NCBI RefSeq assembly: GCF_029873635.1
Contig: NC_080419.1
Coordinates: forward strand, 62,923,540-62,987,539
Reading direction: 5' to 3'
Length of the DNA stretch: 64,000 nucleotides
Source of the DNA: Malania oleifera
Taxonomy: Eukaryota; Streptophyta; Magnoliopsida; Santalales; Ximeniaceae
Under the pieces are notes generated by a model. It saw only the letters and a list, made by a program, of their open reading frames with translations. It did not search any database and had not been told where the DNA came from. Positions within the stretch are counted from its first letter, which is position 1; each line of letters begins with the position of its first letter. The translations under genes were made by a program, and so were the position numbers. Below, one piece after another: positions 1-64,000 of this stretch.

Positions 1-2337
1 TTTAAAAACATATATATATAGATTCCCCTTTAAAGTTTGCAAAAAGCCACTGGGGGTGCGCTTGTTGAAAAAGAAACTTTAATTTTTAAGTTCAAGCAAG
101 CAACATTTATCTGATTAAGCATTTAAGCACATCCTCAATATAACCAAACAAAAAGCAACCATATAAATCCTAAGGATCTCAGGAATTTAAAAATAAGGAT
201 CATATGGCAAACCGATGACAGTGGCAAAACAATCATATATCAATTTAAGATTTTTAAGAAAAACATTCCATTTAAGCATATACCACAGTGAATTCAAAGT
301 ACATCTAAGCTGAAAATATTTGTGAGTAAAGAAAAATAGGAATTTATGTTAAGATGCTCCCCCTTTCGTTTTGAATGATGGCTTAGACGCTTTTAAGTGC
401 TTATACATTTCAAAAGTAACTTTCTTTTAACAAGCCAAGAAGTATAAGCAGTCATTTGAAAACTTTTAACATAACTATACTCGATATTAACTGATTTATT
501 TCAAATATGGAAGCCAGTATAGTCTCCTTGAAGCCTTCAAAATGCATTAGAGAATATATATTAAGGCATACAATAATGTCCATAACCAAGAACAATCCAT
601 ATCTTCTCATAAAACTTTAAGCACCAGATATGATGTTCAGGATTCTTAGAAGAACCTCAAAAATCAAAGTGAGGCGATGCATTTGAGTCTTTTTTGTTCT
701 TTTCCCAGGGATGGAGCTGAGCTCCCCTAACTATTTGATGATTATGTTAGGATGAAAATTAATATTCAACTGGTTTGCACTCTTCCTTTCAAAAAAAAAA
801 AATTAACTTTTATTATTTCATAATTGTCTTTGTATAAGGTTCTATATGGGAAAATCCTAGCGAAATTTCAGCAGCATGTCATTTGTATATAGGACATTTC
901 CATAAAACCTAAACCTAATAAATGGTTGTTCTCAAAAGATAAATCATATATGGCATGCAAAAACCTAAAATCAACTACCAACATGCAGTTCACATCCACT
1001 GCATCCACCATGCAGGAGGCATTCTAAACTAAGCATGCAATCAGGTAGTAATCAACAACTTAAGAAAATATAATACATCCATCAATGAATATAAATAGTA
1101 GAGTGCAGATGATAGATTTGAGTTTAGCGCAGGTTGTTAGGTTGTTATTCATTAAGGCCTTGAAGCATGTAGTATAATTAAGAGAGCATTTTGTTAATAT
1201 AATAATCAAAGAAAGATGCTTCCCCTGAGTTATGCACTTAATCATTTTATGCCCTTTCTTATTATTCAAGCTCTTTAGCTAAGACTTTAAAGTTTTATAT
1301 CTTGGCTTTAAATGCTTTCGGCTTAGAGGACCAAAAAGTCACAATAGATACTTCTTTAAGTGAACTAAGCCAATGTTTGCCTCTTTCTTTATGATTTTTA
1401 GTACGTGAGAGGACCAAGTTCGAATGGCTTTGAATGATAGTTACATGTGCATAGGTCACTTTGAGATATACGCATTCATCAAGATTTGGACCTGGGCAAC
1501 CAATTTAGCCATTCAACACAGTCAAAGAATATGAAGCCCTAATGGATTTGATTTAAAGTTTAAGAGCTTACAAAGGGAATTTAATCAAATACTCTTAAGG
1601 ATTAAAATTTATGTTAAGTTTGAAGAGTATTCATTTTGAGTGGACATGATTCAAGATATTTACGTGAAATTGAATGTGTCCAAACCATCTTACTAAAGAG
1701 GATTTATGAGTATATGAATTTTGTGAAAAATACTCTTTAGGGAATGGAAAGTATCCTTTAGATATGAAGAAAGAATACTAGCCAAGGAATGGGTGAAACC
1801 TTACCGAATATGAAATTGGTTTGGTAAGGATTTCTTGTGGATGAGATAAACCAAAATTAGAGGATTCATAATTTAAACTCAAAGGGAAACTTTTATGATA
1901 GCTAGATGAAGACTTGATTCCCTTAGTGAATGCCCCCTAATTTGGTTGAGAAAGGATGTCTTTTCAATAAGCACTTTGAAATATTTGGAATTTATGATCA
2001 TCCGTGCTTAAACCTAGAGTAATGTCTAAGTTTTGATCTAGGCCTTTATGTTAAGAGATAAGTTTATGGATAAAGGATATACAGTGAGACGAATCCCTAA
2101 ACCTCAACTTTGTGAAATGGACAAAATATGCTTAACTTAAGATATTTATATTTTAGTGTGGGTTAAGCATTTTGAATTATATACCAGGTATAGTAGCCTT
2201 GTCCACTTGGAAGTGGATGTGTAAGCTTCTACATTTTAAACTTAAGCCACTTCCCAAACCCAATGTCATTACTAACCCCTAAATATAGTCCTAGGGTCTA
2301 AGGAAGAATTAATTAATTTGGTAATATTAATTTAAAT
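1..2337 (-). other. Long noncoding internal region of element A
   Basis: No coding region is supported here; the short ORFs lack homologues I recognise. The stretch matches the internal noncoding region of element B (about 51110-53500) in order and wording. An example is the block around 845-900 (AGCAGCATGTCATTTG followed by GACATTTCC), which recurs near 51940-51985 and again in the 3' noncoding part of element C near 40325-40375. Preservation of such blocks between separate elements suggests a structural or packaging role, but that is inference. Confidence 0.65.
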
Positions 2338-3447
2338 TCATTTTTCCTTAGGTCCTAAGGGGTTTTCTTTCATGACAACCCACTCCATTTCTTTATCCAT
2401 GGTTTTGACACCTCTACCTGAACAAGTGTATTTAATGTGCCCCTTCTTTCCCATGTATAAGCAAGTTTTATATACACATGAACGATTACACTTATTTGTT
2501 ATACTACTACTTGACGAGCCATGGCAATGAGATTTATAAAATGAACCCTTTTTGAACGATTTACTTCTTTTAATTCCTAAGGGTTGATTTCGGTTATCTC
2601 TTTCATTTGTGGCTTTGAAAATCATTCCAGAATAGTCTTCAATTTTTCTTTTCAAGCAAATGATTTTCAAGACCTTCTTAATCTTTTTCTTATCAAGGAT
2701 AGCATAATGTTCCTTTAATTCTTTTAATTGCTTAGCTGTCCCCTTATTCACAATTTTCAAAAATGATTTTTGCTTAGATAACTTAACTAGAAATTGATTC
2801 ATTTTCAATAAAGTCTTTTCTAGTTTTTCATACGACAATGTGCTTTCGTTATTCAATTTGGCACATGATTCATTACAAGATATATCACAATTATTATATG
2901 AATCATTGCATGCTTGTTCAATAGGACTATCATAAAGATTATCAGATGATTCATCATACGATATGCTGCAATACTTTTCATAAGAGTAACATATGATTCA
3001 GCATGTGACACAATACAACATTTAGCATAAGAATCATCGATCGAACTAGAGTGAAAATCATATACCTCATCGTTGATTACTAGCTCATGATTTACCTCCT
3101 CCTGATCATATGGAGTAGCAGACTCCTCCTCTTTGCCTTGTCCATATCTCCTATCCAACTCTTCCCACATATCCTTTGCACTAGAACATGCCATAATTTC
3201 AAGTAGAATATTAAAATCTAAAGCGCAATACAATAAATCCATGGCATGTGAATTTACATACAGTTGTATCATTTTTGTTTACAAGCATACAAATTCCTTT
3301 GACAATCACTTGCCAGACCCTCTAGCCCATTGATTTTATAAATATGCTCATTCTAATTTTCCAGGCGGTGTAATCAACACCAAAAAATAATGGAGGACTA
3401 GAAGGTGATCGTCCCTCTCCGAATGAGGACACGCCAAATGTAGCCAT
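2338..3447 (-). pseudogene. Decayed Copia-type gag of element A
   Basis: Gag forms the nucleocapsid particle of the element. The likely start codon is at 3445-3447, giving a product beginning MATFGVSSFGEG, close to the gag N-termini of elements B and D. A stop interrupts the early region (after KSMG) and frameshifts follow; the longest open pieces are 2853-3272 and 2338-2856. The first holds the UBN2-like stretch ending in MACSSAKDMWEEL. The second is lysine-rich and ends with a zinc knuckle in which the second cysteine is lost (CLYMGKKGHIKYTC against C-x2-C-x4-H-x4-C). Not translatable as one protein. Confidence 0.75.
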
Positions 3448-3487
3448 TGCGATCTTTTTGCAAAAACGTTTAAGTCAAGTCCAACGA

Positions 3488-3500
3488 GACCCTGATACCA
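3488..3500 (-). other. Primer binding site of element A (initiator Met-tRNA)
   Basis: On the minus strand the bases read TGGTATCAGGGTC, next to the LTR edge with a 2-base gap. This is complementary to the 3' end of plant initiator Met-tRNA apart from a late mismatch (canonical TGGTATCAGAGCC). Confidence 0.85.
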
Positions 3501-3502
3501 AT

Positions 3503-5610
3503 TGTCGGAATTGATGTATTCCCAAGAGGGGGGTGAATTAGAAATTTAAACTTTCCTAGGTCAATTTATATAAACAACATTATTTCACAACCTAGGGTTT
3601 ATCTATGCAATACTTAATGTGCAGATAAATATAATATGTGGAAATTTAAATCATGTGTAGCATTCACCGACTTATTGAAAGATAAAATACATGTGCAATA
3701 ATTAAATTACAAAAATATAAAGTACACACACGATATGTTATCGGGGTTAAGCCAACTGTGCCTACGTCCTCGCCTCAGCTTGCAAGCCCAAGGATTATCA
3801 CTTTTGCTCACATAATGGGTGGAGCGACATGGATTACAACTAGGTCAAATTCCTAGGGCTGACCTTAACCTCTACAAACTCTCCTTGCAGGGTGGAGAAT
3901 GCCCTAGGTCAAATTCACAAGGCTGACCCCAACCTGATCCTTATGGGCTAGATCAAATCCCCTCAGACCACGCTTGGAATACAACAATGAAATACAAATT
4001 TGTGTACAATTCAAATTGCTTTTTTCACAAGAAGATTATGTACCGATACGCACATGTAATAATCAGCGCACATCAATATGATAAGAACTATAAGATCAAT
4101 GCTAATGAAGTATAATTACACTTAATCTAGTGTCAATAGTTAATCATGCATAAGAGTGTATTCACAAATAATCTTTGAAACAATAAATCAATATATCTTA
4201 ATCTTACGTAGGGTTTCAAAGATATCCAAATAGTATAGTTAAAATATCTCAATAATGATGTTCTTAAAAAATCTAGCGCAAAAGATATTTGAAATATAAT
4301 CTTGTCAAAATAGTTTTCACATAAACACAATACATGACAAGCTTAATGAGTTTTGCAATAATGGTGCAAAGACCCACTAGCTAAAAGTTTTCCCCACTTA
4401 ATGAGTTTATTAATTAGACCGAGGGGACAACCTTTGGCTAACAACTCTCAATCAAAAACAACAAGCAATCAAACACAATGAGAGTTATAGCTTTGGAAAG
4501 CAATGTAGGATGATTTAAAATACTCTCACTCAAATGGATTTTGCAAAAGAATGATCAAAAGAGGAGTATTTTGGCGTGGAGTATGAAGAAGGGTTCTCAA
4601 AAATTCAGAGAAAATATTTTCTAATTAAATCCCTAATCATGTATTAATTTTTACAAATGAGGACCTATATATAGAGATGGAAAAAATTACAGTCGTTGGG
4701 GACACACTGAGTATTTTGGAAAAAGATTAATTAAAAATAACCCAGTTTAACTTCGGTAATAATTGAACAACCCAAGAGGATTGATCGACCACTTTTGAGG
4801 TTCGGTCGACCAAGTTGCTCAGTTCGATTGACTAAGGTGTTTTTGAACTGCATTGATGGTCGACCAGACTTGAGGTGATTTTTGAACTCTGAGGTTCGGT
4901 CAACCGGTGCTAAGTTCGGTTGACCGAAGTTGAACGCTCGGTCGACCCAGCCACTTTACAGTAGGGCGTTCGGTCAACCAGGGGGTTTGGATTTCCCACA
5001 TGCTAGTTCGATCGACCAGCACATTGACGCTCATTTTAGGGACGGTCGATCAACTAGTCAAACCATTGACCCTGGGGAGGTTTGATGGACCGAAGGTCTT
5101 AGTATATTTTTGTTCGGTCAACTGACCATATAAAATTTTTGCATTTAAGTCTTAATTTCATTTGACGTCGCCCCTATTCATATGATTATCACTTCTAAGA
5201 TATATGGGGGCTTTTGCATACAACATATGGGGACATATGGCTAGTCTAAGGTCTTTGAGCATTTTAATTAGTCCCAAAAATTCAGCGTCGGTCGATAGAA
5301 GGGTGATCCCTAAGGTCCATATATGGTCTTGAGCTTATAATCTCTACATGCGATATGCAGTAATTATTACAAACCCAAATGATAAATATAAAAATATAAT
5401 AAAACTTGAAATAGACAAAGGCTTATGCACTGCTCCTTGAGAATTCCATGTATCGCACCGAAAGATATGCTCGTTTGAGTGCTTCTCGACTTCCATTTCT
5501 CATCCATCATCTGTACTTTAGAAAGGTAGACCAGTTCATACACTAAGCACACAAATGAGATATTGTGGTTTTCCATAATCAAAATAGGAGACGGACTCAC
5601 AAAGTCAACA
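3503..5610 (-). repeat. 5' LTR of element A
   Basis: Bounded by TGTCGG at 3503 and GTCAACA at 5610 and about 2.1 kb long, like the right LTR of element B (54650-56766), with which it shares both ends. In the sense direction U3 is on the right, the TATA box is near 4664-4674, and the U5 end carries the C-rich box seen in all the Copia LTRs here (plus-strand CCAAGAGGGGGGTGAATT near 3522-3540). Confidence 0.85.
4664..5125 (-). promoter_or_regulatory. U3 palindrome array plus TATA box, element A
   Basis: A sense-strand TATA box (CTATATATAGG, 4664-4674) is followed upstream (about 4780-5125) by roughly a dozen scattered copies of a motif close to TTCGGTCGACC, whose core GGTCGACC is a perfect palindrome. 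Spacing is irregular, so this is a cluster, not a simple tandem repeat. Position suggests promoter or enhancer sequence read by RNA polymerase II; binding proteins are unknown. Confidence 0.6.
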
Positions 5611-6497
5611 AACCACTTTGTGCAATCGATCAAATCTATTAAAATTTAAAATTTTGAATTATTTTCTCAAAATTGGCTAGAAACTTTGAGCATGACATGT
5701 GTTCTTTTGATGTCACATGTCAAGTTGCGACATTAGCAATTAGTAGTTGGTAGTTAATGGTGGTTACTTGGTAGGCTCGCCAAGGCTTGGGTTCTTAACT
5801 ACCAAAGATAAAATTTATACTAAAGAATTATTCTCAAGTTCAATAGAAAGCGGATAAGTTAGGTGTCGATCCATAGAGACTTAAAGCGCAATTATGAAAC
5901 CTCTTCCAACTTAGTTTACTAAAGCCTTGTTATGAAAAGAAGTAAAAGATGATATTTTTTAGGATATTTTCTATCTAACTATTGGAAATAATTAAACAAA
6001 AGCATGTAAACTATAACACTACTGGAAAGCAAGTAAAACCTATGTTACCCTACTCTTACAAAGCAATGTTGATGGATGAATCAGGAGCTGGACGCCATGC
6101 CTCTAACTACACTCCTTTAGGCTTTGATAGAAGTACCAACCCAAGAATCCCAGGCCAAAGTAGGAGAGGGACATACGAGGGCACATGGTGGCAAAGGTGC
6201 ACCAACCATCCAGAGCACGGTTAGGAACCGGAATATACCTTGTCTCAACGATCACAAACACCTCCGGGGAATCCGTGGTCAACTACTTCCCTCTAACGGA
6301 GACATAGTAATGCGTATCCTTATCTGCAAACTTTCATCACACACACAGCAGTAAATCGAAAGCAAGTAAAGAAAGCAATAAAGTGAAAGAAAGTAAAGGA
6401 GAAAGCATGTAAAAATATCATCCTTTTGCATTCATCACATCTATCACTGACTCCACGAAGTACAAAAGAAGTTCGTGTAATATACACGGAAGCACAA
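5611..6497. other. Old repeat-like noncoding DNA (left flank of element D)
   Basis: No gene recognised. The wording near 5830-5900 (a stretch around GGTGTCGATCCATAGAGACTT) and the purine-rich AAAGAAAGCAATAAAGTG tract near 6365-6410 resemble untranslated regions of large plant Gypsy elements, but I cannot place it. Short ORFs at 5982-6354 look like chance reading frames. The stretch continues at 14161 on the far side of element D. Confidence 0.35.
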
Positions 6498-8725
6498 TGT
6501 TGGCCTTACAAGGCTTAATATCCTATTTTGATGCTAACAAACAAGTAGAAATTAATATGTTTTGTTTAAGTGATATATTTTTAGGACTCAAGGATAGAAC
6601 GTTAAAGAATTGATGAAAGCTTGTACTTCAAAGAATGAATTCAATATGAAGCTTAAAGCATGGATTCAAAAATGGATTTAAAGTTTAAAGCCTGAAGATC
6701 ATGAGAGCATTGATATTAAAGAAAAGGCTTCAAGAATAAAAGCCCAAGTGATTAGCATGGAAAGCTTAAAGAAAGATGAAGCAAGCATAAAGACCTCAAG
6801 GAATTCAAGGATTGAAAATTTGAAAAAGTCTAGGAAATTTCATGTAAGTACTTCAAATAATCTCAATATGGATACATGAAGCTCTTAGGTAAATATATTG
6901 GACCTAGATACCTTTTAACATACTTGGAAAATATTTTTATAAGGTCAAAAACTGTTTCAAAAGGCTTAGAATCATTTTTGTAATGAAAAGCACCAAAAAG
7001 AGGATTTTCAAAATGCTGTTAATTTTTCTACATCTGCATTGAGGTGTATTTTTCTCTATCAGAAACTCTTTATTTTAAAAAGTGTTCAACATTAAAGTTG
7101 TAGGATTTTATTTTAGCTTTCATTTGACACCAAGATCATCAAATTCAGAGTTATAAAGAAAATGTTATTACTGAAAACTAGAAGGGTTCTCAAAGCTGAC
7201 CGCAGCATGTGTGCATGCCAGGCAACTGCCTGAACATGCCAGGCGCCTGGGTGGCTATGCCAGGCAACTGACTTAGTTCTGGTAGGTGACTGCCAAGCTA
7301 CTGCCTTTGCTGTTCCTTTAAAAATAACATGGCAGACGACTAGTGGTTGGGGGCAGGCGACTGCCATGCGGCTGTTTTGATTTTTCTCATAACGGTCAAA
7401 TTTTTAAATGGGGTTGTTTATGGCTCAAAATTTATGGAAACTTGGGGGATATTTCAACACACTTGGGGACCAAGTTACTTACCTTTTAAAGTCTATAAAT
7501 AAGCCTCAAATATTATTGAATCATACACCAAGAATTCAAATTCAGCAAAAATTCAAAATCTCTCTCAAGTTGCTCTCAAATTCTCAAAGCTCTCTCTTTT
7601 GCTCTCAACTTGCACGAAGCTTACTGAGTTCTTGTTGATTTTACTCACCAAGTTTGTGCCACAATTCTAAAATCATTCATCCATTTAAAGAATTAAATTG
7701 GTGAAACACTTCCTTGAGCTTCAAGTTATATTCCATATTATGATTTACTTTGAAGTATATTATTGTGTTGAATGTTGTACTAACCTAATATGCTGTGAGA
7801 GTGTTTTCTTGTACACAAACTCTTTTCTATCTTGGTTCTTGTTTATAGATGATTTAGGGTTGTAGAATCGTTGGACCAAATGAGAGAATATCGTTTGGAG
7901 AGGCGGGCTCTAGCCTAGTGAAGGAGTGTTTGAGCGTGGGGTATCGCTTGTAAAGGTTTTGTTCCACCCATCAAAGGAACAGGTTTAGTGAATCCTTTGG
8001 TAGTTTTCCAAAGGCGAGGATGTAGGCTGGGCATAAGCCGAACCTTGTAAAAATCTCCGTCTCACTTTCTCTTTCTCTACTTTTTTTTTTCAACATATTT
8101 AAATTGCGTGGATGGTTTAATTAATAATCATATATACTACGTAATATAGAAATCAAGTAAACTAAAAGTTAAATTTTGATTTGGGTTTCGGAAACCAAAA
8201 GGGAGTACGTTGGTTATACCATATCTTGCAGAAACCATAAAGGAGTACGTTACTTGGTTAACAGCCCAAGGATAAATTAACTGAGAGTTTAGTTGAGTTA
8301 TGAATATTGAAGAAGTAGATATTGTGTTGATTGGATGTTATATTGCACATCATCTTAAAGAAGCAAAACCATCAATACAAGGCTTTACATCAGCAAGCAT
8401 AAATTTTCATTCACTACAGGGCTTGGTTCAAATTTTGCTAATATCAACAAACAACCATTTTGAGTTTTTATATTACATAAGTGTTGTGTGTTGGTTTGGT
8501 TGTTTACTTTCTAATTATAGTTGATTGGTTTGGTTGAATGATTGGATGTTTGTATGGTTAAGGATTAAATAAAGAAACTAAGTTCTTGAGTGCTTAACAA
8601 ATTAAACAAACAAGTCATGAATTGGTTAAAAGAAATAAATTAAGTTTAAGAATTCTAAAAAGGAATTAAAAAAAAATTTTAAAAGCCAATTCACCCCCCC
8701 TCTTAGGAAGCCATTCCTAATTTCA
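6498..8725 (+). repeat. 5' LTR of element D
   Basis: Starts TGTTGGCC and ends TTTCA just before the primer site. It contains a U3 motif cluster, TATA box near 7493, a twice-repeated U5 box (GAAACC...GGAGTACGTT at about 8190-8211 and 8230-8251) and the C-rich U5 end (CACCCCCCCTCTTAGG). The 76-codon ORF near 7408 recurs in the 3' LTR only because the LTRs are copies. Confidence 0.92.
7200..7503 (+). promoter_or_regulatory. U3 motif array plus TATA box, 5' LTR of D
   Basis: Copies of a motif close to CAGGCGACTGCC (variants CAGGCAACTGCC, CAGGCGCCTGGG, CAGACGACTAG) lie at about 7215-7372, followed by the TATA box CTATAAATAAGCC at 7493-7505. Transcription would start shortly downstream. The motif is a near palindrome. 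Confidence 0.6.
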
Positions 8726-8727
8726 AT

Positions 8728-8741
8728 TGGTATCAGAGCCT
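8728..8741 (+). other. Primer binding site of element D (initiator Met-tRNA)
   Basis: TGGTATCAGAGCCT lies two bases after the LTR end and matches the complement of the plant initiator Met-tRNA 3' end along its whole length. Confidence 0.92.
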
Positions 8742-8782
8742 AGTTATAACAACTCTTAACTAGAAGCTCTAAAAAGATCTAA

Positions 8783-10670
8783 ATGGCTCAATTAGGGGTA
8801 GCTCCCTTTGGAGAGGGACAATCTTCAACTAGGCCTCCTATCTTTTGTGGTTTGAACTACATGTTTTGGAAAAAGAGAATGCAAATCTATCTTCAAATGA
8901 TGAATTGGAAAGTATGGGAAGTTGTTGTAGATGGAGATCAAATTCCCACTAAGATAGTGGATGGAAAACAAATACCAAAAGAGAAGAAAGATATGACCGA
9001 TCAAGATTATAAAATGCTCCAAAAAAATTCAAGTGCTATAAATGCTTTATATTGTGCCTTGGATGCTAATGAATTTAATCGAGTAATGTCTTGTAAATCA
9101 GCTAAGGAAATATGAGATAAGCTAGAAGTTACTTATGAAGGAACAACGGATGTTAGGGATAATAGCGTTGATATGCTTACAAGCGAGTATGAAGCCTTTA
9201 AGATGAACCCGAATGAATCAATTACAAATATGTTTACTAGGTTCACTCACATAATCAATTCCCTAAATGCACTAGGAAAAACTTACACTACTTATGAAAT
9301 GGTAAGGAAAATTCTTATAGGGCTACCAACCGTATAGGAACCAAAAGCCACTGCTATAACCGAAGGAAGAAATTTGAAAAACACTTCCTTAGATGAACTT
9401 ATAGGTTCTCTCCTTACATATGAAATGGCAATGAATGAAAAGAATGGAAAAACCAAAACCCAAGAATCAATAGCCTTTAAAACATTAAAAGAAAACTCAA
9501 GTAGTGAAATGGATGAAGATGAAGAAGCCTTTATATCTAAAAAACTAGCAAGGATACTAAGAAGGAGAAACAAATTCAAAAGAAGAAATCAAGACTCCGA
9601 ATCAGAAGAAAAAGATATCAGCAAAAGGAAATCAAAGAATAAAACTCCTAAATGCTACAATTGCAATAAAGCTGGACATTTAAAACTAGAATGTCCACTA
9701 TTAAAGAAAGAGTCTAAAAAGAAAAATAAGAAGACCATGAAAGTCACTACTTGGGATAATACAAGTAGTTCGGAGAATGAAATAAGTGACCAAGAGGTTG
9801 CCTACACGTGCTTTATGGCATGGGATAACGAAGAAAGCTCCTCAACTAAATCTTCAAATAATTCTTGTAGTGATGAATCAAGTGATGAGGGTATGCCATC
9901 ATATGATGAACTTCAAAATGATTTATTCAAAGTACATAAGATGCTGATCAAAGCAAATGAACAAAATACTTCATTGAAGAATAAAAATGAAAGAATTAGA
10001 ATCCCTTAGAAATGCTGAAAGAGAAAATGATTCAAGGATTAAGAAAATAGAACATAAGTATGAATTAGCAATGAAAGAAATAGAATCCAAAACTCTTTCT
10101 GAAAAAGAAAACAACTTGAAAATCAAGAAACTAGAAAACAAGAATGAACAAATGATAGAAGACCTTCGATCCCTATCCTTTATGGTATATAAGAAAGATA
10201 TGTATATTTCTGGATTAGAGGATAGAATAAGAAAATTATCTCTAGAGCTAGAGAAATCATTAAAGAAGGTTGATAACAAGAAAGACATAGAGTTAAATGA
10301 TCTCAAGAATCAAATCAAAGATAAGGATAAAATTATTTACAACTTTACAAAAGGAAAGGAAAACCTTAATAAGATGATTAGCTCACAAAGAATGTCATTA
10401 AACAAAGAAGGCATTAGTTTCAATGGAGTTGAAAATAAAAAGAAAAAGAGTCTTTACATGGGTTATTTCTCAAAAGCCTCCAAAGATAATGCAAGCACAT
10501 CCTTTAATGCTTACACCAACACCATATGCTATCAATGTAAGAAAAATGGGCATATAAAGTTTGAATGTCCATTTAAGAGAAAGGGTGTGAAAATTAAACA
10601 AGTATAGAGAATTAAGGAATCATCCCTTGTTAAACCAACCGGACCAAAGAAAGTATCGGTACCAAGATGA
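8783..10670 (+). pseudogene. Gag pseudogene of element D
   Basis: Copia-type gag (DUF4219/UBN2-like). The start codon at 8783 begins MAQLGVAPFGEG. Reading stops at a TGA at 9113 where a tryptophan codon is expected (EIWDKLEV), and again at a TAG near 9335 in a second tryptophan position; the frame then runs 9374-10009. A frameshift near 9990-10009 leads to the last open piece, 9987-10607, and a final stop at 10668-10670. Two zinc knuckles keep all ligands: CYNCNKAGHLKLEC (around 9652) and CYQCKKNGHIKFEC (around 10530). The middle third is a lysine- and glutamate-rich coiled-coil-like stretch. Nothing resembling protease, integrase or RT follows. Confidence 0.88.
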
Positions 10671-11909
10671 ACTTTAAAAACACCATGGATTAAGTCATTC
10701 CCTTTAAAAATTGAGAAAGTAACTTAATTCATTATCAACAAACAAACTAGTTAAAATAGAAAAACTTAAATATGAGTTTAAGATAAGTTTGAGAATGAAT
10801 GACTATATGAGATGCTATATGCTTACATGCCTATATGATATGCTACATGATATGCTTAACTTATATTGAAAATTTATGGCTTATTATGTGGAAAATTTGA
10901 GTATAAGATTATTAAGTATAAGCATGAATTTCGATATGAGATTAATTCTTAATCATGCATGCTATTGATGAATTACATGGATAGACTTACTGCTTTTTAT
11001 ATTGGTATCCATGAGCTGTGTATAATGTGATAATGACTTTGATATCTATAAAGTCTTTGGTATCCATGAATATTTTTGGTATCACATTTTAATAATTTAA
11101 TTGGTATCACAAATTTAAAAAGCTCACTGGGTATCACAATCTAAAAGTTAAATTTGTCTTTTAAGCATGAAAAGTATGATTATGTCTATGAGCATAATAT
11201 GACATTGATGACATTAGTATGATATTGATATTTGATACGTGATAAGAATCAATGTTTTGAAACATGGGATGATGAAAGCAAAATTGATAACAAAACTAAA
11301 TGTGTTAAATTCAGGGGGAGTGTTATGTCATATTGCTTATATCATGATTGTTTCCCTATTAATCAATTTAGAGAATTTTCATTTGGTATTATAAATTAAA
11401 TTTTCAATTGGTATCAATTCTCAATTGGTATCATGAATTTTAAATAGATATCATGAATTCAATTTTAAATTGGTATAATAAAATCAACAATTGAAATATT
11501 GAATAATGTCTAAAGGAAAAAGCTGTTAGTAATGAAGTTACAACTCATATACCTGAATGTTATAACACACTACACTTGCTATATTGAAAGTTCATATGTT
11601 TGATACGTATGTTTGATGAAATGCTCAACATGTGATTTTACTTGAACTTAATTATTTTTTTTCTTTTTGATTAATGTCAAAAGGGAGAGAAGTTTTAAAG
11701 CAAAAATTGAGCATAGTATTGAAAATTGCAAAAACTGAGCATGAACATAATATATATCAAAGGGAGAAGTATTTGAAAGTGATGAGCATGACTGTAAAAG
11801 AGGTTTTGATATTGATATTGATCTTGCAAATATTGTTAAGATACTGCATATTGTAAGGGGGAGTCTTCTTAAGGCTCACTCCAATTTTTTCTTCTTGTTT
11901 GTCATCATC
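10671..11909 (+). other. 3' noncoding internal region of element D
   Basis: About 1.2 kb of AT-rich sequence without a supported ORF between gag and the polypurine tract. It contains the TTGGTATC motif series described separately (11001-11475). Pol genes would sit here in an autonomous relative; none is detectable even as fragments. Confidence 0.75.
11001..11475 (+). repeat. Dispersed TTGGTATC repeats resembling the primer site
   Basis: Matches to (A/T)TTGGTAT(C/T) occur at about 11001, 11056, 11076, 11100, 11382, 11407, 11424 and 11468, with weaker forms at 11129 (GGGTATCAC) and 11445. Each equals the first 7 to 9 bases of the primer site ATTGGTATCAGAGCC. The surrounding DNA is AT-rich, but TTGGTATC is not low-complexity, so this density is notable. 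Confidence 0.6.
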
Positions 11910-11923
11910 AAAAAGGGGGAGAT
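11910..11923 (+). other. Polypurine tract of element D
   Basis: AAAAAGGGGGAGA directly precedes the 3' LTR (TGTTGGCC at 11924). It would prime plus-strand DNA synthesis. Confidence 0.9.
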
Positions 11924-14155
11924 TGTTGGCCTTACAAGGCTTAATATCCTATTTTGATACTAACAAACAAGTAGAACTTAACATGTTTTGTTTAAGTGAT
12001 ATATTTTTAGGACTCAAGGATAGAGCGTTAAAGAATTGATGAAAACTTGTACTTCAAATAATGAATTCAATATGAAGCTTAAAGCATGGATTCAAAAATG
12101 GATTTAAAGTTTAAAGCTTGAAGATCATGAGAGCATTGATATTAAAGAAAAATTTTCAATAATAAAAGCTCAAGTGATCAACATGGAAAGCTCAAAGAAA
12201 GATGAAGCAAGCATCAAGACCTCAAGGAATTCAATGATTGAAAATTTGAAAAAGTATAGGAAATTTCATGTAAGTACTTCAAATAATTTCAATATGGAAA
12301 CATGAAACTCTTAGATTAATATATTGGACCTAGATACCTTTTAACATACTTGGAAAATATTTTTATAAGGTCAACAACTGTTTCAAAAAGGTTAAAATCA
12401 TTTTTGGAATGAAAAGCACCAAAAAAAAGATTTTCAAAATGCTGTTAATTTTTCTATATTTGCATTGAGGTGTATTTTTCTCTATCAAAAGCTCTTTATT
12501 TTGAAAATTGTTCAACATTAAAGTTGTAGGATTTTCTCCTATCTTTCATTTAACACCAATATCATCAAATTATGAGTTATACAGAAAAAGTTATTACTAA
12601 AAAATAGAAGGGTGCTCGAAGTTAACAACAGCATGTGTGCATGCCAGGCAACTGCCTGAACATGCTAGGCGCTTGAGTGGCTATGCCAGGCGACTACCTT
12701 AGTTCTGACAGGTGAATGTCAAGCTACTTCCCCTGCTGTTCCTTTAAAAATAACATGGCAGGCGACTAGTGGTTTGGGGCAGGCGACTGCCACGCGGCTA
12801 TTTTGATTTTTCTCATAACGGTCAAATTTTTAAATGGGGTTATTTGTGGCTCAAAATTTATGGAAACTTGGGGGATATTTCAACACACTTGGGGACCAAG
12901 TTACTTCCCTTTTGAAGTCTATAAATAAGCCTCAAATATTATTGAATCATACACCAAGAATTCAAATTCAGCAAAAATTCAAAATCTCTCTCAAGTTGCT
13001 CTCAAATTCTCAAGACTCTCTCTCTTGCTCTCAATTTGCACGAAGCTTACTGAGTTCTTGTTGATTTTACTCACCAAGTTTGTGCTACAATTCTAAAATA
13101 TTTCATCCATTGAAAGAATTAAATTGGTGAAACACTTCCTTGAGCTTCAAGTTATATTCCATATTGTGATTTACTTTGACGTATATTATTGTGCTGAATG
13201 TTGTACTAACCTACTCTGCTGTGAGAGTATTTTCTTGTACACAAACTCTTCTCTATCTTGGTTCTTCTTTATAAATGATTCAGGGTTGTAGAATCGTTGG
13301 ACCAAACAAGGGAATATCGTTTGGAGAGGCGGGCTTTAGCCTAGTGACGGAGTGTTTGAGTGTGGCGTATCGCTTGTAAAGGTTTTGTTCCACCCATAAA
13401 CAGGACATGTTTAGTGAATCCTTTGGTGGTTTTCCAAAGGCAAGGATGTAGGCTGGGTATAAGCCGAGCCTCATAAAAATCTCCGTCTCACTCTCTCTTT
13501 CTCTACTTTTTATTTTCAACATATTTAAATTGCTTAGATGGTTTATTTGATAATCATATATACTACGTAATATAGAAATCAAGTAAACTAAAAGTTTAAT
13601 TTTGATTTGGGTTGTGGAAACCGAAAGGGAGTACGTTGGTTATACCATATCTTGCAGAAACCATACGAGAGTACGTTACTTGGTTAACAGCCCAAGGATA
13701 AATTAATTGAGAGTTTAGTTTAGTTCTGAATATTGAAGAAGTAGATATTGTGTTGATTGGATGTTATATTGCACATCATATTAAAGAAGCAAAACCATCA
13801 ATACAAGGCTTTACATCAGCAAGCATAAATTTTCATTCACTACAAGGCTTGGTTCAAATTTGGCTAATATCAACAAACAACCATTTTGAGTTTTTATGTT
13901 ACATAAGTGTTGTGTATTGGTTTGGTTGTTTGCTTTATAATTATAGTTAATTGGTTTGGTTGAATGATTGGATGTTTGTATGGTTAAGGATTAAATAAAG
14001 AAACTAAGTTCTTGAGTGCTTAACAAATTAAACAAACAAGTCACGAATTGGTTAAAAGAAATAAATTAAGTTTAAGAATTCTAAAAAGGAATTAAAAGAA
14101 ATTTTTAAAAGCCAATTCACCCCCCCCCCCTCTTGGGAAGCCATTCCTAATTTCA
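11924..14155 (+). repeat. 3' LTR of element D
   Basis: Copy of the 5' LTR, 2232 bp against 2228 bp, ending TTTCA before the TSD. U3 motifs lie at about 12640-12800 and the TATA box at 12919-12930. The U5 boxes lie at about 13616-13637 and 13656-13677, and the C-run near its end has expanded to ten Cs. Confidence 0.92.
12630..12930 (+). promoter_or_regulatory. U3 motif array plus TATA box, 3' LTR of D
   Basis: Same plan as in the 5' LTR: CAGGCGACT-type motifs, then CTATAAATAAGCC at 12919. From this copy, transcription would read out into the right flank. Confidence 0.55.
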
Positions 14156-14160
14156 CACAA

Positions 14161-15290
14161 GAACGTTGCTAGTCGTCACAGGCCATCGGACACTTTATGC
14201 ATAGATCAAAATAGGAATTGAAATCTACTCTACTTCTAATCTAAAGTGGCTCCCAATGACATTTTAATTCTATCACTAACCTAAGAGAGGACAAAGAGTA
14301 ACCTAGAGCTCGTGTTTGTAGCGAATACTTATAGGCTCTAGGGTTTACAAGGTTTGTTTTACAAGTTAGGAAAGTTTGCAGAAAATCTCGCATAGAAGAT
14401 AGTTGTTGTTGACCAAGTCATCCCTATGTCATTCTTGTGCATGCCCTGGTCGAGACTTGTGGAAAATAAGGAATTCAAATCTTCAATGTCTTCGACTACG
14501 TTATGCCTCAGGATCTTTCTAGTCGAGTTGATGGTTGAGACTTGTAGGACCTCGATCTTTAGAAAATCTCAGGGACTCGATATAGTCGCCCTTTAAGGTC
14601 TCTTGGTCGAACACTTCGTCGAGACTCTCGGTAATTATGCTCTCAGTTCTAGCTCGATATATCGACATGCTCTCCCTAGAGAGTCACTTGGTCGAGGGCT
14701 TGGTTGAACCTTGCAGCATTTTGATCTTAGTCTGAACCTTGGAGTCTGTGAATAAAGACTTAGTTGCCCCGTATGCTTCTAGTCGCACCACATGGTCGAG
14801 CATCATCCTTTTGTCCCTTTATGATATGAAGCATTAGGAGCTTGGTTAAGCATCTTATTTGAGCTTTGAGTCCTCCAAATCCTCTTTAGCTTCTTATAAT
14901 TCCTAACTCCATGGTTTTAACATGTTTTTCTTGAAAAGACAAACAAACCTTGCATAGCTCTGAACAATAATAACTCTGGGTAAATACATAGTAAAATGAG
15001 GATAAACAAAGATAAATGAAGGTCTAAAATCATATATTTTAGGGACTCATCATTACTTTTGCATTTAAAATTTTAAATTTTAAATTTCGAAATGGGTTTT
15101 ACATCCTTTTCATTGGAGGCCTATAAAAGGAACTTTTTAAGAAGAAAAATGGGCATGTCCAAGTGAGGATAAGGAGAGCGTTTGAAGTGATAAAAGGGAA
15201 TTGAAAGGGGTATTTATTTGCTTGGAAAAAGGAAGAAAGTATTTATTTTTTTTTTTCATTCCATCATTGTTGGAAGTATTTGGGGAATGT

Positions 15291-15362
<72 letters not shown>

Positions 15363-15430
15363 CTATAGACGAGGACTCCTCAAATCAAGCACAAAATCAT
15401 ACAACCTGATTATTAGGCTAAAAATATGGT
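14161..15430. other. Old repeat-like noncoding DNA (right flank of element D)
   Basis: No gene recognised. From about 14440 to 14840 it holds another cluster of motifs like TGGTCGAG (for example CTGGTCGAGACT, CTAGTCGAGTTG, TTCGTCGAGACT, ATGGTCGAGCAT). A TATA-like CCTATAAAAGG follows near 15119. This matches the promoter plan of the LTRs in the window, so the stretch is probably the U3 of an older plus-strand LTR that element D interrupted. Borders were not found. Confidence 0.4.
15294..15361. repeat. (GA)n microsatellite
   Basis: An uninterrupted GA dinucleotide run of about 68 bases (about 34 units). Confidence 0.97.
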
Positions 15431-15694
15431 TGTAATAGCCAGAAACTTTCTATAACAATTAGGCAAACCAAAAGTTAAAGCTTTTTAACAGTTAGGCAAA
15501 TCTCAAGTTAAAGCTTTGTAACAGTTAGACAAATCATGAGTTAAAGTTTTGCAATAGTTAGACTTATTTTTAACTTTCATTCATAGAATAGATTTTGTAT
15601 TCTTGTATATACTTCCATACAAACATTTGTAATGAGTGTGAAATATTCTTCACGTGAGTAATAAGAAATTTATTGTCAATATTTTCAAATTTCA
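15431..15694 (+). repeat. 5' LTR of element E with internal 33-bp tandem repeats
   Basis: A short LTR (264 bp), TGTAATAGCC to TTTCA, as expected for Ale elements. From 15454 to 15563 it holds three 33-bp tandem units (AACAGTTAGGCAAAT...) plus a partial fourth. It lacks the GTCGAC-type array of the long LTRs. The left border is set only by the TG start, because the 3' copy is truncated. Confidence 0.65.
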
Positions 15695-15696
15695 TC

Positions 15697-16619
15697 ATGG
15701 TATCAGAAGAGCCTTCCTCCCACGAGAACCCGATCACAACTCCACCATCTCGAACAGAGATCCCTCTTATTGCTCTCAATATCACTACCCAAACAAATGA
15801 AAAAATCACACCTTCAACCATCCCTCAATAGCATGCCCAGTTTGAAGCGCTTCTCATTGGGTATAATCTACTAAGTATGTTACCGGTGATAAACCATGTC
15901 CTAACTCCACTAATACCTCCACTTCAATCCTTCAAAGAACTCACCAGATAAGACAAGATAAGCTTATTCTCAGGGTCATTTTTGCTTCAATGACCACTAT
16001 TATAACACGATTCATAACCTCCTATGAAGCATAGCAAAATTACACACCATGTATACGAGCAAATCCCGCACTTGTGCAATGCAGCTTAAAGAGGAACTCA
16101 CCTTGATAAAGAAGGGAAATGAGATGGTTCAAGAATACTTGCACGCCATCAAATCTCTTATAGATGAAATTTGCCTCATTGTTCATCTTATCTCTAAAGA
16201 TGATCTCACGCTTTACATCCTAAATGGATTGGAAACTAACTTCCGTGAAATTGCAGCCCCTATTCACACACGTGAATGCCCACTCGCATTCGAGGAATTA
16301 CATGACCTTCTTATAGGTCACGATGCCAACTTGCGACGTCTTGAAGCCACATCTAAGTAGTTGGTCGCCTCTGCCAACTACTCCAATTGACAACCTGTTT
16401 CCAGCTCTTTTTTTGGAGGTCACAATTCTAAGGACTTCTCAAAGAAAAATGGTTTCGGTTGTAACAAAGGGTCTCAACAGAAAAAACTCTTCATTAGCCA
16501 AGTATTGAAATAATGGTAGCCCAACAGAAAAAAGAAAAAACAAGTCCACTGGACAACGCTGTTACATACCAAAATGCCAAATATGTGATCAATTAGGTCA
16601 CATTGCCAAATACTATTCC
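15697..16619 (+). pseudogene. 5' part of element E: primer site and gag pseudogene
   Basis: The primer site TGGTATCAGAAG (15698-15709) overlaps the likely start codon ATG at 15697. The UBN2-type gag has several stops; the best open piece (16049-16360) contains LKEELTLIKKGNEMVQEYL and the REIAAPIHTRECPLAFEEL block. The zinc knuckle near 16575-16615 reads CQICDQLGHIAKYY, with the last cysteine replaced by tyrosine. Element F is inserted directly after it, at TSD ATTCC. Confidence 0.8.
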
Positions 16620-17077
16620 TGAAAGTCAAGGTGTTGTCCCAAAAAGGGGGTGAATTGGATTATTAAATTTTTTTTTAATTTGTTTTAAGAATTCTTTAAC
16701 CTTTAGCAACACTCAACAAAAATTTAGTTTGGTTAATTAATCCACAATCACATTTAATCTCAACACAAGTAAACAATAACCAAATAATCCAATCAAATAC
16801 AATATACTCAATCAAGATATAAGATGTAGCACTTTTCAGCTTTAGCAAAAACTCAAGGTAGAGTTCGTTTGTAGCCCTGTGAATATGTGTTTGTTTCAAG
16901 CCCTATAATGAATGAAATTTGCTTGTCCTTTCTTAACTAATATTTTCGCAAATGATTAAACAACGTACTCCCTTTTGGGTTTCTGCAAAAGTTTAATCAA
17001 AAGTACTTTCTTAAGTTAAGAGTCTTCTTAATCTTGGTTTTTGATTTTTAGCAACCTGCACTTTGCATACACACCAC

Positions 17078-17087
<10 letters not shown>

Positions 17088-17131
<44 letters not shown>
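17088..17131. repeat. (AT)n microsatellite in the 3' LTR of F
   Basis: About 44 bases of AT repeat. The matching place in the 5' LTR (about 27546-27557) has only about 12 bases, so the run expanded, or contracted in the sister copy, after insertion. Confidence 0.95.
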
Positions 17132-17136
<5 letters not shown>

Positions 17137-17684
17137 AGTAAAGAGAAAGGTAAGAGTGAGACCGAGATTTTTATGAGGTTCAGCTTATCCCCAGCCTACG
17201 TCCTCACCTTAAGCCAATATCACCTAAGGTTTCCACTATTAGCACTCCTTTCTAGGCGGGGCAAACTTTACATATCCCTCCTTAAGGATAGAGCCCTCTC
17301 TACAAGTGATACCCCACGCTTGGTCCAATGATCCGAACAATCCTTAAATCGTCAACAACTACAAGAAAGATAATAGACAATCTGGTGTACAATGACACTC
17401 TCAAAAGAGCATATTAGTACAATTGAAAGCACTATATACTTCAATATAAAATATCAAAGGAAATATAATTGAAGCTCAAGAGAGATTTCACCAAATTTCT
17501 TCTCTAGATGAGAATCAGCGATTCAAAAGTTTAGAACTTAGAGAAGGATGATTCAGTACTTCAAAATTCTTCAGCAATTCAGATTTGCAAAAGTGAGTGA
17601 GAGAGATCTTTGAGAGAGCAAGAGAGCTTTCAGCTTTTGAGTAGATTTTTAATTACTTGGTATAGTTTGATTTGCTAAAACATG

Positions 17685-18055
17685 TATTTATAGGCTCATA
17701 AAATCATTTTTGTGTTGCCCAAGATTACTTGGAGCATTTCCCAAGTTTTGATGAAATTTAGGGCATAAGAAACTTAAGTTTGAATTTTAAAACATTTAAA
17801 AAATTGTAGTCGTTAATATTGTTCAATTGACTGAGCCATCGGGTTCAGGCTTCTCAAGTTCTTTAAAACAATAATAAAATTAACTAGAAATAGGGTCGGT
17901 CGACTGGGGTCACACAGTTTAGTCATCTGAGGTTATACTACCTCTTCAGGAATTCATCAAGAAATTCTTCAGTAGACTGAACTTAATCTTCAGCCGTCTA
18001 AGGATATACTTCAGCCTTCTGAGATTAAACTTCAGTCGTCTAGGTAGTTAAAAAT
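17685..18055 (-). promoter_or_regulatory. U3 motif array plus TATA box, 3' LTR of F
   Basis: The sense TATA box TATAAATAC lies at 17684-17692. Upstream in sense (about 17820-18055) are motifs near TCAGTCGTCTGA (plus strand: TCGGTCGACTGGG, TTAGTCATCTGAGG, TCAGCCGTCTAAGG, TCAGTCGTCTAGG). Confidence 0.55.
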
Positions 18056-18540
18056 CTGGTTTTTCAGTTTTGTTTTCAAAAAATCTTTGCTCACTTGCTT
18101 TGATTACTCATAAAAATTTTTTTCCCAGGGTTTTTAAAATAAAGTCTCTAAGTCCACAATAACCCCTAAAGAGCTTCAAAATATTTCCATGTGATATTTC
18201 AATATGAAGTACTTACATCATATGTCTTAAAGCCTTAAATACTCTAAACTTGAAGTCTTCCATGGTATTTTTGCTTTGAGTCCCCTTTGACTTGAGCTTA
18301 AGTCAGCTTTAGATTTCCACGTATTTTAATCATTTTGGTGTTGCTTGAGCTTCCTATGGATCACTTTGAACATGAACGTGACTTTTTAGTATTTAGCGAT
18401 CTTTGAACTTTCATTGCTATTCTTTCTCTTGAACTTTGTCTTTAAGCATTCCTGAGACATCATCACTTTAATAACACATGTTAAATCAACCTTAAGTTGT
18501 TATCTTCAAAACGAGATTTGAAAGCCATGTTAGGCCAGCA

Positions 18541-18678
18541 GTATCCCCCTTTTTGATAATGACAAATAAGGAGCAAAGATGAGAGATCCTTGAAAAAGGC
18601 TCCCCGATACAATAAGCATGCCTTTTTAATAAATATGAAAAATAATGAGTTCAAGTATGAGAAAGTTCAAAAATAAGT
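18541..18678 (-). other. Polypurine tract and 3' tail of element F, up to solo LTR G
   Basis: The plus-strand ATCCCCCTTTTTG next to the LTR edge is the complement of a polypurine tract. The remaining bases are noncoding and are interrupted at 18678 by solo LTR G. Confidence 0.8.
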
Positions 18679-19938
18679 TGTTGACTCTATGAGTCCAATT
18701 TGGTTTTGATAATGACAAATCACTTGGTATTTGATCTGTGCATTAAGATTGTGAACAGGAACTATATTAAGCATGCATGGAAGGATAACAAGTCATGGAA
18801 GCCATGAAGATTAAAGCATACATTTCTTGGCCCAATCCATGGAACTCAAAGAGTACAAGGATGAAGATGCAAGCAACAAGTTCAAGATTGCCATGGGAAT
18901 GGGTACTTAGAGCTAATGTATTTACATTTCATTAAATTTAATTTGAGGCTCAACATATACCCTAGAATTACCTTAGGTCTCATGCATTCAATGAACATCA
19001 TTAGGGGATATTTATGGACTTAGAAATACTTTTAAAACCCCATAAAATATTTTTTTATAAAAGAGCCAAGAAAGAAAGCAAAACAGATTTTTGAACTTGA
19101 AAGAAGAAATTTGGGAAATGGTCACTTCAGTAGCCTGAACTCAACCTCAGTCGCCTAAAGAATTTATTTAGAAGATCGAAGATTAAGTTCAGTAACCTGA
19201 AGAATTAAAGGTGAAACACAGAACCTGACCGAGACACCTTAGTAAACTGAACCCAACTTCAGTCGCTTGAACTCGTCACTTCAGTCACCTGACCCTTAAC
19301 TTCAGTCGCCTGACCCTCTATCTAGGTTAATTTTTTTGAAACTCTAAAGAACTTTAGTCACCTGGGCTTTTAACCTTAGTCGCTTGAACTTGTGGGAAAA
19401 CTTAAAAATATAATTTTTAATAAGAGAACTCACGAGATATTTTTTGATCCAACGGTTAGGATTGATTCTATGGGTAAGATACCTATATATTGAACATCTA
19501 AACCCTAGTACGTTAGTTAAGATCAATGAGAAGAGAAGGGAACATATTTTTGAAATAGAATTGAGAAACTTGAGCATGTAGCTATACGATTGCCTGCACT
19601 CTAACTTATACTCATCAAGCTTGGGCAAATCAACTCAGAAAATCAAAGGGAATTCAGTTACACATCTTGAGTTTATCTTGGTATTGAGGTTTAGTCAATC
19701 CATTTATTATTTTCAAGAGTTTCTCATCTCATTATTTGTTATTGAATATTATTATTATTAGAGAGATCGATCTTGATTTTTTCATATACATATAGAGAGT
19801 GTTTTTGACAAGCTCATTACTTGAAAAAGTTTTTCTTTGGGGATTGGTTAAACAGTTATCATTCAAGTGTGTCCTTAGTTAAAGACTTGATATTTTGGAT
19901 ACTTTAAAACCATTTGATTAAATATCCTTAGAAGCTCA

Positions 19939-19978
<40 letters not shown>

Positions 19979-20787
19979 ATTGAGGGATATTTTTTGTGGA
20001 AAACTTTATATTCAGTGTTTTGATCTTTGGAATACATATTCTATATATATTAAGTTGCATATTTCAAAGACCATATTGTGGTTAAAAACTTGAGAGAAAT
20101 ATTGTTGTGACAAAGTTTGTTTCAAATCTTTACTATCTTCAAAGTTGTTTGTGTATTCAAAGATTTAACCTAAGTTCTCCAAAGCATTGACTTGTATAAA
20201 TATTTTTAGGAGATTTGATGAAAGGGAAAGTTAGTTAATCATACTCTTCCATATAACGATTATATTGTTACAGTCATTCTGAGCTTCAAGTTTCATCATA
20301 TGATTATGTAATAGGAATTTCAATTGTACTCACTAGCTTTGTTGGAAGCAACTTTGAGTGTTTTACATATTTGATTATACTCACGGGTCAGGTTGTGAAC
20401 CGGGTGTGAGGAAAGAGTTGTATCTCTTGTAAGCAGCAAAGTAAGAGGAAGTTGTACCTCTTGTAAGCAGTGGATGTAAGGGAAGCTCCGTCCCAATTTA
20501 AGGAGCAGGGATTTAGTGTAATCCTTGAGTGGGTTGCTCAAGGCGAGAATGTAGGCTAGGTTGGCTGAACCTCGTAAAATCACGTTTGCCTTCTCTCTTC
20601 CCTTATCTTTTTAATTTCCGAAAAGCACTTCATTACTTACATTGCATGTATGTTTGTTGAATAATCTCACACGAACTTGATTAGTAATTGGTTAAATTTA
20701 GACATAGGGACTAAGTGGTGAATAAGTTTCAAAGAATTTTTAAAATACCCAATTTACCCCCCTCTTGATATTACACCTAAATCAACA
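18679..20787 (+). repeat. Solo LTR G inserted in element F
   Basis: A 2109-bp LTR, TGTTGACTC to ATCAACA, flanked by a perfect TSD TAAGT (18674-18678 and 20788-20792). No internal sequence is present, so it is the product of LTR-LTR recombination. It contains a U3 motif cluster, TATA box, an AT run near 19944-19975 and a C-rich U5 end (TTTACCCCCCTCTTG). It is a family not otherwise present in the window. Confidence 0.9.
19120..19491 (+). promoter_or_regulatory. U3 motif array plus TATA box, solo LTR G
   Basis: At least eight copies near TTCAGTCGCCTGA (variants with AGTAGCCTGAAC, AGTCACCTGACC, AGTCGCTTGAAC) lie from 19120 to 19395, then CCTATATATTG at 19482-19492. Confidence 0.6.
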
Positions 20788-21175
20788 TAAGTCACAATCA
20801 AAAAATGCTTATATCAAAAAGTGCTCATATGCTTTTGTTAAGTTTTCATGTTTACTCTAGCTTTGACTCCCCCTTGCTATATTCCAAGTTTTTATATGCT
20901 TTACATATTCGCCATATTCTTACTTTTCATTCATGTTTGCTCTCAAAATTTCTCCCCCTTTGACATCATGTAAAAAGAATTTAGGAGCATAGACACAAAG
21001 TAATTTAGCACATTAAAAGCATAGTTATTCTATGAGCATAGTCATTTTAAAAAAAAGTCACAAGTAATAGAGGGTACAAGCCAAATTGGAAAAATAAAAA
21101 AAAATAAAAAAAACAACATAAGACATAACTAATACATAGAAAGTGCTTAATACAACCCAACATGACAAACATAAA
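20788..21175 (-). other. 3' noncoding region of element F
   Basis: Between solo LTR G and the accessory ORF. AT-rich, with C-rich clusters on the plus strand (CTCCCCCTTTG near 20952). No gene seen. Confidence 0.6.
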
Positions 21176-22273
21176 TCAATTGTCAATATCATCATCTTCC
21201 TCTTCAACTTCTTCTTCATCTCCTTCCTCTTCATAACATTCCTCTTTATCTTCTTCTTCATCTCCTTCCTCTGATTCTTCATCATCGCTCCAAGGAGCAG
21301 AACTAGTGTCCATAGGATAAATACCGTGGGATGAGCTAGCCTGATATTTTTCAATATGAGTGAGGTGTTGATCGAGTGAGGAACAAGTAGAGTGAAGTGA
21401 AGATACATCCTCCCGAAGGGATTGAAGTCCCGATATCATGTCTCTATTGAAGGTGGAGAATTCATGATGAAAGGGAACAAACCACAAAAGTGTATTAGCA
21501 GGAGGTCCTTGGTCTTGAACTGGAGGAGGAGGAGGTACTACTGTTGGTGCTCTTTGAGGTCTTCCTCCTTTCAAGAACCAACCCTGATCGTGCTTTTCAT
21601 AGCCCATCTGCTTGAGGGTTGTGGAGGTGAAGAGATCATATCGGGTACGTTTCATGAACAACTCAAAAGGTATGGTTATATCAAGCTGAGCCAAGATAAG
21701 ATTCAAAGCACCTCCATATGGAAGAGTCACTCTAGATGCTTCTAACTTTGCCCACATCCACTTCAAAAAGAGACTAGACAGATCAATTTTCTTTCCTTTA
21801 AGTAAACACCATAAAACAAAGCACTCAACATAGGAAAGATGATCGAAGGAGCCAGTCTTGGGTAAGATGTTATATGAAATGATTTTGTGAAGGATTTGGG
21901 CCTGAAGATTCAATTGTTTGTACAATGGTGGATGTCCAAAATATACGGGTTCATTTTCCATAACCAGAGGCAAAAATGCTTCATATGTGAAGTCTTGCTC
22001 TAAAATCCAGGATTGAGCAAAGGCGGGACATTCGAATTCTCCTGGGGTGATATGTAGAATGGGAGCTAAAATTTGAGGAGTTAGAATAATTTTCTTGCCT
22101 CTAACATCTGTAGTTAAAACACCGTCTCCATGAATCATGTTGGCATAAAAAATTTTGATAAGATTGGGAAACATGCCTTTGGCTTGGTAAACCACAATGT
22201 TCTTCCAACCTATATTCCTAAACATAGGTGGTATTTCAAGGAATTTTGTATCAAAGAAGGAGGTGTCGATCAC
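21176..22273 (-). CDS. Accessory ORF of element F, plant transposon-associated domain with acidic tail
   Basis: A 365-codon open frame, the longest in the window. Its sequence (GWKNIVVYQAKGMFPNLIKI, VRGKKIILTPQILAPIL, SYVECFVLWCLLKGKKIDL) fits the family annotated as 'putative plant transposon protein domain', of unknown function. After the domain (residues 1 to about 235) come a proline run (PPPPP), a possible short coiled coil (about 275-310) and a strongly acidic Asp/Glu tail (about 325-365) that could bind basic proteins. The first codon shown is GTG. In-frame coding continues upstream to an ATG at 22412-22414 but crosses three stops, so the N-terminus is broken or translation starts at an internal Met. 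No pol or env signature and no membrane segment is obvious. Function unknown. Confidence 0.7.
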   Translation of the reverse strand: MIDTSFFDTKFLEIPPMFRNIGWKNIVVYQAKGMFPNLIKIFYANMIHGDGVLTTDVRGKKIILTPQILAPILHITPGEFECPAFAQSWILEQDFTYEAFLPLVMENEPVYFGHPPLYKQLNLQAQILHKIISYNILPKTGSFDHLSYVECFVLWCLLKGKKIDLSSLFLKWMWAKLEASRVTLPYGGALNLILAQLDITIPFELFMKRTRYDLFTSTTLKQMGYEKHDQGWFLKGGRPQRAPTVVPPPPPVQDQGPPANTLLWFVPFHHEFSTFNRDMISGLQSLREDVSSLHSTCSSLDQHLTHIEKYQASSSHGIYPMDTSSAPWSDDEESEEGDEEEDKEECYEEEGDEEEVEEEDDDIDN

Positions 22274-22414
22274 TTTACCAAGGATAAGATCTGTAGAATG
22301 GAGAGTAGAACAATAACGAAGCTAGGATGGAGATGTGACTAGTCATCTCTCAATGTTGTTATCGTCTCTGCTAGTAGAAGTTCCTCAGTTTGCTATCATC
22401 TTAGTGCAAGGCAT
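22274..22414 (-). pseudogene. Broken N-terminal extension of the accessory ORF
   Basis: In the same frame as the 365-codon ORF, an ATG at 22412-22414 begins MPCTKMIAN, then stop, GTSTSRDDNNIER, stop, LVTSPS, stop, and a run continuing into the open frame. Two of the stops are TGA and one is TAG, all reachable from sense codons by single transitions. The full original protein was therefore probably about 410 residues. Confidence 0.5.
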
Positions 22415-22599
22415 ATTGAAGGTTAGAGAGTAAAAAAACACCAGCTGTGAAACCCTAGAATCCATAGGTAAGGAAGTATAATCGTGTTGGGAGGCTTGGA
22501 CTCAATAGATATTTGGTAAGGATTAAAGGAAACAGAGAGTGGGTACCTCGGATGAGAGATGGAGCAATGTTCATAAGTCTGAAGTTAGAGTTTTTGCGT

Positions 22600-22967
22600 G
22601 TTAAATATATAGATCCTGCGACTTCAATAGACTGAAGATTAAGCTCATTCTTCTGAAGATTTTCATAATAGGAATCTGAACAGGCAGTAGCACCTCAGTC
22701 GACTAAGGTGTGCTAGCTCAGGTGCCTGAACCTTTTAATATACAATGTTTAGTCGCCTGAGCTTCCAGGCTCAGTCACTTGAAGTCCTTAACCTTCTAAA
22801 TATTTTCTTTTCTCTTAACATGAAATCTTCCTTCTTTTGTTTTATCACATTATCAGGCTTCAATTGTCTTTTAAAATTTGCTTTTGAGACTTATGACTTC
22901 CTTGATCTTTGAAGATAAGCTTCCAACACTCCAAGTCTTATTGATGTTCGGCCAACAATGACATTTT
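22600..22967 (-). promoter_or_regulatory. U3-like promoter module upstream of the accessory ORF
   Basis: In the sense direction the block begins TGTTGGCCGAAC at 22967, like an LTR start. It then has a cluster of motifs at 22618-22795 (plus strand CCTCAGTCGACTAAGG, CTCAGGTGCCTGAACC, TTAGTCGCCTGAGC, CTCAGTCACTTGAAG), followed by a TATA box CTATATATTTAAC around 22600-22612. The accessory ATG lies about 190 bases downstream. No LTR R/U5 end or primer site follows, so this is not a whole LTR. Confidence 0.5.
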
Positions 22968-23091
22968 GTATTTATTTTATTTACCCTATAAGCTCTTCAT
23001 TTAGTTTTCTACATTTCAACGAGTTCAATGTTCTTTAAATTAAATTAAGTGGTTTCCTTATTAAAACATCCTAATATCTTTGGAGTCCATT

Positions 23092-23807
23092 TTATCTAGG
23101 TACCCATACTTTCTTGGGTCCGAATGGTTTCGCAAGCGATGTTTCTTTTATTCTCCAAAATTGTCTAGTTTTCACATCCTTTCTCTTTAAAGGACATTCA
23201 AACTTAATGTGTCCTTTGTTCTTACATAGAAAGCATGTGGTGTGAGTGTAAGCATTTAAGGAGGTGCTAGCATAATCTTTGGAGGCTTTTATAAAGTATC
23301 CCATGTAAAGATTCTTTTTCCTTTTATTTTCAACACTATTGAATCTTATGCCTTCTTTATTTAAGGAAATTCTTTGTGCGCCAATCATTTTTTCAAAGTT
23401 CTCCTTTCCTCTCATAAATTTGTAGATTATTTGATCTTCAATTTTTCTTTTAAGATCACCAATTTCTAAGTCTATTATATTTTTTCCCTTTTCTTGTAAC
23501 TTTACTTGGTCTTGAGACATTTTGATGATTTTGTTCTCTAGTTCAGAAATATATTGATTTTTCTCATTATCCATGGAAATTTGGGATCTTATATCTTCTA
23601 ATTCCTTCATCACTTTTTAATTCTTACTTTCTAATCTCTTAATTTTTAAATATTTTTCTCTTTCAACAAGTTTTTGAGATTCCAATTCTTTTATTACATT
23701 TTCATTCTTATTTTTCAATAATGTGTATCGTTTAGTCATTTTAATTAGGATCTTATGAACTTTGAATAGTTCACTTTGTAGTTCTTCATAAGATGGTATA
23801 TTCTCAT
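23092..23807 (-). pseudogene. 3' part of gag, element F
   Basis: C-terminal half of gag, separated from the first half by solo LTR H. The open piece 23092-23613 is a lysine/glutamate-rich coiled-coil-like stretch, then a zinc knuckle with all ligands (CFLCKNKGHIKFEC), ending GPKKVWVPR. It matches the end of gag in element D. Stops lie in the part next to H. Confidence 0.82.
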
Positions 23808-25915
23808 TGTTAGCTTTGGTGTATTCCCAAAGGGGGGGTAAATTGGAATTTCTAAAACTTATTCCTAGGTTAAACCAGATGTTAGTAGAATATCACAACC
23901 TAGGGCTTTCTATGTAATCCCAAATGTGCTGATAAATATAATATGTGGAAATTTAAATCATGCGCATTATTCACACCACAACATACACGTGCGATAAATG
24001 TAAAGTGCGGAAATATAAACAGACACACGATATGTTATCAGGGTTTGGCCAACTGTGTCTACGTCACCGCCTCTAGCTCGCAAGCCTGAGGATTCCACTA
24101 ATGCTCACTTAGCGGGTGGAGTGGCACCTAATACAACCACGTCAATTAGCACAGGGATGACCTCAACCTTTACAAATTCTCCTTGCGGGGTGGAGAAGGC
24201 CCTAGGTCAAATTCATAGAGCTGACCCCAACGTGATCCTTCCGGACTAGATCAAACACCCTTAGGCCATGCTTGGAATACAACAGTATTTTTCTCAATAA
24301 GAATGGTACAGTGATTACGCTTTCATGTAAAGCAGATATGTACCCAATACGCGCAATCACATACACATCAACAATGTAGGTAAATGTAAGCTCAGTGATG
24401 TGTATTTTTGTGTAAGATACACTCAACAAGATATGATCGCTAATATGCTCAAGAGTGTTTTGAACAAGCGGTATCTTCGAAACAAGCTAAATGAAATCTC
24501 AATAGCAAATCGGGGTTTCAAAGATGTTAATCAAGTATTCAAACTAGTTCAAAAGATTTTCCTTCAATGTAATGAGCACAAGAGTAGTTTGAAAATATTT
24601 TAGCTTGTAGAAAAATATTTTGCACAACAAAATCAAAGCCCGACACTTGCAATAACAATGCATATATCCTAAGCTTGCTAGTTTATCCCAAGACAAGATT
24701 TATTATATTCAAATCTGTGAGATAAGCTTTGCTAACTCCCTGAAAATAAATAAATAAATCAAATAAGAATAATGGGAGTATTAGCAATATCTAATATACG
24801 CTAGCACAACCAATATGCTCTCACAATACTAAAATATATCAAGGGAATAGAGTTATGAGAGTATTTGGGTAAGAATAGGATTTTGAAATTGAGAGGATTT
24901 TTATTAATGATTTTCTACTAATCACACACTAATCCATACAAATGAACTCATATTTATAGGCTAGGGTAAAATTATAACCGTTTAGGACCCATAGGGAATT
25001 ATTCGAAAAGTTCCAAAAAGATTAAGCCCATTTAACCCTTATTAACTCAATTTTAACTGAGTTAAATAATTTTTAACCCACCAAGGTTTGGGTGGCTAAA
25101 CTGTGGTTCGGTCACCCAAACAAACTCATTTAAAAAGGCCTTTAAAAACAGTTCGGCAGCCCAAGTGAAGGTTCACTAGCCTGAACAAAATTCAAAAACA
25201 TTCGTTCGTAGGTTCAGGTGCCCAGTGCTAAGTTTGGTTAATCGAACTGACCAATTCGGTCGCCCAAGGTCTGATTTGAATGCAAAGGTTCGGAAGCCCC
25301 AGTTGGTGAAAAGTAACCTCTTAAGGGTTCGAGTGCCCGAGGGCGATAGGGTTATTTTGGGTTCGGTCACCCCAAGCCTAGTCAAACTGTTGACTTTCTA
25401 GCAGTTCAAGCGCCCGAGGAGTTTTGAACTCCTAGGGTTTGGTCGCCCGACCTCTCCCAATTTTAGCAATTTTGCCCAATTTTACTTCACTTAATTCCCC
25501 AGATAATATATGTGATTATGGGGACAATGTGCACTAAGTGTTGGGACCTAGGGTCTTTCTAAGGTTTTACTGAGGCTGTTTGGAGATAGTCCCAAAAATC
25601 TAGCGTCGGTTAACCGAAGGATGCCCTAATGACATTTGGTACCCTAACATCAGTGTATGGTCATGTTGAGCTTACAGAAACCTACATGCATGACATGTAG
25701 AGATTATTACCGACCATATCCCTAGTTACTATTATAGACCCAAATATTACATTAATTGAATTTACAAAATGAAAGAGAATCCTCAGGGTCTTCAAGCTTT
25801 GCTTTCATGTGTCATCAATTGGTTTGCTTATATAAACATGCACACAAACTACATAGACATTAAACACTAGAGTATTTGTCATAATCAAAACAGAGCATGA
25901 CCCATAGGGTCAACA
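23808..25915 (-). repeat. Solo LTR H inserted in gag of element F
   Basis: A 2108-bp LTR, TGTTAGCTT to GGTCAACA, flanked by TSD CTCAT (23803-23807 and 25916-25920). No internal region. Its U5/R half reads like element A (the shared plus-strand GATAAATATAATATGTGG), whereas its U3 motif cluster reads like that of element C (TTCGGTCGCCC), so it may be a mosaic. Confidence 0.9.
24951..25450 (-). promoter_or_regulatory. U3 motif array plus TATA box, solo LTR H
   Basis: Sense TATA box near 24951-24960 (plus-strand TATTTATAGG). About ten copies near GGTTCGGTCGCCCGA lie from 25080 to 25450 (for example GGTTCGGTCACCC, GTTCAAGCGCCCGAGG, TTTGGTCGCCCGACC). Confidence 0.6.
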
Positions 25916-25920
25916 CTCAT

Positions 25921-27027
25921 CATTGGATTCGTTAGATGAATCGTTACTATACTCATTAAATGATTTGGAAGAGGAGCTTTGTTCTTCATCATCGTCCCAT
26001 GCCATAAAGCAAGCAACCTCTTGGTCACTTGATTCACTATCTGAGCTACTTGTACTAATATTATCAATGTAGTGGCTTTCATTGCCTTTTTCTTTTTCTT
26101 TTTGGAATCTTTCTTAAGTTATAGTCAATCTGATTTTATGTGTCCAATTTACTTACAATTATAGCATGTAGGAGGTTCTTTCTTTGTTTCTTTCTTATTA
26201 GTTTCTTCTTCATCTGATTTTGAGTTCCATATATTTTTTTTAAATTTATTCTTTCTTCTAAGTATTTTTGCAAGTTTCTTGGATATGAAGGCTATTTCAT
26301 TTACATTCATCTCTTCTTTATCTTCATCACTAGAGGTTTTGTTTGAGGCTTTAAATGCAATGGATTCTTGGGCTTTATATTTTCCACTTCTTTTATTAAT
26401 TGTCATCTCAAAAGTGAGAAGCGATCCAATCAATTCATCAAGGGATATACTTTTGAAATTTCTTCCTTCCGTAATTGCTATAGGTTTAGGTTCCTCCATT
26501 TTCCGGATCATTTCATAAGTTGAGTAATTTTTCCCTAAGTCATTAAGGGAGTATATTATGTGAGTGAACCTAGTATACATATTAGTGATGATTTCATCCG
26601 GGTTCATCTTGAAAGCCTCATACTCGCTTGTGAGCATGTCGATTCTACTATCTCTAACATCTATAGTTCCTTCATAGGTTACTTCAAGTTTATCCCAAAT
26701 TTCCTTTGCTGTTTTACAGGCTATAACTCCATTGAATTCATTGATATCAAGTGCACGATATAGGGTGTTTATAGCACTAAAGTTGACTTTCAGCATTTTA
26801 TGATCCATCTCGGTCATCTCTTTTTCTTCCTTAGGATCCTCTTTTCCGTCTACTAGTTTGTTAGGAATTAAGCCACCATTTGTGACAACCTTCCAAACTT
26901 TCCAATCCATAGTTTGAAGATAAATCCTCATTCATTGTTTCCAAAAGGTGTAATTAAGTCCACAAAAGATAGGTGGTCTAGTTGAGGATTGACCCTCTTC
27001 AAAGGGAGTTACTCCTACATGTGTCAC
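25921..27027 (-). pseudogene. 5' part of gag, element F
   Basis: N-terminal half of a Copia-type gag closely related to that of element D. The expected start codon reads GTG at 27025-27027. A stop follows the FWKQ motif; the open frame 26931-26149 then carries MRIYLQTMDWKVWKVV, the KTAKEIWDKLEVTYEG block and the MLTSEYEAFKMNPDE block. The first zinc knuckle is destroyed: CYNCK is followed by a stop, and the last cysteine is also a stop. TSD CTCAT then marks solo LTR H. Confidence 0.85.
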
Positions 27028-27069
27028 GTAGAACTTTATATAACTACCTTTTAAGATTTGGTATAACAC

Positions 27070-27082
27070 GGTTCTGATACCA
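27070..27082 (-). other. Primer binding site of element F (initiator Met-tRNA)
   Basis: Minus strand TGGTATCAGAACC, two bases from the LTR edge; one mismatch to the canonical TGGTATCAGAGCC. Confidence 0.9.
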
Positions 27083-27084
27083 AT

Positions 27085-28913
27085 TGAAAGTCAAGGTGTA
27101 GTCCCAAGAGGGGGGTAAATTGGGTTATTGAAATTTTATTTTAATTCTTTTTAAGAATTCTTTAACCTTTAGCAACACTCAACAAAAACGTAGTTTGTTT
27201 AATTAATACACAATCACACTTAATCTCAACAAAAGTAAACAATAACCAAACAATCCAATCAAACACAATATACTCAATCAAGATATAAGATGTAGCACTT
27301 TTTAGCTTTAGCAAAAACTCAAGGTAGAGTTTGTTTGTAGCCCTGTGAATATGTGTTTGTTTCAAGCCCTGTAATGAATGAAATTTTCTTTTCCTCTCTC
27401 AACTAACATTTTCGCAATCGATTAAACAACGTACTCCCTTTTGGGTTTCCGCAAAAGTTTAATCAAACGTACTTTTCTAAGTTAAGAGTCTTTTTAATCT
27501 CAATTTTTGATTTTCAGCAACCTGCACTTTGTATACACACCACACAATATATATATGATGAAAGTAAAGAGAAGGGTAAGAGTGAGATCGAGATTTTTAC
27601 AAGGTTTAACTTATTCCCAGCCTACGTCCTCACCTTAAGCCAATACCACCTAAGGTTTCCACTATAGAACTCCTTTCTAGGCAGAGCAAACCTTTACAAG
27701 TCCCTCCTTAAGGGTAGAGCCCCCTCTCCAAGCGATACCCCATGCTTGGTCCAACGATCAAAACAATTCTTGAATCGTCAACAACTACAAGAAAGATAAT
27801 AGACAATCTGGTGTACAATGACACTCTCAAAAGAGTAGATTAGTACAATTGAAAGCACTATTTACTTCAATATAAAATAGCAAAGGAAATACAATTGAAA
27901 CTCAAGAGTGATTTCACCAAATTTATTCTCTAGATGAAAATCAGCGATTTAGAAGTTTAGAACTTAGAGAAGGATAATTCAGTACTTCAGAATTCTGCAG
28001 CAATTTAGATTTGCAAGAGTGAGCAAGAGAGAGTAAGAGAGATCTTTGAGAGAGCAAGAGAGCTTTCAGCTTTTGAGCAGATTTTTAATTACTTGGTATA
28101 GTTTGATTTGCTAAAACATGTATTTATAAGCTCATAAAAGTATTTTCGTGTTTCCCAAGATTACTTGGAGTATTTCCCAAGTTTTTAAAATTATAGCTGT
28201 TAACAGTGTTTAGTCGACTAAGCCATCGGGTTCAGTCTTTTGAAGTTCTTTAAAAAATTGAAAAAACTAACTAGAAACAGGGTTAGTCGATCAGGGTCAC
28301 ATAGGTCAGTCATATGAGGCTATACTGCCTTTTTAGAATTCATCAGGAAATTCTTTAGAAGACTGAACTTAATCTTCAGTCATCTGAGGAAATTTTTCAC
28401 TCTTTTGAGATAAAACTTAGTCGTCTAGGTAGTTAAAAATCTGGTGTTTCAGTTTAGTTTTCAAAAACTCTTTGCTCTCTTACTTTGATTACTCATAAAA
28501 CTTTTTTCGAGGTTTTTAAAATAAAGTCTCTAAGTCCACAATAACCCCTAAAGAGCTTCAAAATATTTCCATATGATATTTCAATGTGAAGTACTTACAT
28601 CGTTTGTCTTAAAACCTTAAATACTCTAAGCTTGAAGTCTTCCATGGTATTTTTGCTTTGACTCCCCTTTGACTCGAGCTTTAGTCAGCCTTATATTTCC
28701 ACATACTTTAATAATTTTGGTGTTGCTTGACCTTCCTATGGAATATGAATGTGGCTTTTCAGTCTTTAGTGATCTTTAAACTTTCATTGCTATTCTTTCT
28801 TTTGAACTTTGTCTTTAAGCATTCCTGAGACATCATCACTTTAACAACACATGTTAAATCAACCTTAATTTGCTATCATCAAAATGAGATTTGAAAGCCA
28901 TGTTAGGCCAACA
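27085..28913 (-). repeat. 5' LTR of element F
   Basis: TGAAAGTCAAGG to GGCCAACA, 1829 bp, sister of 16620-18540. The 3' copy ends GGCCAGCA, an A/G difference in the terminal box. It contains the shared U5 box and promoter cluster. Confidence 0.92.
28121..28435 (-). promoter_or_regulatory. U3 motif array plus TATA box, 5' LTR of F
   Basis: Sense TATA box near 28121-28128 (plus-strand TATTTATA) with upstream motifs at about 28205-28435 (TTTAGTCGACTAAGCC, TTAGTCGATCAGGG, TCAGTCATCTGAGG, TTAGTCGTCTAGG). This is the copy that would have driven element F. Confidence 0.55.
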
Positions 28914-31385
28914 ATTCCCGTGTGCAATACTCTGAAGCAACGACAAACTATACTTCAACATTACTAGACCAAGAAACAAAATGGCTTATTAACCCAGCAG
29001 CATCCCACAATATCACTGGTGATTTGTCTAATTTATCAATTCATTCAGAATATGATGGCACTGATGAGGTTGTAGTTGGTGATGGTTCAGGTTTGCATGT
29101 CAAACACATTGGTTCATTGTTTCTTCACTCACCCACACACACTTTTCATTTAAATGATACTCTTTGTGTTCCTAACATGTGAAAAAGTCTTATTTTCATC
29201 CATAATTTTACAACTCAAAACCATGTTTTTGTTGAATTTCATCCTTCTATTTTTCTTATTGGCGGTTCTACTCAAAGGCGCATGTGAAAATGGAGTTTAC
29301 ACCCTACCGGAGTCAATGGTGAAATCTTCTCCAAAAATGGTTGTAAATGGGCATTAACGGACGTCCGTTGATGGGTGGCACAAATGTCTTGGACACTTGT
29401 CTAATAAAATTATTCATAATCTTGTCAATTCTTTTTCTCTTCCAATAATAAAAGCAAAAGTTTCTCAACTTTGCACTTCTTGTTCCGTCAATAAAGCACA
29501 TAAACAACCATTTCGGCGCGCTAATATTCAATGTCATGCACCACTTGACTTAATTTATACTGATGTTTGGGGCTCCTCCAATTTTTTTGGAATTGACAGA
29601 TCTCACTATTATTTGATTTTGGTTGATCATTTCACAAAATATATTTGGTTCTATCCTATGGAAACAAAATCTAGTGTTAGCAAAATATTTCCTCAATTTA
29701 AACATCTCGTTGAAACCATACTTCAATCAAAAATCAATAGCATTTATTCAGATAATGGTGGTGAATTTGTCGCTTTAAAAGAATATTTTTCTATCCATGG
29801 AAGAAGCCATTATACCACTGCCCCTCATACACCACAACAAAATGGTGTTTCCAAGTGTCTTCACGGCCACTTAGTGGAAACGGGCCTCACACTATTACAT
29901 AATGCTTCACTATACTTGAAATATTGGCCCCATGCTTTTTCCACTACTGCATACCTTATATATCATCAACCAACACCACTTCTAAACAATAAATCAACAT
30001 TTGAAGCATTATTTAAACAAACGCCAAATTATCTTAAGTTAAAAAAAATTAGGTTATCTATGCTTTTCACTCACTCGACCTTATAATACCAACAAACTTC
30101 AGCCCAAAGCCATTCCCTATCTATCCGTGCACTATTCTTCGGACTAAAAAGCATACAAATGCATTTATCCTAAAACTAAAAGAGTCTATCACTCTCAGCA
30201 TGTCCTCTTCGATGAAAACCAGAATGGGCCTTATGACAACTTAGAGTATTCGTCATCCTCAATAGTTGCTCCACTCATCAAGGTGTTGTCTCCACCGTAA
30301 CCTCCACTAGTGACTATGGCTAGGGATAACACTTCCGCATCACCTCCAGGTAATGCCTCTGTTTTCTCTTCTTCTAATTCCTAAAATTTAGACTATGTTC
30401 CTTTTTGTCCTAATTTCTCTTCATCGCATGATAGTAAGGCATCCTCATTAAATTCACATGTGCTTCTAGTCACACACGACACAACTTTGCACCTAGATCC
30501 CATATCTATTCCATGCTACTTACCTACACAACAAATTACTCGAACCCACTCCATGACCACTCGGTCAATGAACAACATCCATAAACCCAAACAACTGAAT
30601 TCAACAACCAAATATCCCATTCCAAATACCATTAAACTAATTTGTGTGGATCAAGCACTCTGTGAAACACACTAGAGAACAGTAATTTCAAAAGAACTCA
30701 CTACTCTCATGCACCATGGTACATGGGAACTGGTTCCCCCACCAAATAACTGTAAACTAGTGGTTGAAAATGGGTATTCTTTACAAAACACAAAGCTGAT
30801 GGGTCCATTGATCGTTTTAAAGTGAGTATTGTCGCTAAAGTTATAATCAATGTCCTGGGTTAGACTATAAGGAAACCTTTAGCTCTGTTGTGAAGCCTTC
30901 TACTATTAGAACTGTTTTGATAGTTGCTGTGATGCAGGGATGGCCTTCGAGGCAATTTGATGTCAACAATGCATTTTTTTGATGGCCTTATTTAACCTGA
31001 AAACATGATTAGGTTTCGGGGCTTCTTTGAATGTCAAAAATGCATTTTTGCATGGATAGTTGACTAAAACAATATATATGGTCCAACCCCCCGGATTCAA
31101 AGATGCCTCGAAACCTAATCATATTTGCAAGTTAAATAAGGCCATCTATGGCCTCAAATGGGCTCCTTGAGCCTAGTACTCAGCACTAAAAAGGTAATCA
31201 TGAATCTTGGGTATCAAAATTCGAAAGCGGACTCCTCTTTTTTCATATATAACCACAATTCTATTTGTGCTATTTCTTGGTATATATGGATGAATTAGTT
31301 ATCACTGGCAGTGACACGAAATTTGTGTCTTATATTATTGAACAACTTGGAGTTTGATTCTCTTTAAAGGATATAGGCCAACTTC
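28914..31385 (+). pseudogene. Pol pseudogene of element E: protease, integrase, partial RT
   Basis: Continues element E after F. Protease region: the catalytic triplet is lost (WLINPAASHNIT where DSGASHHIT-like is expected). Integrase: HHCC finger near 29380-29500 (WHKCLGHLSN...CTSCSVNKAHK) and core in the open frame 29397-30086, with the first two catalytic aspartates kept (YTDVWG, YSDNGGEF) but the third position changed (NGVSKCLHG, where ERK is expected). RT: fragments of the [17 protein letters not shown] and NAFLHG blocks with frameshifts; the active site reads YMDE instead of YVDD. RT ends near 31385 by fusion to LTR sequence, so RNase H is absent. Confidence 0.85.
30981..31146. repeat. 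52-bp inverted duplication inside the RT pseudogene of E
   Basis: Bases 30981-31032 are the reverse complement of 31095-31146 with five mismatches in 52. The copy is bracketed by a short direct repeat of the RT sequence (GATGTCAACAATGCATTTTT near 30959 and its near copy near 31030). The arrangement indicates an inverted templated insertion made during repair or replication. Confidence 0.85.
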
Positions 31386-31572
31386 ATTAATCAAAAGCTA
31401 AAGCTTTGTAACAATTAATCAAATCACGAGTAAAAATTTTGTAACAATTAGGAAAATCATGAGTTAAAACTTTGTAACAGTTAGACCTTTTTTAACTTTC
31501 ATTCCTAGAATAGATTTTGTATACTTGTATATATTTTCATATAAACATTTGTAATGAGTGTGAAATATTCTT
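31386..31572 (+). repeat. Truncated 3' LTR of element E
   Basis: Matches the 5' LTR: 33-bp-type units (AACAATTAGGAAAATC...) followed by ATAGATTTTGTATACTTG and AATGAGTGTGAAATATTC. The start is lost by the deletion joining RT to the LTR. The end beyond 31572 no longer matches. Confidence 0.75.
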
Positions 31573-33621
31573 TGATATCATTAACTGCGCTGATATTGTT
31601 AGTGTATAACCTTCTTCGTTTCAAATTTTATTCATTTTCATGGATGTTAATATGCATTATATATGAATGTTCTTTCTTGTTTTTGCTTTGATTTGTTATA
31701 TTTCTTATATCATTTCATGTAATTGATCATGTTTCAGTGGTGTTATAATGTTTATCTTCCAATCCTATATAAGAAAGCACACCAAAATGCTAAAAAATTG
31801 CATGCATCTTCATTTTTATGTTTCAAGCGGTCGATCAACCTATACAGGTGATCTACCAGCTCCCTAGTATTTCAAAAAAGTAGCTATTAGGGCTATTAGA
31901 CAATCAACTAGCTCTCTAGAAGTGGTCAAGCTCCATATCTAGAAAGCGCATTTTTTACACTTTTCTCTTAATTTTCTTCAGGACTTTTCAAGTTTTTGAG
32001 TCTCTACCCTCATTAAAGTGTAGTTGATCGAGTTTTCCTACAATTGAATGACGGTTTTCATAGTTTTCTCTATTAAAAAACCAAATCTTTCACTTCAAAA
32101 GCATATTTACTCAAACTTTCCAAAAAATCTTCAAGTTTTTGAGGATTTTTTTTTTCCAAAATTCCTTGGAGCCATATATATTCATGATGCAACTTTTGGA
32201 TATTTTCCAAGTTTATAAATATAATTTCAAGGAAGGTTTGTGATTCTCTTACCAAAAATTCACGAAGTTTTTAATTTTCTACAATGAATTTTTTTTTTTT
32301 TTCAAAGCAATTGCCCATGAAGTGGCTTGAGCGTAGAAGAAAGGATTTTCAAGGAATGAATATTTTAGGATGCTAAGTCTTTCAAATCTTAAATTGAAGA
32401 AATTTGAAAACCTACCTTCCCCGTTCACAATGGCACTCTCTAATCAGAACTTTGGAAAGAAAAAAATTTCTTTTATTTACCTTTCTAAGAACAAAATAAA
32501 GTGGTGACTCTGTGTTTTAATAAAATAGGTAAATAAGATAACCAAGGAGAGTTATGTTACTTACTCTGGTTTATCACAAGTCGCCATATGTTCACAACCT
32601 AAAATAGTTCTTCAAAATCTGATGTCAACAATTGTCAAGGGACTACATGATGGAAGCACAGAGGAGTTAGGTGAGGGCCACAAGGATGAGATGGCCCTTC
32701 CACGCGACTATGCACTTTATGTGCACATGCTCACTAAGAGTAAGAATATATACCGATTCTTTAATTGTTTGAAAAAAAATATAATTTTGTAAATTAGAAA
32801 AGTGAAAAGAATTCACCTTGTATGTCTTTAAATTTCTTGAGTTGAGCCCTTTTTATTCCTTTTTCGAGCTTTGTGCAATCGGGAGGGTAGAGTTTGAGAT
32901 TTACATTTAATGAAATATAATTTAATATAATAAATCCATTGAAACTTAATATTCAATGGAAGGCCACATGTGTGCTATTACGAAAAAAAAGTTAGTTTTA
33001 GATAAATTTTTTCTTACAAGGTTGAAATTTCTATCTCTTAAAATTTCTTAACGAGTGTGAATACCATTGAATTTGTCTCTAAACTTTTTTCATTACATCT
33101 TCACCTTTTCAGATTGATACATTCATTTCTTATGCTTCAAATATATTTTGTAGCATAGATACATTTTTTTTTTACCTGCCAATTCAAGACACAATTGATT
33201 TGATTGTTTCAATTTTTTAGAAAATTAGGAATTGTAGTTCAACCAAAAAAAGAGACAGGGAGAAATTGCAATTTTTGCAGTCTAAAATCAACAATTCCAA
33301 GTGAGAATTCAAAAAATTCATATTAAATCCCTTCCAAAGCCTAAGTTCAAGGGTCTACTCCTTTGTAGGCTTTGGTTGAATACTTGCATTTTTGTTGATT
33401 TGTTGTCGCTTGTATGAGGAAATTATTAATAAGCATTACAACAATAATAAAGAGTTGAGTTGAGAAGATATTGGTTAATTGAACAGTATCTTTAGGTAAG
33501 GAAGCATAATACAAAGTCAAAGGAATTAATTTAATAAGCATTATTGTCTTGACCCTAATTACCATAAATAATTAATTTTTTTGTTAAGAACAATGGATGA
33601 GAGGAGCAATGGATGGGAAAT
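31573..33621. other. Noncoding, probably old repeat DNA
   Basis: No gene seen. The stretch near 31825-32035 has a few GGTCGATCAACC-like motifs, reminiscent of the LTR U3 clusters, so a decayed LTR may lie here. The rest is AT-rich without recognisable features. Confidence 0.4.
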
Positions 33622-34652
33622 TAGGGGTGGCAAAACAGGTGGGCGGGTCGCTAGTGGGCTGAATCATAAACGATTTTGGTCATAAATGGGTCAATGTTAA
33701 ATGAGTCACACACGTGGCAACTCAAATCTGTCCGTTTAATAAACGGTCGGGTCACAGGTAACCCGTTTAAAAAATATAATTTATTTATTTGAATTTTTTT
33801 TAAAACTTTCATATAAAATGACATTTAAAAAAAAAAAAAATACTGCATTTCATTTATTATGAGCAGAAGCAAAGCATGAGTCCAACGGATCTGACAGGAG
33901 CTCCTCCGGTAGCCTAGCAGGTCCTCTCCCGACCTCGCCATCGCCCTCAGCCTCAGCCTCAGCTCTATGGCTGAAGCTCCATGTTCCACAAGCTCACAGC
34001 TACTGAACCTCATCATCATTGTCATCTTCTTCTTCTTGTTGCTCTCATGCTTCCCTTGCCTCTCCTATTCATTTGTGCTTCTGTAGATCTATTACATTTA
34101 TGGATTGACCCCCTAAACTGGAAGGTTTTGCCAATTTTTTGGCAACAATTGAAGAAGATTTGCCAATCAATCGTACATTATGCAGGGGTGACCGTGGCGT
34201 TCATCACAACGCCCGCCGTCGCCCGTCGGGAACCTTGTTCCGGCCGTCGAGTTTGCGCCTAATCGATCGCGGCTCTCGAATCTCAGCCACCATCCTCATC
34301 ATCACAATCCCCCAGCAGCCCATCGTCACCGAATACGCAGCGTCGCGCACCACCTCCGCCGCTTTCGGCCTCCGATTCGTCCACCTCCCACCGGTGGACC
34401 CTCCTCCACCGGACCATTCCCAGTCCTCCGTCAGCTTCATCTCCATTCTCATAGAGAGACACAAACCCCACGTCAAGCGCGCCCTCGCAGACCTGGTTTA
34501 CTTAGTGGGTTATGATGTATAATATAAAGGATCCAATAAAGCCGGTGACTCGCTTATTTATTAAATAGGTTGGCTTTTCTAAATCCGAACCAGTTTTAAA
34601 CGGATAGATCACGGGTGACCCGACGGGGTACTGACCCATTTTGTGGGTCTTA
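33622..34652. mobile_element. Possible hAT-like nonautonomous element carrying a gene fragment
   Basis: The left end TAGGGGTGGCAAAAC and the inverse of the right end (CTAAGACCCACAAAATGGGT) are weakly similar, and flanks resemble a duplication (GATGGGAAAT against GATGGGATAAAT). Subterminal AAACGG-type motifs occur near both ends (33735, 33763 inverted, 34596), a feature known from Ac-type hAT elements. The interior is much GC-richer than its surroundings and includes a glycosyltransferase-like fragment. No transposase. The borders are uncertain. Confidence 0.3.
34259..34522 (+). pseudogene. Fragment of a plant UDP-glycosyltransferase N-terminal domain
   Basis: About 88 codons in one open frame read ISATILIITIPQQPIVTEYA, then FGLRFVHLPPVDPPP and a stretch ending HKPHVKRALADL. 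This pattern (beta strand TVLIITPP, then FHHLPPV, then PHVxxAL) is typical of the N-terminal acceptor-binding domain of UGT88/UGT72-like enzymes, which transfer sugars to small plant metabolites. The catalytic His region before it and the C-terminal PSPG sugar-donor box are absent, so it is only a captured or decayed piece. GC content is clearly higher than nearby. The family assignment is from memory of the motif pattern. Confidence 0.55.
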
Positions 34653-36422
34653 GATGGGATAAATTATTAGGTTGATCTAGGGCACCATTTGCTCATAGAA
34701 TAACCTAATAATATAGCCACAACCCATCTATTAATCATACAAGCTAGTAAATGATTAATTTTCCTTTAGAAAAGAAACCATGAAAAACCATTATACTTGT
34801 TTTGCATAAATATAATGTTAATCCAGTATCACACCTCATCACTACTCACTTCATCTATGGTATATATACTTGTTTTGGAATGACGACCAAGGTTCTGCGC
34901 ATATAGCAAATATGAAAAATAAAGAAAATCAAAAGAGAGAAGAATAACAACGTAAATTCGTTGGTTAGAAATTTAAAATTTTATGAAAAGCTTACTACTT
35001 AATGTCTATTCAAAACAAATTTATAATTATGCAAAAATTAGAAAATTAACAAAAGAAGAAAGAGGGACTTTTTGCTTTTTTGGTTGGTATGACTGAATCT
35101 ACAAAATAGACTGCCTACGTATCCTTAAAAAAGGATCAAGCCATTTGTAGTTCCTAAATAAAAATTTAATTTCAATTATAAAAATATTTTTTAAGTTATT
35201 TTATGAAAACTTTTGAATTTTAATGATTTGGTTTCTTTGGGAGGAAAACCATTTAACTGAACTTAAAAATACTGATTTTACCTTTAAAAAAAAAGACTTT
35301 TTAATCCATTCAATAAGCATATAATAAATGATTCATTAAAAAGTTAAATTTTCTAGAAATGATGTTTTAGTTTCTTTGAAAGGAAAACCATAAAACCTAA
35401 CTCGAAGATGTGCGAATTTTTAGTAGGAGAACCACAAACCTACCTTAAAATATTGTTTGGGAACTTAGAGAACATCCAAAAGTTGTATCACGAATGTATG
35501 ATTTCAAAAAGGTTTTGAAAACTTTGTAAAAGTTGGACTTTGAGAAACTTGAGTGAATTCCTTTTTGAAATGAAAAGTTTTTTTTTTTTTAATGGAAAAC
35601 CACAAAATTCTCTATCCAAACAGTATGCAAATTTGACCACATGTACTCTATTACTTGTAGAGACCCAAAAATACTAAAAATTTTCAAATAAAATCTAGAA
35701 AAAGTGTAAAAAATAGCACTCTCAAATTTGGCGATCGACGACTTACGGAGAGCGGTCAACTGTCTAGTAGCCAACGACTACTTTTTCAAAAGGCAAGGGG
35801 ACGGTTGATTGCCTGAATGGGTTAGTAATTGCCTGCAGACCAAGATTGTACACATAAGCATTGTTTTTTTTTTTTTTTTTTAAACGTGCTTTTTCTTATG
35901 AAATTGAAGTAAAAACATCCTAATGTCACTAACGTACAATTATTAACATGAAATGAGGACAAAAACATAACATATCTAATCATAAACATCAGAAGCATCC
36001 ATACATTATACATTCAACAACTCATAAAAATGAATGAAAATTAAGAAAGGGAAGGATTGGGCATCGACATTGATGAAGAAGTTAACTCCATAGATCAAGT
36101 GGAGGACCCCTCTCTCAAATCAGTCTTAAATACCCCCAAGCAAATTGATAAGAAATTAATTTGCTTCTTTTTTTCCATCAAACAAGTCCCCAATCAAAAT
36201 TAATTACCAATAACTATAGACCACTAACTAACAATGTTGATGCTTAACATGTGACATCATTGGGTCACATGGCAATGCCTAAATTCCCTAACCAATCATA
36301 GGTGGACAAGACAATATTTTTCAAATCTTGTTAGGGCTAGTCGATCACATAAAGGAGTCGGTCAACTACCTATTGGGGCACTAACTAACAGAAGTGGAGA
36401 TAAAAAGGTCAATCAACTGTGT
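34653..36422. other. Noncoding, probably decayed LTR sequence
   Basis: No gene. TGTAGAGACCC at about 35656 resembles the start of the Gypsy LTR at 57013 (TGTAAAGACCC), and GTCGATC/GTCAACT motifs follow near 35730-35760 and 36340-36415. This may be an old Gypsy-type LTR interrupted by element B. Poly-T runs occur near 35579-35591 and 35864-35881. Confidence 0.35.
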
Positions 36423-38153
36423 TGTTGGAATTGTTGTATTCCCAAAAGGGGGTGAATTGGATTTTTAAAACTTTTCTCTTAGGTTAAACCAGATATTAAT
36501 AGTATTTCGGAACCTAAGGTCTTTCTAAAAGCATACTCAATTCACTAAGCAAATAACTGAGCAAAATTCAAAGATGTATGGCAGGCTCAATAATTAACGA
36601 TTATACACAATAAAACATAAACATTCAAGTGCTGGAATTTAAACTGCAAAAATTAAAATTAGGCATAAGAAATGTTATCAGGGTTCGGCCAACAATTCCT
36701 ACGTCTCCGCCTCAAACTCACAAGCAAGAGGATTCCACTATAGCTTGCTTAATGGGCGGAGCGGCATCTAATACAACACCTTACCAGGATAGTGCACCTA
36801 GTTCTCCTAAGCAAGTCTGAACCGGTCTGGTGCTCTCCTAATCGAGTGTGAGCAAGTCTAGGACTATTCACAGGGCTAATCTCCCTCTTCCGACAACCCG
36901 TCGGGAATACAACAGATAATCAAATTTTTTCATACAAACAAATATGCTTCTTACAATAAGCAAATATTTACCACAATAAGCATAATGTAATTAATGCACT
37001 CCCAAATGATAGGATATTAGGCTCAAGTCAGATTTCGTTAACCAATGTGTTAACTCTCAACAATATGTGTGTTATTATGTATATGTGAAAATGAGACCTT
37101 TGATTTCAAGATAATATACTTGCAATACGAATAGTTAAAGAGTCTCTACAACCGTAAGCAAATATCACAATAGTATTTTTCAAATATCAAGAACAATGGA
37201 TATTAGGGTTTAAGCTTGCTAAAAAATATTTTTATCAAAACACAAAACAAGCTTATGAAACTTGTAATAAGGATGCAAGTTCTTAAGCCAATGAAGAGTT
37301 TTTCCCAATCCAATATTTATAGGTAAAATATAATAGAAAAAACTTTAAGCTACTCTCCAAAAATTAATACACAAACAAATGCAAGTGTGGGAGAGTTTAA
37401 GCTTGTAAGATGAACGTGAAGAAATGATCTCTCTAAAAAATAAGTAACTAGATGAGTATGAGAAAGAAATTTTGACAATATGTTTGTAAAAGGTGGGAGT
37501 ATGAAAGATTTAGCACAACAAATTTTCAGAGAAAAATTTGCTAATATATATCCTAATATGTTGCTAATTAGGACAAATGAGGGAATATATATAGAGTTGG
37601 GAAAAAATATAATCGTTGAGGACATTAAGGGTATTTTGGAAATTAATTGAGTTTAATGAAAGTTGACCCTATTTTACTACGGTAAAAATTTTACCAACCT
37701 GAGAGGTTCGGTCGATAGTATTTAAGGTTTGGTCGACCATGTTACTAAGTTCGATCAAAGTGGCATTTTTGAACTAAGGTTTTGGTTGACCGTCCAAAGG
37801 CAATTTCGAACCCTTCGTAGGTTCGGTTGACCATGGTTGAGGTTCGGTTGACCGTTCATGAGGTTCGGTGAACCGTGACAAATTTAAACTATGAGTTCGG
37901 TCGACCAAGTAGTTGGGGGTCAAACGCGTGTCAGTTCGGTCGACCGTGGAGGACACGTTCATTTCAGAATGGTTGACCATGAAGTCAACATTTTGACTTC
38001 TTGGCCGATTTGGTCAACCGAGGCATTTACACTACCTAGGGTTTGGTCGATCGAAGGAAGGTCAAATTTTGACCCTATGTGTAAACAGTGTTTTGGTCGA
38101 CCATGGTAATATTATACACAAGCGGCCAGTCGACCGAAGACAATTTAACATAC
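36423..38153 (-). repeat. 3' LTR of element B, left part
   Basis: Begins TGTTGGAATTG and matches 54650-56390 of the sister LTR almost throughout. It includes the TATA box (37584-37594) and a dense GGTCGACC array (37700-38140). It is interrupted at 38153 by element C with TSD CATAC. Confidence 0.9.
37584..38140 (-). promoter_or_regulatory. U3 palindrome array plus TATA box, 3' LTR of B
   Basis: TATA-like TATATATA at 37586-37593, then about twelve copies of GGTTCGGTCGACC-type motifs from 37706 to 38135 (for example TTCGGTCGACCAAG, GGTTCGGTTGACC, TTCGGTCGACCGTGG). Confidence 0.6.
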
Positions 38154-40082
38154 TGTTAACATTACCGTGATACCAAGAGGGGGGGTAAATTGGTATTTTA
38201 AAATTAATGCCCTACGTTAGTATCCTAACAGCAGTATATTCACAACCCTAAGGTCAATCTAGTGCAAAAGTAAATCAATTATAATATGTACCAGAAATTA
38301 AATAACACAATTTAATTAACCAAGCATGCACCATAAAGTAGAAAAGAGAAATGACATGTAGAAATGTTATCGAGGTTCGACAAATTGCCTAGGTCCCCAC
38401 CTTAGCTAACAAGCACAAGAATTACCACTATAATGCTCACTTAAATGGGTGGAGTAGCACCTAAACAAACTAGGTCAATTGGCACGGGGCTGACCTCAAC
38501 CTTTACACAATCCTTACGGGGTTGGATTACCGCCCCCTCAGGCCACGTCTGGAAATACTATAGTATTCTTTCAATCAAATGGTACAGTGATTATGCTTTC
38601 ATGTAAAGCAAATATGTACCCTATACGCGCAGTCAAATACACATCAATGATATAGATATAGTGTAAGCTCAGTGATGCAAATAGTTGTGCTATCAACACT
38701 CAATATGGTATAATCAGTGATATGCTCAAGAGTGTTCAAAACAAGTAGTATCTTGGAATCTAAGCAAAGCACAGTTCAGTAGCAAATCAATATTCCAAAG
38801 ATATGAATCAGATAATCAAACTAGTTCAAGAAGATTTTCCTCAATGAAATAAGCATAATACTAGTTTGAAAATGTTTTGCTTGTTTGAAAAATCTTTGCA
38901 CAATAAAAATCCAAGCTATTGGACACTTCAAATAATAATGCAAATATCCTAAGTTCACTTAGTTTATCCCAGCACAAGATTTATAATATCAAAATTTGTG
39001 GGATAAACTTCAGGTAAAATCCCAAAAAAAAAATATCACACTCAATCAATAAAATGGGAGTTTCTAGCAAGGTGTAGCAATCACAAGCACTCAAAATATG
39101 CTCTCACAAACTCAGAATATATCAATGAAATGAAGATTTGAGAGTGTTTGGACAAATAGTGTATTTTGAAAAGAGAGAATTTTGGCTAATGAAAATTGTT
39201 AATTCTTGTCTAATCTTTGCAAATGAGCCTATATTTATATGCAAGGGTAAAATTATAACTGTTTGGGACTTGTTGAGAATTATTAAAAAAGTTTCAAATA
39301 GTTAAAACACCATTAACCCAACTTAACCGGTTTTTACCGTAGTTAAATTAATTTAAACCCACCGAGGTTCGAGTGGTTGAACCATGGTTTGGTTGCCCGA
39401 ATAGACACAGTAATAAAAGTCATTTAAATCAGTTTGGTCACCTGAATTCAAGTTCGGTTACCTAAATCAAAGTCGGTAGCATTGCTTTGTGACTTTGGGT
39501 GCCCGGTCATATATTCGGTGGCCTGAATTCAAGTGTTCGGTCACCCAAAGCTCAATTTGAACTAAATAGCTCGGTCACCTGAGTTGGTGGAATGTCCCTT
39601 TCGAAGGGTTCAGGTGCCCAAGGACAATGTGCATAAATATGTTCGGTTGCCCGAGAGCCTAATTGACTTCTGAACAGTTCGAGCACCCGAGGAGTTTTGA
39701 ACTCTTAGGGTTCGGTCGCCCGAGCTCTCTCAATTTACCTAATATTGTTCAATTTAAGCTCATTTTCAAACACCCTTGTTATTTGTATGGTATGTGTGAG
39801 TGTTGGGACCTAAAGTCTTACTATGGCCTTACTAAGCTTACCATATATCCTATATGCATGATATGCAGGTAAGAAAATACAGACCATATCCTAGGTTACT
39901 ATTACAGACCCATATTACAATAATTGAATTTGACAATACAAATTAAAATCTTAAGGGTCTTCTTATTACTTCAAGTGTCATTCCTTGATATGCTCATTTA
40001 AGCCTGCACAAATACTTGACAACCATCAAATACCTAAGTATTTATCATTATCAAAATCGGATGTGACCCTATAAGGTCAACA
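38154..40082 (-). repeat. 3' LTR of element C
   Basis: TGTTAACATTACC to GGTCAACA, 1929 bp. It matches the 5' LTR once solo LTR I and the 200-bp duplication are removed from the latter. Confidence 0.92.
39232..39725 (-). promoter_or_regulatory. U3 motif array plus TATA box, 3' LTR of C
   Basis: Sense TATA box near 39232-39239 (plus-strand TATTTATA). Motifs near TTCGGTCGCCCGA lie from 39361 to 39725 (for example TTTGGTTGCCCGAA, TCGGTCACCTGAG, TTCGAGCACCCGAGG). Confidence 0.6.
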
Positions 40083-40097
40083 TTTTCCCCCTTTTTG
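40083..40097 (-). other. Polypurine tract of element C
   Basis: The plus strand TTTTCCCCCTTTTTG next to the 3' LTR is the complement of an A/G tract. Confidence 0.85.
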
Positions 40098-40635
40098 ATG
40101 ATAACAAATACATCATGCAAAAAATAAGTATAGACTTAGAAGGCTCCCCCTAACAATGTGCGTGATGTAAAACTTTAAATAATTTTTCATGAATAAGTTA
40201 ACCCAATTTTTGCCCTCTCTAATCCATCTCCTCCTTTTTGCAACAGCAAAAAGGGTCATGAAAATTATAGCTTTAGGAAATGGGTAATAATCATTTGTAT
40301 ACAAGAGAAGTTTGAGAATTTTTAAAAATTTCGGCAGCATGTCGTTTGAAAATAAGACATTTCCCAAAAAGTTCTTATTTAAAAATGACCTATTTTGAGT
40401 TTATAAAACCTAACAGTTTATCCACAACTAGGCAACTCAAATAGTTCCAGTATGATCAAGATAGAAAACATAATCGTAATCATCATCATGCAGTAAGTAT
40501 AAGAATTATGCACTGCAAAACATAATCAATATCACAAAGTCTAATCTAATAAAAGATATCAATAGTTATGTTAGATGTTAGACTTTTAAAATTTTTTTGA
40601 AAACTCCCCCTAAATTTATGCAAACAATGAAATAT
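40098..40635 (-). other. 3' noncoding region of element C
   Basis: No ORF of note. It contains the block AATTTCGGCAGCATGTCG followed by GACATTTCCC (about 40330-40375) that is also present in the noncoding regions of A and B. Confidence 0.65.
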
Positions 40636-42219
40636 CTAGGAAGCATCTCTACTATGCATGAGACCTAATTCACGCCTAATTTGGGCAAACCTATCTTCTG
40701 GAAGTGGTTTAGTGAAAATGTCTGCCCACTGTTCATTAGTGCATACAAACTCAAGAACCACATCTCCTTTCTCCACATGATCACGAAGGAAGTGATGTAT
40801 AATTTCAATGTGTTAAGTTCGTGAATATGAGATAGGATTTGTAGAGATGTTGATTGCACTAGTATTATCACATTTAATCGATATTGTGTCATAGTGCAAC
40901 CCAAAGTCCATAAGTTGTTGTTTCATGTAAAGAGTTTGAGCACAACAACTTCCAGCCGCAATATATTTTGCTTTGGCTGTGGATAAGGCAACTGAGTTTT
41001 ATTTCTTAGAGAACCAAGAAAAGAGAGATTGTCCTAAATAGTGACAAGTGCCGCTGGTACACTTTCTATCAACCTTACTACCGGCAAAGTCAACATCAGT
41101 ATAACTCACAATCTCAAAGGTAGTATGCTTAGGGTATTGTAGTCCTAAATCTATAGTGCCAATTAGATACCTAAGGATTCATTTAACCGCTATTAGATGA
41201 GATTCCTTATGAGCAACCTGAAACCTAGCACTAGCACACATACACACACTAAACATAATATCAGGCCTACTAGCAGTGAGATATAGAAGACTCCCAATCA
41301 TGCCACGATACAATTTCACATCAACAGGGATCCCTTGCTCATCTTTATCAAGTTTAATGGAAGAACTCATAGGAGTACCAACAATTTTACAATCTTCCAT
41401 ATTAAATTTCTTTAGCAAGTCCCTGACATATTTAGATTGGCATACAAAAGTTCCATATTCAGTTTGTTTAATTTGAAGCCCTAAGAAGAAACTAAGTTCA
41501 TCCATCATGCTTATTTCAATTTCACTTTGCATGCATTTGACAAACTCATTACACAACTCGTCATTAGTTGCTCCAAAAATAATATTGTCAACATAAATTT
41601 GAACAGGGAGCATATCATCATTTTTGGATTTGATGAAGAGTGTAATGTCAATCTTGCCACAAGTAAACCCATTTTCTAGCAGAAAACCACTAAGCCTATC
41701 ATACCAAGCTCCAGGAGCTTGTTTTAATCCATATAAGGCCTTAGACAACTAGAAAACATGATCTGGATATTTATGATTTTTAAAACCAGGTAATTGTTCT
41801 ACATAAACTTCTTCATTAATATAGTCATTTAGAAAAGCGCTTTTAACATCCATTTGAAACAATTTAAAATTTTTAAAAGTGGTAAAAGCAAGTAGCATAC
41901 GAATGACTTCTAACCTAGCAACAGGAGCATATGTTTCATCAAAGTCTATCCCCTCTTCTTGATTATAATCTTGGGCAACTAGTCTAGTTTTATTCCTAAT
42001 TACTACCCCATTCTCATCTTTCTTATTTCTATATACCCATTTAGTTCCAATAACGGTATGATCATTAGGCCTAGGAACTAGGGTCCACACTCTGCTTCTT
42101 TCAAATTGGTTAAGTTCTTCTTGCATGGACATCACCCAAAACTCATCTTCTATAGCTTCTTTATTATTTTTAGGTTCTTCTTGGGACAAGAAAGCAGAAT
42201 GACTCACTAGATTCTTCAA
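40636..42219 (-). pseudogene. RT and RNase H of element C (inactive)
   Basis: Copia reverse transcriptase in two open pieces (42219-41749 and 41748-41179) separated by a stop at the join, then RNase H to a stop at 40636-40638. Landmarks: GTKWVYRNKKDENG, LVAQDYNQEEGIDFDETYAP, FQMDVKSAFLN, ALYGLKQAPGAWY and SRPDIMFSVC. The polymerase active site reads YVDN instead of YVDD, a single G-to-A change that should abolish activity. The RNase H part (SYTDVDFAGSKVDRK, EQWADIFTKPLPEDRF) has internal stops. The order RT then RNase H at the 3' end of pol is normal for Copia. Confidence 0.92.
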
Positions 42220-43739
42220 GGAGGATCTTGTGACTACACCATGGGATGGTTCACCTATAATTTGATCTATATGATGGTTCCTAATGAATTTCTAATCTCT
42301 AGGCAACTCCTGAGCTTCATTTTCATTATCATTATTTTCAGATGATTTATCATTTACTTCTGAATTTCTCTTGCATTGTTTTCAATAGATAATTTATGTA
42401 AGCATTTTCTAATATCAATATCATCTTCATCATCTTTCTTAGAAAATGAATTAGATTCATCAAACACAACAAGGATAGATTCAATGACAGTCAATGTTCT
42501 TTTATTGAAAACCCTATATGTTTTACTATTAAGAGCATAGCCTAGAAAAATACCTTCATTAGAATTAGAGTCAAATTTCCTTATATGTTTATCATTTCTA
42601 AGCACAAAGCATTTACAACCAAAAACATTAAAATAGGAAATATTAGGTTTATGGTTGTTCCACAATTCATAAGGGGTTTTGTCAAGTGATGGTCTAATCA
42701 ACACCCTATTCATGACATAACAAGTAGTATTTATGGCCTCGACCCAAAAATATTTAGGTAAGTTATGTTCATTCAGCATAGTTCTACCCATTTCTTATAA
42801 TGACCTATTCTTTCTTTCTACCACACCATTTTGTCGAGGGGTCCTAGGTGCAGAAAAGTTATGTGATATGTCTTCTAGGTCACAATAATTTTCTATGCCT
42901 TCATTTTTGAATTCCGTGCCTCTATCACTTCTTATATGAGTTATCTTATGGCCCTTTTCATTTTGAATTCTCCTACAAAGCTTTCTAAATTGTTCACATG
43001 ATTCATTTTTATGTGAAATAAATAACACCCATGTGAACCTAGAAAAGTCATCAACAATGACAAAAGCATATGACTTACCACCAAGACTTTGCATAGAATT
43101 AGGACCAAACAAATCCAAATGAAGCATTTCAAGTGGTCTAGTAGTAGATATATTTTCTTAAAACTAGATTTTGTTTGCTTACCCATTTGACATGCATCAC
43201 AAATTTTATCTTTTACAAATGACATTTTAGGCTAGCCTTTTACCAATTCTTTTTCTTACTAGTTTTGACAATAAGTCCATGCTAGCATGTCCTAGGAGCC
43301 TATGCCATAACCAACTAGTTTCATTTGTTGCAGAAAAACAAGTTACTTGTTGTGAAGCTAAGTTATCAAAAGTGATAGTGTACACATTTTCATGCCGATC
43401 TGCAGTAAAAAGAACTTTATGATCTGTTTTACATTCAACTATGCATTTATCATTTTCAAATGATACTTTATATTCTTTATCACACAATTGACTTATGCTC
43501 AACAAATTATGCTTTAGCCCATCAACTAATAAAACATCATCAATTACAAGGGAAGGATCGTTACCAACCTTACCAACACCGATGATGCGTCCCTTTGCGT
43601 TGTCGTCGAATGTCACATATCCTCCATCCTTAGGAATGATTGACGCGAATTTTTCCTTGTCGCAGGTCATGTGCCCTGAGCACCTGCTATCTAGGTACCA
43701 CCTGTCCTTAGAGGAGGACGATCTCAAACATACCTGCAA
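42220..43739 (-). pseudogene. Protease and integrase of element C (inactive)
   Basis: The protease motif near 43680-43705 reads WYLDSRCSGHMT; the catalytic DSG has become DSR. The GAG-pre-integrase segment and HHCC finger follow (WHRLLGHASMDLL near 43275, CDACQMGKQ near 43190) across a frameshift near 43226. The integrase core in 43127-42795 and 42791-42354 has the catalytic triad D (HLDLFGP), D (IRSDRGTEF) and E (GVVERKNRS), then the Copia GKGY-like end (YFWVEAINTTCYVMNRVLIR, IFLGYALNSKTYRVFN). A stop and small gap separate the core pieces. The linker 42220-42353 is degenerate. Confidence 0.9.
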
Positions 43740-45431
43740 AATAGGCTAAGTAACTGAAGCTAGTCCCCAGATTTTGTTGGGTCTATGGGGGTTAGTAGTT
43801 GGATCACCCTTAACTACTCATACTTTTCTAATTTTCATATGCTTATTCCTAAGTGGACAATCAAATTGAATATGCCCAATTTTTTTGCATTTAAAACATT
43901 TCATTCTACACTTAGGATCTTTAGGAGGGACTTGAGATTTCGATTCATGCACGAAATGTCCCAAGTAAAGATTAGGTCATCTAACATTCTCAATACCATT
44001 AAAACCTAGACCCTCTTTACTTATAGAATTTCTTTGGACACTAAGTAGTTTTTCGAAATTGCGTTTGCCCTTGGTGAATTTAAAAACAACTTTGGACCTA
44101 TCCTCCAATTTCCTTTCAAGTTCAACAATAATCACATCTTTTTCTTTCAAAATAGAAGCATAAGAGGTTTTTGCAATACCAAACAATTTTGACCAATTTT
44201 CACATTTTTTATTCAAATCATCATTTTATTTGGTTATTTTACTCAACATTTTAGTTACACAAATATATTCACATTATAATTCTCTAAAAGTAGGCATGCA
44301 ATCAGAATCACAATCATCAGATGAATAATATGAAGATAAAGAGCAGGAGGACAATACCTCATCAACATGTGCCATCAGGCACAAATTAGCAATCTCTGAA
44401 TCGCTGCGGTCTGATTAAGAGTCACTGCTGCTTAATTTATCCCATGAAGTGTCTGCTTTCATGGTTTTCTTCTTTTTCTTAGCCTCTTTTTTCAGTAGTG
44501 GGCAGTCTGGCTTGGTGTGCCCAACTTTGTTGCAATTGTAACACGTGGGAGCATATGATTTTTATTTTCTTTTACTAGACTCTCCCTTCTCAAATGCAGA
44601 CTCCCTATATCTTTTGTATGACTTTCTATTCTTCCTGAAGAATCTGCTAAATTTTTTAGTTAGCATGGTCATATCATCATCAGTGTTGGGTTCGCTGCAT
44701 TCACTAGATGTGTTAGTGGAGGTTTTCAATGCAGTCACTTTCTTTGCCTTATTATGTTCATTGACTCTCTCATTTATAACTAATTCATAGGTGATCATGG
44801 AACCTATCAATTCATCAAGAGTCATGGTCTTAAGGTCTCTGCCCTCAGAAATGGTCGTAACCTTAGCTTCCCAAATATGAGGTAAGCCTCTAAGGATCTT
44901 CCTAATAATCTCATATGTAGGATAGGTTTTACCTAATGCATGCAGTGAGTTTATAATATGTGTGAATCTAGTGTACATGCTCTGAATGGACTCACCTACA
45001 TTCATCCTAAAGGCCTCATATTCACTAGTCAACATATCTATCCTATTATCTTTCACATCCCTAGTACCCTCATATGTGACTTCTAACTTATCCCTGATTT
45101 CTTTTGCAGTAGAACATGCCATTATTCTATTAAATTCATTCACATCAAGACTACAATATAGAATGTTCATAGTAGTGGCATTCAAACTAACAGCTTTCAT
45201 GTCATCATCATCATCATTATATTCTTCCTCAATTTTAGGAACTCTAGTTGCACACTCTGTTTTCATAGGAACATAATTTCCCTTAGAGATGATCCTCCAC
45301 ACCTTCCAATTAGTATTCTGAAGGTAGATGTGCATCCTCTGTTTCCAAAAAGTGTAATTAACACCACTGAAAATCAGAGGTCGTGTGGAAGATGATCCCT
45401 CAGGGAAAGAGGTCACGGAGCTATGAGCCAT
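43740..45431 (-). pseudogene. Gag of element C (broken)
   Basis: ATG at 45429-45431 begins MAHSSVTSFPEG, homologous to the gag of D and F. An open frame of 289 codons runs to 44562 with the FSGVNYTFWKQRMHIYLQ and AKEIRDKLEVTYEG blocks. After a stop come zinc knuckle CYNCNKVGHTKPDC (near 44510), an acidic serine-rich stretch, a coiled-coil-like piece (44216-43977) and a second knuckle CFKCKKIGHIQFDC (near 43865-43905), both with complete ligands. Several stops interrupt the later half. Confidence 0.9.
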
Positions 45432-45470
45432 ATAAGATCTTTTTCAAAATAACTATTAGTCTATGCTACG

Positions 45471-45485
45471 TGGCTCTGATACCAA
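45471..45485 (-). other. Primer binding site of element C (initiator Met-tRNA)
   Basis: Minus strand TTGGTATCAGAGCCA beside the LTR edge; a full match to the canonical first 13 bases. Confidence 0.92.
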
Positions 45486-46234
45486 TTGTTAGTTTTACCA
45501 TGATCCCAAGAGGGGGGTGAATTGGTATTTTTAAAATTAATGCCTTAGGTTAGGATCCTAACAGCAGTATATTCAAACCCCTAAGGTCAATCTTGTGCAA
45601 GTAAAGTAAATCAATTATAAAATGTACCAAAAATTAAATAACGCAATTTAATTAACTAAGCATGCACCAGAAAGCAGAAAAGAAAAGTGACACGCAGAAA
45701 TGTTATCGAGGTTTGGCAAATTGCCTACGTCCCCGCCTCGGCTAACAAGCACAAGGATTACCACTATAATGCTCACTTTAATGGGTGGAGCAGCACCTAA
45801 ACAAACCAGGTCAATTAGCACAGGGCTGACCTCAACCTTTACACAATCCTTACTAAGCTGGACTACCGTCCCCTCAGGCCACGCCTGGAAATATAACAGT
45901 ATTCTCTCAAATAAATGGTACAGTGATTATGCTTTCATGTAAAACAGATATGTACCTAATACGCGTAGTCATATACATATCAATGATATAGATATAGTGT
46001 AAGCTCAGTGATGCAAATAGTTGTGCTATCAACACTCAATATGGTATAATCAATGATATGCTCAAGAGTGTTCAAAACAAGAAGTATCTTGGAATCTAAG
46101 CAAAGCATAGTTTATTAGCAAATCAATATTCCAAAGATATGAATCAAATAATCCAACTAGTTCAAGAATATTTTCCTCAATGAAATAAGCACAATACTAG
46201 TTTGAAAATGTTTTACTTGTTTGAAAAATCTTTG

Positions 46235-48547
46235 TGAAAAGCAAGGTGTAGTCCCAAGAGGGGGGTTGAATTGGATTCTAAAAATTTCTTTTAATTCCTT
46301 TTAAAATTCCTTAAACTTCTTTTATTTCTTTTAACCAATTCTTGACTTGTTTGTTTAATTTGTTAATCACTTAGTTTCCTTTATCCAATCAATAATACAA
46401 TTAAACAACCAATCAATTAAGCACAATCTCCAATCCAAAACAATCAATTTATTTGCCAAGTATGAGTTAATTGAAGCACTATTAAATTAATGGAAGCTTG
46501 CACGATTCAGTATTCTTTGGAATATAAACACAATCCACTCAATATCAATCTTTAAAACATTCAATCACAATAAAGCTTTTGTCGTCAACCCTGGGTATAA
46601 AATTGAATTAGGCCCTGTATATATAAAATGAATTCTTTAATGCAATCCACAATTCAAATCTCAAACAATTCAATATTCACACTCTTCCCAATATTCAAAA
46701 TCCAAATAAACTCTCAATTAATTTATCTTTGGGTGTTTAACCAAGTAACGTACTCCCATATGGTTTCCGCAAAGAATGGTTTAACCTACATACTCCCTTT
46801 CGGTTTCCGCAATCCCAAATCAAAATTGAACTTAATGTTTACTTGATTTCCAAATATACATATTTTATATGATTTTCAATTAAACCATCCACGCAATTTA
46901 AATGTACTGAAAATAAAGAGTAAGGGAAAGAGAGAGTGAGACAGAAATTTTTACGAGGTTCGGCTTATACCCAGCCTACGTCCTTGCCTTTGGAAAATCA
47001 CCAAATGATTCACTAAACATGTTCCTTTAATGGGTGGAACATACCTTTACAACACTCCTTGGTTAATTCTAGAGCCCGCCTTCTCCAAACGATGTCTCCT
47101 CGTTCAGTCACTCCTTAATTAGGCTAGAGCCCGCCTCTCTAAGCAATATCCCCTTTCTTAGCCAACGATCCAAACAATCCTTGGAATTGTCAATTTAAAA
47201 GAAACACAAACAAAATATGTGTACAAAGAATATGCTCTCACAAAGAGCTGATTAGTACAACAATTACATCACAATACAATACTTCAATAAAATTCACAAT
47301 ATGAAATTCAAATTTGAAGCATTAGAGTTATATCACCGTATGATTCTTTCAATAGATGAAAGAAGTAGTAATTGAAGCACAATCTTAGTGAGAATCAGCA
47401 AGACTTTTAGCAACTTTGTGCAAGATTTGAGCAATAGAGCACTTTTAGAATTTCAGAATACTTGAGAGAGAGTTTTGAATGCTGAACTGATTTCTTGATT
47501 TCTCTTCTTGTGTTGGTGTTTAAATCAATGGAACTTGAGGGTATTTATAGATGTAGAAAGTGATTTAGCTTGTTCCCTAAGTTTACTTGGAGTAGGGTCC
47601 AAGTTATAAATTTTTTTGGGTTTCAAATAATTAATTTCAAAAATATGCTCGTTGGAAATTTTGAAATCAGCCGCGAGCCAGACGACTGTGTAGTCACTGG
47701 CAGTCGACTGTCTAAACATTACAACTATAAAATTCACAAACAGAGAGGTGGCAGTTGCCTGCCTCAGGTTGGCAGTCATTTGCCACCAAAATAACTCAAT
47801 TTTAAAACACACAAAAGGGTGGCAGTCGACTGGCAGAACACACATAGATGACTCACTGGTCACTGGTAGTCGTCTATCAACAACTTGACAGTTGTCTGTC
47901 CAACTTCTATCCATTTAAATAAATCTTTTAAACTTGCCATTCGTCTGTCCATAGATAGACAGTTGTTTGTCCATCAGACTTTTCCTTCTTTTAAAAATTT
48001 TTTTATCTCTCTCATTTTTGCTTAATTAATCTTGGAATATAAACTTGTTTAACTTTGAAAAAACATGTTCCAAGACTTAAACTAAGGTCTCTAAGTCTTT
48101 CTTTACCTAATGAGCTTCAAAATGAAAAACATATTTGAACCATTCTTGAAGTACTTACAAAGACTTGTCCTAAAGACTCATTTGACTTTTCGTTGCTTTA
48201 AGTTCTCTTTGTCTTCTTTGCTGAGCTTCAATGATCCTGAATTATATGTGAGCTTTCAATTCATTATCTCTCTTGATCTTTCATCAAAAGTTTAGACTTT
48301 GAGCTTCATTGTTCTTTGAGCTTTCATCAGGTTCTCTTTAATACTCATGCTCTCATGATCTTCAAGTTTTATCTTTAAATCCATACTTCAAGCTTGATAT
48401 AATCATTCTTATATGAAGTATAAGCTCTCATGAATTCTTTAACCTTGCATTCATTATTGAGTCCTGAAAATACATCACTTAAACAAAGCATGTTAAGTTC
48501 TACTTGTTTGTAAGCATCAAAATAGGATAAGCCTTGTAAGGCCACCA
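46235..48547 (-). repeat. Solo LTR I, family D, inserted in the 5' LTR of C
   Basis: 2313 bp with TSD CTTTG (46230-46234 and 48548-48552). In sense it begins TGGTGGCCTTACAAGG, like the LTRs of element D, and ends at the shared U5 C-rich box. No internal sequence. This is the innermost layer of the B-C-I nest, so the D family was active after C inserted. Confidence 0.9.
47542..47970 (-). promoter_or_regulatory. U3 motif array plus TATA box, solo LTR I
   Basis: Plus-strand GTATTTATAG at 47541-47550 is the TATA box. Motifs near GGCAGTCGACTG lie from 47680 to 47960 (CAGACGACTGTG, TGGCAGTCGACTGTC, GGTAGTCGTCTATC, GACAGTTGTCTGTCC). Confidence 0.6.
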
Positions 48548-48835
48548 CTTTGCACAATAAAAATCCAAGCTATTGGACACTTGCAATAATAATGCAAATA
48601 TCCTAAGCTCACTTAGTTTATCCCAGCACAAGATTTATAATATCAAAATCTGTGGGATAAACTTAAGCTAAACTCCCCAAAAATAATATCACACTCAATC
48701 AATCAAATGGGAGTTTCTAGCAAGGTGTAGCATTCACAAGCACTCAAAATATGCTCTCACAAACTCTGAATATATCAATGTAGTGACGATTTGAGAGTAT
48801 TTGGACAAATAGTGTATTTTGAAAAGAGAGAATTT

Positions 48836-49235
48836 TGGCTAATGAAAATTGCTAATTCTTGTCTAATCTTTGTAAATGAGCCTATATTTATAGGCAGGGG
48901 TAAAAGTATAACCGTTTGGGACTTCTTTGGAATTATTAAAAAAAATTTCAAATAGTTAAAACACCATAAACCCAACTTAACCAGTTTCTACTACAGTTAA
49001 ATTAATTTTAACCTGCCGAGGTTCGAGTGGCTGAATGGCTAATGAAAATTTCTAATTCTTGTCTAATCTTTGCAAATGACCCTATATTTATAGGCAGGGG
49101 TAAAAGTATAACCGTTTGGGACTTATTTGGAATTATTTAAAAAATTTCATATAGTTAAAACACCACAAACCCAACTTAACCTGTTTCTACCACAGTCAAA
49201 TTAATTTTAACCCACCAAGGTTCGGGTGGCTGAAC
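48836..49235 (-). repeat. 200-bp tandem duplication in the 5' LTR of C
   Basis: Bases 48836-49035 and 49036-49235 are near-identical direct copies (each with TGGCTAATGAAAATT..., the TATA box at 48885 and 49085, and GGTTCG(A/G)GTGGCTGAA at the end). The 3' LTR has one copy only, so the duplication arose after insertion. Confidence 0.9.
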
Positions 49236-49590
49236 CATGGTTCATTCGCCCGAACAGATACAGTAATAAAAGTCATTTAAATCAGTACCGTCGCTCGGAT
49301 TCAAGTTCAGTTACCCGAATCAAAGTCATTAGCATTGCTTCGTGACTTTGGGTGCCCGGTCATATATTCGGTGGCCCAAACTTTAGTTTTCGGTCACTCG
49401 AGACTCAATTTGAACTAAATAGCTCGATCGCCCGAGTTGGTGCAATGTCCCTTTCGAAGGGTTCAGGTGCCCGAGGACAGTGTGCATAAATATGTTCGAT
49501 CGCCCGAGAGCCTAAGTCAACTGTTGACTTCTCAACAGTTCAGGCGCCCAAGGAGTTTTGAACTCTTGGGTTCAGTCGCACGAGCTCTCT
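49190..49590 (-). promoter_or_regulatory. U3 motif array, 5' LTR of C
   Basis: Motifs near TTCGGTCGCCCGA (GGTTCGGGTGGCTGAACC, CTCGATCGCCCGAG, TTCGATCGCCCGAG, TTCAGGCGCCCAAGG) lie upstream of the two tandem TATA boxes. This LTR would have driven element C. Confidence 0.55.
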
Positions 49591-49942
49591 CAATTTACCT
49601 TATATTATTCAATTTAAGCTCACTTTTCAAACACCATTGTATTTTGTATGATATGTGTGAGTGTTGGGGCCTAAAGTCTTACTATGGTCTTACTAAGCTT
49701 ACCATATATCCTATATGCATGATATGCAGGTAAGAAAATACAGACCATATCCTAGGTTACTATTACAGATCCATATTACAATAATTGAATTTGAAAATAC
49801 AAATTAAAATCGTAAGGGTCTTCTTGTTGCTTCAAGTGTCATTCCTTGGTATGCTCACTTAAGCATGTACAAACATTTGACAACCATCAAATACCTAAGT
49901 ATTTGTCATTATCAAAATCGGGTGTGACCTATAAGGTCAACA

Positions 49943-50324
49943 CATACAATTTTGCCCTCAATTTGACCCTAAAAATCCAACGTTGGTCGACCGAAGTCTA
50001 GTTTGGTTCCCTACGGTTAGTCTATGGCCATATTGAGCTTTTATCCCTATCATGCATGCGATGCAAATATTATTGACAATAATTATTATAGACCCAAAAA
50101 ATTATGAAACAAAAATGCATTTACAATTAAAAAAATGTCTTCTTCGTTAGCTCTTGACTCTTCATGGAATCAGAGTGGATTATGTGCTTTAAGTCCTTTC
50201 TGGCTTCCATTTCACTACATGTGTGTGTTCTAAATGATTAACCTATTCAAGTACTTAGGTACACACATTAATAACATGAAGTTTGTCATTATCAAAACCA
50301 GGGATCAGACTCAAAAAGTCAACA
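49943..50324 (-). repeat. 3' LTR of element B, right part
   Basis: Continues the B LTR after element C; it matches about 56386-56766 and ends AAGTCAACA. Confidence 0.9.
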
Positions 50325-50339
50325 AACTCCCCCTTTTTT
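50325..50339 (-). other. Polypurine tract of element B
   Basis: The plus strand AACTCCCCCTTTTTT beside the LTR edge is the complement of AAAAAAGGGGGAGTT. Confidence 0.88.
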
Positions 50340-53300
50340 GATGATGACAAACTCATCAGAGTAAAATGGGGTTTAGCCTTAAAAGGTTCCCCCTAAGAAT
50401 ATGCATAGTTGAAAGATAAACAGTACAAGCATATTTAATAAAGAAGACATTATAAATTAATTACGCATTTAGTTTTAATCATTTAAGCACAGGCACACAT
50501 GCATTTAGCTCAAAAGGACCTCTCCCCCTATTGGTCATCTAAGGATTTACCACTTTGCTCATAGACATTCTCCCCCTTTTGGCATCAGCAAAAGGGTTAG
50601 GCTAAGTTGAAAGAAGGTTGGTCATTTAAAAATTAAAAAAAAAAAAAAAAAAACTTAGCTAAAGAGAACTCCCCTTTTTTGAAAACATTTCCCCTTTTTA
50701 GCTTTTAAGCACAATAAAAATATACATCCCCTTTTTTCACGTTTAAGCTAAAAAAAAAATAAAAAATTCTCCCCCTATTTAAAAGAATTTGGGCATATAA
50801 AAAGGATTGTTTTGAAAAATATGGCAATTTGAGCACACAAAATAGTATAACTGGTCATATGAGATTAAAAACACACGATAAACTGGGCTAGACCAAAGAT
50901 ATAGACAAGCCATTTCAGTTCAAGCTTATCATAAGACCCATGAAAGATTTTGAGTTCAATGCACACGACATATGATAGCAAATAGTAGGTTTGAGAATAA
51001 GTTCAGTTTAACTAGTTCACATGCATTTTCGCATGAGCCACTAAACTAGTTATACAATATACATAAATAATAAGGCAAGAGAAAAAGAGTTTTAGTTTTG
51101 AAAATAATTCTTACCAAAAAAAAAAAGTTTCCCTTTTCATGTATAACCACTTAGTACAAGGGACAATGCTTGCAATATTATCAAATTAATCATTAAAGTT
51201 CAAGCAAGCTGAAATTTTTTTGGTTAAACATTTAAGTACAATTTCATAATATAACCAGAAAATGTAATTATATGAAACTTAAAGAATATAGCAATTTTAA
51301 ATCAAGATCATATCGCAACATAGATGGCTATGGAAAAACAACATTTTTTAACATAAGATTTTCAATAAAATCAATTCATTTTATCACACGCCACAGCAAG
51401 TTCAGATTAGATCTAAGCTAAACAGGTTGGTGAGCATAATGAGATAGAAACTAAAGTTTTAGATGCTCCCCCTTTAGATTTGAATTCATGTTTATATACA
51501 GTGAACTACTTTTACTAAACAAAGATCAATTTCATTAAGACTACAAGCTAGTATAAGCGATCAATCTAAATCTTTTAAATCAACTACACTGAATATTTAT
51601 CAATTACCTTTGTCACTTAATCAATATAGTTATCCCTATAGATTATAGATGCATTATAGAATGTATATTGAGGCATTGTAATAGTGCTCATAACCTGGAT
51701 ATGATGTTCCAGGATTTTTCTGAAGAGCCTCAATATTAAAAAAATACATAGATGCATGTTAAAATTTTATGCTCTTTCTATAGGGATAAGGCTTAGCTCC
51801 CTTAAATATTCTCGATGATTACGCAAGGATGAAAATTAATATTTAATTTGTTTTCACTCATCCTTTCAAAAATATTCTAACTTTAATTTTATCATAATCA
51901 TCTTTAGAACATGATTTTATTTTGGGAAAATTTTACGAAATTTTGGCAGCATGTCGTCTGTAAATTGAACATTTTCCCATTTTTCAATGTACCAAAGACT
52001 TGATAGATTCACACAATCAATTTATAATTGAGATCAAGCATGTGAGAGCCTATATCCACTACCAGCACGCAATTCACATCACTGTATCCGCCATGCAGGA
52101 GGCATTTAATAGAGGCATGCATTTCAGTAGTCAAAAGCATTTGAACAGAAATAACTATCCATAAGACAATATAAGCATTAATAAAAAATTGGATAGTAAG
52201 AGTTTTATTGCAATGAACAAATGCTAACCATCCATCTTATGAATTTATTCAACTAACAATATGTGGATAGTATGCTATAGTGCTGATCTTATAAGGAATA
52301 TAGACATGTAGTATGATTGTGGGAGCAACTGATAGAGTTTAAATTTTAAGAATAAGTGCTCACCCTAAGTTATGAACTAATGCTATCTTATGTCTTTATC
52401 TAATTTTCAAGAAATTTGCCAAGTGTTTTAAGATTTTCAAAGATTTAATCTTGGTGTTGATTGCATTAGGCTTATTGGACCAAAAAGTCACAGTGAATAT
52501 TCGTTAAGATGATAAGCATATTTCTACCTCTTTTCTTATGAATCTCAAAACGTACAAGGCCCAAGTTTGAATGACTTTTAATTTTAACTGCTCGTGCATA
52601 TGTTTCTTAGACATTTGAATTTTCATTAAATTGAAACCTAGTGCAATCCTTTTACCCATTCAACTTCATTATAGGGATATGAAGCTCTAAATGATTTGAT
52701 TTAAAGTTTGAGAGCTTGAGAAGGGAATATGAATATTAAAGATTTAACTCACTATTGAGTTCAGAAGAGTATTTAGAAGTGAGCACAAGTGGACAATGTA
52801 AAAAATATTTTCATATGTCTAGGCTTGGGCAAAGAGCATATAGGAGAATAAGATTTTTGACCATAGCTTTTTGGAGATAGGGATGTATCCTTTAAAGATG
52901 ATTATGATTTAGAGCAAGGATACAGACCGATGGATAGGTATAATCTTTACCAGATATGATCATGGTTTGGTAAAGAGTCCTATGGATGGGATGGTGAACC
53001 AAAATAGAGGATTTTTATATTTTAAGCTCAAGGAATGTTTTGATTTACTTAGCTGAGGAGCTTGATTCCCTTAGTGGATGCCTCTAATTTTGATTACGAG
53101 GAATGTCTTGTTAATTAGCACTAGTAGAATAGGCATTTATGATTATTAGTGCTTAAGCCTAGAGTAATGACTGCTACTTGTTCAAGGCTTTTAAGTTCAA
53201 GGATGGGTTTAGGATTAAATGATATATAGTGTGAGATGGATCCCCTAAACCACAAGCTTGAGCTATGGACAATGTATGCTTAATCTTAAGATTTTCATAT

Positions 53301-53529
53301 TTATGTGTGAGTTAAGCAATAAAAATTATTTACCTAGCAAAGATGCCTAGTCCATTTGGAAGAGATTTAGATTCTTCATATAAAAAAAATAGTATATAGT
53401 GAATGCAAATACTAAGTTTTTACATTTTAAGTTGAACCACTTCCTAAGCCTTCGGTCATTACTACCCCTTATAGCTAATCCTATGCTCTAAGGAAGAATA
53501 ATTATTTAATTTCTATTGGAACCCTTCCT
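50340..53529 (-). other. Long noncoding internal region of element B
   Basis: About 3.2 kb without a supported ORF; several plus-strand CTCCCCC-rich boxes (50391, 50522, 50569, 50771, 51467). The right part parallels element A 1-2337. Includes the TTTTGGCAGCATGTCG/GAACATTTTCCC block near 51940-51985. Pol is absent. Confidence 0.7.
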
Positions 53530-54595
53530 TCCTATTGTCCAATGGGATTAACCTTCATAATTACCCACATCATTTCCCTATCTAAGCCTCTGGCACTTCT
53601 TGATGGACAAGTGAGCCAAATGTGCCATTTCATTTTTCTACATAAGCAAATTTTGTATATCTTTGAGGGATCATACTTATTTGTTCTATTTTTGCTGGAT
53701 GAGGCATTTTTATGACAGTGGGACTTATAATATGAACCCTTTTTGAAATATTTATTTCTTTTGACTCCAAAGGTTTAATTGAACTAATCTTCTCACTTGC
53801 AACCTTGGATGTTGATTCAAAATTATTTTCCATTTTTCTTTCTAAACAAGTGATTTTTAGGACCTTCCTAATTTTTCTCTTTTCTAGGATGACATGGTAC
53901 TCTTTTTAATCCCCTAATTGTTTAGCTAACCTTTTGTTTTCCTTTTTCAAGAGTGTCTTCTGTTTAGACACCCTAACTGGAAATTTGTACATTTTAAATA
54001 AGGTCTTTTCTAGTTCTACGGAGGAAGGCATGCTTTCAACAGAAAATTCAATACATGATTCATCATAAGATATATCATAATTATTACATGAATCATTGCA
54101 TGCTTTGTAAATAGGATTATCACAAGGAATATCAGATGATTCATCATATGACACAACACAACATTCAGCATAAGAATCATCACATGCATCATTACATGAA
54201 TTAGTAAATGAGGTAGAGTAAGAGTCATATACCTCTTGATCTGTTAATGCTATCGAAGTGGTGGTATCCTTCTCTTAGGACTCTCCATATTTCTTTTTAA
54301 GCTCTTCCCATATATCTTTCGCCCTTTTACATGCCATGATTTCATGAAAAATATTAGTACTTAAAGCACAACATAACATATCCATGGCATTTGAATTCGT
54401 ATGTAGTAAATTAACATCATTTTCAACTATTTGCATACAAATTCCCTTATCAATCACCTACAAGGCCCTCCAACTCACATATTTTATAAAAATGTTCATT
54501 GTAATTTTCGAGTGGGTGTAGTTAACACCACAAAATAATGGAGGGCAAGTAGGTGATTGTCCCTCCCCGAATGGGGATACACCAAATTGAGTCAT
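53530..54595 (-). pseudogene. Gag pseudogene of element B
   Basis: ATG at 54593-54595 begins MTQFGVSPFGEG, as in element A. An early stop follows the SWRAL segment; open pieces remain at 54275-54457 (MACKRAKDIWEELKKKYG), 53906-54154 and 53630-53833. The zinc knuckle region near 53590-53660 is degenerate (CLCRKMKWHIWLTC). Overall more decayed than the gag of D. Confidence 0.78.
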
Positions 54596-54632
54596 TGCAA
54601 TATTTTGTAAAAACGTTTAAGTCTAGTGCAAT

Positions 54633-54647
54633 GAGGCTCTGATACCA
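54633..54647 (-). other. Primer binding site of element B (initiator Met-tRNA)
   Basis: Minus strand TGGTATCAGAGCCTC, two bases from the LTR edge; matches the canonical site. Confidence 0.92.
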
Positions 54648-54649
54648 AT

Positions 54650-56766
54650 TGTCGAAATTGGTGTATTCCCAAAAGGGTGGGTGAATTGGATTTTTAAAAC
54701 TTTTCTCCTAGGTCAAAGTAGATATTAGTAGTATTTCGCAACCTAGGGTCTTTTTAAAAGCAGACTCAATTCACCAAGAAAATAACTGAGCAAAATTCAA
54801 AGCATGTATGGCAGGCTTAGTAATTCACGATCATACATAATAAAACATAAACATTTGAGTGTTGGAATTTAAACTGTGAAAATTAAAATCAGGCACAAGA
54901 AATATTATCGGGGTTCGGCCAACAATTCCTTCGTCTCTACTACAAGCTCACAAGCAAGAGGATTCCACTATAACTCGCTTAACGGGTGGAGCGACACCTA
55001 AGACAACACCTTACTAGGATGGTGCACCTAGTTCTCCTAACCAAGTTTGAACCAGTCCGGTGCTCTCCTAACCGGGTCTGAGCAAGTTTGGGACTATTCA
55101 CAGGGCTAATCTCCCTCTTTTGATAACCCGTTGAGGATACAACAGATAATCAAATTTTTTCGTACAAACAAATATGCTTCTTACAATAAGCAAATATTTA
55201 CGACAATACGCATAATGTAATTAATGCACTCACAAATGATAGAATATTAAGTTCAATTTAGATTTCGTTAACTAATGTGTTAACTCTCAATAATATGTGT
55301 GTTATTATGTATATGTGAAAATGAGACCTTTGATTTCAAGATAATATACTTGCAATATGAATAGTTAAAGAGTCTCTACAACCCTAAGCAAATATCACAA
55401 TAGTATTTTTCAAATATCAAGCACAATGGATATTAGGGTTTAATCTTGCTAAAAATATTTTTATCAAAACACAAAACAAGCTTATGAAACTTGCAATAAG
55501 GATGCAAGTTCTTAAGCCAATGAAGAGTTTTTCTCAATCCAATATTTATAAGTAAAATATAATGGAAAAAATTTTAAGCTGCTCTTCAAAAATTAATACA
55601 CAAACAAATTCAAGTGTGGAAGAGTTTAAGCTTGTAAGACGAATGTGAAGAAATGATCTCTCTCAAAAATAAGTAACTAGATGAGTTTGAGAAAGAGATT
55701 TTGGCAATATGTTTGTAAAAGATGGGAGTATGAAAGATTTAGAACAACAAATTTTCAGAGAAAAATTTTTCTAATCTATATCCTAATCTATTGCTAATTA
55801 GGACAAATGAGGGAATATATATAAAGTTAGGAAAAAATATAACCGTTGGGGACATCAGGGGTATTTTGAAAATTGTTTAATTGAGTTTAATGAAAGTTAA
55901 CCATGTTTTACTGTGGTAAAAATTTTACCAACCCAAGAAGTTTGGTTGACCGTATTTAAGGTTTGGTCGACCATATCACTAAGTTCGGTCGACCGTGGCA
56001 TTTTTGAACTAAGGTTTTGGTTGACCGTCCAAAGGTGATTTCTAACCCTTCGTAGGTTCGGTCGACCATGACCGAGGTTCGGTTGACTGTTCATGAGGTT
56101 TGATCGACCGTGGCCAATTTGAATTATGAGTTCAGTCGACCAAGTAGTTAAGGGTCAGACACGTGTCAATTCGGTGGACTATGGAGGACATGTTTATTTT
56201 AGAATGGTCGACTATGAAGTCAACATTTTTACATCTTGGCTGGTTCGGTCGACCGAGGCATTTACACTACCTAGGGTTCAGTTGATCGAAGGAAGGTCAA
56301 AGTTGACTCTGTGTGTAAATAGTGTTTTGGTCAACCATGGTAATATTATACACCAGCTGTCGGTCGATCGAAGACAATTTAACTTTCAATTTTGCCTTTA
56401 ATTTGACCTTAAAAATCCAACGTCGATCGAGCGAAGTCTGGTTTTGTTTCCTACAGTCAGTCTATGGCCATATTGAGCTTTTATCCCTATCATGCATGCG
56501 ATGCAAATATTATAGACCATAATTATTACAGACCCAACAAATTATGAAACAAAAATGCATTTACAATTAAATCAAATGTCTTCTTCTTTTGCTCTTGACT
56601 CTTCATGGAATCAGCCTAGATTATGTGCTTTAAGACCTTTCTGGCTTCCATTTCACTTACATGTGTGTGCTCTGAATGATTAACCTGTTCAAGTACTTAG
56701 GTACACACGTTAGTAACCTGCAGTTTGTCATTATCAAAACCAGGGATTAGACTCAAGAAGTCAACA
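54650..56766 (-). repeat. 5' LTR of element B
   Basis: TGTCGAAATTGG to AAGTCAACA, 2117 bp. Sister of the interrupted left LTR, with the same U5 box, TATA region and palindrome array. Confidence 0.92.
55813..56375 (-). promoter_or_regulatory. U3 palindrome array plus TATA box, 5' LTR of B
   Basis: TATA-like TATATATAA near 55816-55824 and GGTCGACC-type motifs from 55935 to 56375 (TTCGGTCGACCGTGG, GGTTCGGTCGACCATG, TTCGGTCGACCGAGG). Several positions differ from the sister LTR only by C/T or G/A changes within the motif. Confidence 0.6.
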
Positions 56767-57012
56767 TGTCTAGTGTAAAATATTTTGATTTCTCTTTAAG
56801 TTTCTTTTATTTTTTATATTTTCATTTAAGTTAGGATTTTTTTGGTCAAAAATGACTATTGACAATGAATAACTAGAAGGGAAAAAGAATATTCAAGATG
56901 GAGGAAAATATTTCACAACCAATGGACGAAAGAATTGAAGAAACAATGGTGGGTTGTGAATAAACAAGTGGACTAGGACCCACTCCCATATGATTAGTAC
57001 TTGGACACCAAC
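56767..57012. other. Short spacer between elements B and J
   Basis: AT-rich noncoding DNA, no feature recognised. It probably continues the old repeat cut at 36422 by element B. Confidence 0.4.
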
Positions 57013-57079
57013 TGTAAAGACCCGAAGAAATAAGTAAATAAATGAAAGGAGAGGAAAGGATTTTTCAAAAGGGACTCGG

Positions 57080-57294
57080 CAAGGTCTCGTCGACGAACGC
57101 AGAGCACTCGGTTACGAGCAACCTTCTTAGGCTCTTCGACGTGGACTCAAGTCTCATTGACGAGAACTTACCAAGAGGGGTTTAGCAGCCTGAAGTTCAT
57201 CGATGAGGGTTACGAGGTCGTTGACGAACTCTCTTCATGGAATCGTCGACGAGGTGACATGTCTCGTCGATGAATCAGCACTACATAAATATAC
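57080..57294 (+). promoter_or_regulatory. U3 palindrome array plus TATA box, element J
   Basis: Seven copies near TCGTCGACGA occur from 57085 to 57273 (CTCGTCGACGAACG, CTTCGACGTGG, CATTGACGAGAA, TTCATCGATGAGG, TCGTTGACGAAC, ATCGTCGACGAGG, CTCGTCGATGAATC), followed by TATA-like CATAAATATACC at 57284-57295. The plan is the same as in the Copia LTRs although the element is Gypsy. Confidence 0.6.
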
Positions 57295-58050
57295 CAAACT
57301 TGGGTTTTTCAGCGAAAATTTTTGCGTGAAACCCTCTCTCTCTCTAAACCTCGTCTATCCCTCTTTCTCTCTAGATTTCCAGCTTCTTCCTTCTATGGTT
57401 TGACGATTGAAGTCACCACACTACTCCTAGGAAGATTCTCAACAAAGTCTGCTAGAGTAGTTTGTTGGTTAGGCCAACTTGGGCACCATCCCAAAATCTG
57501 GGTAAGTTAGTTATTTTGAGTTTTATAAGGTATTTGGTATTTATGGACTGAGGAAAGTGTAGTAGATGGAATAATACTAAAGCTTTGTTAGGGAAAATCT
57601 AAATTTCAGGGTGTTGAGTTGGAAACACCATGGGTGTAAATTTGGTTTAATTGTGAGCTCTCAATAAGCTAGGCGAGGGGATAAATTAAGTCAAAATTTT
57701 TCATGAAGTAATTTATTGTCATACAACATTTATTTTCAAAAAAATACGTATGTTGTAGAATTATGTTTGGGAATACTGTTGTTGAACAGGGAAGTGGTTT
57801 TAACACATTTTATAAGAAAGTATGATTTCAGAACAAATTATGAGTTTAGTAGGCTACTTACATTTGTGTGGCATGAGTATAATATTTTCATGAAAATTAT
57901 GTTATATTAAATATTATTATGTTTTCCAGAATAAGCATGTTATGACAATTTTTGGAAAACCCTAAAAATAGTATAGAAATTACGGTTTTAAAACATTATA
58001 TTAACAGTGCAGAAAGGCTATGTTTAGTATGTTATGTTATGTTTTAGGAT

Positions 58051-58224
58051 GGCATAAATGTCGTGATTTTTATGTTATGAATTATGCCGGTGTAAATGCT
58101 GTGATTTTTACGTTATGAATTATGCTGGCATAAATGACGTGATTTTTTACATTATGAATTATGCCGACGTAAATGCCATGATTTTTACATTATGATTTAT
58201 GTCGGCGTAGACGCCATGATTATG
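58051..58224 (+). repeat. 38-bp tandem repeats in the LTR of J
   Basis: Four units of about 38 bp plus a partial one, starting 58051, 58089, 58127 and 58166 (unit like GGCATAAATGTCGTGATTTT...). Units diverge mostly by C/T and G/A changes. Confidence 0.9.
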
Positions 58225-59257
58225 TATATTATGTCAGAATTATGAAAATATAATTATGTCAATTATTACTCTGAAATATGAAACAGTTATGTTTAATATT
58301 ATGAAATGTATTATATGTTATCAGAAACTAGATGGCATAGTTTAGGTTTACGAAGCACGGTACCATAGCTATATGTTCATAATTATGTTTATGTTAGTGC
58401 TACCACACATCTTACGTAGAGTGTGGGAATTGGCTGTCGATGTGGCTTTATGGGAGTGTCGTAGTTCCCCTGGTAGTTCAGTAGAGGTGGAACAGGCCCA
58501 TCGTACTTACACACCTATGTTTGACTTAGCATGGTCGGCCAGCCATTGCTAGGTCCTGCCTATGGGCCGCACAACCTTGTCATGTGGGGGGAGGGGTAAG
58601 ACATGACAAAAACTAGCTATCTATCCTGAGTAATATTTCAGTATGGTAAAGCCCTATAAGATGATTTTCCTGTACAAAAATTTAGCATGTTAACCTATGT
58701 TATGACAAATCATGTTTTATTCAGATATGATACAAATTGTTTTTACCAAATATGAACTCTGTACTATTTATATGTATAATACTAAAATACTCATATTGAC
58801 ATACACTAATATTAGTTTATCTCCCTCACTAAGAGGTGTCTCACCCCAGCTATACAAACATTTTAGGAAATCCAAGTAGAAGGGTGGGTAAAGCTCTGCA
58901 GTGGTAGGAGTTGACCAAACTACCCTATCACAAGGGTAAATAGGTGAGATAGGGTTAGATGGGTTTTTTGTGATTATAACCCTAGGATACTTTTTGGGGT
59001 TTTTTTTTTTTTGGTGACTGTATATATATATGATAGATTCAGTAGAACTCTAGTATGGTTTCTGGTGTTGCATGGTATGTATGTAATTCTATGTTTTGCG
59101 CTGCTTAGGTATCAGAGTTGTATGACAGTTATATCCCTAGTACTCATGGGTTTAGGTTGATCATGATTATGACAGTTTAACAGGATGTTAGAATTATTAA
59201 TACTGTTATTACATGGAAAAATAAATAATATGGTAAAATAGGTAGGTCGTTACAATT

Positions 59258-59272
59258 TGGTATTAGAGCCTA
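59258..59272 (+). other. Primer binding site of element J (initiator Met-tRNA)
   Basis: TGGTATTAGAGCCTA, with one change (C to T) from the canonical TGGTATCAGAGCC. Confidence 0.85.
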
Positions 59273-59572
59273 GGTTACTAGGTTCTGTAAACTCTAGAGT
59301 GCAGTAGAAATAATACCAAAGTATAGGAAAAGGATTTGAGGTTTTGTTTTGTAATCTGGAGGCAGGACTTTTGTGGTGGTTTCTATGTCTTTCTTGGGGT
59401 GACAATTTCAGGAAAGCCATAGTAAACTATTGTCGGGTTGTATTTTTAAAGTGTGGGACTGAATCTTGAATTAGGATAAGGATGTCAAGATAGAAGGGAT
59501 TATATGAGATTTTGGTTAGATACGTAAATTAAAAGGGTAGGGTCCCCAAGTCATGTTTATTATCTTTTCAAG

Positions 59573-60606
59573 ATGGACCCTGGTGGTGGCAGTGCTCATG
59601 CGAGCGGTAGTGAGGGTGCAAGGTCATCAGGTATAGGCGGTGTTGATTTAGATATAGTATTACGTAGTGTGGCTCAACAAGTCATGGCTAAGATCGCACG
59701 GAGCTCTAGAGAGCAGGGAGGCCCGTCTGCAGGCCACCGGTGCACAATAGAGAAATTCACTAAGATGAATCCTCTGGCATTTGTAGGAGGAGCTAATCCT
59801 GCAGTCTCCGAAAACTAGATGCAAGAAATAGAGAAAGTATTGGCGGCACTATAGTACACTGAAGAGTAGAAGGTCTTATTTGCCACCTATAAACTGATAG
59901 GAGAGGCTGAAAGATGGTAGACTACAATAAAATTATTGGAGGAACAGAGGGCGGTGCCTATAGTTATGACTTGGTGTCAGTTTAGAAAGTTGTCCTTCGA
60001 CAGATATTTCTCAACCACTACTAGAGAAGTTAAAGGGAAGGAATTACTAAATCTAAAGTAGGGACAACAAACAGTCCAGCAGTACACAGTGAGGTTTATA
60101 GAGTTATCCCGCTTTGCCCCATATATCATTCCCAATGAGGCAAAGAAGGCTAGACAGTTTGAAAGAGGTTTGAGGAAAAAATTTATAAGCAGGTAGCAGT
60201 GTTGAAATTTTAGGACTTTGCTGAGTTGGTAGACAAAGCAACTGTGGCAAAGGCCAGTGAGCGGATAGGGATAAAGGAGTAGGGACAGAAAAAGAGGTCC
60301 ATGCCTTCAAGTTTACAGGCAGGCTTTAGTCGAAGCTAGTAGAGGAGAGGCATTTATAGTAGGGGACAAAGAGAGGAGATGAGAGGTCGTGAGATTCAAG
60401 GTATGCAGATCTACCCAATTTGTCAGACGTCTGAAAAGAGACACTTGGGAGAGTGTCGAGAAGGGAGAGGTGTCTACTATTGTTGAGGAGTACCGGGACA
60501 TTTAGTACAAGATTACTCTTCACCACCTGGTACCACACTTGCTCCCACACCACATCGAGGAGGTTATCAAGTGCCTTATGGTGGTCAGTAGAGGAATGTT
60601 GCTCCA
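59573..60606 (+). pseudogene. Gag of element J (broken)
   Basis: ATG at 59573 begins MDPGGGSAHASGSEG, and the frame runs 82 codons to a TAG. Beyond it the retrotransposon gag domain can be followed through several stops (KVLFATYKLIGEAERW, SFDRYFSTTTREVKGKE, VRFIELSRFAPY). A degenerate zinc-finger area lies near 60415-60510 (ICQTSEKRHLGECREG then YYC, stop, GVPGHLVQDY). Frameshifts occur before the protease. Confidence 0.85.
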
Positions 60607-61002
60607 GTGAGGGTTTATGCTTTGATGTTGGGAGACACGGAGGCCGCAAGTGATGTCATGACAGGTACGCTTAGTGCTTTATCATATCAAGCTATTATTT
60701 TATTTGATACAGGTGCCACACACTCCTTTGTGTCAACGGGATACGTTAGATGGTCTGGTGTTGAGACACAGATATTAGATGTTGAATTGTCAGTAGCCAT
60801 ACCGATAGGGTTAGTAGTTAGGTGTTGTAAGGTGCTCAGGGGCTATCCAGTAGAAATTCAAGAGAGAGTATTACCAGCTGGTCTAGTTATACTAGATATG
60901 CATGAATTCAATGTAATACTGGGCATGGACTGGCTGGCTACTAACCATGCTAGTATTGACTTCCATCTGAAAGAGGTAATTTTCAGACCACCGGGAAAAT
61001 AA
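60607..61002 (+). pseudogene. Protease region of element J
   Basis: An open frame of 131 codons with a retropepsin active site ILFDTGATHSFVS (near 60700) and the downstream ILGMDWLATNHASIDF block, the usual Tekay/Del pattern. The catalytic DTG is intact and this piece is unbroken, but it is part of a gag-pol reading frame closed on both sides by stops. Confidence 0.88.
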
Positions 61003-61960
61003 GAATTTAGATTTGTGGGATCACGGGTGCATTCCCCACCTTAGATAGTGTCAGCTATACAAGCAAAAAGACTACTTCTAGACGGATGTTAGGGGTTTAT
61101 GGCCTATGTAAAGGAGGTGTGAGATGAATTGAAGCTTATCAGTACACCAATGGTAAAGGAGTTTCCAGATGTTTTTCTACGAGAATTACCCGAGTTGCCT
61201 CCCAACCGTGAGATAGATTTTACTATCAACTTACTTCTAGGGACAACACCGATCTCTAAAGCTCCTTACCGAATAGCTCCTGTAGAATTAGGAAAATTAA
61301 AGGATCAGTTGCAGGATTTATTGAATAAAGGAGTTATCATACCTAGTGTATCACCATAGGGAGCTCCAATTTTATTTGTGAAAAAGAAAGACGGGACTAT
61401 AAGGATGTGTATAGATTACAGAGAAATAAACAAGGTAACAATTAAGAACAGGTATCCTCTAGGTATAGATGACTTATTTGATCAGCTTTAGGGTACACAA
61501 GTCTATTCCAAGATCGACCTCAAGTTAGGTTATTACCAGGTGAAAGTTAGATTAGAAGATGTTTCGAAGACAGTTTTCAGGAACAGGTATGGGCATTATG
61601 AATTTCTAGTTATGTCATTTGATGAAGAGAATCTTTCGCTAGTATTTATACCAGTTCGTTGTGGTTTTCATTGATGATATACTGGTTTACTCAAGGAGTT
61701 TGAAGGAGCATGAGACACACTTAAGGTTGGTACTTAATATGCACGAGGAAAAGAAATTGTATGCCAAGTTTAGCAAATGTGAGTTCTGTTTAGAAAAAGT
61801 TGCAATTCTGGGGCATGTTATATCAGGAGATGGAATCTCAGTAGATCCTAGTAAGATAGAGGCAGTGGTGAATTGGGTCAAGCCGAGGAACGTTTAGGAA
61901 ATCAGGAGTTTCTTGGGACTGACGAGATATTATTGTTAGTTTGTAGAAGGATTCTCAACT
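61003..61960 (+). pseudogene. Reverse transcriptase of element J (broken)
   Basis: Begins with the [20 protein letters not shown] block, then [31 protein letters not shown] and YGHYEFLVMSF. The sequence coding the short segment that follows VMPFGL in relatives is missing near 61620, shifting the frame; downstream the active site FIDD is present in another frame ([11 protein letters not shown] at 61661). TAG stops replace expected Trp or Gln codons (for example near 61358 and 61489). Confidence 0.9.
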
Positions 61961-62556
61961 TTATCAGGGTCTCTATCACAACTAACCCAAAAGAATGTCA
62001 AGTTTGAATGGGATGATAGTTGTGACCAGAGCTTCCAAAAATTGAAACAGAGGCTCGTCACAAAACCAATATTGACCATTTCATCAGGAAGTGATGGTTA
62101 TGTGATCTACTATGATGCATCTTTGAGGGGGCTTAGATTTGTATTAACGCAGTAGGGCAGAGTAGTAGCATATGCCTCTAAACAATTCAAAGAATATGAA
62201 AAGAATTATCCCGCTCATGATCTAGAATTGGCTACAGTGGTTCATGCACTGAAATTTTGGAGGCATTATCTGTACGGAGAAAGATGTTAAATATTTTTTA
62301 GATCATAAAGTTTAAAGTACTTCTTCACGCAGAAGAAGTTGAATATGCGGCAGAGAAGATGGATAGAGGTCATCAGGGATTAAGACTGCACCATCAGTTA
62401 CCATCCAGGTAAAGCAAATGTGGTGGCTGATGCTCTGAGCCGAAAATTAGAGGAAACAATACAATTAGCAGCAATAATTCAGCACCCGATCCTAATGGAC
62501 TTGGAGAGGCTTGGTGTGGAATTAGTAGAGAATGATCATCAGGTATTGCCAACCTA
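61961..62556 (+). pseudogene. RNase H region of element J (broken)
   Basis: FEWDDSCDQSFQKLKQRL, IYYDASLRGL (first catalytic Asp), [20 protein letters not shown] (catalytic Glu region) and YHPGKANVVADALSRK are recognisable. Stops at about 62153 and 62287 break it. Confidence 0.85.
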
Positions 62557-63879
62557 GTGGTGCAGCCTACTCTACAGGAAAGGATTAAAGTTGCTCAAAA
62601 AGATGATGCAGAATTAAAAGAGCTGATAGCTAAAGTGCAGGACTGGCAGAGAGAGGAGTCCAGTATTTTTGAAGACAAAGCTCTGAGGTTCCGTACCAAG
62701 CTGTGCATGCCTACAGATGTGGATATTAGAAGGACGATCCTTAAAGAGGCTCACAGATCCTTATACACGGTTCATCTAGGCAGCACTAAAATATACAAGG
62801 ATATGCGAGAGTCTTTCTGGTGGAGTGGCATAAAAAGGGAGACTACCAAGTTTGTGCAGTAGTGCTTGATGTGCCAGCAGGTTAAGGCTGAGCACCAGAG
62901 GCCGGCAGGACAGTTGCAGCCACTTTACTTCCTGGAATGGAAGTGGGATCACATGTCTATGGATTTTGTGACAGGTTTGCCACCGGTGTGGCAGGGACAA
63001 AATGCTATTTGGGTGGTCATAGATCGACTGACAAAGACCGCTCACTTTATTCCTATCAAAGTCAACTACTGCATGGAAAAACTGGTAGAAATTTATATTC
63101 AATAGATAGTATGATGACATGGTGTACCAGTGTCTATAGTATCAAACCGAGACCCATGTTTCACGTTACGATTTTGGAAGAGTTTGCAGGAAGCTATGGG
63201 GTCTTAGTTATCATTCAATACAGTGTTTCATCCTCATACAGATGGGCAGTCTGAGAGGACAATTCAGATATTAGAGGATATACTATGGGTATGTGTGCTG
63301 GATTTCGGGGGTAGTTGGACCCAGTATCTGCCGCTGGTAGAGTTTGCATATAATAATAGCTATTAGACTAGCATTAGCATGGCACCTAAGGAGGCGTTTT
63401 ATGGTAGGAGATGTCTTTCTCCTCTATATTAGGATGAGATAGGTGAGAGGTGAGTTCTGGGACCAGAAATAGTGCAGCAGGTGTATGATAAAGTCCAACT
63501 TATTAAAGAAAGAATCAGTATAGCTCAGAGTCAGCAGAAAAGCTATGCAGATACTCACGGCCGAAAGTTGGAATTCGAAGTGGGAGACCATGAATTTCTG
63601 AAAATAGCACCACTGAAAGAAATTATGAGGTTTGGGAGGAAGGGTAAGTTGAGCCTTAGGTTTATTGGCCCTTTTGAGATACTTGAGAGGGTGGGGTCAA
63701 TTGCCTACCGACTAGCTTTACCACTAGTTTTATCTAGGATACGTGACGTATTTCATGTTTCCATGCTAAGGAAATACGTCCCGGATCCCACCCATGTGGT
63801 CAGTTATGTACGGATAGAACTTAGAGAATCAGTGGCTTATGAGGAGATACCAGCGCAGATCTTAGACAAGAAAGAATAG
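62557..63879 (+). pseudogene. Integrase of element J (broken)
   Basis: HHCC finger region (EAHRSLYTVHLGSTKIY ... CLMCQQVK, with a TAG before the CLMC) followed by the core: first Asp in WDHMSMDFVTGLPP, second position changed to Asn (IVSNRDPCF where SDRDP is expected), Glu in HTDGQSERTIQ. Stops lie near 63103, 63114 and 63364. The open end (63472-63879) has the GPFEILERVGSIAYRLALP block typical of the Gypsy integrase C-terminal domain (GPY/F) and DVFHVSMLRKYVPDPTHVV. Confidence 0.9.
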
Positions 63880-63972
63880 GAATTGCGTAGTAAGAGAATT
63901 TCATTAGTAAAAGTCTTGTGGAGGAATTATACGGTGGAAGAAGCTTCATGGGAACTCAAGGAACAGATATGA
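63830..63972 (+). pseudogene. Chromodomain-like C-terminus of element J integrase
   Basis: After YEEIPAQILDKKE comes a TAG, then ELRSKRISLVKVLWRNYTVEEASWELKEQI in the same frame. In chromoviruses this tail binds modified histones and steers insertion into heterochromatin. The aromatic residues (W in VLWRN, W in ASWE) are kept, but two stops separate it from integrase. Confidence 0.75.
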
Positions 63973-64000
63973 CAGAAATACCCACACCTATTTAGTGGGG

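Follow-up and report, generated by a model that had tools for sequence, protein, structure and literature searches.

The locus considered here raises the question of why nine families of long terminal repeat (LTR), eight of Copia and one of Gypsy type, carry clusters of short near-palindromes upstream of the TATA box, and of what such clusters would do for the elements that harbor them. The window, i.e., the whole 64-kb stretch of DNA that was analysed, is a nest of plant LTR retrotransposons, as found by self-comparison and reading. Palindrome arrays themselves have been known since 2010 for one retrotransposon group, the Sireviruses, which occupy much of certain plant genomes, e.g., 21% of that of maize B73 (available part of PMC10760457). 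With respect to the available parts of the literature, what is new here is the two-turn spacing of the sites and the same plan in an element from an unrelated group. If spacing follows DNA turns, a role through DNA-protein contact could be told apart from one through RNA hairpins. Should a Gypsy element use these same sites, either group could serve in the search for the bound factor. The shared ancestry of the families and the single 64-kb window limit the reach of the claim.

Elements and Arrays in the Window

The LTRs, the palindrome arrays and one open frame are collected in Table 1, where LTR boundaries and TATA positions are by-eye readings accurate to a few bases; below, 3 or 5 after a family letter denotes its 3' or 5' LTR. 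In a Pfam scan covering 10 of the 16 listed frames, F displays a copia-type gag (a gag of this type lies just below the Pfam cut-off in A), H combines RVT_2 with an SH3-like domain, and J harbors an RVP_2 protease together with SH3_Tf2-1.

Table 1. LTRs, palindrome arrays and one open frame of the 64-kb window.
Feature	Position	Strand	TATA	Basis and remarks
A LTR	3511-5610	-		5' LTR; element runs off the left edge of the window
A array, core GGTCGACC	4779..5126	-	~4672	EM search, consensus caller
D LTRs	6498-8727 and 11924-14155	+		Self-comparison and reading
D 5' LTR array, GCCAGGCGACTGCC type, 6 sites	7217..7365	+	~7497	Spacings 21,21,22,50,21
D 3' LTR array, same as D 5', 6 sites	12643..12791	+		Consensus caller yes, EM search no
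F LTRs	16620-18540 and 27085-28913	-		Self-comparison and reading
F 3' LTR array, TTCAG..CTGAA type, 8 sites	17822..18044	-		EM search, consensus caller; spacings 21,21,21,50,23,51,22
F 5' LTR array, decayed copy, 5 sites	28209..28388	-		EM search, consensus caller
F open frame with PF20167 (Transposase_32)	21179..22321	-		Pfam
F internal second array, 7 sites at >=10/14	22570..22783	-		Upstream of envelope-type ORF; spacings 22,31,23,50,21,53
G LTR	from 18680	+		3' end not found within the window
G LTR array, TTCAGTCGCCTGAA type, 9 sites	19126..19388	+	~19487	EM search, consensus caller
C LTR	23816-25913	-		Single copy seen
C LTR array, TTCGGGCGACCGAA type, 12 sites	25087..25451	-	~24957	EM search, consensus caller
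B LTRs	36422-38153 plus 49943-50321, and 54649-56768	-		First LTR split by H insertion
B 3' LTR array, GGTCGACC, 12 sites	37707..38138	-	~37590	EM search, consensus caller
B 5' LTR array, 13 sites	55941..56435	-	~55826	EM search, consensus caller
H LTRs	38154-40082 and 45487-49942	-		Second broken by I
H 3' LTR array, type as C, 12 sites	39368..39724	-	~39235	EM search, consensus caller
H 5' LTR array, 12 sites	49221..49584	-	~49094	LTR split downstream by I; consensus caller only, outside the EM test
I LTR	46235-48548	-		Solo LTR
I solo LTR array, CAGTCGACTG type, 8 sites	47677..47971	-	~47548	EM search, consensus caller
J LTR	~57012 to 59250	+		Second J LTR not seen in the window
J (Gypsy) LTR array, CTCGTCGACGAG type, 8 sites	57085..57275	+	~57290	Spacings 21,25,21,43,21,25,21

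Motif Discovery and Motif Forms

An EM motif search using neither a consensus nor a palindrome prior was applied to 12 U3 and 12 R-U5 segments, with 40 dinucleotide shuffles of each. Eleven of the 12 U3 segments score above all their shuffles (29.5-74.5 vs. shuffle maxima of 20.5-25.9), the exception being that of D3 (9.4 vs. 21.2). Four of the 12 R-U5 segments also do so (C, 21.5 vs. 20.8; D5, 16.7 vs. 16.4; I, 20.2 vs. 17.9; J, 19.7 vs. 8.6); three of these passes are narrow, the motifs are unrelated to those of the arrays, and that of J tracks a 38-bp tandem repeat. Palindromy, scored in the unshifted frame only, exceeds every shuffle in 4 of the 11 U3 segments (A, H3, G, and J), the remaining EM motifs being off-centre, e.g., cGGTCGACCgAA. 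A separate scan for palindromic 8-mers in 400-base windows flags GGTCGACC in A, B3, and B5, CGTCGACG in J, AGTCGACT in I, and AGGCGCCT in D3, other words in G and H5 (ACTGCAGT, TCGCGCGA), while C, F, H3, and D5 yield no such word; flags elsewhere fall on AT-rich and certain other words.

A consensus caller counts between 5 and 13 sites in each U3 of the 13 LTR copies vs. 0 to 2 in the remainder of each LTR, and four half-site patterns run over the 64 kb reveal a sole cluster besides the LTR arrays, the internal one of F. In the short E LTR there is no array, only a single site at 10/14. The initial annotation had reported near-palindrome clusters upstream of TATA in A, B, C, D, F, G, H, I, and J, with a family-specific consensus and none in E; the EM search and the consensus caller bear out the clusters and the differences between families, with the restriction given above for D3. 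Two other statements made there, that spacing is irregular and that no description is known, are not borne out (see below), and the observation as a whole is partly confirmed.

When copies are aligned with their flanks, information is high across 14-16 bp and mostly 0-0.5 bits outside, with single positions of up to 0.8 bits in D/I, F/G, and J. Pooling both LTRs per element and related families in these alignments should raise the likeness of flanks and not hide it. As information falls beyond the 14-16-bp site, the repeated thing is the site itself and not a longer unit.

In element sense, the motif reads TTCGGTCGACCGAA in A and B, TTCGGGCGACCGAA in C and H, CTCGTCGACGAG in J, TTCAG-centre-CTGAA in F and G, and GCCAG-centre-CTGCC in D and I. 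A CGG-CCG core is present in A, B, C, and H, replaced by CAG-CTG in D, F, G, and I, and absent in J. The asymmetric centre points in one direction in D and H and in the opposite one in G, both of which an orientation-free enhancer would allow. As for candidate binding sites, TTGACC, the W-box (WRKY) consensus, occurs in the A/B site where its centre is TG or CA; as a general answer the W-box was rejected, most sites outside A/B lacking TTGACC by eye in the site list. Among the CBF/DREB, IDD, ARF, and LBD sites, none seemed to suit all families.

Most centres are CG, CA, or TG, the latter two being products of CG deamination; they make up 43, 27, and 17, respectively, of the 112 sites found by a centre-blind caller. 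Such a distribution is what loss of methylated CpG would yield, and it fits a reading, already raised by the initial annotation, in which the promoter would be switched by methylation of the arrays as CpG islands, with the palindromes serving only to pack CpG densely. Observed/expected (o/e) CpG ratios computed on the arrays are 0.76-1.33 in A, B, C, H, and J vs. 0.26-0.53 in the remainder of those LTRs. However, the ratio is 0.37-0.56 in the arrays of D, F, and I (0.68 in G), where motif and spacing are nonetheless kept, and the packing of CpG needs no dyads 20-23 bp apart. A general methylation switch is not supported across the families, and this reading is considered improbable.

Relation to the RM Boxes of Sireviruses

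Judged by those hallmarks that can be tested in the window, the Copia elements resemble Sireviruses. The polypurine tract (PPT) AGGGGGAG, followed by two bases and the TG of the 3' LTR, is exact in D3 (AGGGGGAG-AT-TG at 11914), exact in B but with TT as the two-base spacer (50334, minus strand), and found with one mismatch in H3 and F3, where the spacer is AA or AC; A, C, G, and I give no match to AGGGGGAG, the window holding no visible 3' LTR junction for these. A C-rich integrase signal near the 3' end of the LTR can be found in seven of the eight Copia families (A, B, C, D, F, H, and I; interrupted in B5), the one outside this count being G, the 3' end of which was not found. The junction between the 5' LTR and the primer-binding site (PBS), TTGGTATCAGAGC, is an exact 12-mer in D5 (8728), B5 (54636), and H (45473), with one mismatch in F5 and two in A; no internal region was seen for C, G, and I. 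At least eight motif copies are present in A, B, C, F3, G, H, and I, and fewer in D (6) and F5 (5).

In the available part of their paper, Bousios et al. (2010, BMC Genomics 11:89, PMC2829016) describe RM boxes in 13 Sireviruses as palindromic, family-specific repeats in at least eight copies, located in the upper LTR half, immediately before TATA, and forming CpG islands, with an additional cluster before the envelope gene. The RM box is termed Sirevirus-specific there, the comparison being made among Ty1/copia elements; no common factor site was found in the boxes, and the role of LTR palindromes was left open. The arrays of the window are likewise palindromic, family-specific, and just upstream of TATA, F also having an extra cluster before an envelope-type ORF, and the Vitis RM box, CGGTCGACCG, is identical to the A/B core. 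In contrast, D, F, G, and I display CAG-CTG where the published boxes, as far as that part of the paper goes, have CGG-CCG with one exception (Tnd-1), and D and F5 fall below the eight copies. Because the arrays match the RM boxes, the statement of the initial annotation that no description was known is wrong: for Sireviruses, the core observation is in print since 2010. Going beyond the available part of PMC2829016 are the 20-23-bp spacing, CAG-CTG in four families, the same plan in the Gypsy element J, and the second, TATA-like-bearing array of F. A search by spacing words found no mention of RM spacing in that part, and neither RM spacing nor a Gypsy version was found described in the available parts of the literature searched, including PMC2829016, PMC5311732, PMC10760457, PMC4029996, and PMC3601003.

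Tnt1 boxes and ONSEN heat-shock elements are U3 sites bound by host factors, probably with fewer copies and other sequences than the arrays of the window; like these arrays, they are repeated or symmetric sites before TATA. PMC2829016, in its available part, notes that Tnt1 box I is symmetric.

Spacing and Layout of the Sites

Regarding spacing, which the initial annotation had called irregular, one LTR per family was retained (nine arrays, sites more than 80 bp from an array being dropped), giving 75 neighbour distances that are not independent, since the families share ancestry. Thirty-five of these distances lie at 20-23 bp, the others being 32-34 (11), 36-39 (5), 41-45 (8), or 49-53 bp (10) or other (6), with none at 24, 26-31, 35, or 46-48 bp. 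When the consensus-free EM sites are used, 27 of 78 distances belong to the 20-23-bp class, vs. a mean of 9.7 and a maximum of 20 in 5000 randomly placed sets, which contradicts irregular spacing. With the centre-blind caller, the excess is over the random maximum at two of three thresholds (30/69 and 15/43), the strictest, with 12 spacings, exceeding neither random maximum. The 20-23-bp step, i.e., two helical turns, is firm.

Of the 29 rows returned by Tandem Repeats Finder, six have a period of 20 or 21, and all six lie inside arrays (two overlap); B3, D5, F3, G, and H3 are read as having two to three copies of 20-21 bp in tandem. Such copies, and the layout of J as a block (21,25,21) used twice, could be expected if the arrays were functionless by-products of local tandem duplication (minisatellites), and local duplication may well be the origin of new sites. 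As an account of the arrays, this is nevertheless improbable: flanks share little information, the two blocks of J match at 15 of 44 non-motif positions, no multiple of 21 falls among the 32-34- and 50-53-bp spacings, and the arrays lie directly before TATA in every LTR read.

A wider phase of about 10.5 bp is suggestive. Over the nine arrays R is 0.58, a value reached in none of 5000 random placements (minimum distance 18 bp), and the phase is above all 5000 trials also for A, B, C, and H together and for D, F, G, and I together; for J alone, it is not significant (p=0.16 vs. random placement). In trios made of one LTR per family group, p is <0.0002 for B3, G, and J, 0.0008 for A, F3, and J, and 0.03 for H3, I, and J, with other periods beating 10.5 bp in two of the three. 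Taken by themselves, D, F, G, and I favour 14.75 bp (R 0.88 vs. 0.66 at 10.5 bp), and J favours 22 bp. EM sites give a mean cosine at 10.5 bp of 0.33 vs. a random maximum of 0.23; among the 75 distances above, the preference for 10.5 bp is weak once the 20-23-bp class is removed (mean cosine 0.31 over 40 spacings), periods of 9.5-10 bp having an equal or larger resultant. In A, the consensus caller skips EM-found sites, so that pairs of out-of-phase 36-38-bp steps are counted as in-phase steps of 72 or 74 bp. An uncontrolled lag plot that uses no site caller peaks at lags 21, 42, and 71, with 10.25-10.5 bp as the best of 11 periods.

Layouts were compared as chains of sites in register within 3 bp, vs. 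60 random arrays. Of the 36 pairs, 11 have chains at P<=0.05, namely 7 of the 12 pairs within the A, B, C, H and D, F, G, I groups (A-B, A-C, B-C, C-H, D-F, D-G, and F-I) and 4 of the 24 between groups (A-D, B-D, B-G, and C-J). All six D sites are in register in D-F and D-G (P=0.02 and 0.03), where spacers match no better than shuffled ones (0.30 vs. 0.31 and 0.38 vs. 0.37, respectively); spacers of A-B, A-C, and B-C match above shuffled (0.38-0.41 vs. 0.28-0.30). These comparisons show that layout has been retained between some families.

Candidate Functions of the Arrays

From sequence features, the chance seems somewhat better than even that the arrays are Sirevirus RM boxes (with a look-alike in J), in which clustered self-complementary sites of 12-16 bp would act as an enhancer for a putative dimeric host factor. 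A dimeric host DNA-binding protein would occupy each dyad, the dimers would be aligned along one face of the DNA beside TATA, and neighbouring dimers might cooperate, the array presumably activating transcription rather than repressing it. In F, the module may have been reused before the envelope-type ORF, perhaps as an internal promoter. Of the readings considered, the one proposed by the initial annotation, a shared enhancer with one putative dimeric host factor class, has the best support, to which the 20-23-bp step, missed there, adds; the interpretation given there is, as a whole, partly supported.

The palindromes could alternatively act through hairpins formed in RNA (or single-stranded DNA) between neighbouring copies, e.g., as templates of small RNAs silencing the element. 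Self-complementary copies 21 bp apart could form stems of about 14 bp with loops of about 7 bases, and folding beyond that of 60 shuffles is strong in the arrays of A, B5, B3, and I (z from -4.1 to -5.2) and weaker in those of H3 (-2.9), F5 (-2.7), and H5 (-2.3). For maize Sireviruses, whose palindromes likewise cluster within the regulatory LTR portion, small-RNA hotspots have been reported at palindrome-rich LTR regions and a role for RNA structure is proposed (Bousios et al., 2016, Genome Res, as cited in the available parts of PMC5311732 and PMC10760457). In contrast, five of the nine families of the window include arrays without notable folding, i.e., C (z -1.8), J (-1.7), D (-1.3 and -0.5), G (-0.2), and one LTR of F (F3, -1.2), and two segments outside the arrays also fold (I upstream, -3.0; H5 R-U5, -3.1). 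Moreover, the commonest centres, G..A in C, H, and D and T..C in G, would put two mismatches in a stem between copies, and a hairpin loop does not need a fixed 20-23-bp step. Hairpins are thus an unlikely basis for the arrays. The RNA-hairpin and CpG-switch readings fit only some families, and in those showing them RNA folding and CpG density may be consequences of the motif.

The Gypsy-Type Element J

Considering its RVP_2 and SH3_Tf2-1 domains, read as Gypsy-type, and its other LTR ends, J is a look-alike and not a Sirevirus member. Its array may be unrelated to those of the Sireviruses, the likeness being a coincidence, a possibility to which a substantial chance, if short of even, is given. 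The J dyad, TCGTCGACGA, is two bases shorter than TCGGTCGACCGA, the 10.5-bp phase of J alone has the p value given above, and its layout matches that of C at P=0.05 and none other of the eight arrays at that level. Against coincidence, J shares with A/B the GTCGAC core (one of 64 six-base palindromes, or one of 16 with a CG centre), its array has the same position before TATA as Sirevirus arrays, and four of its seven steps are of 21 bp. A more far-reaching proposal, which is doubtful, is that one grammar of GTCGAC-type dyads, two helical turns apart and upstream of TATA, would be common to Sireviruses and an unrelated Gypsy element and be reused before an envelope-type gene; it would mark a single host factor class exploited by two superfamilies, the outer bases drifting by family and the spacing being kept.

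Among Gypsy elements, the LTRs of Del (Ty3/Gypsy) have a CpG-rich variable segment in their 5' part, for which the authors cite the Sirevirus regions, and no such CpG island was found in eudicot Del (Cruz et al., 2014, PMC4029996, available part). Del thus resembles J as a Gypsy LTR with a CpG-rich 5' segment and differs in that no palindromic array is described for it in that part of the paper.

Second Arrays and Related Loci

The internal array of F has a TATA-like TATATATT at ~22611, after its sixth site. The label of the ORF that follows as envelope-type is inferred from its position after pol; its protein is homologous to the post-pol frame of a 3-kb contig (L001; 30% identity over 244 positions). 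The latter belongs to a bacterial assembly titled Eubacterium sp., and its reverse transcriptase shares 67% identity with the one in H; the contig is probably plant DNA that came along with the assembly. Between pol and a PF20167 ORF, L001 harbors four palindromes of the TTGRGTCGACCCAA kind with spacings of 22, 16, and 22. Neither second array alone is statistically strong (P=0.026 for F and 0.25 for L001). Similar arrays precede a PF20167 ORF in both, an observation counted toward the enhancer reading.

In viral contigs, protein scans and DNA patterns found no relative. A looser J-type pattern gives at least 120 stretches there; among the matches listed, viral loci reach at most eight J-type sites per 350 bases, in loci of 69-73% G+C, and only the ten lowest are at or below 0.58 G+C. 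They were set aside as probable chance matches in GC-rich viral genes.

The search of genome contigs returned 14 loci, of which L001 is plant-like, L002-L013 show 26-40% identity, and L014 is read as bacterial apart from its start. A protein search with the F ORF gave one match, from Malania oleifera, with 65% over 24% of the query.

Coding content and LTR structure

Both gag and a PF20167 ORF are present in the Copia element F, which looks non-autonomous since the scan of its open frames of at least 130 residues, 23095-23616 excepted, revealed no recognisable pol. The contig from a bacterial assembly whose reverse transcriptase resembles that of the Copia element H (L001) carries a pol of Sirevirus-like type together with an envelope-type ORF; it is labelled Eubacterium sp. 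(MAG) and is probably plant carry-over.

As the TATA region of the H 5' LTR falls inside a 200-bp tandem duplication, with copies 92.5% identical, the core promoter of this LTR is doubled. The insertion point of H is the outer end of the palindrome array of B, a Sirevirus-like element; palindromes are reported as frequent targets of LTR elements in PMC6911290. Approximately three 33-bp tandem repeats are found in place of palindromes in the short Ale LTR of element E, and the R-U5 part of the Gypsy element J contains 4.8 copies of a 38-bp tandem repeat.

Positions of the features described
Feature	Position
F element	16620-28913
L001, pol and envelope-type ORF	1-3046 (contig)
H 5' LTR duplication	48836-49234
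H insertion point	38149-38154
E LTR repeats	15453-15561; 31389-31483
J R-U5 repeat	58051-58233
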